64,000 bases of DNA, from the NCBI RefSeq assembly GCF_900114315.1, contig NZ_FOSQ01000002.1, positions 372,001 through 436,000 on the forward strand, read 5' to 3'. Position 1 is the first letter of the stretch. Each line of letters begins with the position of its first letter. Position numbers and translations under genes: made by a program. Under the pieces are notes generated by a model. The model was not told the DNA's origin, ran no database searches, and saw nothing but the letters and a program-made list of their open reading frames with translations. Shown in pieces: positions 1-64,000 of the stretch. The stretch comes from Falsiroseomonas stagni DSM 19981 (GTDB lineage Bacteria; Pseudomonadota; Alphaproteobacteria; Acetobacterales; Acetobacteraceae).

Positions 1-590
1 AGAGCCCCGTCTACATCGATTGCCGCAAGATCATCTCCTTCCCCCGCGCCCGCAACCGCATCTGCGACCTGGCCGTGGAGAAGATCGGCCGGCACATCGG
101 CTACGAGACCATCGAATCGGTGGTGGGCGGAGAGACCGCCGGCATCCCCTTCGGCGCCTGGATCGCCGACCGGATGATGGCCCCCATGGCCTATGTGCGT
201 AAGAAGCCCAAGGGCTTCGGCCGCAACGCCCAGATCGAGGGCGAGGTCCCCGTGGGCCAGAAGACCCTGCTGGTGGAGGATTTGACCACCGATGGCGCCA
301 GCAAGATCAAGTTCGCCCAGGCGCTGCGCGATGCGGGGGCGATCTGCGACCACACCTTCGTCGTCTTCTACTACGGCGTCTTCCCCGGCAGCTTCGAGAA
401 GATGAAGGAGATGGGGCTGAACCTGCACCACCTCTGCACCTGGTGGGATGTGCTGGAAGTGTGCCGGGAACGCCCCTATTTCAGCGAAGGCGCGCTGAAG
501 GAAGTGCGCAAGTTCCTGGAAGACCCCGTGGGCTGGTCCAAGGCCCATGGCGGCATCGGCAGCCTGGCGGAAGCCAAGCCGAAGGAGTGA
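1..590 (+). CDS. pyrE: Orotate phosphoribosyltransferase, 5' truncated by window edge
   Basis: Transfers the phosphoribosyl group of PRPP to orotate to form OMP, the fifth step of de novo pyrimidine synthesis, in the cytoplasm. The reading frame is open from the first complete codon at position 3, so the N-terminus lies outside the window. The visible part has the early-strand sequence [18 protein letters not shown] and the type I PRPP-binding loop [13 protein letters not shown] (about codons 88-100), with two acidic residues followed by small residues. The C-terminal 60 residues ([16 protein letters not shown] and onward) match the longer alphaproteobacterial PyrE form. The gene ends 25 bases before the small antitoxin gene and shows no functional link to it. 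Confidence 0.9.
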
Positions 591-615
591 GTGTCCACTG
601 ACGGAGGAGGGGTCG

Positions 616-873
616 ATGACCTTCGTGAAACTGGAACTGCCCGATGCGGTCGCCAATGCGCTGCGCCGTATGGCGGCCGAACAGGACACAACCATCGAGG
701 CCATCGCCACCGCCGTCATCCAGGAAGCTGTCGGCGACGATCCAGCCCTCCGTGCCCTGGCAGAGGCCGGCGAAGCGGAAATCGCCGCCGGCCTGGGAGT
801 GCCGCATGAAGAAGTCATGGCGGGGCTGCGAGGCTGGGCCGCCGATCTCCGCGCACGCAACCCGTCTCCGTGA
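616..873 (+). CDS. Putative ParD-like antitoxin
   Basis: An 85-residue protein that probably neutralises the toxin encoded immediately after it. The N-terminal part (MTFVKLELPDAVANALRRMA) looks like a ribbon-helix-helix DNA-binding strand followed by helices. The C-terminal part (VPHEEVMAGLRGWAADLRAR) matches the helix that ParD-type antitoxins lay across their toxin. The ATG at 616 follows the strong ribosome-binding site GGAGGAGG at 603-610. The stop codon overlaps the toxin start by four bases (GTGA), the usual antitoxin-first arrangement, which implies translational coupling and autoregulation. The family call rests on motif style and context; a Phd-like origin is less likely. Confidence 0.7.
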   Translation: MTFVKLELPDAVANALRRMAAEQDTTIEAIATAVIQEAVGDDPALRALAEAGEAEIAAGLGVPHEEVMAGLRGWAADLRARNPSP

Positions 874-1154
874 GGCTGGTCTGGGCCCCCACGGCCATTC
901 GCCATCTGCGCGAGGCCGGGGGCTTCATCGCCCAGGACAACCCGGATGCCGCCGATGCGCTGATCGCCCGCATCGCGGAGACGGCTGATTCGCTGGCCCT
1001 CTTCCCCACCTCCGGCCGCGCCGCGGCAGATGGCAGGCGGATCCTTTCCGTGCCGCGCACGCCCTTCCGCCTGGTCTATCAGCTTGAGGGCGGAATCATC
1101 CTGATCCTCGCCGTCTGGCATGGAGCCCGAGCATGGCCCTTCGACCCGCGCTGA
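870..1154 (+). CDS. ParE/RelE-superfamily toxin
   Basis: A 94-residue protein of the ParE/RelE fold. These proteins poison DNA gyrase (ParE) or cleave mRNA on the ribosome (RelE). The hallmarks are the N-terminal helix RHLREAGGFIAQDNPDAADAL, a central LALFPTSGRA turn, the strand RILSVPRTPFRLVYQ and the terminal VWHGARAWP strand. The mix fits ParE better than RelE. The start is GTG at 870 inside the antitoxin stop. Its last 22 bases overlap the signal-peptide region of the following ABC binding-protein gene in another frame, so the toxin-antitoxin pair and the transporter may share a transcript. Confidence 0.8.
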   Translation: MRLVWAPTAIRHLREAGGFIAQDNPDAADALIARIAETADSLALFPTSGRAAADGRRILSVPRTPFRLVYQLEGGIILILAVWHGARAWPFDPR

Positions 1155-2815
1155 CCCTCCTCGCCGCGCTCGCCGCCAGCCCTGCCCTGGCGCAACCGAC
1201 CCTGGTTCAAACGGGGCGGGACAGCCTGACCATCGGCATCACCCAATACCCCGCCACCTTCCACCCCAACATCGAATCCATGGCGGCGAAGTCCTATATC
1301 GGCGGCTTCACCCGCCGGCCGCTGACTGCCCGCGACGCCGACTGGGCGCTCACCTGCCTCGGCTGCGAAACCGTCCCCACGCTGGAAAACGGCCTCGCCA
1401 TCCGCGAACAGACCCCCGATGGCCGCCCCGGCATCCGCGTCACCTGGCGGCTGCGGGAGGGTTGGCGCTGGGCCGATGGACAGCCCGTGACGGCGGAGGA
1501 CCTGCTCTTCGCCTGGCAGGCCGGGCGCGACTTCTCCACCGGCTTCGGCGGCGCGGAATTCTACCGCCAGGCCTATGAGGCCATCGTCACCGACGCCCGG
1601 TCCATCACGCTCCGCTTCGACCGCGTGACCTTCGACTTCGCCAGTGCCGGGGATTTCGTCCCCCTCCCCGCCCATCTCGAACGCCCCATCTGGCAGGCGG
1701 ACCCCCGCGCCTACCGCACCCGCACGCTGTATGAAACGCAGACCTCCAATCCCGGCCTCTGGAACGGCCCCTACCGCGTCACCGCCGTCACCCCCGGCAG
1801 CGGCGTGACGCTGGAACGCAACCCGCACTGGGCCGGCCAGGCCCCCGCCTTCCGCCGCATCGCCATCCGCACGGTGGAGAACACCGCGGCGCTGGAGGCC
1901 CAACTCCTCGCCGGCCAGATCGACATGGTGGCCGGCGAATTGGGCCTGCCGCTGGACCAGGTCTCGGCGCTGGAACGCCGGCTGCCCAACCGCTTCCGCT
2001 ACGCCTACAAGCCCGGCCTGATCTACGAACATCTCGACCTGCTGCTGGACCTGCCGCAACTCAGCGACGTCCGCACCCGCCAGGCCCTGATCATGGCGAC
2101 CGACCGCGCCCAGATCGTCGCCCGCCTGTTCGAGGGCCGGCAACCCGTGGCCCACACCACGGTGAACCCGCTGGACGGCATGCATGACGACAATGTCCGC
2201 CAATGGCCCTTCGACCTGGCCCGCGCCCGCGCCCTGCTGGACGAGGCCGGCTGGCGCGTCCCCACGCCCCCCGGCGACGGCATCCGCCGCAACGCCGCCG
2301 GCGAACGCCTGTCCTTCGATTTGATGACCACCGCCGGCAACCGGTCCCGCGAACAGGTCCAGCAGGTATTGCAGGGCATGTGGCGCCAGGCCGGCATCGA
2401 GGCACGCATCCGCAACGAGCCGCCCCGCGTCTTCTTCGGCGAAACCCTGCCCCGCCGCCGCTATGGCGGCGCCGCCATGTTCGCCTGGATCAGCAGCCCG
2501 GAGAACGTCCCCCGCACCAGCCTGCACTCGGAGGAAATCCCGACCGCCGAGCGCAACTGGTCCGGCCAGAACACCACCGGCTTCCGCAACACGGAAATGG
2601 ACTCGCTGCTGGAGGCCATCCCGGTGGAGTTGGACCGCGAACGCCGCCGCGTGCTCTGGCATCGCCTCCAGGCCATCTATGCCGAGCAGCTTCCGGCGAT
2701 CCCCCTCTGGTTCCGCAGCGACGCCCATGTCTGGCCGCTCTGGCTCGATGGCGTGCGCCCCACCGGCCACCTGAACGCCTCCTCCAACTGGGTCGAGGAA
2801 TGGCGGGTCCGGTGA
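1133..2815 (+). CDS. ABC transporter substrate-binding protein, peptide family (SBP family 5)
   Basis: Periplasmic receptor of a dipeptide/oligopeptide-type ABC importer, 560 residues. The N-terminal Sec signal MALRPALTLLAALAASPALAQ ends in a plausible AxA cleavage site. Family 5 features include TWRLREGWRWADGQPVTAEDLLFAW, the pseudo-repeat NPGLWNGPYRVTAVTPGSGVTLERNPHW, and the late DSLLEAIPVELDRERRRVLWHRLQAIYAEQLPAIPLW. The ATG at 1133 lies inside the toxin gene. Two permease genes follow after an intergenic hairpin and a VOC gene. No ATPase gene is nearby, so the ATPase must be shared or encoded elsewhere. The substrate cannot be read from sequence. Confidence 0.9.
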   Translation: MALRPALTLLAALAASPALAQPTLVQTGRDSLTIGITQYPATFHPNIESMAAKSYIGGFTRRPLTARDADWALTCLGCETVPTLENGLAIREQTPDGRPGIRVTWRLREGWRWADGQPVTAEDLLFAWQAGRDFSTGFGGAEFYRQAYEAIVTDARSITLRFDRVTFDFASAGDFVPLPAHLERPIWQADPRAYRTRTLYETQTSNPGLWNGPYRVTAVTPGSGVTLERNPHWAGQAPAFRRIAIRTVENTAALEAQLLAGQIDMVAGELGLPLDQVSALERRLPNRFRYAYKPGLIYEHLDLLLDLPQLSDVRTRQALIMATDRAQIVARLFEGRQPVAHTTVNPLDGMHDDNVRQWPFDLARARALLDEAGWRVPTPPGDGIRRNAAGERLSFDLMTTAGNRSREQVQQVLQGMWRQAGIEARIRNEPPRVFFGETLPRRRYGGAAMFAWISSPENVPRTSLHSEEIPTAERNWSGQNTTGFRNTEMDSLLEAIPVELDRERRRVLWHRLQAIYAEQLPAIPLWFRSDAHVWPLWLDGVRPTGHLNASSNWVEEWRVR

Positions 2816-2831
2816 CGGCCGCAGCAACACA

Positions 2832-2858
2832 CCCTCGCCCCCCGGAGGGGGGAGAGGG
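2832..2858. repeat. Intra-operon GC-rich hairpin
   Basis: Arms at 2832-2843 and 2847-2858 pair over 11 of 12 positions around a 3-base loop. The right arm contains GGGGGAGAGGG, also present in the hairpin at 15747-15772. It lies between the binding-protein stop and the downstream VOC-permease genes, where a stem often protects upstream mRNA or attenuates the transcript. No T tract follows. Confidence 0.5.
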
Positions 2859-2951
2859 TCGCGCAGGGTCGGGCCGTGCAGCGGCCCTAGCCGGAGCGGG
2901 TGAGGGGGGACCGCGAAGCGGTCAGGCGCGGCCAGGGGCCGGACGCTGACC

Positions 2952-3341
2952 ATGTTCGACCACCTCTCCCTCCCTGTCACCGACATCCCCCGGGCGCGCC
3001 GCTTCTACGATGCCGTGCTCGGCGCGCTTGCCATCCCCCGCGTCTGGGCGGAGGACCGCGCCCTCGGCTACGGGTCGCGCGACACGGGCGCAGCCTACCT
3101 CACGCTGCGCCTCGCCGCCGCCGTCTCCCCCCCGGCCGCCCACACCGCCTTCCGCGCGCCCAGCCGCGACGCCGTGGCCGCCTTCCACGAAGCGGGCCTC
3201 GCGCAGGGCGGACGCTGCGATGGTCCCCCCGGCCCGCGCCCGCATTACGGCCCGAGCTACTACGCCGCCTTCCTCCTCGACCCAGACGGCAACCGCATCG
3301 AGGCCGTCCACCGGGATGCCCACCGGGCCGGGCCCGGATGA
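2952..3341 (+). CDS. VOC (glyoxalase/bleomycin-resistance/dioxygenase) family protein
   Basis: A 129-residue single-domain protein of the vicinal oxygen chelate fold, probably a cytoplasmic metal-dependent lyase, isomerase or binding protein. It opens with FDHLSLPVTDIPRARRFYDAVL, carrying the first metal ligand His4. A second His lies in PPAAHTAF and the last ligand, a Glu, in DPDGNRIEAVHR. The H-H-E set is therefore complete. It sits between the binding-protein and permease genes of a peptide-type ABC system, and its stop overlaps the permease start (ATGA). The enzyme may modify the imported substrate, but the reaction is unknown. Confidence 0.85.
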   Translation: MFDHLSLPVTDIPRARRFYDAVLGALAIPRVWAEDRALGYGSRDTGAAYLTLRLAAAVSPPAAHTAFRAPSRDAVAAFHEAGLAQGGRCDGPPGPRPHYGPSYYAAFLLDPDGNRIEAVHRDAHRAGPG

Positions 3342-4276
3342 CCCGCCTCCTCGCCTCCCGCCTCCTCCAGGTCGCCATCACGCTGGCGATACTCTCCTTC
3401 GCCATGTTCCTGCTGATCGGCCTGATGCCCGGCGACCCGATCGACCTCGCCATTGCCGGCGATCCGCGCCTGACGGCGGAGGACGCCGCCCGCCTCCGCG
3501 CGCTGCACGGCCTCGACCAGCCCCTGCTGGCCCGCTACGTCGCCTGGGCCACCGCGCTGCTCCGGGGCGAATTCGGCTTCTCCCGCCTCTTCGCGCAGCC
3601 CGTCGCTTCCATCATCGGCCCCGCGTTGCTCTCCACCCTCGCGCTGCTTGGCGCCGCGCTGCTGGTCGCGGCGGCCATCGGGCTCGCGCTCGGCATGATC
3701 GCCGCCGCCAGGCCCCGCGCCGCGCCATTCGTCGATGCCATCGCCATCCTCGGGCAATCGGCGCCGACCTTCTGGCTCGGCATCCTCCTCATCATCCTCT
3801 TCGCCGTCACGCTGGGCTGGCTGCCCGCCGGCGGCACCAGCGAGACAGGCGGCCTCGACGCGGCTCGCTTCCTGCCGCTGCCCGTGGCCACGCTCGCCAT
3901 CGCCAACCTCGCCGCCTATGCGCGCCACAGCGCCGCCGCGCTGTCCCACACGCTGCGCGAACCCTGGGTCACCGCCGCCCGCGCCCGCGGCAATGGGGAG
4001 GCACGCCTGCTGCTGCGCCACGCCTTCCCCAACGCCGCCGTGCCCATCCTGCAAGTGGCCGCGCTGGATGCCGGGGCGCTGGTCGGCGGCGCGCTGATCA
4101 CGGAAACCCTCTTCGCCCGCCCCGGCATGGGCAAGCTCATCTATGACGCGGTGATGGGCAACGACACCAATCTGGCCCTCGTCGCCCTGCTGCTCGTGGC
4201 CCTCGTCACCATGCTGGCGACATTGGCCGCCGATGTCGCGCAGCGCGCCCTCGATCCCCGGCTCCGCGATTCATGA
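3338..4276 (+). CDS. ABC transporter permease, DppB type
   Basis: Inner-membrane subunit of the peptide-type ABC importer, 312 residues. The first TM segment (LLQVAITLAILSFAMFLLIGLMPGDP) with its MPGDP motif is diagnostic of the DppB/OppB family. The cytoplasmic coupling loop is LREPWVTAARARGNGEARLLLRHAFPNAAVPILQ, and the last TM segment ends in DPRL. The start at 3338 overlaps the VOC stop, and the 3' end overlaps the next permease (ATGA), so the genes are translationally coupled. Confidence 0.93.
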   Translation: MTRLLASRLLQVAITLAILSFAMFLLIGLMPGDPIDLAIAGDPRLTAEDAARLRALHGLDQPLLARYVAWATALLRGEFGFSRLFAQPVASIIGPALLSTLALLGAALLVAAAIGLALGMIAAARPRAAPFVDAIAILGQSAPTFWLGILLIILFAVTLGWLPAGGTSETGGLDAARFLPLPVATLAIANLAAYARHSAAALSHTLREPWVTAARARGNGEARLLLRHAFPNAAVPILQVAALDAGALVGGALITETLFARPGMGKLIYDAVMGNDTNLALVALLLVALVTMLATLAADVAQRALDPRLRDS

Positions 4277-5088
4277 GGCTCTGGCTCGGCCTCATCCTCA
4301 TCGGCGGCCTTGCCCTCGCTGGCCTCGCCGCGCCGCTGGCGCAGCACTGGCTGGGCGTCGATCCCTTCGCGCCCGACCTCTTCAACCGCCTCGGCCCGCC
4401 CAGCGCCAGCAATCCGCTCGGCACGGATGATCTCGGCCGCGACCTGCTGCTGCGCCTGCTGCATGGCGCGCGCGTGTCCCTCGCCGTCGGCCTCGCCACG
4501 GCGCTGACCGCCACGGTGATCGGCACCGCCATCGGCCTGCTCGCGGCGTGGCGGGGCGGGGTGGTGGATGCCGTGCTCATGCGGCTCGCCGATGGTCTGC
4601 TCGCGCTCCCCGCCCTCCCCGTCCTTGTCGTGCTCGCGGCCGTGGATACGGGAAAGATCGGCCTGCCGCGCGGGGAGGCCGCCTCCGACATCATCCGCAT
4701 CGTCGTGATCCTCAGCCTGTTCGGCTGGGTCGGCGTGGCCCGGCTGGCCCGCGCCGCGGCGCTGTCCATCCTCGCCCGCGACTATGTCCGCGCCGCCCGC
4801 GCGCTGGGCGCGTCGGAGGCGCGGATCCTGCTCCGCCATGTCGCCCCCAACATCGCGGGGCCGGTCGCGGTCGCCACCGCGCTCTCCGTCGCCGGCGCCA
4901 TCCTGGCGGAGAGCACGCTGAGCTTCCTTGGCCTCGGCATCGCGCCCCCGGCTGCCAGCTGGGGCAACATGCTGGCCAATGCGCAGGACCTCGTCTTCAG
5001 CGCGCCCATGGCAGCGCTCTGGCCGGGGCTGGCGATCCTGATGGCGGTCGCAGGGTGCACGCTGGTGGCGGATGGGCTGCGGAAGTAG
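4273..5088 (+). CDS. ABC transporter permease, DppC type
   Basis: Second inner-membrane subunit, 271 residues. The HWLGVDPFAPDLFNRLGPPSASNPLGTDDLGRDLLLRLLHGARVSL stretch is the classic DppC/OppC N-terminal region. The coupling loop DYVRAARALGASEARILLRHVAPNIAGPV and the STLSFLGLGIAPPAASWGNML motif follow. The protein lacks the usual N-terminal cytoplasmic extension. It ends the plus-strand operon. No ATPase gene lies downstream, because the next gene is on the other strand. Confidence 0.93.
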   Translation: MRLWLGLILIGGLALAGLAAPLAQHWLGVDPFAPDLFNRLGPPSASNPLGTDDLGRDLLLRLLHGARVSLAVGLATALTATVIGTAIGLLAAWRGGVVDAVLMRLADGLLALPALPVLVVLAAVDTGKIGLPRGEAASDIIRIVVILSLFGWVGVARLARAAALSILARDYVRAARALGASEARILLRHVAPNIAGPVAVATALSVAGAILAESTLSFLGLGIAPPAASWGNMLANAQDLVFSAPMAALWPGLAILMAVAGCTLVADGLRK

Positions 5089-5099
5089 GGGGGCCCCGA

Positions 5100-5168
5100 C
5101 TCCCTCCCCCGCGCTTGCGGGGGGTTGCGGCACTGCCGCGACGCCGAAGGCTGGTCGGGGTGGGGGTC
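5100..5168. repeat. Dispersed 69-base intergenic element, copy 1
   Basis: Begins CTCCCTCCCCCGCGCTTGCG and ends GGTCGGGGTGGGGGTC. It matches copy 2 (32261-32329) over its full length with about six mismatches and no gaps by eye. Internal self-complementary parts (CCCCCGC/GCGGGGG and GCGGCAcTGCCGC) predict two small hairpins. Both copies lie just after a plus-strand stop codon in a convergent gap. Confidence 0.7.
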
Positions 5169-5230
5169 GAGGGTAACACAACCCGGCTCGGCTACCGTTC
5201 TATTTCAATAGATTATTCGACGCTGCGCCG

Positions 5231-5255
5231 GTGGGGAAGGCTCCGCCTTCCCCAC
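5231..5255. terminator. Hairpin with GTGGGGAAGG stem, copy 1
   Basis: Perfect 10-base arms GTGGGGAAGG and CCTTCCCCAC around the loop CTCCG. The same arms with a different loop recur at 48048-48072, also between convergent genes. No T tract is present, so this is a probable but unproven bidirectional terminator. Confidence 0.5.
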
Positions 5256-5386
5256 ACCCCATCCGCCAGGGGCGTGACGCCCCTGGACCGTCTCCAGTCA
5301 AAAACCTCGCGGTCCAGGGGCCCGAGGCCCATGGCGTGGGGGGTATCGGGGGGAGCAGCGCTCCTCCCGGGCAACCCGGACCAACC

Positions 5387-6916
5387 CTACCCCCGCCGCT
5401 CATCCTCCACCCGGCTGCGCAGCGTCCGCTCCGGCAGGCCCAGCGTCACCAGGAAGGCCGCCGTCATCACCACCCCGCTCAGCGCGAAGCACCCCGTCAG
5501 CGCCGTGCGATAGGCCAGCGCCATCGCCCCCTGCTCCGCCGCCGTCACCGCCAGCGCCGCCTGCTGCGTCAACTGCGCCAGGCTCTTCCCCTGCCCCGCC
5601 GCCGTGATCGCCAGGCTGTGCGCCATGATGGTGCCCGATGTCGCGACGCCGAGCGCACCGCCCAGCGACCGCATGAAGGCCATCGTACCCGTCGCCGCCC
5701 CCACCTCCCGATGGTCCACCGCGTTCTGCACCGCGGTGGTCAAATTCGGCATGCCCATGCCCATCCCAAGACCCAGGGTCAGCAGGGACAGAAGAAAGAC
5801 CCAGGCCGGCGCCGCCAGCCAGGCAAACAGGCCGAGCGAGGCCAGCGCCGCCGCCTCCAGCCCCAGCCCCGCCAGCAGGAAGGGCTTGGTCCGCCCGACG
5901 CGGGACACGATCCGCCCGCCCAGGATCGAGGTCAGCAGCATGCCGCCGACCTGCGGCACCAGCATCGCCCCGGCCTCCGCCGGCTGCATGCCCAGCACGA
6001 GCTGGAAATACAGCGGCAGGAAGACGGTGGAGCCCATCATGGCGAAGACCATCATGCCGCCCACCGCGACGCCCCGCGCATAGACGGGGTTGCGGAACAG
6101 CGCGAGGCGGATCAGCGGCTCCGGCGCCACGCTCTCCCGCCACAGGAACAGCGCCACCAGCGCGACCGTCGTTCCGGCCATCGCGGCCGTCTGCCAGGAG
6201 CCCCAGGGGAATTCCGTGCCGCCCCAGGCCAGCAGCAGCAGCAGCGCCGCGGTCGCGCCGGCCAGCAGCACGGCGCCGATATGATCCACCGCCCGCTTCA
6301 CCCCCGGCGCGCGCCGCCGCAGGCCGATGGACAGCATCACCAGCGCCAGCACGCCGATGGGCACATTGACGTAGAAGACCCAGCGCCAGGACAGCGCCTG
6401 GGTGATGAAGCCGCCCACCAGCGGGCCAGCCACGCTCGCCAGGCCGAAGGTGCCGCTGAACAGCCCCTGGTAGCGCGGCCGCTGCCGGGGCGGCACCACA
6501 TCCGCCACCATCGCCTGCGCCAGCACCATCAGCCCGCCGGCGCCGAGCCCCTGAAGCGCGCGGAAGCCGATCAGCTGCCCCATGCTCTGCGCCGCGCCAC
6601 TCATGATCGACCCGCCGAGGAACAGCGCGATGGCGATGAAGAACAGCGCCCGCCGGCCATAGAGGTCCGACATCTTGCCGTAGAGCGGCGTCGTCGTGGT
6701 GGAGGTCAGCATGAAGGCCGTGACCACCCAGGACAGATGCGCCATCCCGCCGAGGTCGGCGGCCATGCGCGGCAGCGCGGTATTGACGATGTTCTGGTCC
6801 AGCGCCGCCAGCAGCATCGCCAGCAGCGCCCCCGCCAGCACGATCCGCAGTTGCGTCGGCGTGACGCCTGGCGCGGCCTCCTCGGCCGGGGGCGCCGGCC
6901 TGCTTGTCTCGTTCAC
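5387..6916 (-). CDS. MFS drug exporter, DHA2 family (14 TM, EmrB/QacA-like)
   Basis: Proton-coupled multidrug exporter of the inner membrane, about 509 residues with roughly 14 hydrophobic segments. Recognisable motifs are the LDQNIVNTALPRMAADLGG stretch of TM1 (motif D1), GKMSDLYGRRALFF (motif A between TM2 and TM3), and FRALQGLGAGGLMVLAQAMVADVVPPRQRPRYQG (motif B/C region). The start is ambiguous. GTG at 6916 or 6919 is preceded by AAGGA at a good distance. ATG at 6943 would add nine residues but has no clear ribosome-binding site. No membrane-fusion partner (EmrA) is adjacent, so the protein may act alone. Substrate unknown. Confidence 0.88.
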   Translation of the reverse strand: MNETSRPAPPAEEAAPGVTPTQLRIVLAGALLAMLLAALDQNIVNTALPRMAADLGGMAHLSWVVTAFMLTSTTTTPLYGKMSDLYGRRALFFIAIALFLGGSIMSGAAQSMGQLIGFRALQGLGAGGLMVLAQAMVADVVPPRQRPRYQGLFSGTFGLASVAGPLVGGFITQALSWRWVFYVNVPIGVLALVMLSIGLRRRAPGVKRAVDHIGAVLLAGATAALLLLLAWGGTEFPWGSWQTAAMAGTTVALVALFLWRESVAPEPLIRLALFRNPVYARGVAVGGMMVFAMMGSTVFLPLYFQLVLGMQPAEAGAMLVPQVGGMLLTSILGGRIVSRVGRTKPFLLAGLGLEAAALASLGLFAWLAAPAWVFLLSLLTLGLGMGMGMPNLTTAVQNAVDHREVGAATGTMAFMRSLGGALGVATSGTIMAHSLAITAAGQGKSLAQLTQQAALAVTAAEQGAMALAYRTALTGCFALSGVVMTAAFLVTLGLPERTLRSRVEDERRG

Positions 6917-7077
6917 CACGATTCCTTCGGAACGGCCCACCATGCCTATCGGATCATGGCGGCGGGTGAAAGCGCACCGGACCGACGCGTTCCGCGCGAT
7001 GGATGACGTGTGGGTTAAGCCTGGGATAGAAACTTCTTCGGAGAGGCCGGGACGACCCGGCCCCAGGAGGAAACCCG

Positions 7078-8073
7078 ATGCAACGACGCATGCTGCTGGC
7101 CGCTGGCCTGCCCCTGGGGGCTGCCCTGCTCGCCGCGCCCGCTTTGGCGCAACCCACGGCCCAAGGGACGGCATGGCCGGGCACCCGCCAGGTGCGCATC
7201 CTCATCACCTACCCGCCCGGCGGCACCACTGATTTCGTCGCCCGGATCTATGCGCAGACCCTGGCGGCGCAGACCGGCGGCAACTTCGTCGTGGACAACC
7301 GCAGCGGCGGCGGCGGCGTGGTCGGCTGGACCAATGTCGTGCGCAGCGCGAATGACGGCACGACCCTGCTGCTGACCGACAATTCGCTCGCCACCGCGCC
7401 GCCGCTCTACCCCAATCTCGGCTTCGATATCCGGCAGGATTTCACGCCGGTGTCGCTGCTGGTGGACTACCCGACGGTCTTCGTCGTACCCGGCAATTCC
7501 CCGGTGCGAACGCTGCGGGAATACGTGGACAGCGTGCGCGGCAAGCCGGCGGACGCCAACTTCTACGGATCGATGGGCGCCGGGTCCTCGCCGCATCTCT
7601 ACACGGAATACCTCCAGGACATCGCCGCGATCCGCATGACGCATGTGCCCTATCGCGGCATGGGCCCGGCCTTCGCGGACCTGCTGGCGGGGCGCATCGG
7701 CCTGCTGATCGCCGCCCCCGCGACGGTGATGGGCGCCATCGCGGATGGCCGCGCGCGGGCCATCGCCATCGGCACCACCGGCGGCCGCATCCCGGGCCTG
7801 CCGGATGTCGCGACCGCGAAGGAACAGGGCTTCGATTTCACCTATTCCTTCTGGTACGGCCTGCTCGGGCCGCGCGGCATGGACCCTGGCCTGGTCGCCG
7901 CCATCAAGGCCGAATGCGACAAGGTGCTGGCCAACCCGGAAATCCGCGCCCGCTTCATCCAGCAGGGCGCCACGCCCGTCGCCGGCGACGGCGCCAGCCT
8001 GCGCGCCGTGATGGACAGCGACCTGGAACGCTGGAGCGCGGTGGTGCGGGAAAAGGGCATCAAGCTGGAATAG
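7078..8073 (+). CDS. Bug/TctC-family tripartite tricarboxylate receptor (orphan)
   Basis: Periplasmic solute receptor of 331 residues. The signal sequence MQRRMLLAAGLPLGAALLAAPALAQ is followed by VRILITYPPGGTTDFVARIYAQTLA, the first ligand-binding loop of Bug proteins. The middle region THVPYRGMGPAFADLLAGRIGLLI is the second family signature. Bug proteins bind small carboxylates or amides and normally work with TctA/TctB membrane proteins. None is adjacent here, so the receptor is either orphan or uses a distant transporter. A plausible site AGGAGG lies just upstream of the ATG. Confidence 0.92.
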   Translation: MQRRMLLAAGLPLGAALLAAPALAQPTAQGTAWPGTRQVRILITYPPGGTTDFVARIYAQTLAAQTGGNFVVDNRSGGGGVVGWTNVVRSANDGTTLLLTDNSLATAPPLYPNLGFDIRQDFTPVSLLVDYPTVFVVPGNSPVRTLREYVDSVRGKPADANFYGSMGAGSSPHLYTEYLQDIAAIRMTHVPYRGMGPAFADLLAGRIGLLIAAPATVMGAIADGRARAIAIGTTGGRIPGLPDVATAKEQGFDFTYSFWYGLLGPRGMDPGLVAAIKAECDKVLANPEIRARFIQQGATPVAGDGASLRAVMDSDLERWSAVVREKGIKLE

Positions 8074-8134
8074 CTTGCACCGGGCCGGGTCAAGGAATAT
8101 ATTCCAGCCATCATCGCCCGAGCCATGCCCGCCT

Positions 8135-8172
8135 CCCCTCCCCCCTGCCCTTGCATCGGTGGGGGGGAGGGG
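8135..8172. terminator. Strong GC hairpin in a convergent gap
   Basis: Perfect 11-base arms CCCCTCCCCCC (8135-8145) and GGGGGGAGGGG (8162-8172) around a 16-base loop. It lies between the Bug gene and the converging phoX gene, 61 bases after the first stop codon. It could terminate both transcripts. No T tract follows on either strand. Confidence 0.5.
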
Positions 8173-8275
8173 CGTTGCACCGTCCGGGGCCATGCCGAAA
8201 ACGGTGCTCAATGCACCTAATCGGCATAATCGGCTAAATCCGTAGTATTCCTAAATTCATTACCTGACCGCCCGT

Positions 8276-10216
8276 TCAGCTACCGATCTCGCCCCCGTCC
8301 CGCTTGACGATGGCGATGACGGAGGGTCGCGGCGGCCGCCCGGCCTCGAAATCCGGCCAGCGGGTGGACGGGTTCTCATAGGTGCTGCCGGTATCCTCCC
8401 CGGGATGCTGGATCGCCAGGAACAACGTCCTGTCATCCGGCGTGAAGCAGGGGCCGCAGACCTCCGCCCCCGTGGGCGCCTGGTAGAAGCAGCGGGTCAG
8501 GCCGCGGCCATGGCCGCTGGTATCCGCCGCCCAGATGCCATCCGCGATGCCGGCGAATTCCGGCGCGCCATCGGTCGCGATCCAGGCGCGGCCCTTGCTG
8601 TCGAAGGCGATGTTGTCGGGGCAGGACAGCCAGCCCTGGTCGCTGGTCGCGCGGTGGTATTGCGTGCCGGGATCGACGCCCGGCTTGCCGGCGGCGATGA
8701 AGACCTCCCACCGCGCCTCCGTCGCCGCATGGTCGACGCGGCCGGTGCCGGCGCCGGGGGGGATCACCTCCAGCACATGGCCGTGGACGTTGTTGGCGCG
8801 GGGGTTGCCGGGGCCCGCCTGCTGCGCGGTGCGGCGGCTGTTGTTGGTGAGCATGACGTAGACGCGGCCATTGACCTTGTTGGTCTCCACATCCTCCGGC
8901 CGGTCCATCGGCGTGGCGCCCAGCAGGTCCGCCGCGCGCCGCGCCTCGATCACCACATCGGCCTGGCTGTGGAAGCCGTTCGCCGCATTCAGCGGGCCTT
9001 CGCCATGGGTCAGGGCCAGCCAGCGCATGCGGCCCCGCTCCTCGAACTTCGCCACATACAGCGTGCCCTCATCCATCAGGTCGCGGTTGGCGGCGCGATC
9101 ATTGGGGTTGAAGGGGCGCGCGGTGACGAATTTGTAGAGGTACTCGAAGCGCTCATCGTCACCCATGTAGAAGGCGACGCGCCCGTCGCTGCCGATCGCA
9201 TGCGTGGCGCCTTCATGCTTGAAGCGGCCGAGCGCGGTGCGCTTCACGGGAACGCTGGTGGGATCGTAGGGATCGTATTCCACCACCCAGCCGAAGCGGT
9301 TCGGCTCGTTCGGCTCGCGGTCCAGGTTGAAGCGCTCGAAATGGCGGAACCAGGCGTAGCTGGGCTCCGCGATGATGCCGTAGCGGCGATAGGTTGCGGC
9401 CTCCGCGCCCGTCGTCGCGGCGGCGCCGCCGAAGTAGTTGTTGAAGTTCTCCTCCGCCGTGATGACGGTGCCCCAGGGCGTGTTGCCGCCGGCGCAGTTG
9501 TTCAGCGTGCCCAGCACGCGCGTGCCCGTCGCATCCGCATTCGTGCGAAGCCGCGCATGGCCCGCGGCCGGTCCGCTGATGCGCATCGGCGTGTTCATGG
9601 TGATGCGCCGGTTCATCGCGCCGCCCGGCACGCTCCGCCAGGTGCCGCCTTCGCGCTTCACCTCGACGACGCTCATGCCATGCGCCTCGATCTCCACCGC
9701 CGCCTGCGCCGCGGTGGTGCGGCCCCGCGCGGCGCGGCCTTCGCCGATGCCGGCGAACATCAGGTTGGTGTTGGTGTATTCGTGGTTCACGCAGAGCAGC
9801 CCGTGGTCGCTGTTGCGGCTGCCCGCCGGCAGCGGCCAGAAGTCGAGGTAGTCGCAGTTATAGCCGAACTGCCGTGCCTGCCCCGCCGCCGTCTGCGCCA
9901 TCGGGTCATAGGGCGGCGCGCCGTCCAGCACCGGGTCGCCCCAGCGGATCACCGTCTGCGCCTCATACCCCTCCGCCACCGCGTGATGCTGGCTGAGCTG
10001 CTGGCGCAGCTCCGGGAATGTCAGCGTGGAGGGTCCGCCGCGTTCCGGCACCGGCAGCGGCTGTGCCCCCGCTGGTACCGCCGCAGGCGCCGCCGCCAGC
10101 GCCATCGCCGCCCCGATCGCGCCGCGCCGCGTCAGCCGCGCCGCGATGATGTCGCCGATGGCACGACCTGGCGCGGGATTGCTGCCGATATCCTCCAGCT
10201 CGATCTCGTCATCCAT
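8276..10216 (-). CDS. phoX: PhoX-family alkaline phosphatase/phosphodiesterase
   Basis: A 646-residue exported protein of the PhoX/DUF839 family, which releases phosphate from organic esters using a Fe-Ca centre. A twin-arginine-type signal (TRRGAIGAAMALAAAPAAVPAGAQP) follows about 28 cytoplasmic residues. The core motif LNNCAGGNTPWGTVITAEENF contains the metal-site Cys and the Glu pair. GRFKHEGATHAIGSDGRVAFYMGDDERFEYLYKFV and the C-terminal GPCFTPDDRTLFLAIQHPGED are also typical. It is the third gene of a minus-strand set behind a Mo reductase and a PhoX-like paralogue, 68 bases downstream of the latter. Low-phosphate control is expected for the family, but no Pho box was identified. Confidence 0.92.
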   Translation of the reverse strand: MDDEIELEDIGSNPAPGRAIGDIIAARLTRRGAIGAAMALAAAPAAVPAGAQPLPVPERGGPSTLTFPELRQQLSQHHAVAEGYEAQTVIRWGDPVLDGAPPYDPMAQTAAGQARQFGYNCDYLDFWPLPAGSRNSDHGLLCVNHEYTNTNLMFAGIGEGRAARGRTTAAQAAVEIEAHGMSVVEVKREGGTWRSVPGGAMNRRITMNTPMRISGPAAGHARLRTNADATGTRVLGTLNNCAGGNTPWGTVITAEENFNNYFGGAAATTGAEAATYRRYGIIAEPSYAWFRHFERFNLDREPNEPNRFGWVVEYDPYDPTSVPVKRTALGRFKHEGATHAIGSDGRVAFYMGDDERFEYLYKFVTARPFNPNDRAANRDLMDEGTLYVAKFEERGRMRWLALTHGEGPLNAANGFHSQADVVIEARRAADLLGATPMDRPEDVETNKVNGRVYVMLTNNSRRTAQQAGPGNPRANNVHGHVLEVIPPGAGTGRVDHAATEARWEVFIAAGKPGVDPGTQYHRATSDQGWLSCPDNIAFDSKGRAWIATDGAPEFAGIADGIWAADTSGHGRGLTRCFYQAPTGAEVCGPCFTPDDRTLFLAIQHPGEDTGSTYENPSTRWPDFEAGRPPRPSVIAIVKRDGGEIGS

Positions 10217-10284
10217 GGTCGCTTCCCCCAGCGTGTCATTGAACTGTCACAATGGGGCGCCGAGGTTGCGGCCGTCGTCAAGCC

Positions 10285-11856
10285 TCAGCCGCCGACGGCA
10301 CCGCCGGCGTTGCGGGTGATCGACAGCAGCGCGCTGCGCGGCGGCAGGCGGTTGTCGAAGGCGGGCCAGCGCGTCGCCGGCCGGTCGAAGCTGGCCCCTG
10401 GTTCAGCACCCGGCGTCCGCACCACCAGCAGCAGCGCATCCCCCTCCGGCGTCGGCGCCGCGCCGCCGATGGCGCCACCGCGCGGCGCCGCATGGATCGG
10501 CAGCGGCACGGCGCGGCCGGGACCGTCGAGGTCGCAGGCGAAGGCCATGTCCGGCGCGGCGCCGGGCCGCCCCGCGCGGTCCGTGCCGATCCAGCACCGC
10601 CCGCGCTGGTCCACGGCCAGCGTCGCGGGGTAGCGCGGCACGGCGCTGCTGGCCGGCATGTCGCGGCCGTAGCGCCCGCCCTCGCCGGCATCGCCCGCCA
10701 GGAACAGCACCCGCGCCGCCATGCGCGCCGCGGCGGGGTCGCCGGTGATCTCGATGACATGGCCGGGATGGGCGCCGGGGCGCGGGTTCAGGGCATCCAG
10801 CCGTGCCTCCCCCCGCGTTGTGCCGGCGCGGCAGGCCAGCAGCAGGCGCTGCCGGCGCGGGTCCATCGCCAGCGCGGCGGGGGTGTCGAAAGGCGTCGCC
10901 CCCGCGGCCTCCGCCGCCAGGGCCGGCGCCATCAGCGCGCCCTCGGCAAGCGGCCGCCAGGTGATGGCCTCGCCTTCCACCCGTGCGACGGCCAGTTGCC
11001 CGGCCTCCAGCGCATCGCCCTCCATCGCCTTCCCGGCGGAGACGAAGCGGTAGACGAAGCCCATCGGCCGCCCATCGGCCAGGAAGACGACGGCGCGGCC
11101 ATCATCCGTCACGGTCGCCGCCACCGCCTGCGCGCCGATCCGGCCGAGTGCGCCCCGCTTCACCGGGACGCTCTGCGGGTCCAGCGGATCGACCTCCGCC
11201 ACCCAGCCGAACTGCCGCCCATCCCGGAAGCGGGCATCAAGGTCCTGCAACCGCGCGAGCCAGGAAGCCGGGTCCTGTTCCGCCAGCAGCAGCGTGCCCC
11301 AGGGCGTCGCCGCGCCGGCGACGGGGCCGAGCAAGCCGACCACGCCGCCCCCCAGCGCCACCGGCCCGCCCATGCGGCAGAGGGTGGAGGTGCCGAGGCG
11401 GCGGCTCTGGAACCCGCCATCCACCAGCACCCAGCGCCCGCCTTGGCGTTCCAGGTTGAGCAGCGAGGCGCCCGACATCGCCGCCGCCACCGCCGGCCGG
11501 TCCCGCCCGCCGGGGAAGGCCATGGCGGGATCGACCTCGGGGTGCAGGACGGCGACGACCAGCCGCGGCACGCCATCCGCGCCCATCGGAGTCGCGACCA
11601 GGCCCGCCAGCCGCGCATCCCAGCCGAACTGGCCGGCCACGCCATCGGCGGTGGGGTTGCGCGGCTCCCACGGCGCGGCGTCGAAGGTCACGCGGTCGCC
11701 CCATCGCACCAGCACGTCGCGGCGATGCCCGGGCGCCACCCAATCATCCGGCCGCAGCGGCGGCATCACCGGCGGCAGGTCCAGCGTGGTGACCTGCGCC
11801 CGCGCCGGCAGGCAAAGCAGCGCAGGCGCGGCCAGCAGCAGGCGACGGCCGATCAT
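10285..11856 (-). CDS. PhoX-like (DUF839) paralogue with altered metal site
   Basis: A 523-residue exported protein (signal MIGRRLLLAAPALLCLPARAQ) homologous to the adjacent PhoX: it shares WGDRVTFDAAPW, QFGWVAEVDPLDPQSVPVKRGALGR, a FIQHP-like C-terminus and similar spacing. In the core motif it reads LLGPVAGAATPWGTLLLAEQ. The metal-site Cys is replaced and one Glu of the pair becomes Gln, so iron-dependent phosphatase activity is doubtful. Its start overlaps the stop of the upstream molybdenum reductase (ATGA), showing translational coupling with that gene rather than with phoX. It may be a binding or structural beta-propeller. The function is open. Confidence 0.8.
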   Translation of the reverse strand: MIGRRLLLAAPALLCLPARAQVTTLDLPPVMPPLRPDDWVAPGHRRDVLVRWGDRVTFDAAPWEPRNPTADGVAGQFGWDARLAGLVATPMGADGVPRLVVAVLHPEVDPAMAFPGGRDRPAVAAAMSGASLLNLERQGGRWVLVDGGFQSRRLGTSTLCRMGGPVALGGGVVGLLGPVAGAATPWGTLLLAEQDPASWLARLQDLDARFRDGRQFGWVAEVDPLDPQSVPVKRGALGRIGAQAVAATVTDDGRAVVFLADGRPMGFVYRFVSAGKAMEGDALEAGQLAVARVEGEAITWRPLAEGALMAPALAAEAAGATPFDTPAALAMDPRRQRLLLACRAGTTRGEARLDALNPRPGAHPGHVIEITGDPAAARMAARVLFLAGDAGEGGRYGRDMPASSAVPRYPATLAVDQRGRCWIGTDRAGRPGAAPDMAFACDLDGPGRAVPLPIHAAPRGGAIGGAAPTPEGDALLLVVRTPGAEPGASFDRPATRWPAFDNRLPPRSALLSITRNAGGAVGG

Positions 11857-14162
11857 GGAACGGCGGTGGCCCCGGCGGGCGGCACATGGACCGTGACGGG
11901 CGGCGCCTCGCCCGGCCAGGCCTCGATCTGCACCAGGCAGGATTGCGCGGCCGATCCCTGGCCGAGGCGCGAGGTCCCGATATCCGCCGTCAGCACATTG
12001 GCATTGCCGTGGATGCAGGCCGCGTCGGTGGCACCGGGAGTGGCCGGGTTCCACCAGGCACCCGTCGCCATCGCGACGACGCCGGGGCGGATATCCGCCG
12101 TCACGCGCAGCCCCGCCGCGACGGCACCGCGGGCGTTGAAGACGCGCACGACCTGCCCATCCACCAGCCCGCGCGCGGCCGCGTCATCCGGGTGCATGCG
12201 GATCGGCTCCCGCCCCTGGATCTTGTCGGCGGCGGCCACCGGCCCGCTGTCCAACTGCCCATGCAGCCGCGTGGAGGGCTGGAAGGACAGCATGTGCAGC
12301 GGGAATGTCTGCGCCAGCGGGGAGCCCAGGTATTCGGTCGGCTCCATCCACACCGCATGGCCCGGCGTCTCGGCATAGCCGAAGGACGAAATGGTCTCGG
12401 AGAAGATCTCGACCTTGCCGGAGGGCGTGTTGAGCGGGTTGGCCTCCGGGTCCGCGGCGAATTCCGCGAACTGGACATAGTCCTGCTCCGGCGCGGGAAT
12501 CTCGACGAAGCCCTCGGCCCAGAAACGCTCGAAATCCGGCACCTCGATCCCCTGCGCGGCGCAGGCCTGGCGCCAGCGGCCGTACAGGTGCCGCAGCCAG
12601 GCGCCCTCATCGCGCTGTTCCGTGAACTGTGCCCGGAAGCCCGCGGCATCGGCGAGGTCGGCGAGGATATCGACGTCGTTCCTTGCCTGGCCGACGGGCG
12701 GGATCGCCTGGTGCATGGCGCGGACGTAGCGGTCGCGGGACGCGCTGCCGATGTCGTTGCGCTCCAGCGTCGTCGTCGCCGGCAGCACGATATCGGCGTG
12801 GCGCGCGACGGAGGTCCACCAGGGTTCCTGCACCACGACCGTATCCGCGCGGTTCCAGGCCCGCAGCAGCCGGCCGAGGTCCTGGTGGTGGTGGAAGGGG
12901 TTTCCGCCCGCCCACCAGATCAACCGGATGTCCGGCAGCAGCAGGTCACGGCCATTGTATTGCAGGATCTCGCCCGGCCGCTCCAGCAGCTCCGTCACCC
13001 GCGCCACGGGGATATAGGCGCCGCAGGTGTTCCGCACGGCGGGGCCGGCGACGGAGGGCACCTCATGCCGCGGCGTCCCCATGCCATTCATGGAGCCATA
13101 GCCGAAGGCGATCCCCTGCCCCGGCTTGCCGATGCCGCCCAGCAGCGCCGCGAAGGCGGTCAGCGCCCACCAGGGCTGCTCCCCGTGCTCGGCACGCTGG
13201 ATGGACCAGGTGGCGGTGCACATGGTGGGGGCGCCCGCGGCCTCCATCGCCAGGCGGCGGATGGTGGCGGCGGGCACTTCCGTGATGGCTTCGGCCCATT
13301 CGGGCGTCTTCGCCACGCCGTCCGCCGCGCCCATCACATAGTCGCGGAAGCGGTCCCAGCCGACCGTGCAGCGCGCGAGGAAATCGGCATCCTCCCGCCC
13401 CGCGGAGATCACCACATGCGCCATGGCGAACATCATCGCCGCATCGGTGTTCGGCCGGATCGGCACCCATTCAGCGCCGAGGAAATCCCCAACATCGCCC
13501 TTGAAGGGGGAGATGTTGACGAAGCGCACGCCTGCCGCGACCGCCGCCTTCATCAGCGGCACATATTCATGCCCGCCCGCGCCGCCCGACGTCACCAGCC
13601 CGTTCTTCAGCGGCAGGCCGCCGAAGCACAGCATCAGCTTCGTGTGCTTCCTGATGCTGCCCCAATCCGTGACGGGGCCCTGGATGACCTCGTTCGTCCC
13701 CAGCACATGCGGCATCAAGGTCATGCCCGCGCCGTAGGAATAATTCGTCACCTGCGCCGTGAAGCCGCCGCCCATGCCCAGGTAGCGGTGCAACTGCGTG
13801 CGCGCATGGTGGTAGCGCCCGGCGGAGGACCAGCCATAGGACCCGCCCAGGATCGAGGCGTGGCCGTGTTCCGCCCGCACCCGGGCGGATTCCTCCGCCA
13901 CCAGGCGGATAACCCGATCCCATTCCACGGCCACGAAATCATCCCCGCCGCGGGACGATCCGCGCCGCTCACCACGCAGCCAGCCGGCGCGGACATAGGG
14001 CCGGTCGATCCGCGCCTTGCCATGCACGGCTTCCGGCATCGACTGCAGCAGCGACCCCGGAAAGGGGTCCCGCGCGAAGGGTCGCGCTTCCACCAGGCGG
14101 CCGTTTTCGACCACCGCCTCGAAGGAACCCCAGTGGGAGCCGTGCGGCTTGATCTCGGTCAT
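11853..14162 (-). CDS. Molybdopterin oxidoreductase, DMSO/TMAO/biotin-sulfoxide reductase family
   Basis: A 769-residue Mo-bis-MGD enzyme of the BisC/TorA/DorA type, reducing S- or N-oxides. It opens TEIKPHGSHWGSFEAVVENGRL, without Fe-S cysteines and without a twin-arginine signal, so it should be cytoplasmic like BisC. The Mo-ligand region SILGGSYGWSSAGRYHHARTQLHRYLG contains the expected serine. PGD-binding blocks include FGGLPLKNG, WWAGGNPFHHHQDL, ATTTLERNDIGSASRDRYV and the C-terminal DRYNP-like domain (MHPDDAAARGLVDGQVVRVFNARG). The ATG at 14162 follows GGAGAG. It is coupled to the PhoX-like gene downstream. Likely roles are biotin sulfoxide or methionine sulfoxide repair; the substrate is not determined. 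Confidence 0.9.
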   Translation of the reverse strand: MTEIKPHGSHWGSFEAVVENGRLVEARPFARDPFPGSLLQSMPEAVHGKARIDRPYVRAGWLRGERRGSSRGGDDFVAVEWDRVIRLVAEESARVRAEHGHASILGGSYGWSSAGRYHHARTQLHRYLGMGGGFTAQVTNYSYGAGMTLMPHVLGTNEVIQGPVTDWGSIRKHTKLMLCFGGLPLKNGLVTSGGAGGHEYVPLMKAAVAAGVRFVNISPFKGDVGDFLGAEWVPIRPNTDAAMMFAMAHVVISAGREDADFLARCTVGWDRFRDYVMGAADGVAKTPEWAEAITEVPAATIRRLAMEAAGAPTMCTATWSIQRAEHGEQPWWALTAFAALLGGIGKPGQGIAFGYGSMNGMGTPRHEVPSVAGPAVRNTCGAYIPVARVTELLERPGEILQYNGRDLLLPDIRLIWWAGGNPFHHHQDLGRLLRAWNRADTVVVQEPWWTSVARHADIVLPATTTLERNDIGSASRDRYVRAMHQAIPPVGQARNDVDILADLADAAGFRAQFTEQRDEGAWLRHLYGRWRQACAAQGIEVPDFERFWAEGFVEIPAPEQDYVQFAEFAADPEANPLNTPSGKVEIFSETISSFGYAETPGHAVWMEPTEYLGSPLAQTFPLHMLSFQPSTRLHGQLDSGPVAAADKIQGREPIRMHPDDAAARGLVDGQVVRVFNARGAVAAGLRVTADIRPGVVAMATGAWWNPATPGATDAACIHGNANVLTADIGTSRLGQGSAAQSCLVQIEAWPGEAPPVTVHVPPAGATAVP

Positions 14163-14310
14163 GTGAACTCTCCGGCCACTCGGCGGCTGAACGGGGGGCA
14201 AAATGCGACGAAGACCTGCCCGCCGCAACCGTGGCGGGCGTCACGGCAGATGACGCGGGGCGAATGGCGTTCTAGCATCCCAGGGACGCCAGTTGAGGAA
14301 GATGCACTCC

Positions 14311-15720
14311 ATGACCCCGCCCGCCACGCCGGTCCGGAATTCCAACGCGGAACGCGACATCGCGAATGTGCTGCACCCGTATACCGACCACCGCGCGCAT
14401 GCCAAGAACGGCCCGCTGGTCATCGCCCGCGGCGAAGGCGTGAAGGTGTGGGACGACCAGGGCAAGGAATACATCGAGGCCGTGGCCGGCCTGTGGTGCG
14501 CCTCCCTCGGCTTCTCCAACCATCGGCTTGCCGAGGTTGCCTATGAGCAGATGAAGAAGCTGCCCTTCTACCACGCCTTCACCGCCAAGTCGCATGAGCC
14601 GCTGATCGACCTCAGCGAGATGCTGATCGAGCGTGCGCCCTGCGCGATGTCGAAGGTGTTCTACGCCAACAGCGGGTCCGAGGCGAACGACACCGCGATC
14701 AAGATGGTCTGGTACTACAACAACGCCATCGGCAAGCCCGAGAAGAAGAAGATCATCAGCCGTCTGAAGGCATACCACGGCATCACCATCGCCAGCGGGT
14801 CCCTCACCGGCCTGCCGGCGAACCACAAGATGTTCGACCTGCCCGTCGGCGACCGCTTCATCCATGTCTCCACGCCGCACCACTACCACGGCGCCAAGCC
14901 CGGCGAGTCCGAGGCCGACTTCGCCACGCGCCTGGCGCAGGAGCTGGAGGACACGATCCTGCGGGAGGGGCCGGAGACGGTCGCCGCCTTCTTCGCGGAG
15001 CCCGTGATGGGCGCCGGCGGCGTGATGGTTCCGCCCGCCACCTATTTCGACAAGATCCAGGCCGTGCTGCGGAAGTATGACGTGCTGTTCGTGGCGGACG
15101 AGGTCATCTGCGGCTTCGGCCGCACGGGCAACTACTGGGGCTGCCAGACCTATTCCATCACCCCCGACATCATCACCTGCGCCAAGGCGCTGAGCGCCTC
15201 CTTCCTGCCGATCTCCGCCGTCATCATCAATGACCGCGTCTTCCAGGGCCTGGCGGACGGCTCCTCCACCATCGGCACCTGGGGCCATGGCTTCACCTAT
15301 TCGGGCCACCCCGTCGCCGCCGCCGTCGCGCTGGAGACGCTGAAGATCTACGATGAGCTGAACATTGTCGAGCACGTCAACAAGGTCGGCGCCCATATGC
15401 AGGCGAAGCTGCGCGAACGCTTCGAGGGCCATCCGCTGGTCGGCGAAGTGCGCGGCATCGGCATGGTCGCCGCCATGGAACTGGTCGCCGACAAGGGTGC
15501 CAAGAAGAACTTCGAGCCCTCCGCCAAGGTCGGCCCGCGCCTCGCCAAGCTGGGCGAGGCCGAGGGCGTGATCCTGCGCGGCCTGGCCAACGACACCATC
15601 GCCTTCTCCCCGCCGCTCATCATGAAGGCGGATGAGGTCGATGAGATGGTGGAGCGGACCGGGCGGGCGCTGGACGCGCTGGCGGTGCAGCTGCGGCGGG
15701 AAAGCCTGACGGTCGTCTGA
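14311..15720 (+). CDS. Class III aminotransferase (omega-amino acid:pyruvate type)
   Basis: A 469-residue PLP enzyme that moves an amino group from an omega-amino acid or amine to pyruvate or another keto acid. It contains the SNHRLAEVAYEQMKKLPFYHAF, FYANSGSEANDTAIKMVWYYNNA (phosphate binding), KAYHGITIASGSLTGL, FFAEPVMGAGGVMVPP and VLFVADEVICGFGRTG (PLP-ring Asp) motifs. The Schiff-base Lys is K292 in CAKALSASFLPISA. The ATG at 14311 is nine bases after GAGGAAG; an ATG at 14302 is too close to that site. It is divergent from the Mo reductase and followed by a strong terminator, so it is probably monocistronic. Substrate unknown. Confidence 0.92.
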   Translation: MTPPATPVRNSNAERDIANVLHPYTDHRAHAKNGPLVIARGEGVKVWDDQGKEYIEAVAGLWCASLGFSNHRLAEVAYEQMKKLPFYHAFTAKSHEPLIDLSEMLIERAPCAMSKVFYANSGSEANDTAIKMVWYYNNAIGKPEKKKIISRLKAYHGITIASGSLTGLPANHKMFDLPVGDRFIHVSTPHHYHGAKPGESEADFATRLAQELEDTILREGPETVAAFFAEPVMGAGGVMVPPATYFDKIQAVLRKYDVLFVADEVICGFGRTGNYWGCQTYSITPDIITCAKALSASFLPISAVIINDRVFQGLADGSSTIGTWGHGFTYSGHPVAAAVALETLKIYDELNIVEHVNKVGAHMQAKLRERFEGHPLVGEVRGIGMVAAMELVADKGAKKNFEPSAKVGPRLAKLGEAEGVILRGLANDTIAFSPPLIMKADEVDEMVERTGRALDALAVQLRRESLTVV

Positions 15721-15746
15721 CCGGGGAAGGGCGCCCCCTCACCCAA

Positions 15747-15778
15747 CCCTCTCCCCCGGCCGGGGGAGAGGGCTTTTC
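15747..15778 (+). terminator. Rho-independent-type terminator after the aminotransferase
   Basis: A perfect 26-base inverted repeat with arms CCCTCTCCCCCGG (15747-15759) and CCGGGGGAGAGGG (15760-15772), then CTTTT. It begins 26 bases after the aminotransferase stop. It shares GGGGGAGAGGG with the intra-operon hairpin at 2832-2858 and belongs to a common type of bacterial intergenic stem element. Confidence 0.7.
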
Positions 15779-15844
15779 GAGTTTGCCGCTTCGTTAACCC
15801 GCCCGCGCCAGATTGGCCCTGCGACAGCAGAAGGCAGCGCATCC

Positions 15845-16684
15845 ATGGCGGCAGGAAGCCGGTCCTTCCGGGACATCACCGGGCAGGACATCCGCATCAA
15901 GGCCATCGACATCGGCGCCAACCCGATCGATGGCGACCCGCCCTACGCCGCCCTGCTGCGCGCCGGCCAGGCGGAGGTGGTGGGGTTCGAACCCGATGCC
16001 GCGGCGCTTTCCACGCTGAACGCCCGCAAGGGCCCGCATGAACGCTACTTCCCGCACGCCGTGGGCGATGGCGGCCGCCACACGCTGCGGGTCTGCCAGG
16101 CGCCCGGCATGACATCCCTGCTGGAACCCGATCCCGCCACGCTCGCCCTGTTTCACGGCTTCCCCGATTGGGGCCGGGTGCTGGACCGGGTGGAACTCGA
16201 CACCGTGCGCCTCGACGATGTGCCGGAGACCGAGGGCGCCGACCTGCTCAAGCTCGACATCCAGGGCGCGGAGCTGATGGTGCTGCGCCATGCGGAGGCG
16301 CGGCTGCGCGACGCGCTGGTGGTGCAGGCGGAGGTCGAGTTCCTGCCCCTCTACAAGGACCAGCCGCTATTCGGCGATGTGGACGCCTTCCTCCGCGGCC
16401 AGGGCTTCGCCTTCCACCGCTTCTTCCCGCTCAACAGCCGGGTGATGAGCCCGATGGTCGTGGGCGGCAGCCCCTATGCCGGGCTCAGCCAGATGGTCTG
16501 GGCCGATGCCATCTTCATCCGGGACCTGACCAAGCTGGCGGCGCTGCCGGACCGCGCGCTGCTGGCGATGGCGACGATCCTGCATGATTGCTACGCATCG
16601 GCCGATGCCGCGCTGCGCCTGCTGATGGAGCATGACCGGCGGCAGCAGGGCGGGCTGGCGGGGCGGTATCTCGGCGCCCTCTAG
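15845..16684 (+). CDS. FkbM-family SAM-dependent methyltransferase
   Basis: A 279-residue cytoplasmic methyltransferase of the FkbM family, which methylates hydroxyl groups of sugars, polyketides or other small molecules. SAM-binding motif I is KAIDIGANPIDGDPPY near residue 20. Motif II-like EVVGFEPDAAAL and the DLLKLDIQGAELMVLRHAE block that marks FkbM proteins follow. A C-terminal HD-rich stretch (about 225-270) is not typical of the family. No glycan or polyketide genes are nearby. Its stop overlaps by four bases the stop of the thioesterase on the other strand. Confidence 0.87.
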   Translation: MAAGSRSFRDITGQDIRIKAIDIGANPIDGDPPYAALLRAGQAEVVGFEPDAAALSTLNARKGPHERYFPHAVGDGGRHTLRVCQAPGMTSLLEPDPATLALFHGFPDWGRVLDRVELDTVRLDDVPETEGADLLKLDIQGAELMVLRHAEARLRDALVVQAEVEFLPLYKDQPLFGDVDAFLRGQGFAFHRFFPLNSRVMSPMVVGGSPYAGLSQMVWADAIFIRDLTKLAALPDRALLAMATILHDCYASADAALRLLMEHDRRQQGGLAGRYLGAL

Positions 16685-17100
16685 CCCTCCGCCACCGCGC
16701 CTTCCGCCAGCATCGCCGCGCGCAGGTCGGGCCACAGCGGCACCTTCTCCCCGGTGTCGTTGCGCGTGACCACGCAGATGGCGCGGCCGGTGCAGCAGGC
16801 GACGCCATCCCGCCACATCGCATAGTCATGGATGAAGGAGGTGCGGCGGAAGGACACCACGCGGCTGCCCAGCACCACCTTCTCCCCGAACCCGGCCGCG
16901 CGGTGGTACTTCGCCTCGATCTGCGCCACCACCGGGCCGGGGCGGGTTGGCGAGATCGGCAGTCCCGTCAGCGCCTCCCAATGCGCGATGCGCATATCCT
17001 CGAAGATCGTGAGGTAGGCCGCGTGGTTGACGTGACCGTAGAGGTCGCATTCGGACCAGCGGATGACGTGATCCCGCATCAGGGGCCAGCTTCCGTCCAT
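16681..17100 (-). CDS. Acyl-CoA thioesterase, 4-hydroxybenzoyl-CoA thioesterase type
   Basis: A 139-residue single hotdog-fold thioesterase that hydrolyses acyl-CoA in the cytoplasm. The signature WSECDLYGHVNHAAYLTIFEDMRIAHWEAL carries the catalytic Asp and the long central helix, as in YbgC/FcbC. The ATG at 17100 overlaps the stop of the upstream YciA-like gene (TGATG), so the two thioesterases are translationally coupled. A GTG two codons earlier is possible but less likely. Both lie behind a Bug receptor, which may point to processing of an imported carboxylate as a CoA ester. Confidence 0.88.
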   Translation of the reverse strand: MDGSWPLMRDHVIRWSECDLYGHVNHAAYLTIFEDMRIAHWEALTGLPISPTRPGPVVAQIEAKYHRAAGFGEKVVLGSRVVSFRRTSFIHDYAMWRDGVACCTGRAICVVTRNDTGEKVPLWPDLRAAMLAEGAVAEG

Positions 17101-17510
17101 CACGCACCCTCCTGCGGCACGGGTCGCGGCTTACGTGCCTCATCGATGGCGACGAAGGTGAAGACCGCCTCCGTCACCAGGAACATCTCATCCTCCGACC
17201 GCTCCCGCCGCCAGGCCTCCACCTCGATGCGCATGGAGGTGCGGCCGACGGAGACGATGCAGGCATAGATGCTGACCTCGTCGCCGACGACGACAGGGCG
17301 GTGGAACTTCATGCCGTCCACGGCAATGGTCGCGACGCGGCCGCGGGCGCGACGGCCGGCCGCGTTGCCGGCGGCCAGGTCCATCAACCCCATCAGCCAG
17401 CCGCCGAAGATGTCGCCGGACGGGTTGGCATCCGCCGGCATGGCGGTCGTGCGAAGCTTGAGCTCCGCCGGCGAGGGCGGCGTCCTATTCGGCCCGGATG
17501 TTAGCGGCAC
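17100..17510 (-). CDS. Acyl-CoA thioesterase, YciA-like
   Basis: Hotdog-fold thioesterase of the YciA/acyl-CoA hydrolase family. The diagnostic stretch LRTTAMPADANPSGDIFGGWLMGLMDLAAG covers the start of the fold and the catalytic Asp-containing helix. It ends VTEAVFTFVAIDEARKPRPVP, the conserved last strand. The family normally begins 10-20 residues before LRT. The GTG at 17510, inside the end of the upstream Bug gene, gives about 136 residues and keeps that segment. The first ATG (17441) would cut into the conserved motif. The start is therefore uncertain although the gene is not. Confidence 0.83.
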   Translation of the reverse strand: MPLTSGPNRTPPSPAELKLRTTAMPADANPSGDIFGGWLMGLMDLAAGNAAGRRARGRVATIAVDGMKFHRPVVVGDEVSIYACIVSVGRTSMRIEVEAWRRERSEDEMFLVTEAVFTFVAIDEARKPRPVPQEGA

Positions 17511-18435
17511 GCACCACGCCTCCCCACAATTCACGATCAGCGGCGATGCGGCGATCCATCGTGGCCCCATCCTCGAACAGCGGCACCAGGCCCATGGCTT
17601 CCAGCCGCGTGCGGAAGCCGGGATCGGCGACAGCGGCGGCGGTGCCGCGTTCCCACCGCGCGCGGCCCTCGGCGCTCATCCCCCTCGGGCCACACAGGCC
17701 GAACCAGGTGTAGCTCTCCACCCCCGGCAGCGTGGCGCTGATCGGCGGGACGTTCGGGAACAGCGGCACCGGGCGGCTATCCCCCAGCGCCAGCAGGCGC
17801 AGATCGCCATCCTGGATCTGCTTCGTCACGTCGCCGAGGCTCACCATCATGAAATCGGCGCGGTTGGCGATGACGTCGAGCAGCGCGGGCGCGGCGCCGC
17901 GATAGGGCACATGCACCATCTCCGCCGGTGCGCGCAGGCCGATCAGCGCGCCGCCGAGATGCGGCGCGGACCCCACGCCGACGCTCGCATAGGAGACGGC
18001 GGAGGGACGCGCCTTCGCGGCCTCCACCAGTTGGGCCAGCGACCGGTAGGGCGATTGCGCCCCCACCACCAGGCCGTAGGGGGACAGCGCGAAAAGCGCG
18101 ACGCCGGCGAGGTCCGTGCGTGGGTCGATCGGCAGGCGCGCGCCCGGCAGTTCCGGCGCGATGGCCAGCATGGACATGACGCAGAGCACGACGGCGGAGC
18201 CATCCGCGGGGCCGCGCGCCACCTGTTCGGCGGCGATGAAACCCGTGGCGCCGGTCCGCGTCTCCACCACCGGGCGCGTGCCAAGCGCCGGGCCGGCGAG
18301 ATCGGCCAGCAGCCGGGCAACGATATCGGCGGTACCGCCCGGCGCGAAGCCGTTCACCAGCCGGGGCGGGGATTGCGCCGCCGCCGAAAGCGACAATGTG
18401 GCCATGACGGCGATGGCTAGCAGGCGACGCAGCAT
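17485..18435 (-). CDS. Bug/TctC-family receptor with shortened N-terminus
   Basis: Periplasmic receptor of 316 residues with signal MLRRLLAIAVMATLSLSAAAQ. Unlike most Bug proteins it lacks the WPxRPI strand after the signal and goes straight to PPRLVNGFAPGGTADIVARLLAD, keeping the GG binding loop. The second signature is MVHVPYRGAAPALLDVIANRADFMM. GGAGGAGG precedes the ATG at 18435; an upstream ATG at 18489 would add a non-signal-like extension. Its 3' end overlaps the probable GTG start of the YciA-like thioesterase, suggesting a three-gene operon. Confidence 0.88.
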   Translation of the reverse strand: MLRRLLAIAVMATLSLSAAAQSPPRLVNGFAPGGTADIVARLLADLAGPALGTRPVVETRTGATGFIAAEQVARGPADGSAVVLCVMSMLAIAPELPGARLPIDPRTDLAGVALFALSPYGLVVGAQSPYRSLAQLVEAAKARPSAVSYASVGVGSAPHLGGALIGLRAPAEMVHVPYRGAAPALLDVIANRADFMMVSLGDVTKQIQDGDLRLLALGDSRPVPLFPNVPPISATLPGVESYTWFGLCGPRGMSAEGRARWERGTAAAVADPGFRTRLEAMGLVPLFEDGATMDRRIAADRELWGGVVRAANIRAE

Positions 18436-18509
18436 CGGGAGCCTCCTCCGCAGGAGTCCGGGCGCAGGCTGCGCCTCCAGGATTCCCACAGCATAGCGTG
18501 CACCGCGAC

Positions 18510-19088
18510 ATGGCGATCGTCCACTTCATCACCCACCCCGACGTCCATGTTGACCCCGGGATTCCCGTGCCGGAATGGCGCCTCTCCGCCCGGGGCATCC
18601 ACCGCGCGCTGGCGATGCTGGAACAGCCGTGGTTGCGACCCGTGGCGAGCCTCTTCGGCAGCGCGGAACGCAAGGCCGTGGATACCGCCGCGATCCTGGC
18701 AGCCGGCACGGGCCTGGATGTGACGGTGCTGGAGGCCCTGCACGAAAACGACCGCAGCGCCACCGGCTACCTGCCCGGCCCAGCCTTCGAGGCCATGGCC
18801 GATGCCTTCTTCGCCAGGCCCACGGACAGCGTCCGCGGTTGGGAACGGGCCATCGATGCCCAGGCGCGGATCGTCGCGGCGGTGGACCATGTGCTGGCGC
18901 AGGCGCCGCCTGGCGATGTCGCCATCGTCGCCCATGGGGCGGTGGGCGCGCTGCTGCTCTGCGCGCTGAAGGCGGTGCCGATCAGCCGGGCGGAGGACCA
19001 GCCCGGCCGTGGCGGCGGCAACCGCTTCGCCTTCGATCGCGCCAGCCGCGCGCTGCGGCACGGCTGGCGGCCCATCGACCGGCGCTGA
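18510..19088 (+). CDS. Histidine phosphatase superfamily protein with altered RHG motif
   Basis: A 192-residue protein with the layout of a branch 1 histidine phosphatase. The N-terminal strand and catalytic loop read IVHFITHPDV, where the usual LxRHGE would be, so His is kept but the preceding Arg is Thr. The SLFGSAERKAVDTAAIL block keeps the S-x-x-x-R-x-x-x-T-A pattern, and DVAIVAHGAVGALLL provides the second His. A Glu-rich ALHENDRSATGYLP segment supplies the acid. Such changes are known in divergent members of the family. The substrate is unknown. An in-frame GTG at 18498 is an alternative start. The gene ends three bases before the converging monooxygenase gene. Confidence 0.8.
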   Translation: MAIVHFITHPDVHVDPGIPVPEWRLSARGIHRALAMLEQPWLRPVASLFGSAERKAVDTAAILAAGTGLDVTVLEALHENDRSATGYLPGPAFEAMADAFFARPTDSVRGWERAIDAQARIVAAVDHVLAQAPPGDVAIVAHGAVGALLLCALKAVPISRAEDQPGRGGGNRFAFDRASRALRHGWRPIDRR

Positions 19089-19091
19089 GGG

Positions 19092-20447
19092 TCAGGCCGC
19101 GGCGGCGATCCCGGTTGCGGGGAAGAACTGGCTGTCCGGCCGCCTCAGGCCGAGGTGGTCGCGCAGCGTCGTGCCGCTGTAGCCCTGCCGGAACAGGCCG
19201 CGGCGGCGCAGGATGGGCACGACCTCCGCCACGAAGGCGTCGAACAGCGCGGGCAGCACGGGCGGCATGACGTTGAAGCCGTCCGCCGCGCCGGTGGTGA
19301 ACCAATCCTCGATCACCGCCGCCACCTGTTCCGGCGTGCCGGCCAGGCTGAAATGGCCTCGGGCACCGGACAGGCTGTGCAGCAGGGCCCGCAAGGTCGG
19401 GCGTTCCCGCGCCACCAGCGCGGTGATGACGGCGGCGCGGCTCTGCGCGGCCTGCACCGTCGCGGGGTCGGGGAAGTCCTCCACGCGCAGCACCTGGTCG
19501 AGCGAGAGGTGCGAGAAATCATGCCCACCGAAGCGTGCAGACAGCCGCGCCAGGCCGACGGCGGGGTCGGTCAGCTCGTTCAGCTCGCGTTGCAGGCGCT
19601 GCGCCTCTGCCTCCGTCCCCGCGATGACGGGGCTGATGCCAGGAAGGACCAGGATCTGGGAGGGATCGCGGCCGATGGCCCGCGCGCGGGCCTTGAGGTC
19701 CGCATGGAAGCCCTGCGCGGCCTGCTTCTCCAGATGCGCGGTGAAGACCGCCTCCGCATGCCGCGCCGCGAAGCCGCGCCCGGTGTCGGAGGAGCCGGCC
19801 TGCACCAGCACGGGCCTTCCCTGCGGGCCGCGCGGCAGGTTCAGCGGGCCGGCGACCTGGTAGTGCGGGCCCTGGTGGTCGAAGCGGCGGATGCGCGCGG
19901 GGTCGGCGAAGCGGCCGCCTTCCCGGTCATCCAGCACCGCATCATCCGCCCAGCTGTCCCAGAGCTTCTTGACCACGTCGAGGAAGTCATCGGCCTGGGC
20001 ATAGCGTTCGGCATGCGGGGTCTGCTTCGCCTCCCCGAAATTGCGCCCGGCTTCTGGCAGCCAGGTGGTGACGATGTTCCAGCCGACGCGCCCGCCGCTG
20101 ATGTGGTCGATGCTGGCGAATTGCCGGGCGAGGTTGAAGGGCTCCGTATAGCTGGTGGAGGCGGTGGCGATCAGGCCGATATGCGTGGTGGCGCCGGCCA
20201 CGGCGGCGAGCGTCGTGATCGGCTCCAGCTGCCCCTTCGCGACATGCGCGGCCTCATCGCCCAGGGCCAGGTGGTCGGCGAAGAAGATGCTGTCGAAGGC
20301 CGCGGCCTCCGCGGCGCGGGCGAGGTCCTGGTAGTAGCGGATGTCGGTCAGCGCGCGCGGCGTCGCGCCGGGGTGGCGCCAGGCGGCCTCATGATGGCCG
20401 CGGCTGTTGATGAAGAGGTTCAGGTGCAAGTCGCGGGGCATGGTCAT
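19092..20447 (-). CDS. LLM-class flavin-dependent monooxygenase (NtaA/SnaA/DszA type)
   Basis: A 451-residue FMNH2-dependent monooxygenase of the bacterial luciferase-like family, in the subgroup of nitrilotriacetate and dibenzothiophene-sulfone monooxygenases. Typical segments are LHLNLFINSRGHHEAAWRHP, FDSIFFADHLALG, PFNLARQFASIDHISGGRVGWNIVTTW and GRPVLVQAGSSDTGRGFAARHAEAVFT. The ATG at 20447 follows GGAGGAG. It is the last gene of the minus-strand sulfonate-type ABC operon, 10 bases after the ATPase stop. This suggests it releases sulfite or cleaves a C-S or C-N bond of the imported compound. It needs a flavin reductase, which is not present here. Confidence 0.9.
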   Translation of the reverse strand: MTMPRDLHLNLFINSRGHHEAAWRHPGATPRALTDIRYYQDLARAAEAAAFDSIFFADHLALGDEAAHVAKGQLEPITTLAAVAGATTHIGLIATASTSYTEPFNLARQFASIDHISGGRVGWNIVTTWLPEAGRNFGEAKQTPHAERYAQADDFLDVVKKLWDSWADDAVLDDREGGRFADPARIRRFDHQGPHYQVAGPLNLPRGPQGRPVLVQAGSSDTGRGFAARHAEAVFTAHLEKQAAQGFHADLKARARAIGRDPSQILVLPGISPVIAGTEAEAQRLQRELNELTDPAVGLARLSARFGGHDFSHLSLDQVLRVEDFPDPATVQAAQSRAAVITALVARERPTLRALLHSLSGARGHFSLAGTPEQVAAVIEDWFTTGAADGFNVMPPVLPALFDAFVAEVVPILRRRGLFRQGYSGTTLRDHLGLRRPDSQFFPATGIAAAA

Positions 20448-20457
20448 GCTCCTCCGG

Positions 20458-21165
20458 TCAGGCGTGTTCGGGAACGCCGAGGGCGTTGAGAAGAAGGCCG
20501 CGCAGCGCGTCGAAGCCGGCATCGCTGCGGCGGCGCGGCGGCGGCAGGGCGATGGGCAGGTCCCGCGTGATGCGGCCCTGGTCCATCACCAGGATCCGAT
20601 CCGCGAGGGTCAGTGCCTCATCCACATCATGCGTCACCAGCAGGACGGTCGGGCGGTGGCGGGCCACCAGGGCGGCGAGCAGCGCGTGCATGCGCAGCCT
20701 GGTCAGCGCGTCGAGCGCCCCGAAGGGCTCATCCGCCAGCAGCAGCGCGGGTTCGCGCACCAAAGCGCGGGCCAGCGCCACGCGCTGCTGTTCGCCGCCG
20801 GACAGCGTGCCGGGCCAGGCATCCTCCCTTCCCTCCAGCCCCACGGCGGCCAGCACGCGGCGGGCGCGGGGTTCGGCATCCGCGGCAGCGAGGCCGAGGG
20901 TGACGTTGGACAGCACCCGCTCCCACGGCAGAAGGCGGCTGTCCTGGAACAGGATGGCCTTGCTGCGCGGCGCCTCCACCGTGCCGCCGCCGGCCACGCC
21001 GTCATCGAGGCCCGCGATGGCGCGCAGCAGCGTGGATTTGCCGCAGCCGCTGCGGCCGATCAGCGCCACGAACTCCCCGGGCTGGATCGCGAGGTCGATC
21101 CCGTCCAGCACCACGCGGCCGGCGAAGGCGCGGGTCAGCGCCTCGATCCTCACCGCGGGACTCAT
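20458..21165 (-). CDS. ABC transporter ATPase, nitrate/sulfonate/taurine type
   Basis: A 235-residue ATP-binding subunit of an SsuB/TauB-like importer. Walker A is ALIGRSGCGKSTLLRAIAG, the Q-loop ILFQDSRLLPW, the signature LSGGEQQRVALARAL, Walker B LLLADEPFGALDALTRLRM and the H-loop LLVTHDVDEALTLADRIL. The DEPFGALD and QDSRLLPW forms are characteristic of the SsuB group. It overlaps the upstream permease gene (ATGA at 21162-21165) and precedes the LLM monooxygenase gene, making a binding protein-permease-ATPase-monooxygenase operon. Confidence 0.93.
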   Translation of the reverse strand: MSPAVRIEALTRAFAGRVVLDGIDLAIQPGEFVALIGRSGCGKSTLLRAIAGLDDGVAGGGTVEAPRSKAILFQDSRLLPWERVLSNVTLGLAAADAEPRARRVLAAVGLEGREDAWPGTLSGGEQQRVALARALVREPALLLADEPFGALDALTRLRMHALLAALVARHRPTVLLVTHDVDEALTLADRILVMDQGRITRDLPIALPPPRRRSDAGFDALRGLLLNALGVPEHA

Positions 21166-22028
21166 GCGCCGAGTGCCTTGCGCCAGGACAGCGCGCGCCG
21201 TTCCAGTGCCCGCACCGCCATGTCCGACGCCAGGCCCAGCACGGCATAGACCGCGAGGCCGACGACGATGACATCCGTCTGCCCGTAGTCCCGCGCACGG
21301 TTCATCAGGTAGCCGATGCCCTCCGTCGTGTTGATCTGTTCCAGCACGACCAGCGCGGTCCAGCAGGCCGTGACCGCCAGGCGGAGCCCGGTGAAGAAGC
21401 CCGGCAGCGCACCCGGCAGCGCCACGCGCCGCAGGAACTCCGCCCGGCCGAGGCCGACGGAGCGCGCGAGTTCGACGAAGCGCAGGTCGATGCCGCGCAG
21501 CGCCGCATGCGTGTTGATGTAGACGGGGACGAGGACGGAGGTGGCGATGAGGGCGATCTTCATCACCTCCCCGATCCCGAGCCACAGGATCGCCAGCGGG
21601 ATCAGCGCCAGCGTCGGGATGGCGCGCTTCACCTGCACGACGCCGTCAATCGAGGCCTCGCCAAGCCGCGTCAGGCCTGAGGCCAGCGCCAGCACCAGGC
21701 CGATCGCCACGCCGATGCCGAGCCCGAGCCAGGCGCGCTGGGCGGAGGCGAGGAAATGCTCCTGCAAGGTGCCGGCCTGGAGCATGGCGAAGCCGGAGGT
21801 GACGGCGGTGGAGGGCGCGGCCAGCAGGCGGGGTGAGAGCAGGCCGGTCTGCGACGCGGCTTCCCAGACCAGCACCAGCACCAGCGGGCCGAAGAGGATG
21901 CCCCAGGCCGGCAGGCGCCGCGGCGCCAGCACCGGCGCCGCGCGGGGCGCCGGGCGGGGTTGCGGCGGATCGATCGGCAGCAGCACATCCGCCACCGAGA
22001 TCAATTCGTAGCTGGCGCGATCGCTCAT
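21162..22028 (-). CDS. ABC transporter permease, nitrate/sulfonate/taurine type
   Basis: A 288-residue inner-membrane permease of the SsuC/TauC group with about six TM segments. The coupling loop LVFVELARSVGLGR-type sequence is seen as RFVELARSVGLGRAEFLRRVALPGALPGFFTGLRL, followed by ACWTALVVLEQINTTEGIGYLMNRARDYGQTDVIVVGL, the conserved C-terminal region. It has a longer than usual N-terminal tail (about 45 residues, rich in Pro and Arg). It overlaps both neighbours by four bases. Confidence 0.92.
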   Translation of the reverse strand: MSDRASYELISVADVLLPIDPPQPRPAPRAAPVLAPRRLPAWGILFGPLVLVLVWEAASQTGLLSPRLLAAPSTAVTSGFAMLQAGTLQEHFLASAQRAWLGLGIGVAIGLVLALASGLTRLGEASIDGVVQVKRAIPTLALIPLAILWLGIGEVMKIALIATSVLVPVYINTHAALRGIDLRFVELARSVGLGRAEFLRRVALPGALPGFFTGLRLAVTACWTALVVLEQINTTEGIGYLMNRARDYGQTDVIVVGLAVYAVLGLASDMAVRALERRALSWRKALGA

Positions 22029-23041
22029 GCCGCGTGCTCCGCGATGACCGCGTCGAAGCGCAGGTCGAATTCCTCCCGCGCATCCAGGCGGCGGGGGATG
22101 TCGCCGGCGGCGTGGATCAGGTCGATCGTCGACTGGTGCGGGGCGATGAGGGTGGAGAGCGCGGGGAAGCGGTACTCGCCCTCGGAGGCCTCGATGGCGC
22201 GGCCATCCTCCGGGCGGAGGTTCTGCAGGCGCACGTAATAGGCCTGCACCCATTCCTCCGGCCGCGCCTTGGACCAGCGGCTGGCGGCGATCCAGCGGAT
22301 GACGAAGTCCCGCAGCGCCGCGGCCTTCGCCGAATCATCCAGCGCGCGACCGCTGGCATAGAGGTAGCTGAGGCGCCGGGGCAGATCGGCATGCTGGTCA
22401 GCCGGCAGGGCGGAGGCCCCGCGATCCGCCCATTGCGCGAGGTAGCGGGAGAAATGCGGTTCGTTCAGCGGCGCCAGGTCAACCTGCCCGCCCCGCACCG
22501 CGTCGGGGAAGTCGGAGACACGCAGCGGCACCAGGCGCACGTCGCGGCGCGTCAGCCCCGCCAGTTGCAGCGCCCGCAGCACGAAGGGCTGGCGGCCCGT
22601 GCCCTCGGCATAGGCGATGCGCTTGCCGGCGAAGTCCTTGAGCGTCGCGACGGTCAGCCCCGGGCGCACCGCGAATTTGTAGTCCGGCTCGGTCGAGGTC
22701 CGGGCGGCGATGATGGGTATGCGCTCCCCCGCCGCATGGGCCTGGATGGGGGGCGTGTTGCCGACGATGCCGAGGTCGAGCGCACCGGCGCGGAACGCCT
22801 CCAGGATGGCGGGGCCGCCGAGGAAATTGGCGTAGTTCACGGTCGCGGCCAGGCGGCCATGTTCGCCGGAGGCCTGCATCATGGTCTGCAACGCCTGGTT
22901 CTGGTCCGCCGCCACCAGCCGCGTGCCGGGCGGCACCCGGCGCGGAAGATCGGCGGCGATGGCGGGCGATGCCAGCAACGCAGGCAGCAGGAAGGTCGCG
23001 CGGCGGCCGAGCACGGCGCGCCGGGATGGCACGAGAGGCAT
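22025..23041 (-). CDS. ABC transporter substrate-binding protein, aliphatic sulfonate type
   Basis: Periplasmic receptor of 338 residues with signal MPLVPSRRAVLGRRATFLLPALLASPAIAAD. The motif PPGTRLVAADQNQALQTMMQASG and VNYANFLGGPAILEAFRAGALDLGIVGNTPPIQA match the SsuA/NrtA-like fold, including the ligand-contact segment GNTPP. FAGKRIAYAEGTGRQPFVLRAL is the second lobe motif. It heads the operon with permease, ATPase and LLM monooxygenase. The ribosome-binding site AAGGA is followed by GTCCTT just before the ATG, so the site could be hidden in a small stem. Confidence 0.9.
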   Translation of the reverse strand: MPLVPSRRAVLGRRATFLLPALLASPAIAADLPRRVPPGTRLVAADQNQALQTMMQASGEHGRLAATVNYANFLGGPAILEAFRAGALDLGIVGNTPPIQAHAAGERIPIIAARTSTEPDYKFAVRPGLTVATLKDFAGKRIAYAEGTGRQPFVLRALQLAGLTRRDVRLVPLRVSDFPDAVRGGQVDLAPLNEPHFSRYLAQWADRGASALPADQHADLPRRLSYLYASGRALDDSAKAAALRDFVIRWIAASRWSKARPEEWVQAYYVRLQNLRPEDGRAIEASEGEYRFPALSTLIAPHQSTIDLIHAAGDIPRRLDAREEFDLRFDAVIAEHAA

Positions 23042-23168
23042 GAAGGACGGGTCCTTGCGCGGAGGGACGGCGCCGCCCGGCGGACCGGGCGGAAGGGGGC
23101 GGCGGGTCAGCCCCGACAGCAGGGCAGGATGGGCGGCATGGGGCGCTCCTCTGCGGCACGCGGATCAT

Positions 23169-23183
23169 GCGATCATCGATCGC
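23169..23183. promoter_or_regulatory. Candidate operator in the amine oxidase/sulfonate-ABC divergent region
   Basis: An inverted repeat GCGATC-ATC-GATCGC beside an AT-rich stretch (23188-23221). It lies between two divergent operons in a 271-base gap that is otherwise unremarkable, where a shared promoter region is expected. The regulator is not identifiable from the window. Confidence 0.35.
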
Positions 23184-23312
23184 GTAGAGTCAATAATCAC
23201 GATTCAATCGCAGTGAATAACCGATGCCTGCTCATTCAGCCGTTGAACCGGCCCACGCTTCCGTCCCCCTCCCGCCCCCGTTACCGTCCCCGGAGGCCCG
23301 AAGGACGACCCC

Positions 23313-25205
23313 ATGCCCGCCCACCCGCTCGATCCGCTGACTCCCGCGGAAATCCGCCAAGCCACCGCGCTGGTCCGCGCCGCGCATGATTTGGGCGCGG
23401 GGATGATGTTCGAGACGATCAGCTTGGCCGAACCGTCCAAGGCCGAGCTCCGCGCGGAAACGCCCCCGCCCCGCCGCGCCTTCGTCTGCGCCTTCGATCG
23501 CCGCGATGGCCGGGTGTTCGAGGCGGTGGTGGACCTGGCCGCCGGCGCGGTGCTGTCCTGGCAGCACATCCCCGGCGTGCGGCCGCGCATCCTCTTCGAC
23601 GACATCGAACTGGTCGGCCGCGTCGCCCGCGCCGATCCGGGCTTCCAGGCCGCGCTGGCAAGGCGCGGGATCACCGATATCGGGCTGGTGCAGGTGGACC
23701 CCTGGTCCGCCGGGAACTACGGACTGCCGGATGAGGAAGGGCGGCGCCTGTCGCACACCTTCTGCTGGCTGCGCACCTCGCCGGACGACAACGCCTATGC
23801 CCACCCCATCGAGGGTCTCTGCGCTGTCATCGACCTCGACCGCGCGGCCGTGCTGCGCATCGACGACCATGGCGCGGCACCGATTCCGATGCGGGATTCG
23901 AACTATGCGGCGCAGTTCCGCACGGTGTTCCGCGACGACATCCGGCCGCTGGAGATCATCCAGCCGGACGGTCCTTCCTTCGCCGTGGACGGCCAGGAAG
24001 TCCGCTGGCAGAAATGGCGCTTCCGCGTCGGCTTCAACGCGCGGGAGGGCCTGGTGCTGCACGCCCTGACCTATGAGGACCAGGGCCGCACCCGCCCCGT
24101 GATGCATCGCGGCGCGCTGTCGGAGATGGTGGTGCCCTATGCGCACCCCGGCGGCGGGCACTTCCGCAAGAACGCCTTCGATGTCGGGGAATACGGCATC
24201 GGCGTGCTGGCCAATTCGCTGACGCTGGGCTGCGACTGCCTCGGCGCCATCCACTACTTCGATGGCTGGCTGGCGGACAGCAAGGGAGATCCCTATTGCA
24301 TCCCGAACGCGATCTGCCTGCATGAGGAGGATCACGGGATCCTCTGGAAACACACGGACCTGCACACCGGCAAGGTGGAGGTGCGGCGCGCAAGGCGGCT
24401 GGTGCTGTCCTCCATATCCACCATCGGCAACTACGAATACGGGTCCTTCTGGTACCTGCACCAGGACGGCTCCATCCATTTCGAGATCAAGGCCACCGGC
24501 ATCATGAACACCGCCGGCCTCAAGCCGGGGGAGGAACCCCGCTTCGGCACCCTGGTGGCCCCCGGCGTCTATGCGCATCTGCACCAGCACGTCTTCAACA
24601 TGCGGCTCGACATGGATGTCGACGGAGAGGCGAACCGGGTGGTGGAGGTCGATACCGTTGGCCTGCCGATGGGGCCGGAGAACCCCCACGGCAACGCCTT
24701 CATGCTGCGGGAGACGGTGCTGGAGAGCGAATTGCGCGCACAGCGCAACGTGGATTTCTACAAGATGCGTGGCTGGCGGGTGGAAAGCGCCCACGCCCGC
24801 AACGCCATGGGCCAGCCGACCGCCTATCGCCTGGTCGTCCAGAACCCCCTGCCCACCTTCTCCGCCCCCGAGGCCAGCGTGACGAAGCGCGCCGCCTTCA
24901 TGACCAGGCAGCTCTGGGTCACGGCTTTCGATGCAGAGGAGATGTTCGCCGCGGGCCGCTACCCCAACCAGTCCAGCGGCGGCGATGGCCTGCCGGCCTG
25001 GACGGCGGCGGACCGGCCGCTCGTCGATGCCGATCTGGTCCTCTGGCACAGCTTCGGCCTGCACCACGTCCCGCGGCCGGAGGATTTCCCGGTCCAGCCC
25101 GTCATCACCGCCGGCTTCGCCCTGCATCCCGAGGGCTTCTTCGACGAGAACCCGGCGCTGGACGTGCCGCCCGGCCGCAGCGCGAAGAGCTGCTGCGTCG
25201 GCTAG
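23313..25205 (+). CDS. Copper-containing primary amine oxidase
   Basis: A 630-residue enzyme that oxidises a primary amine to the aldehyde with release of ammonia and H2O2, using topaquinone and copper. The catalytic base is D290 in FDVGEYGIGVLANSL. The topaquinone precursor is Y374 in STIGNYEYGSFWYL. Copper ligands are H424 and H426 (HLHQHVFN), and the third is H584 or H585 in FGLHHVPRPEDFPVQPV. The protein has no signal peptide, so it is probably cytoplasmic like the Arthrobacter enzymes. GAAGGA precedes the ATG at 23313. It is divergent from the sulfonate ABC operon. The amine substrate (tyramine, phenylethylamine or histamine type) is not certain. Confidence 0.94.
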   Translation: MPAHPLDPLTPAEIRQATALVRAAHDLGAGMMFETISLAEPSKAELRAETPPPRRAFVCAFDRRDGRVFEAVVDLAAGAVLSWQHIPGVRPRILFDDIELVGRVARADPGFQAALARRGITDIGLVQVDPWSAGNYGLPDEEGRRLSHTFCWLRTSPDDNAYAHPIEGLCAVIDLDRAAVLRIDDHGAAPIPMRDSNYAAQFRTVFRDDIRPLEIIQPDGPSFAVDGQEVRWQKWRFRVGFNAREGLVLHALTYEDQGRTRPVMHRGALSEMVVPYAHPGGGHFRKNAFDVGEYGIGVLANSLTLGCDCLGAIHYFDGWLADSKGDPYCIPNAICLHEEDHGILWKHTDLHTGKVEVRRARRLVLSSISTIGNYEYGSFWYLHQDGSIHFEIKATGIMNTAGLKPGEEPRFGTLVAPGVYAHLHQHVFNMRLDMDVDGEANRVVEVDTVGLPMGPENPHGNAFMLRETVLESELRAQRNVDFYKMRGWRVESAHARNAMGQPTAYRLVVQNPLPTFSAPEASVTKRAAFMTRQLWVTAFDAEEMFAAGRYPNQSSGGDGLPAWTAADRPLVDADLVLWHSFGLHHVPRPEDFPVQPVITAGFALHPEGFFDENPALDVPPGRSAKSCCVG

Positions 25206-25311
25206 CCCCGCGGGGCAGCCATGCAACGAAACTATGTCAGCCCCTCTTACCGTTTCTAAAAGAACGCGGCATGGTAGGGAACGCGCAAGGAAACGCTGGA
25301 GGACTCGCCTG

Positions 25312-26385
25312 ATGAGCAATTTCCCGATCACCCGGACCAGCTCGCCCAAGGCGAAGCCCGCCGATGAGACCCTGTCCTTCGGCAAGGTCCTGACCGACCA
25401 CATGTTCCTGATGAACTACGACGAGGGCCAGGGCTGGCATTCCCCGCGCATCGAGCCCTACGGGCCCCTCAGCCTCGACCCCGCGACCAGCGTGCTGCAT
25501 TACGGCCAGGCGATCTTCGACGGGTTGAAGGCCTTCCGCGGCGATGACGGCCAGATCCGCCTGTTCCGCCCGGACCGCCATGCGGAGCGCTTCAACCGCT
25601 CCGCCCGCATCATGTGCATGCCGGAAGTGCCGGTGGACATCATCCGCCAGAGCTTCGACGCGCTGGTCGGCGTGGATGCGGATTGGGTGCCGCGCAAGGC
25701 CGGCACCTCGCTATATCTCCGCCCCACCATCATCGCGACCGATGTGATGCTGGGCGTGCATCCCGCGCACAGCTACCTGTATTTCCTGATCCTGTCGCCG
25801 GTCGGCAGCTACTACAAGGAAGGCGTGAAGCCGGTCCGCATCCTGGCATCCGACAGCCATGTGCGCGCCGTGCGCGGCGGCACGGGCGAGGCGAAGACGG
25901 CGGCGAACTACGCGCAGTCGCTCTCCGGCCAGCAGGATGCCGCCGCCGCGGGCTACACGCAGGTGCTCTACCTCGATGGCGTGCACCGGCAGTACCTGGA
26001 TGAGGTCGGGACCATGAACATCATGGTCCGCATCGGGGATGAGGTGATCACGCCCCCGCTGGCCGGCACCATCCTGGATGGCGTGACCCGCGCCTCCACC
26101 CTCCAGCTCATGCGGGACTGGGGCCTCAAGGTTTCCGAGCGTCCCATCACGATCGACGAGGTGATGGCGGCCGGGCGCGACGGCACGCTGAAGGAAATGT
26201 GGGGCACGGGCACCGCGGCCGTCGTCTCCCCGGTCGGCACCCTCGGCTACAAGGGGGAGGATGTGCTGATCAATGGTGGCGTGACCGGGGAGCTGACGCA
26301 GAAGCTCTACGACAGCATCGTCGGCATCCAGTACGGCCGGACCAATGATGCGCATGGCTGGACCAGCGTGGTGCCGGTCGGCTGA
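25312..26385 (+). CDS. ilvE: Branched-chain amino acid aminotransferase (type II)
   Basis: A 357-residue fold-type IV PLP enzyme that interconverts leucine, isoleucine and valine with their 2-keto acids. The long N-terminal motif LSFGKVLTDHMFLMNYDEGQGWHSPRIEPYGPLSLDPATSVLHYGQAIFDGLKAFR identifies the longer BCAT type also seen in eukaryotes. The Schiff-base Lys is K195 in TGEAKTAANYAQSL. The PLP-phosphate segment is EMWGTGTAAVVSPVG. The start at 25312 follows GGAGG. The 106-base gap upstream has an AT-richer stretch (25228-25262) that may hold the promoter. A terminator-like stem follows the stop. Confidence 0.94.
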   Translation: MSNFPITRTSSPKAKPADETLSFGKVLTDHMFLMNYDEGQGWHSPRIEPYGPLSLDPATSVLHYGQAIFDGLKAFRGDDGQIRLFRPDRHAERFNRSARIMCMPEVPVDIIRQSFDALVGVDADWVPRKAGTSLYLRPTIIATDVMLGVHPAHSYLYFLILSPVGSYYKEGVKPVRILASDSHVRAVRGGTGEAKTAANYAQSLSGQQDAAAAGYTQVLYLDGVHRQYLDEVGTMNIMVRIGDEVITPPLAGTILDGVTRASTLQLMRDWGLKVSERPITIDEVMAAGRDGTLKEMWGTGTAAVVSPVGTLGYKGEDVLINGGVTGELTQKLYDSIVGIQYGRTNDAHGWTSVVPVG

Positions 26386-26394
26386 TCGAAGCGC

Positions 26395-26415
26395 GGGGGC
26401 GGCGATGCCGTCCCC
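26395..26415. terminator. Short hairpin between ilvE and the kinase-like gene
   Basis: Arms GGGGGCGGC and GCCGTCCCC pair over nine positions (one G-T) with the loop GAT. It lies 10 bases after the ilvE stop and four bases from the converging gene's stop. No T tract is present. Confidence 0.45.
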
Positions 26416-26418
26416 GGT

Positions 26419-27705
26419 TCACCCCGCCGGCAGCAGCAGGCGCAAGGTCATCGCGCCATCAGCGCCGCCGGTGCTGGTCAGCCTGCCGCCATGGCGCTCC
26501 GCCAGGCGGCGGGCGATGGCGAAGCGCAGGTCTTCCTGGGTTCGCGCGAAATCGGACAGCACGGCGGCGGGGTGATCGGCCCCGGCACCGCCGCTGCGGA
26601 CGGCGAAGCTGGCTTCCACCATGCCCGCCTGCACCGGCTGCGCCGCCAGCACCACGGTGGCGCCGGGCGGCGCCCAGGCCAGCGCGCTGTCGGCGCAGAG
26701 GTCGATGACCCGCCGCAGATCATTCGGCAGGCAGCGCACCAGGATGCCCGCGCCCGCCTCCACCAGCAGGTCGGCCGCCGGCGGCGGGTCACGCCGCCGC
26801 AGCCGCTGGGCCAGGCGCGCCATGGCGAGGGAGAGGTCGAGCGGCGCGACCTCCTCCTCCGGCGGGCTGGCATCGGTACGGTGCAGTTCCTCCACCAGCG
26901 CCACCGCCTCCACCGCACGCTGGACGCCATCCTGCAGCATGTCCATGTCGTCGCGCGCGGCGGCGTCATCCAGCGTCCCGCCCCGCAGCTTCAGCAGATC
27001 AGCGCCCCCAGCGATGGCGTGCAGCGGCGTGCGCAGCGCGTGGGAGATGGCGTGCAGTTCGCGCCGCAGCGCCTCGGCCGGGGCGAAGCCGACCGGCATG
27101 GCCGAAAGCCGGCCCTCCGCCCCACCGACCTGGCGTTCCATCTCGGCCCGGGCGCGCTCCGCTTCCTCCGTCCGCCGCAGCAGGTCGCGGCGCTGGGCGC
27201 CATCCGCGCGCCGGGACCGGGCGCGGGCCAAGGCGCGCTCCACGGCTTCGGCCGCGGCGTCCACCGTGAAGGGCTTGGGCAGGAAGTCGAATACGTGCAG
27301 GCGGATGGCGGCCGCGGCGTCCTGCACCGTGGCGTGGCCGGTGATGACCACCACCTCGACCGCCACCTCATCCGGCCGGCCGCTCATGATCGTCTGGGCC
27401 AGCTTGAGGCCATCCTCCCCCGGCATGCGGATATCGGTGATCACCACGCCGATATCATCCCGCCCCGCCATCACGGCGCGGGCCTGCGCCGCTGAATGGG
27501 CGGTCAGCACGGCATGGCCGCTGAGTTCCAGGCCCTCCGCCAGGTTCAGGACGATATCCTCGTCATCATCGACGACCAGGACGAACAGGGCGGGCTGCCC
27601 TGGCGGGTCGGCGGCCGCGATCATGGCGGGCAGGGCCGGCGGGACCGTCCGCTCCGGCATGTCCGCGATGACGAGGGGCCTGGCGGCGGGGTCATGCAGG
27701 GACAT
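26419..27705 (-). CDS. Receiver-histidine kinase-like protein with degenerate ATPase domain
   Basis: A soluble 428-residue signalling protein. An N-terminal receiver domain (about residues 40-160) has the FVLVVDDDEDIVLNL acid pocket, the phospho-acceptor D91 in VVITDIRMPGEDG, and the conserved Lys in FLPKPFTV. A coiled region then leads to a histidine phosphotransfer/dimerisation domain with H222 in HAISHALRTPLHAI. The C-terminal region has the shape of a kinase ATPase, but its N-box reads LCADSALAW, the G1 box VRSGGAGAD lacks its Asp, and the G2 box is replaced by TQEDLRFAIARRLAERHGG. ATP binding is therefore doubtful. It may relay phosphate, as ChpT-like proteins do. The start is uncertain: an in-frame GTG at 27756 is possible. 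Confidence 0.78.
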   Translation of the reverse strand: MSLHDPAARPLVIADMPERTVPPALPAMIAAADPPGQPALFVLVVDDDEDIVLNLAEGLELSGHAVLTAHSAAQARAVMAGRDDIGVVITDIRMPGEDGLKLAQTIMSGRPDEVAVEVVVITGHATVQDAAAAIRLHVFDFLPKPFTVDAAAEAVERALARARSRRADGAQRRDLLRRTEEAERARAEMERQVGGAEGRLSAMPVGFAPAEALRRELHAISHALRTPLHAIAGGADLLKLRGGTLDDAAARDDMDMLQDGVQRAVEAVALVEELHRTDASPPEEEVAPLDLSLAMARLAQRLRRRDPPPAADLLVEAGAGILVRCLPNDLRRVIDLCADSALAWAPPGATVVLAAQPVQAGMVEASFAVRSGGAGADHPAAVLSDFARTQEDLRFAIARRLAERHGGRLTSTGGADGAMTLRLLLPAG

Positions 27706-28008
27706 TGGCACGCGCTGGAAGTCCGGGACAGGTTTCGAATCGAAAGGAGCTTGCACCCGGCATGGTCAAGCCGCGCAGACAGCGGGATCAGGCGAAGCGA
27801 TGGGGGGCATGGCGGCCATGGGGGCTTTGATACGCGGTCCGGGACTATCCCGCACCGCACTTAACCGTGCATGAACCGGCGCCGGGATCGCGCACCGCAC
27901 CGCCGCGCCGAATTCCCGTCTTCCGCCCCCTGCCCCGCCGCGTTAGTCCTCCGCCGCCCCGCCCGGACCCCCGGCGGGCGAGTCCGCAACACCGGCCGGG
28001 ATGAATGC
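27706..28008. other. Divergent intergenic region
   Basis: About 300 bases between the kinase-like gene and the DUF87-type ATPase gene. It must hold promoters for both. I see no convincing -35/-10 pair, palindrome or small gene. Uncertain start codons on both sides could shorten it. Confidence 0.4.
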
Positions 28009-29514
28009 ATGACGATCGGGATCGAGATGGGACGCGCGCCGAATGGGGAAGCCGCGACGCTCGACCTGGAGGAACTGCTCTCCACCCGCCTGCTGGTCCA
28101 GGGCAATTCGGGGTCCGGCAAATCCCATCTGCTGCGGCGCCTGCTGGAGCAATCCGCCCCCTGGGTTCAGCAGGTGGTGGTGGACCCGGAGGGCGATTTC
28201 GTCACCCTCGCCGACAAGCACGGCCATCTGGTGATCGAGGCCGAGGACCACACCGAAGCCGCCCTGGCCCGGGTGGCTGAACGCGTCCGCCGCCACCGCG
28301 TCTCCGTGGTCCTTAATCTTGAGGGGGTGGAGGTCGAGGCCCAGCTGCGCTGCGCCGCGGCCTTCCTGAACGGGCTGTTCGAGGTGGACCGCGACGCCTG
28401 GACCCCCCTGATGGTGGTGGTGGACGAGGCGCAGCTCTTCGCCCCCGCCATGGCCGGCGACGTGTCGGATGAGGCGCGGCGGGCAGCGCTGGCCGCCATG
28501 ACCAACCTGATGTGCCGCGGCCGCAAGCGCGGCCTGGCCGGTGTGATCGCCACCCAGCGCCTCGCCAAGCTCGCCAAGAATGTGGCGGCGGAGGCGTCCA
28601 ACTTCATGATGGGGCGCACCTTCCTCGACATCGACATGGCACGCGCGGCGGATCTGCTGGGCATGGAGCGGCGCCAGGCGGAGATGTTCCGCGACCTGCA
28701 GCGGGGCAATTTCGTGGCGCTTGGCCCCGCGGTCTCCCGCCGCCCGCTGCCGATCCGCATCGGCGGCGTGGAGACGGCGTCGCGCTCCGCCGGCCCCGCC
28801 CTGGTGCCGCCGCCGGTGGCGAGCGCGGCGGAGGCGCGCGACCTGATCCTGAAGGCGCCGCAGGACGAGGCCCCCCGCCCCGCCCCCGTGCGCCGCGCGC
28901 CGAAGCCGCCCATGCCGGACATCCTGGTGCAGTTGTCCCAGTACCGCCCGCCCGCGGCGGCGGAGGCCGCGGAACCCCCGCCCCCGCCGACGCCCGAGCA
29001 GCAGGAGGACAAGCGCCGCCGGATGGACGCCATCCTCCGCCAGGTGCTGGCCGATGGGGATTCGGCCTTCCGCCCGGCCAGCGTGCTCTACCAGGATTTC
29101 CTGGTGCGGCTGCGCATCCATGAGGTGGAGGGCCCGCCCGACCTGCCGGCCTTCCGGCGCATGCTCTCCACCGCCCGCGCCGGCATCGACCCCGATGTGG
29201 CGGAGGGCGAGGCCTGGCAGGGCGCTGTGGCACGCGCGGATTCGCTGCCGGAGGATTCGCAGGGGGTCTATCTGCTGCTGGCACGCGCGGCGCTGGATGG
29301 CCTGCCCTGCCCGTCGGACGCCACCATCGCGCGGGCCTATGGCAGCCATTCGCTGGGCCGGGCGCGGCGCCTGCTGGCCTATATGGAGGAGCGCAAGGCG
29401 ATCGTGCTGCGCGCGGAACGTGGCGGTCGGCGCGTTGTGGCGATGGTCGGCCTCGGCTGGGAGACCGCGCCGGGCGACCCCGATGGGCCCGCGGAGGATG
29501 CCGCGGCGGCGTAA
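28009..29514 (+). CDS. HerA/DUF87-like P-loop ATPase
   Basis: A 501-residue ATPase of the HerA-FtsK group. Walker A is LLVQGNSGSGKSHLLRRLLE near residue 30 and Walker B is WTPLMVVVDEAQLFAP. A following arginine-rich segment TNLMCRGRKRGLAGVIATQRLAKL is typical of DUF87 proteins, with its sensor Gln and Arg. After the ATPase (about 270 residues) comes a Pro/Ala-rich linker (about 300-350). A C-terminal helical domain contains SDATIARAYGSHSLGRARRLLAYMEERKAIVLR, which resembles a winged helix. No nuclease partner (NurA) is nearby, so the role (DNA translocation or a defence or conjugation-like function) is undetermined. The ATG at 28009 is chosen because the P-loop domain begins just after it. 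Confidence 0.82.
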   Translation: MTIGIEMGRAPNGEAATLDLEELLSTRLLVQGNSGSGKSHLLRRLLEQSAPWVQQVVVDPEGDFVTLADKHGHLVIEAEDHTEAALARVAERVRRHRVSVVLNLEGVEVEAQLRCAAAFLNGLFEVDRDAWTPLMVVVDEAQLFAPAMAGDVSDEARRAALAAMTNLMCRGRKRGLAGVIATQRLAKLAKNVAAEASNFMMGRTFLDIDMARAADLLGMERRQAEMFRDLQRGNFVALGPAVSRRPLPIRIGGVETASRSAGPALVPPPVASAAEARDLILKAPQDEAPRPAPVRRAPKPPMPDILVQLSQYRPPAAAEAAEPPPPPTPEQQEDKRRRMDAILRQVLADGDSAFRPASVLYQDFLVRLRIHEVEGPPDLPAFRRMLSTARAGIDPDVAEGEAWQGAVARADSLPEDSQGVYLLLARAALDGLPCPSDATIARAYGSHSLGRARRLLAYMEERKAIVLRAERGGRRVVAMVGLGWETAPGDPDGPAEDAAAA

Positions 29515-29581
29515 GCCCCCCTTTCTCACCTCGCCATCGCGGCCCAGACTGCGCGGCATGACGAGGAAGGAGCCGCCGGCG

Positions 29582-31273
29582 ATGGCGCAATCGGTGGGCC
29601 GCAACAGCTTCACCCTGGGGCTTGAGAAATCGCCCGCGACCGGCACGCGCGGCGTGGTGGCGACCAACCATCCCATGGCCTCCGCCGCCGGGGCCGAGGT
29701 GCTGCTGGCCGGCGGCAATGCCGTGGATGCCGCCATCGCCGCGCTCTTCGCCCTGACGGTGGTGGAGCCGATGATGGTCGGCCTGACGGGCGGGGGCGTC
29801 TGCCACCTGCGCATGGCCGATGGGCGACACAAGATCGTGGACGGGCTGAGCACCGCGCCCGCCGCGGCGACACCGACGATGTACACGCCCGCGCCGGGTT
29901 CAGCGCCGGAGGAGCGGGAGACGGTGGGCCGCGAGAACGCCATCGGCGCGCTCTCCGTCGCCGTGCCGGCGGCGCTGCGGGCCTGGTGCGTGACGCTCGC
30001 GGAATACGGCACCTGGCCGCTGGCCGATGTGATGGCGCCGGCCATCCGCCTGGCGAGCGAGGGTTTCCGCGTCACGCCGTATCTTTCGGATTCCATCGGC
30101 GATGCGGCGGCGGACCTCGCGAAGGATGCTGATCTGGCCGCGCGCTTCCTGGCGGGCGGCGGCAAGCCCGCGGTGGGGTCGAAGCTGGTGCAGGGCGCCT
30201 ATGCGGAAACGCTGCGCTGCGTGGCGCGGGAAGGCGATGCGGCGCTGCATGGGGACGGATCGCTCGGCGGCATCGTGGCCGATGCCATCGCGCGCATGGG
30301 CGGCATCATCACGCGGGACGACCTCCGCGCCAGCCGGCCGATCCAGCGCGCGCCCATCGGTGGCGCCTACCGCGGCTACGACGTCTTCGCGCCGCCGCCC
30401 CCGGCCTCCGCCGGCGTGCATGTCGCGCAGATGCTGAACGTGCTGGAGGGCTTCGACGTCGCGGGCCTGGGCTTCGGCACCGTCGAGGGATTTCATCTGA
30501 TTGCGGAGGCGCTGAAGATGGCCTTCGCGGACCGATCCGCCGCGACGGCGGACCCGGATTTCGTGAAGGTGCCGGTGGCGCATCTGACATCGAAGGAATA
30601 CGCCGCGCTGCGCCGCGCGGAGATCGACATGGGCGTGGCGAAGGCGTGGTCCGCGCATCCGTCCCTGATGGAATCGAACTGCACCACGCATGTCACGGTG
30701 GCCGATGCGCAGGGCAACATCGTCGCCACCACGCAGACCATCAACGCGCTGTTCGGCGCCCGCATCGCCATCCCCGGCACGGGGCTGATCTGCAACAACT
30801 ACATGCACAATTTCGACCCGCGGCCGGGCTTCGCGCTCTCCGTCGAGGCGGGGAAGCGCGTCTATACCTCCATGGCCCCGACCATCGCGCTGAAAGACGG
30901 AAAACCCGCCTTCGCGCTCGGCCTGCCGGGTGGCTTGCGCATCTTCACCTCCGCCTTCCAGGCCGTGCTGAACCTGATCGACCACGGCATGACGCCGCAG
31001 CAGGCGGTGGAGGCGCCGCGCATCTGGACGCAGGGCCAGGCGCTGGAACTGGAACCGGCCGTGCCGGGGGAAGTCGCGGATGCGCTGGTGGCGCGCGGGC
31101 ACCGGGTGCAGCGCGTGCGCAGCATCGGCGGCGGCATGAATGCCATCGTGTTCAACCCCGATGGATCGATGACCGGCGCCGCCTGCTGGCGCGCCGATGG
31201 TTCGGTGGTGGCGCTTGGCGGCGGGCTCGCGCGCGCGGGCATCCGCTTTTCCGCCGATGCTCCCGTTCTGTAA
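29582..31273 (+). CDS. Gamma-glutamyltransferase family protein (Ntn hydrolase)
   Basis: A 563-residue homologue of gamma-glutamyltranspeptidase, which is cut autocatalytically to expose an N-terminal Thr nucleophile. The expected nucleophile is T368 in ESNCTTHVTVADAQGN. Other family blocks are GVVATNHPMASAAGAEVLLAGGNAVDAAIA, GGGVCHLRMADG, and SSMAPTIALKDGKPAFALGLPGG in the small subunit. There is no signal peptide, so it probably acts in the cytoplasm on gamma-glutamyl or acylated compounds rather than on periplasmic glutathione. AGGAAGGAG precedes the ATG at 29582; an ATG at 29558 is possible. The hydroxyacid dehydrogenase gene follows after 11 bases. Confidence 0.88.
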   Translation: MAQSVGRNSFTLGLEKSPATGTRGVVATNHPMASAAGAEVLLAGGNAVDAAIAALFALTVVEPMMVGLTGGGVCHLRMADGRHKIVDGLSTAPAAATPTMYTPAPGSAPEERETVGRENAIGALSVAVPAALRAWCVTLAEYGTWPLADVMAPAIRLASEGFRVTPYLSDSIGDAAADLAKDADLAARFLAGGGKPAVGSKLVQGAYAETLRCVAREGDAALHGDGSLGGIVADAIARMGGIITRDDLRASRPIQRAPIGGAYRGYDVFAPPPPASAGVHVAQMLNVLEGFDVAGLGFGTVEGFHLIAEALKMAFADRSAATADPDFVKVPVAHLTSKEYAALRRAEIDMGVAKAWSAHPSLMESNCTTHVTVADAQGNIVATTQTINALFGARIAIPGTGLICNNYMHNFDPRPGFALSVEAGKRVYTSMAPTIALKDGKPAFALGLPGGLRIFTSAFQAVLNLIDHGMTPQQAVEAPRIWTQGQALELEPAVPGEVADALVARGHRVQRVRSIGGGMNAIVFNPDGSMTGAACWRADGSVVALGGGLARAGIRFSADAPVL

Positions 31274-31284
31274 GGAAAGACCTG

Positions 31285-32253
31285 ATGACGACAAAGATTG
31301 CGCTTCTCCAACCCATCGCCGGCGAGATGGCCGACATCATCCAGTCCCTGCTGCCCGAGGGTTTTTCGGCGTCCGCCGTGAAGGGGCGGAGCGTGGAGGA
31401 CCTCAAGGCGGAAGTCGCCGACGCCACCTACGCGCTGTGGTGGGACGTGCCCGTCCCGGCGGAGGTTCTGGCGGCGGGGCCGAAGCTCAAGCTCGTCCAT
31501 AAGTGGGGCGTGGGGATCGACAATATCGACCTCGACTATTGCCGCGCGCACGGCATCAAGGTGGCACGCACCACGGGCAGCAATGCGGCGCCCGTCGCGG
31601 ACTTCACCATCGGCCTGATGCTGGCCCTCGCGCGGCGCATCGTGCCCGCGCACAACAGCACGGCGGCCGGCGGCTGGGCCAAGAACGAGGTCTGGAAACA
31701 GTCCATCATGGTGTCCGGCAAGACCGTCGGCATCATCGGCCTCGGCGCCATCGGCAAGGGCGTGGCGAAGAGGCTGCAGGGCTTCGATTGCCGCGTGCTC
31801 TACTACAGCCGCACGCAACTGCCGCCCGAGCAGGAGAAGGCGCTGGGCGTCGAATACCGCACGCTGGACGCGCTACTGCCGGAGGTGGACATCCTGTCGC
31901 TGAACTGCCCGCTGACGCCGGAGACGGCGAAGATGATCGACGCTCGCGCCTTCGCGAAGATCAAGCGCGGCGCGCTGCTGATCAACGTCGCGCGCGGCGG
32001 CGTGGTGGTGGAAGCCGACCTGGTGGCGGCGCTGAAGGACGGCACGCTGCGCGGCGCCGCCGTCGACGTCTTCGACCAGGAACCGCCGCCCGCCGACCAC
32101 CCGCTGCTGCACATGGACAACGTGATCGTCACGCCGCACTGCGCCTCCACGGCCTATGAGAACAGCCGGCGGAGCATCCAGCATTGGCTGGGCAACATGA
32201 TGCGGGTGGAGAAGGGGGAGCCGATCCCGGAGCAGGATCGCGTGGTGGACTGA
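31285..32253 (+). CDS. D-isomer-specific 2-hydroxyacid dehydrogenase
   Basis: A 322-residue NAD(P)-dependent dehydrogenase that interconverts 2-hydroxy and 2-keto acids. The nucleotide-binding fold shows KTVGIIGLGAIGKGVAKRLQGFDCRVLYYSR. The substrate side has KWGVGIDNIDLDYCRAHGIKVARTTG. The catalytic set is the Arg in LINVARGGVVVE, the Glu in VFDQEPPP, and the His in VIVTPHCAS. AAGGAAAG precedes the ATG. It probably forms an operon with the upstream gamma-glutamyltransferase homologue and converges on the creatininase gene. The exact hydroxyacid is unknown. Confidence 0.92.
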   Translation: MTTKIALLQPIAGEMADIIQSLLPEGFSASAVKGRSVEDLKAEVADATYALWWDVPVPAEVLAAGPKLKLVHKWGVGIDNIDLDYCRAHGIKVARTTGSNAAPVADFTIGLMLALARRIVPAHNSTAAGGWAKNEVWKQSIMVSGKTVGIIGLGAIGKGVAKRLQGFDCRVLYYSRTQLPPEQEKALGVEYRTLDALLPEVDILSLNCPLTPETAKMIDARAFAKIKRGALLINVARGGVVVEADLVAALKDGTLRGAAVDVFDQEPPPADHPLLHMDNVIVTPHCASTAYENSRRSIQHWLGNMMRVEKGEPIPEQDRVVD

Positions 32254-32260
32254 AGCGCCG

Positions 32261-32329
32261 CTCCCTCCCCCGCGCTTGCGGGGGGTCGCGGCACTGCCGC
32301 GACGCCCCCGGCTGGTCGGGATGGGGGTC
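32261..32329. repeat. Dispersed 69-base intergenic element, copy 2
   Basis: Second copy of the element at 5100-5168, in the same orientation, with about 91% identity by eye. It starts eight bases after the dehydrogenase stop and ends five bases before the converging creatininase stop. It fills the whole gap and probably acts as a bidirectional transcript end. Confidence 0.7.
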
Positions 32330-32334
32330 CCGCG

Positions 32335-33147
32335 CTACTGCTGCGCGTAGTGGTGGCAGAAGCCGGCGCCGATCTCGGTCAGCCGATCCGCGATCAGCTT
32401 GCCGGATTCCGCGCTGCACAGCCGCGGATCGCCGGTGCCGAGGCCGTTCGGGCTGACGGCATCATATTCGATGGGCACGGTGACCTCCGCGCCCTTGAAG
32501 TCCAGCGCGCCCCAGCCGGAGAAGGGCAGGCCCAGCGCTTCCGGCTTGCCGCTGCGGGGTTCCGGCACCAGGTCGCCGCGGATGCGCTCGGGATACAGAT
32601 GCATGCACAGGCTGGTCAGCGGATCGGCGCCGTGGCTCGACACAGCCTTCGCCTTCTCCGCCCCCAGCAGCTTCGGCATCTCCGCATAGGCGATGCGCCA
32701 CAGGTACAGCGCCGGGATCACCAGGCCCGTCTTGTGCATCACGGCGCGCGTGGCTTCGTTGACGACGGTGACGTTGCCGCCATGGCCGTTGATGACGACC
32801 AGCTTCGTCAGCTTGTGGCGCAGCAATTCCGCGAAGACTTCGTCGAGCACGGCGCGGAAGGTGGCGGCGGACAGCGCGATGCCGCCCGGCATGGGGCCGA
32901 AGAAATCGCCCTTGCCGAAGGGCAGCACCGGCGCCACGACGGTGCGCGTGCCCTCCGCCGTCGCGCGCAGCGCGATCAGCTCCGCCATCTTCTCCGCCAG
33001 GAAATAGTCGCCCATGGGCGCGTGCGGACCCTGGTCCTCGTGGCTGCCCATGGGCAGCAGGATCACGGGGTTCTGGGCATAGAGCGCGCGAGCCTCCCCG
33101 CCCGTGATCTCCCCCATGCGCACCTTGGTCGGCGATACTGTCGTCAT
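32335..33147 (-). CDS. Creatininase/creatinine amidohydrolase family protein
   Basis: A 270-residue metal-dependent amidohydrolase. The metal site is visible in LLPMGSHEDQGPHAPMGDYFLAEKMA (Glu, His, Asp), in VVINGHGGNVTVVNEATRAV (the family's NGHGGN motif) and in the later SHGADPLTSL. Members open cyclic amides such as creatinine or related formamide compounds. AGGGGA precedes the ATG at 33147. It is the last gene of the peptide-type ABC operon, 17 bases after the OppF-type ATPase gene. It may therefore act on a cyclic amide or modified peptide brought in by that transporter. The substrate is inferred only by family. Confidence 0.9.
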   Translation of the reverse strand: MTTVSPTKVRMGEITGGEARALYAQNPVILLPMGSHEDQGPHAPMGDYFLAEKMAELIALRATAEGTRTVVAPVLPFGKGDFFGPMPGGIALSAATFRAVLDEVFAELLRHKLTKLVVINGHGGNVTVVNEATRAVMHKTGLVIPALYLWRIAYAEMPKLLGAEKAKAVSSHGADPLTSLCMHLYPERIRGDLVPEPRSGKPEALGLPFSGWGALDFKGAEVTVPIEYDAVSPNGLGTGDPRLCSAESGKLIADRLTEIGAGFCHHYAQQ

Positions 33148-33164
33148 CTGGCGAATCCCCTGGT

Positions 33165-34135
33165 TCAGCCGATCTCTTCGGCCCGGATGCAGGCCACACG
33201 GTGCCCGCTTTGGTCGAGGCTGCGAAGCGGTGGAACCGCCTCCGCGCAGGCGGGGCGGGCATGCAGGCAACGCGTGCGGAAGACGCAGCCCGAGGGCGGG
33301 TTGGACGGGCTCGGCGGTTCGCCCGGCAGGATCACTCGCTTCGCCCGCCTTGCGGGGTCCAGCATCGGCGTCGCGGAGAGCAGCGCCACGGTGTAGGGAT
33401 GCAGCGGCCGCGCAAAGACCTGCGCGACGGGCCCTTCCTCCATGACGCGGCCGAGATACATCACGATCACACGGTCACACAGGTGCCGCACCACCGGCAG
33501 GTCATGGCTGATGAACAGCATCGCCAGGCCCAGGTCGCCGCGCAGATCCGCCAGCAGCCGCACCACCTGCGCCTGGATGGAGACATCGAGTGCCGAGACC
33601 GGTTCATCCGCCACCAGGAAATCGGGGGAGGTCGCGAGCGCGCGGGCGATGCCGAGGCGCTGGCGCTGCCCGCCGCTGAATTCATGCGGGTAGGCGCCCA
33701 TGCGCGTCGGGTCGAGGCCGACGCGGCGGAACATCTCCGCCACCTTCGCCTCCCGCTCCGGGCCGGACAGCGTGCCGTGTATGGTGAGGCCATCCATGAC
33801 CTGCGCGCCGACGCTGCGCCTTGCATCGAGACTGCCGAAGGGGTCCTGGAAGACCAGGCCCATGCGCGCGCGCAGGCGGCGCCAGGCGGCGCTGCCGGGC
33901 TTGGGCAGGGCTTCGCCATCGAAACGCACGGAACCGCCCGTGGCGGCCAGCAGCCCCAGCAGCAGGCGGCCCAGCGTGGACTTGCCGCTGCCGCTTTCGC
34001 CGACCACGCCCAGCGCCTCACCCGCCGCGACGGTGGCATCCACGCCGGCCACGGCGCGCACCGGGCGGCCGCGGGCCATGATTCCGCGCGGCGCGAAGCT
34101 CATCTCCACCGCATCGGCCACCACCAGGGGCGCGG

Positions 34136-34139
<4 letters not shown>
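33165..34139 (-). CDS. ABC transporter ATPase, OppF/DppF type
   Basis: A 324-residue ATP-binding subunit of a peptide-type importer. Walker A is GVVGESGSGKSTLGRLLLGL, the Q-loop LVFQDPFGSLDARRS, the signature EFSGGQRQRLGIARAL, and Walker B DFLVADEPVSALDVSIQAQVV. The C-terminal oligopeptide-transporter extension is present (HPYTVALLSATPMLDP, then PSGCVFRTRCLHARPAC, a cysteine cluster). It overlaps the fused permease-ATPase gene (ATGA) and forms the second ATPase half of the pair. Confidence 0.94.
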
Positions 34140-35955
<1,816 letters not shown>

Positions 35956-35959
<4 letters not shown>

Positions 35960-36906
35960 GACCGGCTGATCCTCGGGTCGAGCGCCGCGTAGAGAAGATC
36001 CATCGCCAGGTTGATCAGCAGGAAGAGGCCCGAGACCGTGAGCACGATGCCGACCACCATCGGATAGTCCCGCCCCTCCACCGCGCGCAGCAGCGGCGTG
36101 GAAAGGCCGGGCCAGTTGAAGACGTATTCCACCAGCACCGTGCCACCGAGCAGCGTGCCCATCTGCAACCCGAGCACGGTGGTGACGGGGATCAGCGCAT
36201 TGCGCACGACATGCCGGCGCAGCACGCGCTGCGGCGTGAGGCCCTTCGCGCGCGCGGTGCGGACATGGTCGCGCGACAGCGCATCCAGCACGGAAGCGCG
36301 CGTCATGCGGAAGACCGTCGCGGTCAGGCCCTTGGCGATGGCGATGGCGGGCAGCGACAGCAGCACCAGGTGCCGCACCGGGTCCTGCGCCAGCGGCACA
36401 TAGCCGCCCGCCGGCATCCAGCGCAGCGTCTGCGCCAGCAGCAGGATCAGCAGGGTGCCCAGCACGAAGACCGGCACTGCCTGCAGCAGCGCCGCCAGCG
36501 ACGACGCCACGCGATCGAAGGCCCCGCCGGCCCGCACCGCGGCGAAGGTGCCAGCGGGCAGTGCGATGATGACGGAGATGATCGTGCCGGCCAGGATGAG
36601 TTCCAGCGTTCGCGGCAGGCGCAACAGGATCTCATCCGCCACGGGATAGTCATCCACCAGCGAATTGCCGAGGTCGCCGCGCGACAGCCCCTCCAGGAAG
36701 CCCAGATACTGCTCCCACAGGGGCCGGTTCAGGCCCAGCTTCTCCCGCAGCTCCGCGATGGCGTAGGCGTCGGGCATGGCGCCGCCGGTGGACAGCAGCA
36801 GTTCCGCCGGATCGCCCGGCACCATGTGCAGCGCGAGGAAGACGACGGTCGCCACCACCCACATGAGCAGCAGCGAGACGCCGATACGCTTGACGATCCA
36901 GGGCAT
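35956..36906 (-). CDS. ABC transporter permease, DppB type
   Basis: A 316-residue inner-membrane permease. The N-terminal TM segment ends VVFLALHMVPGDPAELLL, the DppB signature. The coupling loop is SRDHVRTARAKGLTPQRVLRRHVVRNALIPVTTVLG and the C-terminus ends LLYAALDPRI. Its start overlaps the binding-protein stop (TGATG) and its stop overlaps the fusion gene start (ATGA). With the fusion and the OppF-type ATPase it gives a complete peptide-type transporter. Confidence 0.94.
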
Positions 36907-38438
36907 CAGCCGAAGGCCGCGAATTCCAGCAGGGCGCCGGAAGCGGTGGACAGCGCCGCGGGCAGGTTCGCGAAGCCCGTGATGCGACGGTCGAAGCCGT
37001 AGCCCTGTTCGCGCCAGGCCAGGCCGACCAGCGGCACTTCCTCCAGCGCCGCGCGCTGCATGTCGCGATAGATCTCGACACGCTTGGCCTGGTCGAATTC
37101 CTGGCGGCCCTTGGCCAGCAACTCCGTGGTGCGCGGGGCGCGCACACCGAAGGAACGGCCATGGGCCGGGGACAGCGAGGTGTCCATCACGACGCTCAGC
37201 CCGTCCGGGTCGTTGAACTCGGAGGACACGCCATGCACCGCCAGGTCGTATTGCCCGCGGATGCCGCGGCTGACACGGGTGGACCAATCGACCAGCTGCA
37301 ATTCGGCGCGGATGCCGATGGCGGCCAGGTATTGCTGACTGATCTCCGCGCTGTCCTTGTGCATGGCGAATTGCGATGCCGCCAGCAGCGTGGTCGCGAA
37401 GCCATTGGGATGGCCCGCCTGCGCCAGCAGCGCCTTCGACCGTTCCGGATCATAGGCATGACCGCGCGCGAGCTCGGGGTCGAACCAGGGCGTGCCTTCG
37501 GAGATCGGCATCCCCTCCAGCACCTTGCCGCGGCCGGAGAAGGCGACGCGCACGATATCCTCCCGCTTCACCGCATGCGCGACGGCGCGGCGCACCAGCG
37601 GATTGTCGAAGGGCGGGCGCGTGCCGTTGAACAGGATGTCCATGAACGGGCCCATCTGCGTCGCGAGGGTGAGGCGCGGGTTGGCCTCCACCGCCGCCAT
37701 GCCGGACCAGGGCACGTATTCGATCATGTCCATGTCGCCGGATTGCAGCGCGGCGAGGCGGAGATTTTCATCCGCATAGACGGTGAAGCGGATGGTGCGC
37801 GTCCGCGGCAGGCCGGGCACCCAGTAGTTCGGCGCGGCCTGCACCTCGATCCAGGTGCCGCGTTCCTGCGACGTGACGCGATAGGGCCCGCAGCCGATGG
37901 GCGCATTCATGTCGCGCGATCCGCGCCAGACGATCCCCATATTGTAGTTGGTGAACCAGAGCGGGACCGTGGCCGACTGTTCCTTCATCACCAGGCGCAC
38001 GGTATGCGCATCCGGCGTCTCGACGCGCTCCACCTGCTGCATCTGCTGCCGGTAATAGGCGGTGGAGCGTTCGGCGGCCATCTGTTCGATGGTCCACTTC
38101 ACATCCTCCGACGTCACCCGTTCGCCGTTATGGAACACGGCTTCGGGGCGCAGCCTGAAGACCCAGGCGCCCTGCGCATCCAGCCCCCATTCACGGGCGA
38201 GTTCGCCGCGCATCTCCCCCTTCTCGTCGAAGCCGATGAGGCGACGGTGGATCAGCAGCTTCACCGTGCCGGCGGAGGCACCGGTGGAGACCCAGGGCTG
38301 GAGATTGGGCGGCCAGGCGGAGAGGCCGAAGCGGATCGTGGTGGGCCGCTGCTGCGCGCGGGCGGGGTTGAACAGCACGGGAAGCGAGGCCGCGCCGGCG
38401 GCGGCGCCGAGAAGGGTGCGTCGGTTCAGCGTGGGCAT
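36906..38438 (-). CDS. ABC transporter substrate-binding protein, peptide family (SBP family 5)
   Basis: Periplasmic receptor of 510 residues. The signal MPTLNRRTLLGAAAGAASLPVLFNPARAQ has twin arginines and could use the Tat route. It contains the family 5 start LGAREWGLDAQG-like segment (seen as LAREWGLDAQGAWVFRLRPEAVFHNGERVTSEDVKW) and the GPYRVTSQERGTWIEVQAAPNYW repeat. It heads a five-gene operon: binding protein, DppB, DppC-DppD fusion, OppF and creatininase. A TTGTCCGGACA palindrome lies 25 bases upstream of the ATG. Confidence 0.92.
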   Translation of the reverse strand: MPTLNRRTLLGAAAGAASLPVLFNPARAQQRPTTIRFGLSAWPPNLQPWVSTGASAGTVKLLIHRRLIGFDEKGEMRGELAREWGLDAQGAWVFRLRPEAVFHNGERVTSEDVKWTIEQMAAERSTAYYRQQMQQVERVETPDAHTVRLVMKEQSATVPLWFTNYNMGIVWRGSRDMNAPIGCGPYRVTSQERGTWIEVQAAPNYWVPGLPRTRTIRFTVYADENLRLAALQSGDMDMIEYVPWSGMAAVEANPRLTLATQMGPFMDILFNGTRPPFDNPLVRRAVAHAVKREDIVRVAFSGRGKVLEGMPISEGTPWFDPELARGHAYDPERSKALLAQAGHPNGFATTLLAASQFAMHKDSAEISQQYLAAIGIRAELQLVDWSTRVSRGIRGQYDLAVHGVSSEFNDPDGLSVVMDTSLSPAHGRSFGVRAPRTTELLAKGRQEFDQAKRVEIYRDMQRAALEEVPLVGLAWREQGYGFDRRITGFANLPAALSTASGALLEFAAFG

Positions 38439-38463
38439 GGCGGCATCCTGCGCTTCGGGGGAC

Positions 38464-38475
38464 TTGTCCGGACAC
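38464..38475. promoter_or_regulatory. Candidate GntR operator, site A
   Basis: TTGTCCGGACAC, one base from the perfect palindrome at site D; the inner TGTCCGGACA is fully symmetric. It is centred about 31 bases upstream of the binding-protein start at 38438. Repression of the peptide ABC-creatininase operon by the GntR protein at 57492 is inferred. Confidence 0.55.
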
Positions 38476-38535
38476 CACGATGGCACGGGACGGGGGCCGC
38501 GCTGTCAAGCTGAATGACGACGCAAAAATCACCTC

Positions 38536-39594
38536 TCAGGGTGACGATGCACGAAACACCATCACTGCCGTATCCGGGATGCCGAGAAAAACAGCCTCCC
38601 CCTGCCTCGGTACCGCCATGCCATCCTCGCTCGCGCGCTTCGCGAAGAAGTCCGGCAGCCCGGCGAAGGAGAGGCGGAGACGGCAATGATCGCCGAGATA
38701 CACGACCTCCGTCACGGTCGCGGGATGACCCGCTTCCGCCAGGCGGACTTTCTCCGGCCGGATGCAGGCAAGTACATGCTCGCCTGTGGAAAAACCATGC
38801 GGCGCCGTCGGTAGCATCGTGCCATCCGCCAGCCGCAGCGTCGTGGAGTCGGCGACCACCGCCTCCATCCGGTTGTTCTCTCCGATGAAGCCAGCGACGA
38901 AGGCGTTGGCGGGGCGTTCGTAGATGGCGTCGGCGGTGCCGAGCTGCTGGATGCGCCCGCCCTCGAACACCGCGATGCGGTCCGACATGGTCAGCGCTTC
39001 CGACTGGTCATGCGTGACATAGACGATGGTCACGCCGAGGGTTGCGTGGATGCGGCGGATCTCCAGTTGCAACTCCTCCCGCAACTGCTTGTCGAGCGCG
39101 CCGAGCGGTTCGTCCATCAGCACGAGGGTCGGGGAGAAGATCAGCGCGCGGGCGAGGGCGACACGCTGCTGCTGGCCGCCGGAGAGTTGCTGCGGGCGAC
39201 GGTCGCCGAAGCCGGACAGGCGCACCATCTCCAGCGCCTTCGCGGTGCGCGCCGCGATCTCGGCGCGCGAGGTGCCGCGGACAGACAGCGGGAAGGCCAG
39301 GTTCTGCGCCACCGTCATGTGCGGGAACAGCGCGTAGTTCTGGAACACCACGCCGATGCCACGCTTGTGCGGCGGCACGGTATCGATGCGCCGGCCTTCG
39401 AGTTCGATGCTGCCCTCGGACGGATCCTCGAACCCCGCCAGCATCATCAGCGTGGTGGTCTTGCCGGAGCCGGACGGGCCGAGGAGTGTCAGGAACTCGC
39501 CCCGCGCGATGTCGAGGTCGAGCCCCGCCACGACCTGCGCGCGGCCGTCATAGGATTTGGACACGGCCCTGAAGCGGACGATCGGCTCGCTCAT
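38536..39594 (-). CDS. ABC transporter ATPase, spermidine/putrescine (PotA) type
   Basis: A 352-residue ATPase of the polyamine/iron/opine importer group. Walker A is LLGPSGSGKTTTLMMLAG, the Q-loop VFQNYALFPHMTV, the signature LSGGQQQRVALARAL, Walker B LVLMDEPLGALDKQLREEL and the H-loop VTHDQSEALTMSDRI. A C-terminal TOBE domain (about 260-350) is present. The form QNYALFPHMTV is typical of PotA. It overlaps the second permease gene and ends the operon that begins with the class IV aminotransferase. Confidence 0.93.
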   Translation of the reverse strand: MSEPIVRFRAVSKSYDGRAQVVAGLDLDIARGEFLTLLGPSGSGKTTTLMMLAGFEDPSEGSIELEGRRIDTVPPHKRGIGVVFQNYALFPHMTVAQNLAFPLSVRGTSRAEIAARTAKALEMVRLSGFGDRRPQQLSGGQQQRVALARALIFSPTLVLMDEPLGALDKQLREELQLEIRRIHATLGVTIVYVTHDQSEALTMSDRIAVFEGGRIQQLGTADAIYERPANAFVAGFIGENNRMEAVVADSTTLRLADGTMLPTAPHGFSTGEHVLACIRPEKVRLAEAGHPATVTEVVYLGDHCRLRLSFAGLPDFFAKRASEDGMAVPRQGEAVFLGIPDTAVMVFRASSP

Positions 39595-40391
39595 GCACGG
39601 CCCCTTCGTTCGGCGCGCAGGCGGATGGCCTCGCTGACCAGCAGGAAGCCGAGGGAGCAGAGGAACAGCATGGTCGCGGCGGCCAGGATGGTGGGGCTCA
39701 GGAATTCGCGCACGCTGGCATACATCTGGCGGGGCAGCGTGAACTGGCCCGGCCCCGCCATGAACAGCGTGATGACGAATTCATCGAGCGAGGTGGCGAA
39801 GGCGAAGATGGCGCCGGCGGCGATGCCGGGCCAGATGTTGGGGACGACGACGCGCAGGAAGGCCGTGGCCGGCGATGCGCCGAGCGAAGCCGCGGCGCGC
39901 AGCAGCGTCGTATCGAAGGTCTGCAACGTCGCCAGCACCGACACCACGACGAAGGGCACGGCGACGACGGTGTGGGCCAGCACCAGCCCCGCCAGCGAAC
40001 CCGTCAGCCCCACCAGCGAATAGGCGAAGAACATCGCGGCCGCGGTGACGATATAGGGCGTGACCATCGGCAAGGTCAGGATAGTCACCAGCACCGCCTT
40101 GCCGCGGAAGCGGCCGAGTTGCAGGCCGAGCGCCGCCATGGTGCCCAGCACCGTCGCCACCATCGTCGTGGCGCCCGCGACGATGAAGCTGTTCTTCATC
40201 GCCAGCAGCCAGCGGCTGGATTCGAGAAACTCGCCATACCAGCGCAGGGAGAAGCCACGCGGCGGCAGCGCCAGCAATTCGGTGGGGGAGAAGGACAGCA
40301 GCACCACCGCCACCATCGGCGCGAGCAGGAAGGCCAGCACCAGCACGGTCGCCAGGCGCAGCAGCAGGCGCGCGATCGGCCCCTCCCTCAT
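39591..40391 (-). CDS. ABC transporter permease, PotC type
   Basis: A 266-residue inner-membrane permease with about six TM segments. The coupling loop TTLLRAAASLGASPATAFLRVVVPNIWPGIAAGAIFAFATSLDEFVITLFM is characteristic of PotC, including SLDEFVI. RGFSLRWYGEFLESSRWLLAMKNSFIVA is the conserved periplasmic-to-TM2 region. It overlaps the PotB-type gene by TGATG and the ATPase gene by ATGA. Confidence 0.93.
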   Translation of the reverse strand: MREGPIARLLLRLATVLVLAFLLAPMVAVVLLSFSPTELLALPPRGFSLRWYGEFLESSRWLLAMKNSFIVAGATTMVATVLGTMAALGLQLGRFRGKAVLVTILTLPMVTPYIVTAAAMFFAYSLVGLTGSLAGLVLAHTVVAVPFVVVSVLATLQTFDTTLLRAAASLGASPATAFLRVVVPNIWPGIAAGAIFAFATSLDEFVITLFMAGPGQFTLPRQMYASVREFLSPTILAAATMLFLCSLGFLLVSEAIRLRAERRGRA

Positions 40392-41572
40392 CAGGCGCGC
40401 CCGCCGGATGTCGCGATGCCGCTGGTCAGCACCCGTGCCAGGCCAATGGCGGCACCGGTCATCGCCAGCAGGTAGGCGGACAGCGCCGCCGCCATGCCCC
40501 AATTCACCTCCCGGTTCATGAAATAGGCGATGAACCAGGCGACCATCTGGTCCCGGTCCCCGCCGACCAAAGCGGGTGCCGTGTACATGCCGACTGCCAG
40601 CAGGAAGACCATCGCCCCCCCCGCCAGCACGCCCGGCAGGCTCATCGGCAGCCACACCCGGAAGAAGCGCTGGAAGCCATTGGCGCCGAGCGAGGCGGCA
40701 GCGCGCAGATAGGTCTGGTCCAGCCGCTTCATCACGCTGTGCATAGGCAGCACCGCGAAGGGCAACAGCACATGCACCAGCGCCACCACCACGGCGATAC
40801 GCGTGCCGACGATCTGCACCGGCACCTCCGTGAGGCCCAGCGCCATCATCGCCTGGTTCACCGGGCCTTCCCGTTGCAGCAGCACGAACCAGGCGGTGCT
40901 GCGCACCAGGACGCTCGACCAGAAGGGGATCAGCACCAGCGTGAGCGCGATGGAGGACCAGGGCGCGCGCAGCCTGGCGATGGTGTAGGCGACGGGATAG
41001 GCGAGAATCACGCAAAGCGCCGTCACGACCAGGCTGATGCCGAGCGTCCGCCAGAACAACATGCGGTACAGGGCTTCATCCGCGGCCACCGCCTCGATCC
41101 CCCCGCCGGCGGCGCGTTGCAGATCCATGGCGCGCAGCAGATAGAGCGGCGTCACCGGCCCGCCGGCGCGCTGGACCAGCAGCCAGGTCTCGGGCGCACC
41201 CCATCGCGCATCCAGCGTCACCATCGATGTGGCATAGGGCGCGGAAAGCCTGTTGGCCGCGCGCGCCGTGCGCAGCAGCAGGCCGCGCATGCCGGTGCGT
41301 TCGAAGTTGAGGCGCTGCGCCATGTCGCCGATGCGCCGATCCTCCAGCGCCTGGCCCAGTTCCTGTGCCATGGCGGCGAAGGCGGCCTCCGGCGGCAGGC
41401 CCTGGCCGTCCCAGGCCACCAGGGCGGCGCGCGTGCGGGGCAGCGTTTCCGCCACCTCCCGGTCCGCCACCGCGGTGAACAGCGCGAAGCCCACGGGCAG
41501 CAGGAAGCTGCCCAGGATCAGCAGCATCAGCGGCGCGATAAGAAGCGCGGCGAGCCAGTTGGTGCGTCGCAT
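40391..41572 (-). CDS. ABC transporter permease, PotB type with large periplasmic insert
   Basis: A 393-residue permease. After TM1 (about residues 7-33) there is a region of about 120 residues (REVAETLPRTRAALVAWDGQGLPPEAAFAAMAQELGQAL and onward) before TM2 (FWRTLGISLVVTALCVILAYPVAYTIARL). This insert makes it longer than a standard PotB of about 285 residues. The coupling loop is QTYLRAAASLGANGFQRFFRVWLPMSLPGVLAGGAMVFLLAVGMY. Similar inserts occur in some alphaproteobacterial opine/polyamine permeases. It follows the binding-protein gene by 28 bases. Confidence 0.9.
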   Translation of the reverse strand: MRRTNWLAALLIAPLMLLILGSFLLPVGFALFTAVADREVAETLPRTRAALVAWDGQGLPPEAAFAAMAQELGQALEDRRIGDMAQRLNFERTGMRGLLLRTARAANRLSAPYATSMVTLDARWGAPETWLLVQRAGGPVTPLYLLRAMDLQRAAGGGIEAVAADEALYRMLFWRTLGISLVVTALCVILAYPVAYTIARLRAPWSSIALTLVLIPFWSSVLVRSTAWFVLLQREGPVNQAMMALGLTEVPVQIVGTRIAVVVALVHVLLPFAVLPMHSVMKRLDQTYLRAAASLGANGFQRFFRVWLPMSLPGVLAGGAMVFLLAVGMYTAPALVGGDRDQMVAWFIAYFMNREVNWGMAAALSAYLLAMTGAAIGLARVLTSGIATSGGRA

Positions 41573-41600
41573 CGCCGCGCTTCTGTCAGGTCAGGGCAGG

Positions 41601-42626
41601 TCAGCGATTCACCCAGGCGGCGAAGCGCTGTTCCAGGTCCGGTCCGTATTCCAGCCAGAACTCGGTGTTGATCTCCAGCCCACCGGCCTGGTGGTTGGTC
41701 ATCATCAGCGGGTTGCGGGCGCGCACCTCGGGGTCGTTGGCCACCGACGCTGTCGCGGGGTTGATCGGCCAGAGCTTCGTCAGTTCCGTCACCGGCCCGG
41801 GTTCCGTGATGTGCTGGATCAGGCGCATGGCCGCCGCGGCGTTGGCGGAGCCGCGCACCACCGCCCAGCTGTCATAGGCATAGAGCAGCGTGGACCAGCG
41901 GAGATTGTAGCGCGCACCGGCGCGGATGCCGTTGGCCGTGCGGCCGACGAAGCCCAGCGCATAGGCGACCTCCCCGGAATTCACCAATTCGATCGGCTGC
42001 TGCCCGCCGGTCCAGAAGACCAGGTTCGGCCGCAGCCGGTCGAGCGCCGCGAAGGCGCGGGCCTGGCCGGCCGGCGTCGCCAGCACGGTGTAGACATCGG
42101 CCGGCGCCACGCCATCGCCCATCAGCGCGGCTTCCAGCGTGATGCGGGCGCCGCGGCGCAGCGTGCGGCGGCCGGGGAAGCGCGTCGTGTCCCAGAATTC
42201 CTGGAAGCTGGCGGGACCGTTGGGGTTTCGGCCCTCATCGTAGAACACGGCAACGCCCCAGCCGATGGCGCCGGCGCCGCAGGTGGTCGCACCACCCGGC
42301 ATGAACTTGGCGCGGTTGACCACGTTGTAGTCGATGCGTTCGAAGATGCCGTCCTCGCAGCCGCGGATCAGGTCCGGCGCTTCCACCAGCACCACGTCCC
42401 AGGTCACGTTGCGGGCCTGCACCATCGCACGGATGGGGCCGACATTGTAGTCATAGGCCGTGTCCACCACCGGCCCGCCGGCGAAGGTGGAGAACAGGGT
42501 GCGCCGCATATGGTCCTGCAGCGCGCCGCCGCCGGCCACCACGGTCAGGTCCCGTGCCGCGGCCGGCGATGCCATCGCCGCGACGCCGAGCACGAGCCCG
42601 GCCAGTTTTCCCAGCAAACGCCTCAT
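41601..42626 (-). CDS. ABC transporter substrate-binding protein, PotD/extracellular family 1 type
   Basis: Periplasmic receptor of 341 residues with signal MRRLLGKLAGLVLGVAAMASPAAARD. It shows the family layout: TVVAGGGALQDHMRRTLF, WDVVLVEAPDLIRGCEDG, IGWGVAVFYDEGRN, NGPASFQEFWDTTRFPGRRTLRRG, and the late YNLRWSTLLYAYDSWAVVRGSANAAAAMRLIQHI. These are typical of polyamine or opine-like ligands; the ligand itself cannot be read. It lies six bases after the class IV aminotransferase stop, in the same operon. Confidence 0.91.
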   Translation of the reverse strand: MRRLLGKLAGLVLGVAAMASPAAARDLTVVAGGGALQDHMRRTLFSTFAGGPVVDTAYDYNVGPIRAMVQARNVTWDVVLVEAPDLIRGCEDGIFERIDYNVVNRAKFMPGGATTCGAGAIGWGVAVFYDEGRNPNGPASFQEFWDTTRFPGRRTLRRGARITLEAALMGDGVAPADVYTVLATPAGQARAFAALDRLRPNLVFWTGGQQPIELVNSGEVAYALGFVGRTANGIRAGARYNLRWSTLLYAYDSWAVVRGSANAAAAMRLIQHITEPGPVTELTKLWPINPATASVANDPEVRARNPLMMTNHQAGGLEINTEFWLEYGPDLEQRFAAWVNR

Positions 42627-42632
42627 CGCGCG

Positions 42633-43583
42633 CTAATCCTCATCCGTGGCCGTGACCGGTGTGATGTGCCAACCCGCATTCTTCTTGCGGTAATAGGTAT
42701 TGAGCAAGCGCGTCGTGATCGGCCCGGGCACACCGGCCCCGATCGGGGTGCCATCGATCCGCGTGACCGGGAACAACCCGCAGGATGTGGCGGTGAGGAA
42801 GGCTTCCTCCGCGCCCAGAAGCGCCTCCGGCGTCAGGGCGCCGTATCGGGCGGGAATGCCGAGCTCGGCCGCGATCTCGAACATGGTGCGGCAGGAGATG
42901 CCCTCCAGCACGCCCGAATCGGGGCTGACCAGCCCGCCATCGATGACGGCCACGATGTTGAAGCCGGGGGCCTCCGCCACCAGCCCGTCGGTCGCCAGCA
43001 GGATGGGCGTGTCGAAGCCCGCATCCTTGGCGGCGAAGGTGGCGCGGATGAAGTCGCCCCAGTGGCTGTTCTTCCACACCGGGTTCACGGCGCTGCCGGG
43101 AATGCGGCGGATGTCGCGCACCAGCATCGCATCCTTGCCGCGCGCCATCTCCTCGGGCTGCCCGCGCAGCACCAGGGGCGTGACGGTGGCGAAGAAATTG
43201 TTCCGGGACAGCGTCGGGTCGCGGGATCCCGGCACCGCCAGGCCCCGCGTGCAGGCGAAATAGACCAGCGTGTCCGGCAGCCCGCTGCGCCGCACGAGGT
43301 CCATCAGCACCGCCCGCATCGCCGCGCGATCCATCCCGGCATCCAGCCGCAGCCCCTGCATGGAGGCGAAGAAGCGGTCGAGGTGATCCTCCAGCCGGAA
43401 GAAGCCGCCCTTCCAGGTATGGACCACGTCATAGGTCATGTCGGCATACATCAGGCCGAGGTCGCGGACGGAGATCTTCGCCTCCGCCAGCGGCACCACC
43501 GCGCCATCGATGAAGCCGAGCGCCTTGCTGAAATCGGCGTTCTCCACGGTCAGATGCGTGGGAACCTGCAGCGCCTCGGTCAT
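42633..43583 (-). CDS. Class IV aminotransferase (D-amino acid aminotransferase/BCAT-like)
   Basis: A 316-residue PLP enzyme of fold type IV. FIDGAVVPLAEAKISVRDLGLMYADMTYDVVHTWKGGFFRLEDHLDRFFAS is the standard N-terminal block. The Schiff-base Lys is K171 in NPVWKNSHWGDFIRA. The PLP-phosphate region is VSPDSGVLEGISCRTMFEIA and the C-terminal TATSCGLFPVTRIDG. It is the first gene of a polyamine-type ABC operon and is preceded by a TTGTCCGGACAG palindrome 11 bases upstream of the ATG. It may deaminate an imported amino compound. D-amino acid, branched-chain and (R)-amine transaminases are all possible. Confidence 0.9.
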   Translation of the reverse strand: MTEALQVPTHLTVENADFSKALGFIDGAVVPLAEAKISVRDLGLMYADMTYDVVHTWKGGFFRLEDHLDRFFASMQGLRLDAGMDRAAMRAVLMDLVRRSGLPDTLVYFACTRGLAVPGSRDPTLSRNNFFATVTPLVLRGQPEEMARGKDAMLVRDIRRIPGSAVNPVWKNSHWGDFIRATFAAKDAGFDTPILLATDGLVAEAPGFNIVAVIDGGLVSPDSGVLEGISCRTMFEIAAELGIPARYGALTPEALLGAEEAFLTATSCGLFPVTRIDGTPIGAGVPGPITTRLLNTYYRKKNAGWHITPVTATDED

Positions 43584-43594
43584 CCGTCGCCCTC

Positions 43595-43606
43595 TTGTCC
43601 GGACAG
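43595..43606. promoter_or_regulatory. Candidate GntR operator, site B
   Basis: TTGTCCGGACAG, with perfect inner palindrome TGTCCGGACA. It lies 11 bases upstream of the class IV aminotransferase start, almost touching its ribosome-binding site, and 79 bases upstream of the divergent amidase ATG at 43686. A repressor bound here could control both operons. Confidence 0.55.
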
Positions 43607-43685
43607 GATAGGGAGGGGTTTCGCGCCGCGTCAAACCGGCGGGCCCCGGCTTTGCACGGTGGCCACAACGTCGCATGCTGCTTGT

Positions 43686-45104
43686 ATGGAACCACCCGCC
43701 AGCCTGCCTGTCGATGACCTGGCCGAGGCCGTTACGGCGCTGGCGGAGGGCCGCACGGACCCCGAGGCCCTGCTGGAAGCCTGCCTGGCAAGGCTTTCCG
43801 CCCTCAATCCCAGGCTCAACGCCGTCATCGCCATGGACCTCCCCGCCGCCCGCGCGGCGGCCGCGGCCTCCCTGTCCAGGCGCCGGGCCGGGCGCGCCCT
43901 GGGCCCGCTAGATGGCGTTCCCTTCACGGTGAAGGACAACCTCTACGCCGCCGGCTTCGGCGCCAGCTGGGGGTCGCGTCTGTTCAAGGATTTCGCGCCG
44001 CGGGTGGATGACCTTTGCGTGGCCAGGCTGCGGGCGGCGGGGGCGGTGCTGGTCGGCAAGACCAACACGCCCGAATTCGCCCTGGCCGTGCACACCGGAA
44101 ACCCGGTCTTCGGCACCACGCGCAACCCCTGGAACACGGCGCTGGTGCCGTCGGGGTCCTCCGGCGGGGCGGCGGCGGCGGTGGCCACGGGCATGGCGCC
44201 GCTGGCGATCGGCACGGATGCAGGGGGCTCCATCCGGCTGCCGGCATCCTTCACGGGGATCAGCGGCTTCAAGCCCAGCACGGGGCGCATCCCCCGCCTG
44301 CACGGCTTTCCGCCCTTGTCGCTGGACTACCAGGCCATCGGCGTCATGGCGCGGGATGTCGCCGGCATCCGGCTGGCGATGGCGGTGCTGGCGGGCGGCG
44401 ATGCGCGGGACCGCGCCTCCCTGGCCTTCGGGGCGCTCGACGAAGCGCCGCTCGCCCCCGGCACCCGGGCGCGGCTGGTGATGGAGGCCGGCGGCGAAGG
44501 GGTGGACCCGGCCGTGGCGGCGCTGGTGCGCGATGCGGCCTCCGTCCTCGCGACGATCGGCTGCACCGTGACCGAGGGCGCGCTGCCCGGCGACGCCATC
44601 CAGCTTCGCGACGTCTCCGCCGTGCTCTCCGCCGTCGGCGTCGCCCGGGTGGTGGAGGCGCATCAGGGCTGGCGCGATGCCGTCACGCCGCCGATCCGCG
44701 CCACGGCCGAGCGCGGCCTGGCGATCTCCGCCACCGACTACGCCCGCGCGCAGGATGGCCTGGCCGCCTGGCGGGCCGCGGTCGGCGCCGCCATGGGCGA
44801 TGACGATGTGCTGGTGACGCCCACCTGCCCCGCGCCGCCCTGGCCGATCGACTCCGGCCCGCCCGCCACGGTCGGCGGGCGCCAGGCCGGGCCGCGCATG
44901 CCCGTCGCCTTCACCGCCTTCGCGAACGCCATGGGCTGGCCGGCCATCTCCATCCCCTGCGGCCTGTCGCCCGACGGGCTACCGATCGGCCTGCACATCA
45001 TTGGCCGGTACGGGGAGGATGCCCGCGTGCTCGCCCTCGCCGAGGCCTTTCAACAGCGCACCGCCTGGCACAAGGCGCGGCCGCCCCTGGGAGAAACGCC
45101 ATGA
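43686..45104 (+). CDS. Amidase signature family hydrolase
   Basis: A 472-residue amidase that hydrolyses an amide to acid and ammonia in the cytoplasm. The Ser-cisSer-Lys triad is complete: K83 in GVPFTVKDNLYA, S158 in VPSGSSGGAAAAVATG, and S182 in GTDAGGSIRLPASFTG. The C-terminal region NAMGWPAISIPCGLSPDGLPIGLHIIG is conserved. The ATG at 43686 starts the plus-strand operon amidase-Bug-SMP30-Bug, divergent from the aminotransferase and ABC operon. The stop overlaps the Bug start (ATGA). The substrate is unknown; pairing with Bug receptors suggests an imported amide. Confidence 0.92.
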   Translation: MEPPASLPVDDLAEAVTALAEGRTDPEALLEACLARLSALNPRLNAVIAMDLPAARAAAAASLSRRRAGRALGPLDGVPFTVKDNLYAAGFGASWGSRLFKDFAPRVDDLCVARLRAAGAVLVGKTNTPEFALAVHTGNPVFGTTRNPWNTALVPSGSSGGAAAAVATGMAPLAIGTDAGGSIRLPASFTGISGFKPSTGRIPRLHGFPPLSLDYQAIGVMARDVAGIRLAMAVLAGGDARDRASLAFGALDEAPLAPGTRARLVMEAGGEGVDPAVAALVRDAASVLATIGCTVTEGALPGDAIQLRDVSAVLSAVGVARVVEAHQGWRDAVTPPIRATAERGLAISATDYARAQDGLAAWRAAVGAAMGDDDVLVTPTCPAPPWPIDSGPPATVGGRQAGPRMPVAFTAFANAMGWPAISIPCGLSPDGLPIGLHIIGRYGEDARVLALAEAFQQRTAWHKARPPLGETP

Positions 45105-46075
45105 CCGTCACCCGACGCACCCTGCTCGGCGCCCTGCCGCCCGCGCTGCTGGCCGCGCCCGCCCTGGCGCAGGATGCCTGGCCGAGCCGCCCGATCCGGC
45201 TGGTCGTCCCCTTCCCGCCCGGCGGCCCCACCGACATCATGGGCCGGCTTCTCGCGCAGGCGCTGGAGGTCGATCTCCGCACCCCCGTGGTGGTGGAGAA
45301 CCGCGCCGGCGCGACGGGTGCCATCGGCAGCACCGCGGTGATGCAGGCGCCGCCGGATGGCTACACGCTGGTCGTCGGCACGCTGGGCAGCCACGCGCTC
45401 CAGCCCCTGATCGCGAAGACCCCGGCCTATGACCCGCGGCGGGATTTCGCGCCTGTCGCGCTGTTCGCCACCATCGCCAATGTCCTGATGGTGCATCCCG
45501 GCGTGAATGTCCGCACGGCCGGCGAATTGGTGGCGCTGCTGAAGGCGGAACCCGGCCGGCATAATTACGGCTCCGCCGGCATCGGATCGCCCATCCATCT
45601 CTCCGCCGTGCTGCTGGAGGGCGTGGCCGGCGTGCAGGCGCAGCACATCCCCTATCGCGGCTCCGCGCCCGCCATCCAGGATTTGCAGGGCGGGCGGCTC
45701 ACCTTCATGTTCGATGCGGTGCCCAGCGCCATGGGTGCCATCCAGGGCAATGCCGTGCGTGCGCTGGCGGTCACGACGCCCAACCGCATCGCCGCCCTGC
45801 CGGACCTGCCGACGATGCAGGAAGCCGGCATCGCGCCCTATGACGCCTATACCTGGAACGCCATCTTCGCGCCGCCACGGACGCCGGAGCCCATCGTCGC
45901 GCGCCTCAACGCCGCCATCGGCGCCATCACCGCGCGGCCGGAGTTCCGCGCCCGCGCCACCGCGCTCGGCGCCGATGCCGCGACCTCCACGCCCGAGGCC
46001 CTGCGCGCCCTGGTGACGGCGGAGATGGAGAAGTGGCGGGCCATCGTGGAAACCGCCGGCGCGCGGGAGAGCTGA
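45101..46075 (+). CDS. Bug/TctC-family receptor
   Basis: Periplasmic receptor of 324 residues with signal MTVTRRTLLGALPPALLAAPALAQD. The canonical first strand WPSRPIRLVVPFPPGGPTDIMGRLLAQALE is present, then GATGAIGSTAVMQAPPDGYTLVVGT and QHIPYRGSAPAIQDLQGGRLTFMFD. It is coupled to the amidase (ATGA overlap) and followed one base later by the SMP30 gene, so it probably binds the amidase substrate or a related carboxylate. Confidence 0.94.
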   Translation: MTVTRRTLLGALPPALLAAPALAQDAWPSRPIRLVVPFPPGGPTDIMGRLLAQALEVDLRTPVVVENRAGATGAIGSTAVMQAPPDGYTLVVGTLGSHALQPLIAKTPAYDPRRDFAPVALFATIANVLMVHPGVNVRTAGELVALLKAEPGRHNYGSAGIGSPIHLSAVLLEGVAGVQAQHIPYRGSAPAIQDLQGGRLTFMFDAVPSAMGAIQGNAVRALAVTTPNRIAALPDLPTMQEAGIAPYDAYTWNAIFAPPRTPEPIVARLNAAIGAITARPEFRARATALGADAATSTPEALRALVTAEMEKWRAIVETAGARES

Positions 46076-46076
46076 G

Positions 46077-46970
46077 ATGGACACGATCCGCTGCCTGGCC
46101 GACACGGCCGACGAACTCGGCGAGAGCCCGGTCTGGGACCCCCGCGACAACTGCGTCTGGTGGCTGGACAACCTCAAGCCCGCCATCCATCGCTGCGACC
46201 CGGCCACGGGGGCCCATGCCGAATGGAAGCTGCCGGAATTCGTCGGCTCCATCGGGCTGCGCGCCAGGGGCGGCTTCATCGCCGGCACGCTTCAGGGCTT
46301 CGCGATCCTCGATCCGGCAAAGGGCATCTTCGACACCATCGCGCGGCCGGAGCCCGACAAGCCCGGCAACCGCATGAATGACGGCAAGGTGGATCGCCGC
46401 GGCCGCTACTGGTGCGGCGGCATGAATGCCCGCTTCGTCGAGACCTATGAAGCCTCGGCCTCGCTCTGGCGGCTCGATCCCGATGGCAGCGTGCACCGGA
46501 TGGAAACCGGCATCATCGTCGGCAACGGGATCGCCTTCAGCCCCGATGACCGGACCATGTACCTCTCCGACAGCAGCGCGAAGACCGTCTGGGCCTATGA
46601 TTTCGATAGCGAAGCCGGCACCATCGCGAACCGCCGCATCTTCCTGTCCGCCACCAACTTCCCGGGCCACAACGGCAAGGTCGATGGGGCGGCGGTGGAT
46701 ACGGATGGCTTCTACTGGGCAGCGCTGCCCTATGACGGGCTGCTGATGCGCTACGCCCCGGATGGCAGGGTGGATCGCTGCTACCGCATGCCATCCTCCT
46801 GCCCCACCATGCCGAGCTTCGGCGGCGCGGGGCATGACGTGATGTTCGTCACCACCGCCCGGAAATTCCTGAATGGCTGGCAGCGCGGCGTGCAGCGCTG
46901 GGAAGGCGCGCTGCTGGAAATCACGGGGCTGGGCGTGAAGGCCCTGCCGGAACCCATGTTCGCGGGCTGA
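46077..46970 (+). CDS. SMP-30/gluconolactonase-family lactonase
   Basis: A 297-residue six-bladed beta-propeller hydrolase using one divalent metal, cleaving lactones of sugar or other acids. Metal ligands are expected at the Glu in ELGESPVWDP, the Asn in IIVGNGIAFSPDDRTMYLSDS and the Asp in that same block. NRMNDGKVDRRGRYWCGG is the substrate-loop motif. No signal peptide is present. It lies one base after the Bug gene and 45 bases before a second Bug gene. An acid-plus-lactone pathway is suggested by this pairing. Confidence 0.91.
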   Translation: MDTIRCLADTADELGESPVWDPRDNCVWWLDNLKPAIHRCDPATGAHAEWKLPEFVGSIGLRARGGFIAGTLQGFAILDPAKGIFDTIARPEPDKPGNRMNDGKVDRRGRYWCGGMNARFVETYEASASLWRLDPDGSVHRMETGIIVGNGIAFSPDDRTMYLSDSSAKTVWAYDFDSEAGTIANRRIFLSATNFPGHNGKVDGAAVDTDGFYWAALPYDGLLMRYAPDGRVDRCYRMPSSCPTMPSFGGAGHDVMFVTTARKFLNGWQRGVQRWEGALLEITGLGVKALPEPMFAG

Positions 46971-47015
46971 CCGGCCTGTGCTTCACTGCCATCCAACAAC
47001 GGGAGATTTCACACC

Positions 47016-47990
47016 ATGCGTCGTCGCGATGCCCTGAGCCTGCTGGCCCTGCCCCTGCTGCTGCCGCGCCTGGCGCAGGCACAGGCCCCCTGGGCGCCGA
47101 CGCGGCCGATCAGCATGGTGGTCCCCTTCCCGCCCGGCGGGCCGACGGATCTGGCGGGGCGCGTCGTACAGAACGGCATGCAGGCCGCACTCGGACAGCC
47201 CGTGGTGATCGACAACCGCCCGGGCGCCACCGGCGCCATCGGGTCCCGCTTCGTCGCGGGGCAGCCGGCGGATGGGCACACGCTGCTGGTCGCGGCCAGC
47301 GGCACGCTGACCATCAACCCCGTCATCATGCGCAGCCCAGGCTATGACGTGGAACGTGACTTCGCGCCGGTGACGCTGGTGATGACGGCGCCGAACATGC
47401 TGGTGGTGCATCCCTCCATCCCCGCGCGCACGGTGGCGGACGTGGTGGCCTGGATGAAGACCATTCCCGGCGGGCCGGCCTATGCCTCCTCCGGCGTCGG
47501 CTCCTCCGAACAGCTCGGCATGGAATTGTTCAAGCTGCTGACCGGCACGGATGCGGTGGCCGTGCCCTTCACCGGCGGGCCGGCGGCGGCGACCGCGGTG
47601 ATCCAGAACCAGGCGCCGGTCGCGGTGCTGAACGCCGCGACGGTCGGCGTGCATGTGGCCTCCGGCGCGCTGCGCGGCATCGCCATCTGCGGGCCGACGC
47701 GCTTCAGCCAGTTGCCGGATGTGCCGACCATGGCGGAGCAGGGCCTGCCGGACCTGGTTTCGGGGTCCTGGACCGCCATCGTGGCCCCCGCCGCGACGCC
47801 CGCGCCGATCCTTGACCGGTTGAACGAGGTGATCGTCGCCGCGCTGAAGACGCCGGAGGTGACGGAGCGCCTGGCCCGTGTCGGCTTCGCCGTGGATGCG
47901 ACGGACCGCCCGACGCTGGCGCGGCTGATCGCCGCCGATCTCGCCCGCTGGCGCCGCGTGGTGCGCGACGCACGGATCGACCTGATCTGA
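47016..47990 (+). CDS. Bug/TctC-family receptor
   Basis: Periplasmic receptor of 324 residues with signal MRRRDALSLLALPLLLPRLAQAQ. It has WAPTRPISMVVPFPPGGPTDLAGRVVQNGM and the GATGAIGSRFVAGQPADGHTLLV segment. The second signature differs from the usual PYRG: VAVPFTGGPAAATAVIQNQAPVAV. It is the last gene of the amidase operon and a paralogue of the receptor at 45101. It may bind a different ligand. Confidence 0.92.
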   Translation: MRRRDALSLLALPLLLPRLAQAQAPWAPTRPISMVVPFPPGGPTDLAGRVVQNGMQAALGQPVVIDNRPGATGAIGSRFVAGQPADGHTLLVAASGTLTINPVIMRSPGYDVERDFAPVTLVMTAPNMLVVHPSIPARTVADVVAWMKTIPGGPAYASSGVGSSEQLGMELFKLLTGTDAVAVPFTGGPAAATAVIQNQAPVAVLNAATVGVHVASGALRGIAICGPTRFSQLPDVPTMAEQGLPDLVSGSWTAIVAPAATPAPILDRLNEVIVAALKTPEVTERLARVGFAVDATDRPTLARLIAADLARWRRVVRDARIDLI

Positions 47991-48047
47991 CCTGAAGACG
48001 GCCACGGGCCGCTCATCAAGCGTTCTGCTGCCTGGGGCGGGCGACGC

Positions 48048-48072
48048 GTGGGGAAGGCAGCACCTTCCCCAC
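48048..48072. terminator. Hairpin with GTGGGGAAGG stem, copy 2
   Basis: Perfect arms GTGGGGAAGG (48048-48057) and CCTTCCCCAC (48063-48072) around the loop CAGCA. The arms are identical to those at 5231-5255. It lies between the Bug stop and the converging helicase stop and probably ends both transcripts. Confidence 0.5.
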
Positions 48073-48081
48073 CATCACGCG

Positions 48082-49878
48082 CTACCGCGGCGGCGGTGCC
48101 CGCCGCTTCGACACATAGGGCTTCCTCGGCCCCCGCGGCGGGCCGCGATCCTCACCACGCGGCGGGCCGCGATCCTCACCACGCGGCGGGCCGCGATCCT
48201 CACCACGCGGCGGGCCGCGATCCTCACCACGCGGCGGGCCGCGATCCTCATGCCTCGGCGGCCCGGAAGGCCGCGGCGGCGCGCGGTGCGGCGCGGCGAG
48301 GCCGAGCGGCTCCACCTTGATCCGGTCATCCTCGTCGCCCGTCGGGCGGGCGACGGCGGCCAGGAAGCGCTCCGCCGCCCAGGGGGCTATCTCCACCCGC
48401 GTCTCCCGGTCCAGCACATCGATCCGTCCGACCTCCCGCCGCGTCAGGTCGCCCCGGCGGCAGAGGAAGGGCAGCACCCAGCGCGGATCGGCCTGGGAAT
48501 GCCGGCCGATGGACAGGCGGAACCACACGCCTTCCCCGCCACCCGTATCGCGGGGGATTCGGGGTGCGGGCGGCGGCAGGGCCGTGATCTCCTCGGGCGC
48601 CGGCAGGGTCGACCGCAGCGCGCGGAACAGCGCGGCCGCCACCTGTTCAGGGCTGCGTTCCGCCAGCAGCGCCTGGCCGAGCGCCACGTCATCCTCGTCC
48701 AGCGCCACATCCGCGGCTTCCCGCGCCTGGGCCGCCAGGCGTTCGCGGTCCTTGGCGTGGACGTCATCGGCACTCGGCGGGCCGGACCATTCGGCCTGGA
48801 GGCGCGCCATGGCCAGCAGCCGTTCCGCGATGCGCCGGCGCGAATGCGGCACCAGCATCACCGCCGTGCCCTTGCGGCCCGCGCGGCCCGTGCGGCCGGA
48901 GCGGTGCAGCAGCGTCTCCTTGTCCCGCGGCAATTCGGCATGGATCACCAGGCCGAGGTCGGGCAGGTCGATGCCCCGTGCCGCCACATCGGTCGCCACG
49001 CAGACCCGCGCCCTCCGGTCCCGCAGCGCCTGGAGCGCGCGGTTGCGCTCGGCCTGGGTCAGTTCGCCGGAGAGTGAGACGGCCGAAAACCCGCGCTCCG
49101 ACAGGCTGCCATGCAGGCGGGCCACCTGTTCCCGCGTATTGCAGAAGACCAGCGCGCCGGAGGCTTCGAACCACCGCAGCGCGTTGACGACCGCGGCCTC
49201 GACCTCCCGCGGCCCCACCAGCATGGCGCGATAGGCGATGTCGCCATGGCGCTCGCCCTCCGCCGTCGCGGCGATGCGCATCGCGTCGCGCTGGTAGGAA
49301 GCCGCGAGGGCCGCGATCTCCCGCGGCACGGTGGCGGAGAACATCAGCGTGCGGCGCGTCTCCGGCGCCGCTTCCAGGATGGCTTCCAGGTCGTCCCGGA
49401 AGCCCATGTCCAGCATCTCATCCGCCTCATCGAGGACGGCGGCGCGAAGCTGGGACATGTCCAGCACATTGCGCTCGACATGGTCGCGCAGGCGGCCCGG
49501 GGTGCCGACGACGATCTCGGCCCCGATGGACAGCATCCGGCGGTCGCCGCGCACTTCCGTGCCGCCGACGCAGGCGATCACGCGGGCGCCGGTGCCGCTG
49601 TAGAGCCAGGCCAGCTCATCCCGCACCTGCTGGGCGAGTTCGCGGGTCGGCGCGATGATGAGGGCGAGCGGCGCGCCAGTGCGTGGCGCCTCCAGCACCT
49701 GCGCCGCCATGGCCAGGCCGAAGGCCACGGTCTTGCCGGAGCCGGTCTGGGCGGAGACGAGAAGGTCCCGGCCGATGGTTGCGGGGTCGAGGACAGCGGC
49801 CTGGACGGGGGTGGGTTCGGCGTAGCCGCGCTCGGCCAGGGCCTGGGCGATCGGCTTGGGCAGTTCGGGAAATGGCAT
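48082..49878 (-). CDS. DEAD-box ATP-dependent RNA helicase with repeat tail
   Basis: A 598-residue RNA helicase. Core motifs are VLDPATIGRDLLVSAQTGSGKTVAFGL (I), PTRELAQQVRDE (Ia), VVGTPGRLRDHV (Ib), AVLDEADEMLDMGF (II), MFSATVP (III), VCVATDVAARGIDLPDL (V) and LLHRSGRTGRAGRKG (VI). After about residue 470 a DbpA-type RNA-binding domain (GVWFRLSIGRHSQADPRWVLPFLCRRGDLTRREVGRIDVLDRETRVEI) is present. The C-terminal tail repeats RGPPRGED about five times and is positively charged and disordered, probably binding RNA. It may act in ribosome assembly or RNA decay, but no partner is visible. Confidence 0.94.
   Translation of the reverse strand: MPFPELPKPIAQALAERGYAEPTPVQAAVLDPATIGRDLLVSAQTGSGKTVAFGLAMAAQVLEAPRTGAPLALIIAPTRELAQQVRDELAWLYSGTGARVIACVGGTEVRGDRRMLSIGAEIVVGTPGRLRDHVERNVLDMSQLRAAVLDEADEMLDMGFRDDLEAILEAAPETRRTLMFSATVPREIAALAASYQRDAMRIAATAEGERHGDIAYRAMLVGPREVEAAVVNALRWFEASGALVFCNTREQVARLHGSLSERGFSAVSLSGELTQAERNRALQALRDRRARVCVATDVAARGIDLPDLGLVIHAELPRDKETLLHRSGRTGRAGRKGTAVMLVPHSRRRIAERLLAMARLQAEWSGPPSADDVHAKDRERLAAQAREAADVALDEDDVALGQALLAERSPEQVAAALFRALRSTLPAPEEITALPPPAPRIPRDTGGGEGVWFRLSIGRHSQADPRWVLPFLCRRGDLTRREVGRIDVLDRETRVEIAPWAAERFLAAVARPTGDEDDRIKVEPLGLAAPHRAPPRPSGPPRHEDRGPPRGEDRGPPRGEDRGPPRGEDRGPPRGEDRGPPRGPRKPYVSKRRAPPPR
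48137..48256. repeat. 24-base tandem repeat within the helicase gene
   Basis: Four almost identical 24-base units (48137-48160, 48161-48184, 48185-48208, 48209-48232) and a diverged fifth (48233-48256). They contain GGCGGGCCGCGATCCTCACC and read on the minus strand as RGPPRGED units. The length is a multiple of three, so unit gain or loss keeps the frame. Copy number may vary between strains. Confidence 0.85.
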
Positions 49879-49976
49879 TGTGTGCCCCCCCTAGCGCAGA
49901 AAGGGCGCGACCGCACGCATTACCGCAGCGCGGCGCCGCCCCACGCATGGCAGCACCGCGCGGCAGGCAGGGCGGC

Positions 49977-50942
49977 TCAGTTCAAGGCAACGCCGGCACG
50001 GCGGGCGACATCCGTCCAGCGCGTGACCTCCGACCGCACATGGGCCGCGAAGGCGTCGGGCGCCAGCGCGGCCATGGAGGCCCCGCCGGCTTCCAGCACC
50101 CGCTGGTATTGCGGCTCCGCCATGGCGCGGTTGATGGCGGCGTTGATCGTGGCCGTCAGCGCCGGTGGCAGGCGGGCGGGGGCGAAGACGCCCCACCAGA
50201 CGCCGGTCACAAAGTCGATCCCCGTGGCCTCCCGCACCGTCGGCACGTCCGGCATCCGTGCATCCCGCGCGGCGGAGGCGGTGGCGAGCAGGCGAAGCTG
50301 CCCGGCCTCGATCAGCCCCCGGGCGGAGGCGAGCGTCGTCACCACCAGGTCGATCCGCCCGGCGGCGGCATCGGTCTGCGCCTCCGTGATCCCGCGATAG
50401 GCCACCGCCTCCATGTCCAGGTTGGCGGCCATCTTGAGGAGTTCGGTCGCGAAGAAGGACGTATCCCCTGGCCCCGCGCCGCCGAAGCGCAGCATCCCCG
50501 GGCGTTCGCGCGCGATCCGCACCAGATCCGCCATGGTCCGCGCCGGGCTGTCCCGGCCGACCGTGACGATCATCGGCGCCACGGCGGCCTGGGCGATGGG
50601 GGTGAAATCCGCGACGGGATCGTAGGGCAGGCGCTGCACCGCGGCGTTGGTCGTCAGGGAGGACGACATGAACAGCAGCGTGTAGCCATCCGGCGCCGAT
50701 TTCGCGACCTGGTCGGCACCGATCGCCCCCCCTGCCCCCCCGCGGTTCTCCACCACGAAGGGTTGCCCAAGCTGCGCGCCCAGCCTCTCACTCAGCGCGC
50801 GGCCCAGAACGTCGTTGCTGCCGCCCGGTGGGAAGGGCACCACCATGCGCACGGCCCGCGACGGCCAGGCCGGCTGCGCGGTGGCAAGGCCCGGCAGCGC
50901 ACCCAGCGCCGCGGCGGCCAGAAGCGTCCTGCGATCGATCAT
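49977..50942 (-). CDS. Bug/TctC-family receptor
   Basis: Periplasmic receptor of 321 residues with signal MIDRRTLLAAAALGALPGLATAQ. WPSRAVRMVVPFPPGGSNDVLGRALSERL and GGAGGAIGADQVAKSAPDGYTLLFM are standard. The second signature is AVAYRGITEAQTDAAAGRIDLVV. It overlaps the AtzE-like amidase gene (ATGA) and is the last gene of the CoA transferase operon. Confidence 0.93.
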   Translation of the reverse strand: MIDRRTLLAAAALGALPGLATAQPAWPSRAVRMVVPFPPGGSNDVLGRALSERLGAQLGQPFVVENRGGAGGAIGADQVAKSAPDGYTLLFMSSSLTTNAAVQRLPYDPVADFTPIAQAAVAPMIVTVGRDSPARTMADLVRIARERPGMLRFGGAGPGDTSFFATELLKMAANLDMEAVAYRGITEAQTDAAAGRIDLVVTTLASARGLIEAGQLRLLATASAARDARMPDVPTVREATGIDFVTGVWWGVFAPARLPPALTATINAAINRAMAEPQYQRVLEAGGASMAALAPDAFAAHVRSEVTRWTDVARRAGVALN

Positions 50943-52360
50943 GCAGCGTCTCCGTGAATTCGTGCCGGCAGCCCCGGCGTGAAGGACCAGCCCAGCGCGG
51001 CCGAGAGACCGGCGCCGAGCGCGAGAAGCCGCGCCTCCCCGAAGGGGCGCCCAACCAGCTGCGCGGCCACGGGCATGCCGTTGCGGTCCAGGCCGATGGG
51101 CACGGTCAGCACGGGCAGGCCGAGATAGGAGAAGGGGCGCGTCCAGCTGGTCAGCGCCGCGACCACCGGGAAGACGCGGCCGGCGGCTTCCATGTCGGCC
51201 TCCGCACGCGTCGGCACCGCGATGGGGATGGCGGGGCAGACCAGGGCGTCGGCATCCGCCATGACCGTCGCCAGAAACTGGTCCAGCATCCGTCCCCGCA
51301 GCGCCAGCGCTTCCAGGTAGCGCTGGGCGGGGATGTGCAGGCCGGGCTCCGTGCGGGAATGCACGGCGGTCGAGTAGTCCCCGCCCCTCGTCGCCATCCA
51401 ATGGCCGTGGAGGGTCGAGGCCTCGACCTTGGACAGCACATCGCCCAGCGCGTCGCAGGCGCCGAATTCCTGGAAGGCGCGCCGCGCGATCGGGCCGTGC
51501 AACTCGGTGGCCACGCGCAGCAGATCCTCGATCCGCGCGGCGATGTCGGGCTCCATCGCGCCGGGATCGGCGAGGGTGACGATGCGCGATCCCGCCGCGG
51601 CCGTGGCGATGCGGGCCGCATAATCCGGCACCGGCGCATCCAGCGATGTCGGGTCACGCGGATCGGCGCCCGCGAGTGCGCCCAGCATCAGCGCGGCGTC
51701 CTCCGCCGTCCGCGTCATCGGGCCCACGCAATCCAGGCTGTGCGCGCGCGGGAAGCAGCCAGCGCGGCTGACGCGCCCGTAGGTCGGCTTCAGCCCGAAC
51801 AGCCCCTGCATGGCGGCGGGCAGGCGGATGGAGCCGCCGGTATCCGAGCCCAGCGCCCCATAGACGGCGCCGGACGCCACGGCGGAGCCGGAGCCGGAGG
51901 AGGAGCCGCCGGAGACACGATCGGCATCCCAGGCATTCCGGCAATCGCCGAGATGCGGGTTCTGCCCCGTCGGCCCCGCGACGAATTCATTCATGTTCAG
52001 CCGGCCGAGATCGACCGCGCCCGCCGCTTCCAGCTTCGCGAGCGCCGTCGCGTCCCTTGTGCCGGGCGCGCTTTCCGCCAGCAGCCTGGACCCCACGCCC
52101 ATCACGGCGCCCGCGCGTTCGAAGCAATCCTTGTGCGCCAGCGGCACGCCGTGCAGCGGGCCGCGGATATGTCCCGCGCGCAGTTCGGCATCCAGCGCCC
52201 TTGCCTGGTCCAGCGCGCGATCAGCGAAAATCTCCACGAAGGCGTTGGTCAGGGGCTGCGCCGCCTCCGCCTGCTCGATCGCGGCGAGGGTGACTTCCAG
52301 GCTGCTGACCTGGCGCGCGCGGATGGCCGCGGCGATCTCCGCCAGCGACAGCTCAAGCAT
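50939..52360 (-). CDS. Amidase signature family hydrolase (AtzE/GatA-like)
   Basis: A 473-residue amidase. It carries the Lys in HGVPLAHKDCFERAG, the cis-Ser region DRVSGGSSSGSGSAVASG and the nucleophile region GSDTGGSIRLPAAMQGLFGLKPTYGRVSR. PFSYLGLPVLTVPIGLDRNGMPVAAQLVG is the C-terminal block. The GGSSSGSG form resembles GatA and AtzE. A small protein of 69 residues is encoded just upstream, overlapping by eight bases, as AtzG or GatC partners often are. The hydrolysed amide is unknown. The ATG at 52360 gives the normal N-terminal helix. Confidence 0.9.
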   Translation of the reverse strand: MLELSLAEIAAAIRARQVSSLEVTLAAIEQAEAAQPLTNAFVEIFADRALDQARALDAELRAGHIRGPLHGVPLAHKDCFERAGAVMGVGSRLLAESAPGTRDATALAKLEAAGAVDLGRLNMNEFVAGPTGQNPHLGDCRNAWDADRVSGGSSSGSGSAVASGAVYGALGSDTGGSIRLPAAMQGLFGLKPTYGRVSRAGCFPRAHSLDCVGPMTRTAEDAALMLGALAGADPRDPTSLDAPVPDYAARIATAAAGSRIVTLADPGAMEPDIAARIEDLLRVATELHGPIARRAFQEFGACDALGDVLSKVEASTLHGHWMATRGGDYSTAVHSRTEPGLHIPAQRYLEALALRGRMLDQFLATVMADADALVCPAIPIAVPTRAEADMEAAGRVFPVVAALTSWTRPFSYLGLPVLTVPIGLDRNGMPVAAQLVGRPFGEARLLALGAGLSAALGWSFTPGLPARIHGDAA

Positions 52361-52562
52361 TGGCGGGGTCGGCGTGGCGCAGCAGGGCGGCGGGGAAATC
52401 CGCGGGCTGGTCGCTGAAATGCAGCGCCGGGCGAGCAATGTCCCGCACCGCCGTGTTCAGCCGGAGAACCTCCCGCGCCACCGCCGGCGCGCCGGCCCGG
52501 CTTGCGATGCCGTGCAGGTCGCGGATGGAAATCTCCACCAGCCGGGTGATCTCCTCGCTCAT
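52353..52562 (-). CDS. Small protein, possible GatC/AtzG-like amidase partner
   Basis: A 69-residue, mostly helical protein: EEITRLVEISIRDLHGIASR, then EVLRLNTAVRDIARPALHFSDQPADFPAAL. The C-terminal DQPADF segment and the size recall GatC and AtzG, which wrap around and stabilise their amidase. It overlaps the amidase gene by eight bases and the CitE-like gene by four (ATGA), so stoichiometric expression is likely. Similarity is weak by eye, so the partner role is an inference from context. Confidence 0.55.
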   Translation of the reverse strand: MSEEITRLVEISIRDLHGIASRAGAPAVAREVLRLNTAVRDIARPALHFSDQPADFPAALLRHADPANA

Positions 52563-53401
52563 GCCTGGCCTGCCAGCGCGAGGATGCGACGCGCGCGGAT
52601 CAGGATGGGCTCATCGACCATCATGTCGTCCACGGTGAAGGATCCGCGGCCGTCGCGTGCCGCTTCCTCCGCCGCCGCCAATTGCCGCCGCGCGAGGTCG
52701 ATTTCCTTCTCGCTCGGCGAGAATCCCTCGTTCAGCACGGGCACCAGCGCCGGGTGGATGCAGGTGGCGCCGACGAAGCCGGACCGCTTCGACCGCGCGA
52801 CCAGGTCGCGGATGCGCGCCGCATCCCGGTAATCCGCCACGGTGCCGAGCGTGCCGAGCGGCGCCACGCCCGCCGCCACCGCCGCCAGCACCATCTGCCG
52901 CTTGGCCAGCACGATGAGGTCGTCATCCGAGGCCGCGTTGCATTCCAGCGCCAGATCCTCCGCCCCCACCAGCAGCCCCGCGACCATCGAGGATGCGCGC
53001 GCGATCGCCTCCATCTGCGGCACCGCGGCCGCCGTCTCGATCATCGGCACGATCACCATCTTTTGCCGGGCGCCGGCCAGCACTTCCGCCGCCAGCCGCA
53101 CATGGTCCGGCCCCATGCATTTCGTCAGCAGGATGCCATGCGCGCCCGCTTCCGCCGCCGCCTCCATGTCCGGCACCGCCAGTCTCAGCGGCCGGTTGAT
53201 GCGCACCAGCACCTCCGCCCCGCCCGATCCCGCCATCGGCACCGCGTCCTTCAGCGCCGCGCGCGCTTCCAGCTTGCGGTCATGCGGCACGCTGTCCTCG
53301 ACATCCAGCACCACCGCATCCGCGCCGGCACCCGGCGCCTTGGCCACGAAGCGCGGCACATTGGCGGGCACATAGAGCATGGAACGCCAGACGCGGGTCA
53401 T
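52559..53401 (-). CDS. CitE/HpcH-HpaI family lyase
   Basis: A 280-residue TIM-barrel protein related to the citrate lyase beta subunit and malyl-CoA or citramalyl-CoA lyases. Motifs are RSMLYVPANVPRFVAKAPGAGADAVVLDVEDSV, LVRINRP, MVIVPMIETAAAVPQMEAI (metal-side Glu), LLVGAEDLALECNAAS and GFVGATCIHPALVPVLNEGFSP. It probably cleaves a CoA-linked hydroxyacid formed by the adjacent CoA transferase. It overlaps that gene (TGATG) and the small protein gene (ATGA). Confidence 0.9.
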   Translation of the reverse strand: MTRVWRSMLYVPANVPRFVAKAPGAGADAVVLDVEDSVPHDRKLEARAALKDAVPMAGSGGAEVLVRINRPLRLAVPDMEAAAEAGAHGILLTKCMGPDHVRLAAEVLAGARQKMVIVPMIETAAAVPQMEAIARASSMVAGLLVGAEDLALECNAASDDDLIVLAKRQMVLAAVAAGVAPLGTLGTVADYRDAARIRDLVARSKRSGFVGATCIHPALVPVLNEGFSPSEKEIDLARRQLAAAEEAARDGRGSFTVDDMMVDEPILIRARRILALAGQA

Positions 53402-54666
53402 CAGACAGTCTCTCCGTGAAGGATCACGCCGGAAGCGCGCAGCCGCGCGACCTCGGCCTCGCCCAGCAGGGGCACGAGCAGCGCATCATTATCCTGGCCG
53501 AGCCGCGGCGCGGCATTGCGGAGGATGCCCGGCGTGACGGAAAGCCGTGGCACCTCCCCATGCATGGGCAGCCAGCCATCCGGCATCTCCGGGTCCGGCA
53601 CCTCGATCAGCGCCTCCCGCTGCGCGGCATAGTCGTCGGCGTCGATATCCTCGACATCCATGATGGGGCCGATGGTGACGCCGTCGCGGTCGAATTTCGC
53701 CAGCGCCTCCTCCCGCGTCATCGCGGCGATGGCGTCGCGGATGACGCCGTCGATCGCCTCGATATGCTTCAGGCGGTCGGGGTTGGTGCGGAAGCGCGGG
53801 TCATCCACCAGCTCCGCCCGCCCGATGCTCTGCATCAGGCGCACGAAGACCGCCTGGGTGGAGGTCGACAGGCTGAGCCAGCCGCCATCCTTCGTGCGAT
53901 AGGCATTGCGCGGCGCGGTGTTGGTGCTGCGGCTGCCGGTGCGCGGCTTCTTCGTGCCCATCATCCGCCAGTTCGCCATCTGCGGTTCCAGCACGGCGAA
54001 GATCGGCTCGAACAGCGACAGGTCGATGACCTGCCCCTGCCCCGTGCGCTCCGCGTGGTGCAGCGCGATCATGGCGGCGGAAGCGCCATAGAGCCCCGCA
54101 TAGGCATCCGCCATGAACATCGGCGGCAGTACCGGTTCGCGGTCCTCGAAGCCGTTGATGGCGGCGAAGCCCGAATAGCCCTCCACCAGCGTGCCGAAGC
54201 CGCCCTTGTGACGGTAGGGGCCGGTCTGCCCCCAGCCGGAGACGCGCACGATCACCAGCTTCGGGTTCAACGCCAGCAGCGTTTCCGGCGCGAGCCCCAT
54301 TGCCTCCAGCGTGCCGGGCTTGAAGCTCTCCACGAACAGCGACGCCGTCGCGGCCAGGCGCTTCACCACCGCGATCGCCTCGGCATTGCGGAGATCCATG
54401 CAGGTGCTGCGCTTGTTGCGGCACCAGGTCTTCCACGCCGTCTCCACGCCGCCGACCTTCCAGGCGCGCAGGCTGTCGCCCGCCGGCGGCTCCACCTTCA
54501 CCACTTCCGCCCCATGGTCGGCCAGCACCTTGGTCAGCATGTTGCCCGCGACCAGCCGCGCCAGGTCGATCACGCGCACGCCGTCCAGCGCGCCCTTCGC
54601 CGCCGGGTCGAAATCCCGCCGCCGCTTGTTGGATCGCGGCTTGTGCCTCAATGGGGTATCGCCCAC
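53401..54666 (-). CDS. Family III CoA transferase (CaiB/BaiF)
   Basis: A 421-residue CoA transferase that moves CoA from one carboxylate to another. It starts LDGVRVIDLARLVAGNMLTKVLADHGAEVVKVEPPAGDSLRAW, a typical N-terminal block. The catalytic Asp lies in PPMFMADAYAGLYGASAAMIAL, and SGWGQTGPYRHKGGFGTLVEGYSG is the glycine loop. It is the first gene of the five-gene minus-strand operon: CoA transferase, CitE-like lyase, small protein, amidase, Bug. It is divergent from the PuuE-type gene. A TTGTCCGTACAA site lies 23 bases upstream. Together with the lyase, it suggests degradation of an imported hydroxy- or dicarboxylate. Confidence 0.93.
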   Translation of the reverse strand: MGDTPLRHKPRSNKRRRDFDPAAKGALDGVRVIDLARLVAGNMLTKVLADHGAEVVKVEPPAGDSLRAWKVGGVETAWKTWCRNKRSTCMDLRNAEAIAVVKRLAATASLFVESFKPGTLEAMGLAPETLLALNPKLVIVRVSGWGQTGPYRHKGGFGTLVEGYSGFAAINGFEDREPVLPPMFMADAYAGLYGASAAMIALHHAERTGQGQVIDLSLFEPIFAVLEPQMANWRMMGTKKPRTGSRSTNTAPRNAYRTKDGGWLSLSTSTQAVFVRLMQSIGRAELVDDPRFRTNPDRLKHIEAIDGVIRDAIAAMTREEALAKFDRDGVTIGPIMDVEDIDADDYAAQREALIEVPDPEMPDGWLPMHGEVPRLSVTPGILRNAAPRLGQDNDALLVPLLGEAEVARLRASGVILHGETV

Positions 54667-54689
54667 GTGCCTGCCTTCAGGTAGTGTTG

Positions 54690-54701
54690 TTGTCCGTACA
54701 A
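54690..54701. promoter_or_regulatory. Candidate GntR operator, site C
   Basis: TTGTCCGTACAA, one base different from site D; with flanks GTTGTCCGTACAAC it is a 14-base palindrome with one mismatched pair. It lies in the divergent region between the CoA transferase operon (start 54666) and the PuuE-type gene, 51 bases before the latter's ATG at 54753. At site D the equivalent distance is 50. Confidence 0.6.
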
Positions 54702-54752
54702 CGGTAGGCGCGGGGCCCGGCTCGGGTCAATGCGCAGGCAGGCGGGGGCAGC

Positions 54753-55679
54753 ATGACCTACCAGGTGAAGCGGGACTTCGTCGGCTATGGCCGCCATACG
54801 CCGGACCCGCGCTGGCCGAACGCGGCGCGCATCGCCGTCAACTTCGTCCTCAATGTGGAGGAAGGCTCCGAACCCTCCGTCCAGGACGGCGAGGGTTTCA
54901 CCGAGAACAACCTGACCGAGGCCGCCGCCCGCGCGCAGATCCCGCGCGGCCGCGACCTGGCGGCGGAGGGCATGTTCGAATACGGCAGCCGCGCCGGCTT
55001 CTGGCGCATCCTCCGCGCCTTCGAGGACCGGAAACTCCCCCTCACCTTCTTCGCCTGCGCCCTCGCGCTCGAACGCAATCCCCCCATCGCGGAAGCGATC
55101 CGCGACAGCGGCATGGACATCTGTTCGCATGGCTGGCGCTGGGTGAAGCACTACGAAATGGATGAGGCCGAGGAGCGGTCTCAGATCGCCCGCGCCGTCG
55201 CCAGCTTCAAGGCCACCACGGGCATGACGCCGGAGGGCTGGTACTGCCGCTACGGACCCAGCGTGAACACGCGCCGCCTGGTCGCGGAACACGGAGGTTT
55301 CCTCTACGACAGCGACTATTACGGCGACGAATTGCCGCATTGGGTGACGGTGCAGGGCAGCCCGCATCTGGTCGTGCCCTACACCATGACGACGAATGAT
55401 GCGCGGCACTTCGGCGCCGCCACGACCGCCGACGACTGGTTCCATTTCTGCCGCGACCATTTCGACGTGCTCTACGCCGAAGGCGCGGCGGGACGGCCCC
55501 TGATGATGTCCATCGGCCTGCATTCCCGGATCACCGGCCAGCCCGCGCGCGCCGCCGGCCTTCACCGCCTGCTGGATCACATGGCGGCGAAGGAGGGCGT
55601 CTGGATCACGCGGCGGATCGACATCGCCCGTCACTGGGTGGCGACGCATCCCTATCCCGGCCGTGGCCTGAACGAATAG
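54753..55679 (+). CDS. Polysaccharide deacetylase family protein (PuuE/allantoinase type)
   Basis: A 308-residue NodB-fold hydrolase resembling cofactor-independent allantoinase PuuE and related cyclic amidases. The signature RDFVGYGRHTPDPRWPNAARIAVNFVLNVEEGSE is the PuuE N-terminus. LPLTFFACALALERNPP and DICSHGWRWVKHYEMDEAEER follow, the latter with the His of the active site. It ends GLHSRITGQPARAAGLHRLLDHM, also typical. It probably opens a cyclic amide (allantoin or hydantoin type). It is divergent from the CoA transferase operon and converges on a Bug gene. Confidence 0.88.
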   Translation: MTYQVKRDFVGYGRHTPDPRWPNAARIAVNFVLNVEEGSEPSVQDGEGFTENNLTEAAARAQIPRGRDLAAEGMFEYGSRAGFWRILRAFEDRKLPLTFFACALALERNPPIAEAIRDSGMDICSHGWRWVKHYEMDEAEERSQIARAVASFKATTGMTPEGWYCRYGPSVNTRRLVAEHGGFLYDSDYYGDELPHWVTVQGSPHLVVPYTMTTNDARHFGAATTADDWFHFCRDHFDVLYAEGAAGRPLMMSIGLHSRITGQPARAAGLHRLLDHMAAKEGVWITRRIDIARHWVATHPYPGRGLNE

Positions 55680-55683
55680 GCAT

Positions 55684-56652
55684 TCAGTCCGGCCGGATAT
55701 TCGCCTCCCGGATCACGCGGGTCCAACGCGCGCGGTCGCGCTCGATCAGCGCGCCAAAGGCGGCCGGCGTCATCGGTGCGGGATCGGAACCCTGGGCGAG
55801 CAGCTTTTCGCGGAAGGCGGGGCGCGCCAGCAGCGCATTGACCTCGGTGTTCACGCGATCGACCACCGCGGCGGGCGTGCCTGTCGGCGCCGCGATGCCG
55901 TACCAGCCCGTGGCCTCATAGCCCGGCACGCCGGATTCCGCGACGGTCGGGATGTCCGGCAGCGCCGCGTTGCGCGTCGCCGTCGTCACCGCCAGGGCGC
56001 GGACGCGGCCTTCCCGGATATGCGGCAGGGCCAGCGGCAGCGTATCGCACAGGATCTGCACGCGCCCCGCGATGGTGTCCGTCATGGCCGGGCCGCCCCC
56101 GCGGTAGGGGATGTGCTGGATGTCCACGCCCGCCATCTGCTTCAGCAATTCGCCAAAAAGATGTTGGGCCGTGCCGTTGCCGCCGCTGGCATAGGAGAGC
56201 GCGCCGGGCTGCGCCTTTGCCAGCGCCAGCAGCTCCGTCATCGTCCGCGCCGGCACCGCGGCATTGACGATGAAGATGGAGGGCACGATCGCCACCATCG
56301 CCACGGGCGTCAGGTCGCGGGACGGATCGATGTTCAGCCTGAACAGGCCCGGATTGATCGCGAAGGGGCCGGTGCTGGCCAGCAGCAACGTGTAGCCATC
56401 CGGCGTGCTGCGGGCCGCGTGTTCCGTGCCGATGGCGCCGCCGGCGCCGACGCGGTTCTCCACGAAGACCGTCTGGCGCAGCGCCGCCGTCAGCTCCTCC
56501 GCCATCAGCCGCGCCGTGAGGTCCGCGGCGCCACCTGGCGGGAAGGGGGAAACCAGCCGCACCTGGCGGTTCGGCCATTCCGCGCCCTGCGCCAGCGCCG
56601 GCATGGAAAGCCCCGCCATGCCGCTGGCCAGCAGCGTCCTGCGTCGCATCAT
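55684..56652 (-). CDS. Bug/TctC-family receptor
   Basis: Periplasmic receptor of about 322 residues with signal MMRRRTLLASGMAGLSMPALAQ. WPNRQVRLVSPFPPGGAADLTARLMAEEL, GAGGAIGTEHAARSTPDGYTLLLAS and QHIPYRGGGPAMTDTIAGRVQIL are standard. AAGGGAAA precedes the ATG at 56652. An upstream ATG at 56718 would add 22 residues that do not look like a signal and would start next to the operator. It is divergent from the isochorismatase gene across site D. Confidence 0.92.
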   Translation of the reverse strand: MMRRRTLLASGMAGLSMPALAQGAEWPNRQVRLVSPFPPGGAADLTARLMAEELTAALRQTVFVENRVGAGGAIGTEHAARSTPDGYTLLLASTGPFAINPGLFRLNIDPSRDLTPVAMVAIVPSIFIVNAAVPARTMTELLALAKAQPGALSYASGGNGTAQHLFGELLKQMAGVDIQHIPYRGGGPAMTDTIAGRVQILCDTLPLALPHIREGRVRALAVTTATRNAALPDIPTVAESGVPGYEATGWYGIAAPTGTPAAVVDRVNTEVNALLARPAFREKLLAQGSDPAPMTPAAFGALIERDRARWTRVIREANIRPD

Positions 56653-56719
56653 CGGTCCGTTTCCCTTGGCTGATGCCCGGATGCGCCGCTCGCGATACGC
56701 GGCGCCCTCGGTTATCATG

Positions 56720-56731
56720 TTGTCCGGACAA
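56720..56731. promoter_or_regulatory. Candidate GntR operator, site D (perfect palindrome)
   Basis: TTGTCCGGACAA, a perfect 12-base palindrome and the best of four copies in the window. It lies in the divergent region between the Bug gene (start 56652) and the isochorismatase-GntR genes (start 56782), 50 bases before the latter. HutC-type GntR proteins bind TTGT-N4-ACAA-like sites, and such a regulator is encoded 760 bases away. Confidence 0.65.
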
Positions 56732-56781
56732 GGCTATGCGGCCCCCCCAACGGGGTCAACGCCGCAGGCAGGAGGACCCGC

Positions 56782-57495
56782 ATGCCGAGTGACAGCGCAC
56801 GCCCTTGGGACATCTTCCTCACGGACGCGGATCGCGCCGTCCTGTCCAAGGGGCGCTTCGGCCGTCGCATGGGCTTCGGGCGTCGCGCGGCGGTCCTCGT
56901 CATCGATGCGCAGCGCTACATGGTGGGGGCGGAGGGTGATGACGCATCCTGGCCTTCAAGCTGCGGCGCGATCGGCCGCGCCTCCCTCGCCGCCGCCGCG
57001 CAGGTGGTGCGCGCCGCGCAGGATGCGGGTGCCCCCTGCATCTTCACGCGCTTCGAACTGGACCCGGAAGGCCGGGACATCGGCGTCTACGGCCGCAAGC
57101 GGGACCTGCTGTCCAGCGACCATTGGTGCCTGGCGGGCAGCACCGGCGCGGAACTCGCGGACGGCATGGCCCCCCATCCGCGCGACCTGGTCTTCGTGAA
57201 GAAGAAGCCCTCCGCCTTCCACGGCACGCCCCTTCTGGGCTACCTGATCGACCGCGGCATCGACACCGTCATCGTCACCGGCGGCGCCACCAGCAACTGC
57301 GTGCAGGCGACGGTGTTCGACGCCGCGTCCTACAATCTTCGCGCCATCGTGCCGCAGGAAGCCGTGTTCGACCGCATCCCCATCTCCCACGCCATCGCAC
57401 TCTTCGACATGGACCGGCAATTCGCCGATGTCCTGCCGATGGAGGAGGTGCTGGCCTGGCTCGGCACGCTGCGCGACGGGACCGCGCCGGCGTGA
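56782..57495 (+). CDS. Isochorismatase-fold cysteine hydrolase (N-carbamoylsarcosine amidase-like)
   Basis: A 237-residue amidohydrolase. The Asp-Lys-Cys triad is D42 in AAVLVIDAQRYM, K140 in VFVKKKPSAFHGTPL, and C173 in VTGGATSNCVQATVFDAAS with the cis-peptide GGAT. RRMGFGRRAAVLVID is typical of N-carbamoylsarcosine amidase, maleamate amidase and related groups. It hydrolyses a small amide or ureide in the cytoplasm. Its stop overlaps the GntR start (GTGA), so enzyme and regulator are coupled, and site D lies upstream. The substrate is not fixed by sequence. Confidence 0.9.
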   Translation: MPSDSARPWDIFLTDADRAVLSKGRFGRRMGFGRRAAVLVIDAQRYMVGAEGDDASWPSSCGAIGRASLAAAAQVVRAAQDAGAPCIFTRFELDPEGRDIGVYGRKRDLLSSDHWCLAGSTGAELADGMAPHPRDLVFVKKKPSAFHGTPLLGYLIDRGIDTVIVTGGATSNCVQATVFDAASYNLRAIVPQEAVFDRIPISHAIALFDMDRQFADVLPMEEVLAWLGTLRDGTAPA

Positions 57496-58241
57496 CCAGG
57501 CGCAGCGCCACGCGCCTCGGCCCGCGCTACGCCGCGCTGGCGGAAACGCTGGCCGCCGCCATCGCCGCCGGCCAGCCCGCGGTGGGGGAGAACCTGCCCA
57601 CCGAGGCGAAGCTGGCGGACTCCCACGGCGTCAGCCGCGCCACGGTGCGCGAGGCCCTGCGTCGCCTGCGCGACCAGGGGCTGGTGGAGCCCGTGCACGG
57701 CGTCGGCACCCGCGTCATCGCCCGCCGTCCCCGCCCGACCTATGAGATGGCGGTGCGGTCCCTGGCCGATCTGATGGGCTATGGCGGACCGACGCAGCTT
57801 GCCGTGACGAAGCGTGACCGGCTGGTGGTGGACCCGGCGCTTGGCGCCCTCCTGGGCGATGGCGCGGGGGTGGAGATGCTGCGCATCACCGGCATCCGCA
57901 CCGCCGCCGGCGCGGACCCCACGCCCTTGGCGGCGGTGGAGATGTTCATCCCCGCCCCCTTCGCCGCCGCCGCCGAACGGCCGGAGGTCGGCCGCACCCC
58001 GATCTACCGCCTGATCGAACGGCAATGGCGCATCCCCGTGGTGGATATGCGGCAGGAGATCGCGGCGCTCTCCCTGCCCCGCGCCGCCGCCCATGCGCTG
58101 GGCGTTCGGGCGGGCACGCCGGGCCTGCGGATCGTGCGCCGCTTCTACGGGCCGCAGGCCCTGCTGCTGGAAGCAACCGTCAACCTCCACGCCGCCTCCC
58201 CGCGCTTCGCCTACGCCATCCGCCTGTCATCGCCGGAGTAG
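57492..58241 (+). CDS. GntR-family transcriptional regulator, HutC subfamily
   Basis: A 249-residue repressor-type regulator. The winged helix-turn-helix at about residues 10-75 reads PAVGENLPTEAKLADSHGVSRATVREALRRLRDQGLVEPVHGVGTRVI, the GntR signature. The C-terminal domain (about 95-245) has the UTRA pattern, with TPIYRLIERQWRIPVVDMRQEIAALSLP and GLRIVRRFYGPQALLLEATVNLHA, so it should bind a small effector. It starts with GTG at 57492 inside the isochorismatase stop. It is the only HutC-type regulator in the window and lies near four TTGTCCGGACAA-like sites, so it is the best candidate for binding them. Confidence 0.9.
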   Translation: MTRRSATRLGPRYAALAETLAAAIAAGQPAVGENLPTEAKLADSHGVSRATVREALRRLRDQGLVEPVHGVGTRVIARRPRPTYEMAVRSLADLMGYGGPTQLAVTKRDRLVVDPALGALLGDGAGVEMLRITGIRTAAGADPTPLAAVEMFIPAPFAAAAERPEVGRTPIYRLIERQWRIPVVDMRQEIAALSLPRAAAHALGVRAGTPGLRIVRRFYGPQALLLEATVNLHAASPRFAYAIRLSSPE

Positions 58242-58304
58242 CATCGGGCCTGGACCTTCACACGCCGGGCGCGATATTGCGCTGGCATTCGCGAAGGACC
58301 CGCC

Positions 58305-59243
58305 ATGACCCTCGCCGGCCTTTCCCTGCGTGACCTCGAATACCTGCTGGCGGTGGCGGAGCATCTGAGCTTCGGCCGCGCCGCCCAGGCCTGCGCGGTC
58401 AGCCAGCCCACCCTCTCCGCCCAGATCCGCAAGGTGGAGGAATTGCTGAAGATCGAGGTCTTCGAACGCGCCCCCCGCGGCGTGCTGGTGACCTCCCGCG
58501 GCGCCGAGGTCGTCGCCCAGGCGCGCCTCGTAGTGGCAGAGGCGCGCCGGCTGTTCGAGGTTGCGGCCGCCGGCAACGCGCCGCTGGAAGGCACCTTCCG
58601 CCTCGGCGTCATCGCCACCCTCGGCCCCTACCTCGTCCCCTTCCTGCTGAAGCCGCTGCGCGCGCGCTTCCCGCATCTGCGGCTGCTGCTGTCGGAGGGC
58701 TATACGCGGCAGCTGGCGCGCCAGGTTGAGGAAGGGGAGCTGGACGCCATCCTCGCCGCCTCTCCCCTCCCCGGCCCCGAACTCACCGAACTGAAGCTGT
58801 TCCGGGAGGAATTCGTCCTGGCCGTGCCGCGCGACCATCCGCTGGCGCGCGTGGAGCAGGTGCGACGGGAGGATGTCCCGGTCCAGGACCTGATCCTGAT
58901 GAGTGAGGGCCACTGCCTGCGCGAACACGCCCTCGCCTATTACGCGGAGCGCCTGTCGGTCGACCGTCCCGACTTGCAGGCCGCGAGCCTGGAGACGCTG
59001 CGCCAGATGATCGCGGCCGGCGTCGGCGTCTCCCTGCTGCCGCAACTCGCCGTGCAGGTCGGCGCGCTGCTGGATGACATGGTGGCCTATCGCCGGATCG
59101 GCGATGGCAGCATCTCCCGCGACGTCGCGCTGTTCCACCGCCCGGGTTTCAGCCGCATCCGGGACGTGCGGCTGCTCCGCCAGGCGGTCCAGCAGATCCT
59201 GGCGGAGCAGAGCGCGGTGAAGGTGGCGGCGACGCTGGCGTGA
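58305..59243 (+). CDS. LysR-family regulator, OxyR-like, lacking the second cysteine
   Basis: A 312-residue LysR regulator. The N-terminal helix-turn-helix is DLEYLLAVAEHLSFGRAAQACAVSQPTLSAQIRKVEELLKIEVFER. The C-terminal sensor resembles OxyR: C204 in MSEGHCLREHALAYYAE aligns with the peroxidatic Cys of OxyR (GHCLRDQA). The position nine residues later, Cys in OxyR, is Tyr here. It could sense peroxide by a single Cys or have another effector. It follows the GntR gene by 63 bases on the same strand and converges on the aldolase gene. Its targets are not visible. Confidence 0.88.
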   Translation: MTLAGLSLRDLEYLLAVAEHLSFGRAAQACAVSQPTLSAQIRKVEELLKIEVFERAPRGVLVTSRGAEVVAQARLVVAEARRLFEVAAAGNAPLEGTFRLGVIATLGPYLVPFLLKPLRARFPHLRLLLSEGYTRQLARQVEEGELDAILAASPLPGPELTELKLFREEFVLAVPRDHPLARVEQVRREDVPVQDLILMSEGHCLREHALAYYAERLSVDRPDLQAASLETLRQMIAAGVGVSLLPQLAVQVGALLDDMVAYRRIGDGSISRDVALFHRPGFSRIRDVRLLRQAVQQILAEQSAVKVAATLA

Positions 59244-59246
59244 CGT

Positions 59247-60029
59247 CTATTGCCGCCAGCTGCTGTCCACCTGGTCCAGCTTCCGCAGCAGCCCCGGCCA
59301 TTCCAGCAGGCCGTAGCGGCGGGACTGGGTCAGGTCATAGGCGGCGCAGGACCGCGCCACGACCTCGGGCGAGGGCATCTCCAGCTCCGTGTTGCAGGCC
59401 ATGGCGGCAAGCTGCGCCTGGCAGGCGCGCTCCATCCCCCACATCGCGATGAAGGCCTCCGGCACGCTCTCCCCCAGCGTCAGCAGGCCGTGGTTCTTGA
59501 GGATGCAGTAGTTCTTCTCCCCGATGCTCCGCGCCAGCAGGTCACGCTCGGACGGATCACGCTCCGGCCCGCGGAAATCATGATAGGCGACGCGGCCATA
59601 GAAGCGCGTCGCGGTCTGCGTCAGCGGCAGCAGCCCGCATTTCAGGGCGGATACCGCCATGCCCGCGATGGTGTGGGTGTGCATCGCCGCCATCGCATCC
59701 GGCCGAGCGCGGTACAGCGCGCTGTGGATGGTGAAGCCGGCCTTGTGCAGGCCATAGGGAAGCTCCGGCTTGTACAGCACCTCACCCTCGATCGTGACCT
59801 TGAGGAGGGAGGAGGCCGTGATCTCCCCGAACAGCATGCCGTTCGGGTTGATCAGGAACTGGTCCGGCGCATCCGGCACCCGCGCGGAGATGTGGGTGTA
59901 GATCATGTCGGACATGCCGTAGCCGTCGCAGAGCCGGTAGGCGGCGGCGAGGTCGAGCCGCGCCTTCCACTCGGCGTCGCTCACGGAAGCCTGGATGGGC
60001 GCAATCTCAAGCGGGCCGAACTGGGTCAT
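59247..60029 (-). CDS. Class II aldolase/adducin family protein
   Basis: A 260-residue protein of the fuculose-1-phosphate aldolase fold. RLCDGYGMSDMIYTHISARVPDAPDQFLINPNGMLFGEITASSLLKV is the conserved N-terminal block. The zinc-ligand motif AMHTHTIAGMAVSAL and the third His in CILKNHGLLTLGESVPEAF are present, and the acidic base lies in this region. It should cleave or epimerise a hydroxyacid or sugar, or decarboxylate a related compound. It follows a Bug receptor gene by 13 bases in the same operon, so it may act on the compound that receptor captures. Confidence 0.89.
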   Translation of the reverse strand: MTQFGPLEIAPIQASVSDAEWKARLDLAAAYRLCDGYGMSDMIYTHISARVPDAPDQFLINPNGMLFGEITASSLLKVTIEGEVLYKPELPYGLHKAGFTIHSALYRARPDAMAAMHTHTIAGMAVSALKCGLLPLTQTATRFYGRVAYHDFRGPERDPSERDLLARSIGEKNYCILKNHGLLTLGESVPEAFIAMWGMERACQAQLAAMACNTELEMPSPEVVARSCAAYDLTQSRRYGLLEWPGLLRKLDQVDSSWRQ

Positions 60030-60042
60030 GGTCGTGGTTCCT

Positions 60043-61011
60043 TCAGGAATCGCCGCGGATGCCGGCGCGCTGGATCACCTCGCGCCAGCGGGGGATCTCG
60101 GCGGAAAGCTGCGCCGTCAGCGCGGCGGGCCCATCCATGCGCACGATGGCCGCGGCGGAGCCGAGGCGGTTGAGCAGGTCCTCGTCATGGCGCATCGCCA
60201 GAAGTTCCGCGACCAGACGGCCATGCAGCGCCTCCGGCAGGCCCTTCGGCGCGAACATCGCGAACCAGTTCGGCGCGGCGTAGCCGGGGACGAATTCGGC
60301 GATGGCTGGAATCTCCGGCACGGCCGGCACGCGGCCCGGCATCGTCATGCCCAGCAGTCGCGCCCTTCCCTGGCGGTAATGCGCCAGCACTTCGACGGTG
60401 CTGCCGAAGACGAAGTCGATCTCCCCGGTATAGACGGCATTCACCGCCTGGCTGACGCCGCGATACGGGACATGGGTGATGTCGATGTTGGCAAGCGCCC
60501 CGAACTGCGCCGCCGCCAGGTGGTTCGCCGAACCGACGCCGCCCGATCCGTAGGTCAGGATGCCCGGCTGCGCCCGTGCCGCGGCCAGCAGGGCGGACAG
60601 GTCCGCGAAGCGGCTGTCGGCGCGGACCATCAGGCCGGCCGGCACGTCGCACACCACCGTCAGCGGTGCCAGGTCGCGCAGCGGGTCGAAGTTCAACTGG
60701 GCCTGCAGCGTCGGCAGGATGGCGATGGAGGAGGAGATGAAAAGCAGCGTCGCGCCATCGGGCTCGGCTCGGGCAACCTGCTGGGCCCCCAGCCCGCCGC
60801 CGACGCCGGGCCGATTCTCCACGATGAAGGTGGCACCCATCCGGCGGCTGAGTCGGTCCGCGATGATGCGCGCGGGCACGTCCTGCGGGCCACCGGCCGC
60901 GAAGGGGATGATGATCCGCACCTGGCGCACCGGCCAGGCTTCCTGGGCATGGACGAGCGACGGCGCCGCCAAGGCGCCTGCCGCGAGAAGCAGGGCCTGC
61001 CTGCGTTGCAT
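60043..61011 (-). CDS. Bug/TctC-family receptor
   Basis: Periplasmic receptor of 322 residues with signal MQRRQALLLAAGALAAPSLVHAQ. WPVRQVRIIIPFAAGGPQDVPARIIADRL, GVGGGLGAQQVARAEPDGATLLFIS and THVPYRGVSQAVNAVYTGEIDFVF are present. GGAGGA precedes the ATG. It is the first gene of a two-gene operon with the class II aldolase and is divergent from the TctC-TctA operon across a 184-base gap. Confidence 0.93.
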   Translation of the reverse strand: MQRRQALLLAAGALAAPSLVHAQEAWPVRQVRIIIPFAAGGPQDVPARIIADRLSRRMGATFIVENRPGVGGGLGAQQVARAEPDGATLLFISSSIAILPTLQAQLNFDPLRDLAPLTVVCDVPAGLMVRADSRFADLSALLAAARAQPGILTYGSGGVGSANHLAAAQFGALANIDITHVPYRGVSQAVNAVYTGEIDFVFGSTVEVLAHYRQGRARLLGMTMPGRVPAVPEIPAIAEFVPGYAAPNWFAMFAPKGLPEALHGRLVAELLAMRHDEDLLNRLGSAAAIVRMDGPAALTAQLSAEIPRWREVIQRAGIRGDS

Positions 61012-61119
61012 GACGATTCCTCCGGTTCGGGCGCGGTGGACCGCGCCCCTTGCAGGCATTTTGCCCCGCCAGGCCGCCGCCGTCACCCCGGCGGTGAGCA
61101 AGGCGTGACGAGCGGGGCT

Positions 61120-61164
61120 TTGCCTTCGCCTGAAAAAGGGTTCTATCGTTCCCATTAGGTGGGA
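61120..61164 (+). promoter_or_regulatory. Candidate promoter and operator upstream of the TctC-TctA operon
   Basis: A possible -35 TTGCCT (61120-61125) and -10 TCTATC (61142-61147) are separated by 16 bases, in an AT-richer patch. A short inverted repeat TCCCA-TTAGG-TGGGA (61150-61164) follows. The matches to the consensus are weak, so this is tentative. Confidence 0.3.
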
Positions 61165-61195
61165 CAAACTCGCCAGAATTTCGGGAGAGACGACC

Positions 61196-62314
61196 ATGGC
61201 TGACCGCGAAGGCGTGCCGCACGCCGGGAGACGCGACCTGATCCGGCTCGGCGCCGGGCTTGGCCTGGCGGCGGCGCTGCCGGGCGGCGCCAGCGCGCAG
61301 GATTTCACCGGGCGCACCATCGAATGGATCATCCCCATGTCGGTCGGCGGCGGGTCCGATACCTGGGCGCGCTTCCACCTGCCCTTCATGAACCGCCACA
61401 TGCCGGGCAACCCCACCATCGTCATCCGCAACATCACCGGCGGCGGCGGCATCAACGGCACGAACCAGTTCGCCGCGCGGGCGCGCCCGGACGGGCTGAC
61501 CATCCTCGGCACCACCGCCTCCATCCAGTTCCCCTTCCTGCTCGGCGATCCGCGGGTGCGCTACGACTATGCGAACTGGGTGCCGGTCCTCGCCTCCCCC
61601 ACCGGTGGCGTGATGTACATCCGGCCGGAGATCGGCGTGCGTGGCCCCGGCGACATCGCCCGGCTGCGCGCCACGACGGGCCTGAAATTCGGCAGCCAGG
61701 GGCCGACCTCGCTCGACATGGTGCCCGCGCTGGCGTTTGATCTGCTGGGCATCGACGTGCAGGTCGTCATGGGCATGCAGGGCCGCGGCCAGGGCAGGCT
61801 TGCGTTCGAACGCGGCGAGACGCCGATCGATTACCAGACCAGCTCCGCCTATATCAGCCAGGTCATGCCGCTGGTGCGCGAAGGCAAGGCCGTGCCGCTG
61901 TGCAGCTGGGGCAGCCTGAACGACGCGGGCGAACTCGTCCGCGACAGCAATTTCCCGGACCTTCCGCATTTCGCGGAATTCCTCCAGGCCGCCACCGGCC
62001 GCGCGCCATCCGGCCCTGCCTGGGAAGCGTGGAAGGCACTGTTCATCGCGGGCTTCGGCGCGCAGAAATTCGTGGTGCTGCCGAAGACCACGCCGGCCAA
62101 TCTGGTGAACGCCTACAAGGAGGCCTTCCGCAAGACCATCGCGGATGCGGAATACCGGGAAAAGCGCGGCCCCGTCATCGGCGAGTACAACGAGACGGTC
62201 GGCGAGCCCGCCGACCGCGCCTACGCCGCAGCCACCACCATGTCGCCCGAGGTCCGGCAATGGACGCGGGACTGGCTGCAGCGCCGCTTCAACCACACCC
62301 TCGGTCGCGAATAG
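61196..62314 (+). CDS. TctC-type receptor of the adjacent tripartite tricarboxylate transporter
   Basis: Periplasmic receptor of 372 residues, larger and more divergent than the seven Bug proteins of this window. The signal is Tat-like (RRDLIRLGAGLGLAAALPGGASAQ). The binding loop is TIEWIIPMSVGGGSDTWARFHLPFM, followed by GGGGINGTNQFAARARPDGLTILG. The usual PYRG signature is replaced by VVMGMQGRGQGRLAFERGETPIDY. GGGAGAG precedes the ATG. It is the only receptor here directly next to a TctA gene (62 bases), so it is probably the real partner of that transporter. Confidence 0.9.
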   Translation: MADREGVPHAGRRDLIRLGAGLGLAAALPGGASAQDFTGRTIEWIIPMSVGGGSDTWARFHLPFMNRHMPGNPTIVIRNITGGGGINGTNQFAARARPDGLTILGTTASIQFPFLLGDPRVRYDYANWVPVLASPTGGVMYIRPEIGVRGPGDIARLRATTGLKFGSQGPTSLDMVPALAFDLLGIDVQVVMGMQGRGQGRLAFERGETPIDYQTSSAYISQVMPLVREGKAVPLCSWGSLNDAGELVRDSNFPDLPHFAEFLQAATGRAPSGPAWEAWKALFIAGFGAQKFVVLPKTTPANLVNAYKEAFRKTIADAEYREKRGPVIGEYNETVGEPADRAYAAATTMSPEVRQWTRDWLQRRFNHTLGRE

Positions 62315-62376
62315 CGCGTCAAGGCGCCCGCATCGCCGATGCGGGCGCACCTGCCTCTGCCCATGGATGACGCGCG

Positions 62377-64000
62377 ATGATCGAAGCCCTGCTCTCCGCC
62401 CTCGTGCAACTCTCGAGTCCCGACCGGCTCGCCTACATGGCGCTGGGCGTGGCCATCGGCTACGCGATCGGCGTGCTGCCCGCGCTCGGCGGGCTTGCGG
62501 GCCTCTCTCTCGTGCTGCCCTTCATCTATGGGCTCGACCAGGTCGCGGCGCTCGCGATGCTGACGGGGCTCGTCGCGGTGGCGGCGACGGCGGATACCTA
62601 CAGTTCCATCCTGATGGGCATCCCCGGCTCCTCCGCCAGCCAGGCGACGATCCTCGATGGCTTCCCGATGGCGAGGCGCGGGGAGGCCGCGCGCGCGCTC
62701 TCCGCCTCCTTCATCGCCTCCATGATCGGCGGGCTGGTCGGCGCCATCATCCTGAGCTGTGCGGTGCTGGTGGCGCGGCCTCTGATTCTCGCGCTGGGCA
62801 CGGCGGAGTTGTTCATGCTGGCCGTGCTCGGCCTGTCCATGGTGGGCGTGCTGGCGGGCCGCAGCTTCGGCAAGGGGCTCGTCGCCTGCGGCCTCGGCCT
62901 GGCCCTCGGCACCATCGGATCGGCACCCGCCACGGCGGAATATCGCCTCGATTTCGGCACGCTCTACCTCAGTGACGGCCTGCCGCTGCCGGTCCTGGTG
63001 CTGGCGATCTTCGCGCTGCCGGAGATCGTGGACCTGGCGCGCGGCGGCGGCACCATCTCCAAGACCGCGGAGCTCGGCAAGGGCTGGATCGCGGGGCTGC
63101 GCGACATCGCGCGGCACTGGTGGCTGCTGCTGCGCACCTCCACCATCGGCAGCCTGCTCGGTGCGATCCCGGGCCTGGGCGGCAGCGTGACGGACTGGAT
63201 CGTCTATGGCCACGCCGTGCAGACGGAGAAGAACGGCCAGTTCGGCAAGGGCGATGTCCGCGGCGTCATCGCGGTGGAGGCATCGAACAACGCCCGCGAA
63301 GGCGGCGCCCTGGTGCCGACGCTGTTCTTCGGCATCCCCTCCTCCGGCTCCATGGCCGTCTTCCTCGGCGGCATGACGCTCATCGGGATCGAGGCCGGGC
63401 CGCAACTCGTCGGCGAACGCCTCGACCTCACCTATGCGATCATCTGGTCGCTGGCCATCGCGAATGTCATGGGCACGGCGCTGTGCTTCGTGACATCGCC
63501 GCTGATCGCCAGGCTGACCACGATCCGCTTCGGGCTGATCGCGCCCTTCATGGTGATGATCGTCTGCTTCGGCGCCTTCAACACCAGCCGGGACGCCGCG
63601 GACCTCTATCTGCTGCTAGCCGTCGGCGTGCTCGGCCTGTTCATGCGCCGCTTCGGCTGGCCGCGGCCACCCTTCGTGGTGGGCTTCGTCCTCGCGCAGC
63701 CGATGGAGACCTACCTGTACCAGGCCGTGCAATTCTATGGCTGGGGCTTCGTCGAACGGCCGGGCGTTCTCATCATCGCCGCCATGATCGCGGTCTTCGT
63801 CTTCGTCGGCGCCCGCCAGCGCCGCCTGGCCGATACGGATGACGAAAGCGAGAAGCGCGGCCAGGCGCGACCGCAGGCGATCTTCGCCCTTGTCCCGGTG
63901 GTGATCTTCGCCGCCGTGCTGCTGGACGCCACGAAGCACAGCTTCCTCGGCGCCGTCTTCCCCGCCATGGTCGCCGGCGCGATGCTGGTCATCAGCATCC
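62377..64000 (+). CDS. tctA: Tripartite tricarboxylate transporter permease TctA, fused to a TctB-like domain, 3' truncated by window edge
   Basis: Large inner-membrane subunit, with 541 codons visible and no stop. The N-terminal part reads ALGVAIGYAIGVLPALGGLAG and later TYSSILMGIPGSSASQATILDGFPMARRG, the hallmark TctA loops. The second pseudo-repeat is SLLGAIPGLGGSVTDWIVYG and FFGIPSSGSMAVFLGGM. The core ends near FVLAQPMETYLYQAVQFYGWGF at about codon 460. After a charged linker (RQRRLADTDDESEKRG) the frame continues with PQAIFALVPVVIFAAVLLDATKHSF, a TctB-like TM segment. The gene may thus fuse TctA and TctB. No separate TctB gene lies between receptor and permease. Confidence 0.9.
   Translation, partial: MIEALLSALVQLSSPDRLAYMALGVAIGYAIGVLPALGGLAGLSLVLPFIYGLDQVAALAMLTGLVAVAATADTYSSILMGIPGSSASQATILDGFPMARRGEAARALSASFIASMIGGLVGAIILSCAVLVARPLILALGTAELFMLAVLGLSMVGVLAGRSFGKGLVACGLGLALGTIGSAPATAEYRLDFGTLYLSDGLPLPVLVLAIFALPEIVDLARGGGTISKTAELGKGWIAGLRDIARHWWLLLRTSTIGSLLGAIPGLGGSVTDWIVYGHAVQTEKNGQFGKGDVRGVIAVEASNNAREGGALVPTLFFGIPSSGSMAVFLGGMTLIGIEAGPQLVGERLDLTYAIIWSLAIANVMGTALCFVTSPLIARLTTIRFGLIAPFMVMIVCFGAFNTSRDAADLYLLLAVGVLGLFMRRFGWPRPPFVVGFVLAQPMETYLYQAVQFYGWGFVERPGVLIIAAMIAVFVFVGARQRRLADTDDESEKRGQARPQAIFALVPVVIFAAVLLDATKHSFLGAVFPAMVAGAMLVISI

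Follow-up and report, generated by a model that had tools for sequence, protein, structure and literature searches.

The closest described systems are the HutC-subfamily regulators of the GntR family (NagR/YvoA, DasR, and HutC). Their operators typically have GT-N4-AC spacing and follow the consensus NyGTMTAKACNy, with TA at the center, according to PMC4494728, which also describes exceptions to this TA-centered consensus and single sites in divergent gaps. According to PMC4333415, NagR reads a TGGT half-site with Arg38 and Arg48. In literature that covered few subscription journals, the 12-mer palindrome described below was found only in an unrelated context, three variants of it were not found, and no paper was found that combined Roseomonas, GntR, and regulon.

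The window analyzed here is the whole 64,000-nucleotide stretch of Falsiroseomonas stagni DSM 19981, and all positions refer to it (Table 1). Allowing two mismatches at most, TTGTCCGGACAA is matched in it four times, as sites A, B, C, and D, each with no mismatch or one (one in A and likewise one in B). The original prediction had reported these four palindromes, and all were found where it had placed them, as the sole such matches in the window. Shuffled windows gave a mean of 1.09 matches, and a count of four was reached in 3 of 100 shuffles; TTGT and ACAA words are rare in the window because its G+C content is 68–74%. Independent gene calls, made with a simple caller trained on 19 window genes, reproduced the predicted spacing of 11–67 bases to a start codon, including that of C and D to their plus-strand genes, and the placement of three sites (B, C, and D) in divergent gaps, with A upstream of a single minus-strand gene. 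Because these three gaps are divergent, the sites concern as many as seven transcription units, and the view that the sites mark four operons had to be revised. The core is CCGG at A, B, and D and ACGG at C, with TTGACA upstream of A and TTGAC upstream of B on the side of the minus-strand gene.

Table 1. Candidate operator sites and genes of the window. Distances to start codons are from our own gene calls; bit scores are given with model cut-offs where available.
Feature	Coordinates	Strand	Remarks
ABC importer operon with SBP_bac_5 receptor, behind A	32335..38438	-	Profile matches; genes 32335 and 33165 outside the scan
Site A, TTGTCCGGACAC	38464..38475	.	25 bp before oligopeptide-type ABC operon (38438 down to 32335)
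Class IV aminotransferase and ABC importer with SBP_bac_8 receptor, behind B	38536..43583	-	Profile matches; gene 39591-40391 outside the scan
Site B, TTGTCCGGACAG	43595..43606	.	Between aminotransferase/ABC operon (-) and amidase operon (+); 11 bp to start codon, 79 on other side
Amidase, TctC, SMP-30/gluconolactonase-like, TctC, behind B	43686..47990	+	Profile matches
TctC receptor ending site C operon	49977..50942	-	PF03401
AtzE-like amidase	50939..52360	-	PF01425; AtzE models below cut-off
CitE/HpcH-type lyase (RipC/Ccl-like)	52559..53401	-	PF03328; best NCBIfam model RipC_Ccl, 129.8 bits, below cut-off 375
Class III CoA-transferase behind C	53401..54666	-	PF02515
Site C, TTGTCCGTACAA (other strand TTGTACGGACAA)	54690..54701	.	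Between CoA-transferase operon (-) and PuuE-like gene (+); 23 and 51 bp to start codons
PuuE-like hydrolase (polysaccharide deacetylase fold), behind C	54753..55679	+	PF01522; PuuE model 372.8 bits, below cut-off 424.6
TctC (Bug) receptor behind D	55684..56652	-	PF03401
Site D, TTGTCCGGACAA	56720..56731	.	Between TctC receptor gene (-) and isochorismatase-R1 operon (+); 67 and 50 bp to start codons
Isochorismatase-fold hydrolase, first in R1 operon	56782..57495	+	PF00857; RutB and biuret-hydrolase models far below cut-off
R1, GntR-UTRA (HutC-type) regulator	57492..58241	+	PF00392 64.5 bits (cut-off 27); PF07702 47.5 bits (cut-off 23.8)

The palindromes share with the operators of the HutC subfamily, as PMC4494728 describes them, even symmetry, the GT-N4-AC spacing, and single sites in divergent gaps, which bears out the operator form originally proposed. 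They differ in having CG rather than TA at the center (all 11 of the 11 TTGTNNNNACAA sites in the genome), although TA belongs to a consensus and is not a defining rule. The regulator encoded in the window, R1, scores above the cut-offs for the GntR winged helix-turn-helix (PF00392) and the C-terminal UTRA domain (PF07702), and the PDB proteins most similar to it in sequence are YvoA (NagR), a putative regulator (2ra5), and DasR. Only one of the nine UTRA matches in the genome falls in the window, and the R1 gene begins inside the end of the isochorismatase gene (57492 against 57495), so that R1 is indeed the only HutC-type regulator there and is coupled to the gene behind site D, which we predict to be its autoregulatory operator. 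A LysR gene is also present, at position 58305, and LysR is encoded in the R2 cluster described below as well. Taken together, the window genes suggest amide or ureide hydrolysis feeding a CoA-transferase and a lyase.

The 6.38 Mb host genome (44 contigs) carries TTGTCCGNACA at 20 distinct places, with 16 forward and 12 reverse matches against control counts of 1 and 0. TTGTNNNNACAA, which allows any core, has 11 matches in the genome, all 11 of them TTGTNCGNACAA, and its reversed control has five. Of the 20 places, 19 are intergenic, although noncoding DNA makes up 6.7% of the DNA fetched from this genome; a motif as frequent inside genes as upstream of them, which the original prediction had named as evidence against it, was thus not observed. 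The lone intragenic site (L037) is probably a chance match and the site before the LptC gene (L036) may be another. In the loci fetched from the genus, most of which had been picked for containing sites, 81 of 84 sites are intergenic, often 10–40 bp before a start codon. Among the loci used for core types, three sites lie inside called genes, one in L217 and two in L206, the latter perhaps through over-long starts. In a first look at 59 relatives, TTGTNNNNACAA was about as frequent as its control or rarer in most other genera, among the matches listed, and the CG-centered form was therefore used from then on; the site pattern fixes the CG center and allows one outer mismatch.

Seven of the 20 palindromes lie within 22 kb on another contig (C22; loci L029 and L030), around the gene for a second GntR-UTRA regulator of HutC type, R2, which is 39% identical to R1. 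The surrounding genes encode two TRAP transporters, two MmgE/PrpD proteins, class III CoA-transferases, an acyl-CoA dehydrogenase, and a MaoC hydratase, as well as a PuuE-like protein, a DUF2848 protein, and a protein of D-glutamate-cyclase type. No such palindrome was found at the loci of the other seven UTRA paralogs of the genome (about 3.4 kb each). Like R1, R2 shares the GntR winged helix-turn-helix and UTRA architecture with NagR/YvoA, DasR, and HutC, but neither protein reaches the model for HutC proper (TIGR02018, cut-off 220 bits), R1 scoring 75 and R2 85.2 bits, and each is below the curated cut-off of every NCBIfam model listed (the list covered 25 of 28 for each). By our own placement from a position table, both appear to keep an arginine at the position of NagR Arg48 and to have alanine at that of Arg38; given the half-site contacts described in PMC4333415, this alanine fits TTGT rather than the TGGT read by NagR.

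The existence of R2 changes the picture of a single regulator controlling one window-sized regulon, since R2 is unlinked to the window and has the denser cluster of the same sites, and since the site set is genome-wide. The survey of relatives, which the original prediction had proposed alongside the genome scan, took in 15 genomes of the genus with R1 as query and E up to 1e-20. There were matches in 12 of the 15 and none in three. An R2 ortholog (66–100% identical to R2) is present in 11 of the 15; R1 is present in four, all of which also have R2. All 11 genomes with R2 contain 4–12 copies of TTGTNCGNACAA and the four without R2 contain none (reversed controls 0–1). In each of the 11 genomes with R2, a palindrome is found no more than 1.5 kb from R2. 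Strand matches to TTGTCCGNACA numbered 16–24 in four R2 genomes tested and 0, 0, 0, and 4 in four without R2. It is the presence of R2, rather than that of R1, that tracks the palindrome in the genus, and the counts of TTGTCCGNACA, TTGTNNNNACAA, and TTGTNCGNACAA against their controls rule out chance as the source of the genome-wide set.

The window genes and their order are preserved in three relatives (G005, G012, and G013), at 84–98% protein identity. At sites C and D, all three match the window at 12 of 12 bases. The palindromes of A and B occur in none of them, and the flanks still align at 76–77% for A and 83–87% for B. This difference points to C and D as the conserved operators. The original prediction had named absence of the motif from orthologous clusters that keep the regulator as evidence against it; such absence is found for A and B and not for C and D, and these genomes do not support one conserved regulon that takes in both ABC importers. 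The best reading of A and B, seen in this genome alone, is that they were gained here or lost in the relatives, and are either recent or decayed.

Outside the genus, an order-wide search of 299 sampled genomes, with at most nine candidates scored per genome, gave R1 homologs at 43–51% identity in 14 genomes, among the matches listed. A TTGTNCGNACAW-type site lies upstream of 11 of these 14 (among the matches listed), at a distance of 114–138 bp from the matched gene segment, which strengthens R1 as a plausible binder; one further genome with an R1 homolog (G321) has the palindrome elsewhere in the cluster, and a copy lies in the gap between PrpD and ECH in nine of the 14, among the matches listed. 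Close relatives of R2 at the named loci belong in six of seven cases to Falsiroseomonas, Roseomonas, or an Acetobacteraceae MAG, and the seventh (32% identical) to a Streptosporangiaceae MAG. In the tree, the 14 homologs group with the four R1 proteins in a single clade (support 100/98) that is separate from the R2 clade of the genus (100/100). The split between R1 and R2 looks old, although the deeper forks of the tree are weak, and we infer that the ancestral operator was shared by the two lineages. A rule based on recognition residues, in which R[EQ]ALR[RQ]L mostly goes with a site and REALR[LV] goes without, was not accepted as proof, since the pattern follows the same tree with its weak deeper forks.

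The core bases differ between the two groups of sites. CCGG is found at one of 20 sites in R1 clusters of other genera and at 48 of 57 sites in R2 clusters and the dispersed sites of genus genomes that have R2 only; a Fisher test on core type gives p = 2e-10, an overstatement, since related sites count in it as independent. In R2-like clusters outside the genus CCGG is found at two of five sites, and the CCGG rule may be limited to the genus. ACGG, the core of site C, is the commonest core at R1 homologs in other genera (nine of 20). With CCGG so rare at R1 homologs elsewhere, A, B, and D look more R2-like.

Our best explanation is that TTGTNCGNACAA is an operator for a group of HutC-subfamily GntR repressors in the Acetobacteraceae. 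Judging from the family and the position of the sites, a dimer would occupy the palindrome just behind the promoter, close to where transcription starts, and block transcription until a ligand of the UTRA domain releases it. Consistent with a repressor near the transcription start, when sites are oriented to the near gene, a TTGAC beginning 22–34 bp ahead of the palindrome is seen in 25 of 74 (three of 74 at the mirror position), and in eight of 16 oriented sites of the host genome (zero of 16 on the far side), and a weak -10-like signal stands just before the palindrome, with A in 53% of sites at position -2. Two such repressors would coexist in this genome, R1 in the window and R2 in a separate catabolic cluster. 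C and D would be the conserved operators of the R1 cluster, D placing R1 under its own control, and A and B would be additions or remnants, seen in this genome alone, through which two ABC importers come under the same code. We put the probability that C and D serve a HutC-type protein as operators, be it R1, R2, or the two together, at roughly 0.8, an estimate that includes the attributions to R1 or R2 alone as narrower cases.

Several observations count against this explanation. The CG center departs from the published TA, TTGAC is absent from the given position in two thirds of the oriented sites, and the -10-like signal is weak. One R2-like protein (L155/L197) has arginine at the placed Arg38 position and still has a TTGT site. 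One genus genome (G014) has a 39% homolog with no TTGTNCGNACAA and four TTGTCCGNACA matches. Three of the 14 R1 homologs outside the genus have no site within 300 bp, and the same holds for a clade of 13 R2-like proteins, one of which has a site 933 bp away; no alternative motif was found for that clade, save one TGGTCCGGACCA in L159 and imperfect ones in L164 and L166.

As to which protein acts on the sites, R1 alone was originally proposed to regulate all four as a local nutrient regulon. The position of the R1 gene behind site D and the palindromes upstream of most of the listed R1 homologs in other genera speak for this, but R2 is associated with that palindrome too in this genome, the three relatives that retain R1 all lack A and B, and the CCGG core of A, B, and D is the usual one at R2 sites of the genus; we regard control by R1 alone as distinctly unlikely. 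Alternatively, R2 alone may act on the palindrome throughout the genus, the window included, R1 having moved to another site or no longer binding. The 4–11 palindromes in seven genomes with R2 and without R1 and the predominance of CCGG at R2 sites fit this alternative, as does the sequence SRAT in R1 of the genus where all 14 homologs elsewhere read SRST. It is unlikely nonetheless, given the perfect conservation of C and D in the R1 cluster, D standing before the R1 operon itself, and the upstream site kept by 11 of the 14 listed R1 homologs at only 43–51% identity. Our preferred reading is that R1 and R2 share one operator code and that both may bind, and act on, C and D.

An unrelated regulator, such as one of the LysR proteins encoded beside the two clusters, is a very improbable owner of the palindrome: the GT-N4-AC spacing is that of GntR operators, the distant clusters sharing the site share GntR-UTRA genes, and its presence tracks R2. 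Sites A and B taken by themselves could be chance matches at promoters, which would not conflict with our explanation of C and D. Their one mismatch each and their absence from all three relatives allow this, but both resemble other sites in having TTGAC upstream and a start codon 11–25 bp further on, and the genome-wide control for the 11-mer was 1; we give chance a minor though real share of the probability for this pair. A more speculative reading, which we hold less likely than not, is that a single operator code is used by two HutC-type repressors that diverged long ago and differ in their sensor domains, that the R1 cluster was captured by the code of R2, since D has CCGG and not the ACGN-type cores of R1 homologs elsewhere, and that the capture spread in this genome to the two ABC-importer operons behind A and B.

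The R1 clusters of other Acetobacteraceae genera have the same type of regulator as the window, and a TctC gene stands beside R1 in nine of 14, among the matches listed. Their gene content differs: 11 of the 14 (among the matches listed) have PrpD, ECH, a protein of 691–703 aa, and an acyl-CoA dehydrogenase beside R1, where the window has amidases and the CoA-transferase/lyase pair. Among the fetched loci, a homolog of the window lyase near a palindrome outside R1 genomes was seen once, at 33% identity, in a distant genome (L218). There a CoA-transferase/CitE pair resembling that of the window and a site lie near genes for an R2-like regulator, an acyl-CoA dehydrogenase, CoA-transferases, and a MaoC protein, an arrangement that links the gene sets of the window and the R2 cluster. 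Compared with the itaconate genes ripB/ich and ripC/ccl, the RipB/Ich-like MaoC hydratase of the R2 cluster scores 225.4 bits (cut-off 340) and the RipC/Ccl-like lyase of the window 129.8 bits (cut-off 375), both short of membership in that pathway. With all model matches under their cut-offs, we do not claim itaconate as the substrate.

The palindrome would give a large number of transport and CoA-linked catabolic genes of Falsiroseomonas-like bacteria a clear operator. It also offers a case in which single sites are present or absent among close relatives and in which two old paralogs seemingly read the same 12 bases.

Sited between the window's catabolic operons is a gene for a DbpA-type DEAD-box RNA helicase, whose location was retained in three relatives when the window cluster was compared. 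The CitE-like lyase and AtzE-like amidase genes flank a 69-aa ORF, the product of which had no match in a Pfam search; its position is reminiscent of that of AtzG next to AtzE.

In the cluster of the second GntR-UTRA regulator of this genome (R2), a gene adjoining the MaoC gene encodes a 311-aa protein with no match in Pfam or NCBIfam, which is 66-72% conserved across four other R2 clusters. Outside the genus, nine of the 14 clusters of the window regulator's type (L203-L216) have a second palindrome, located in the gap separating PrpD from a set comprising ECH, a ~696-aa protein and acyl-CoA dehydrogenase.

Coordinates of the features (L029, R2 cluster locus; others, window)
Feature	Position
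DbpA-type helicase gene	48082-49878
69-aa ORF	52353-52562
311-aa protein	L029:12834-13769
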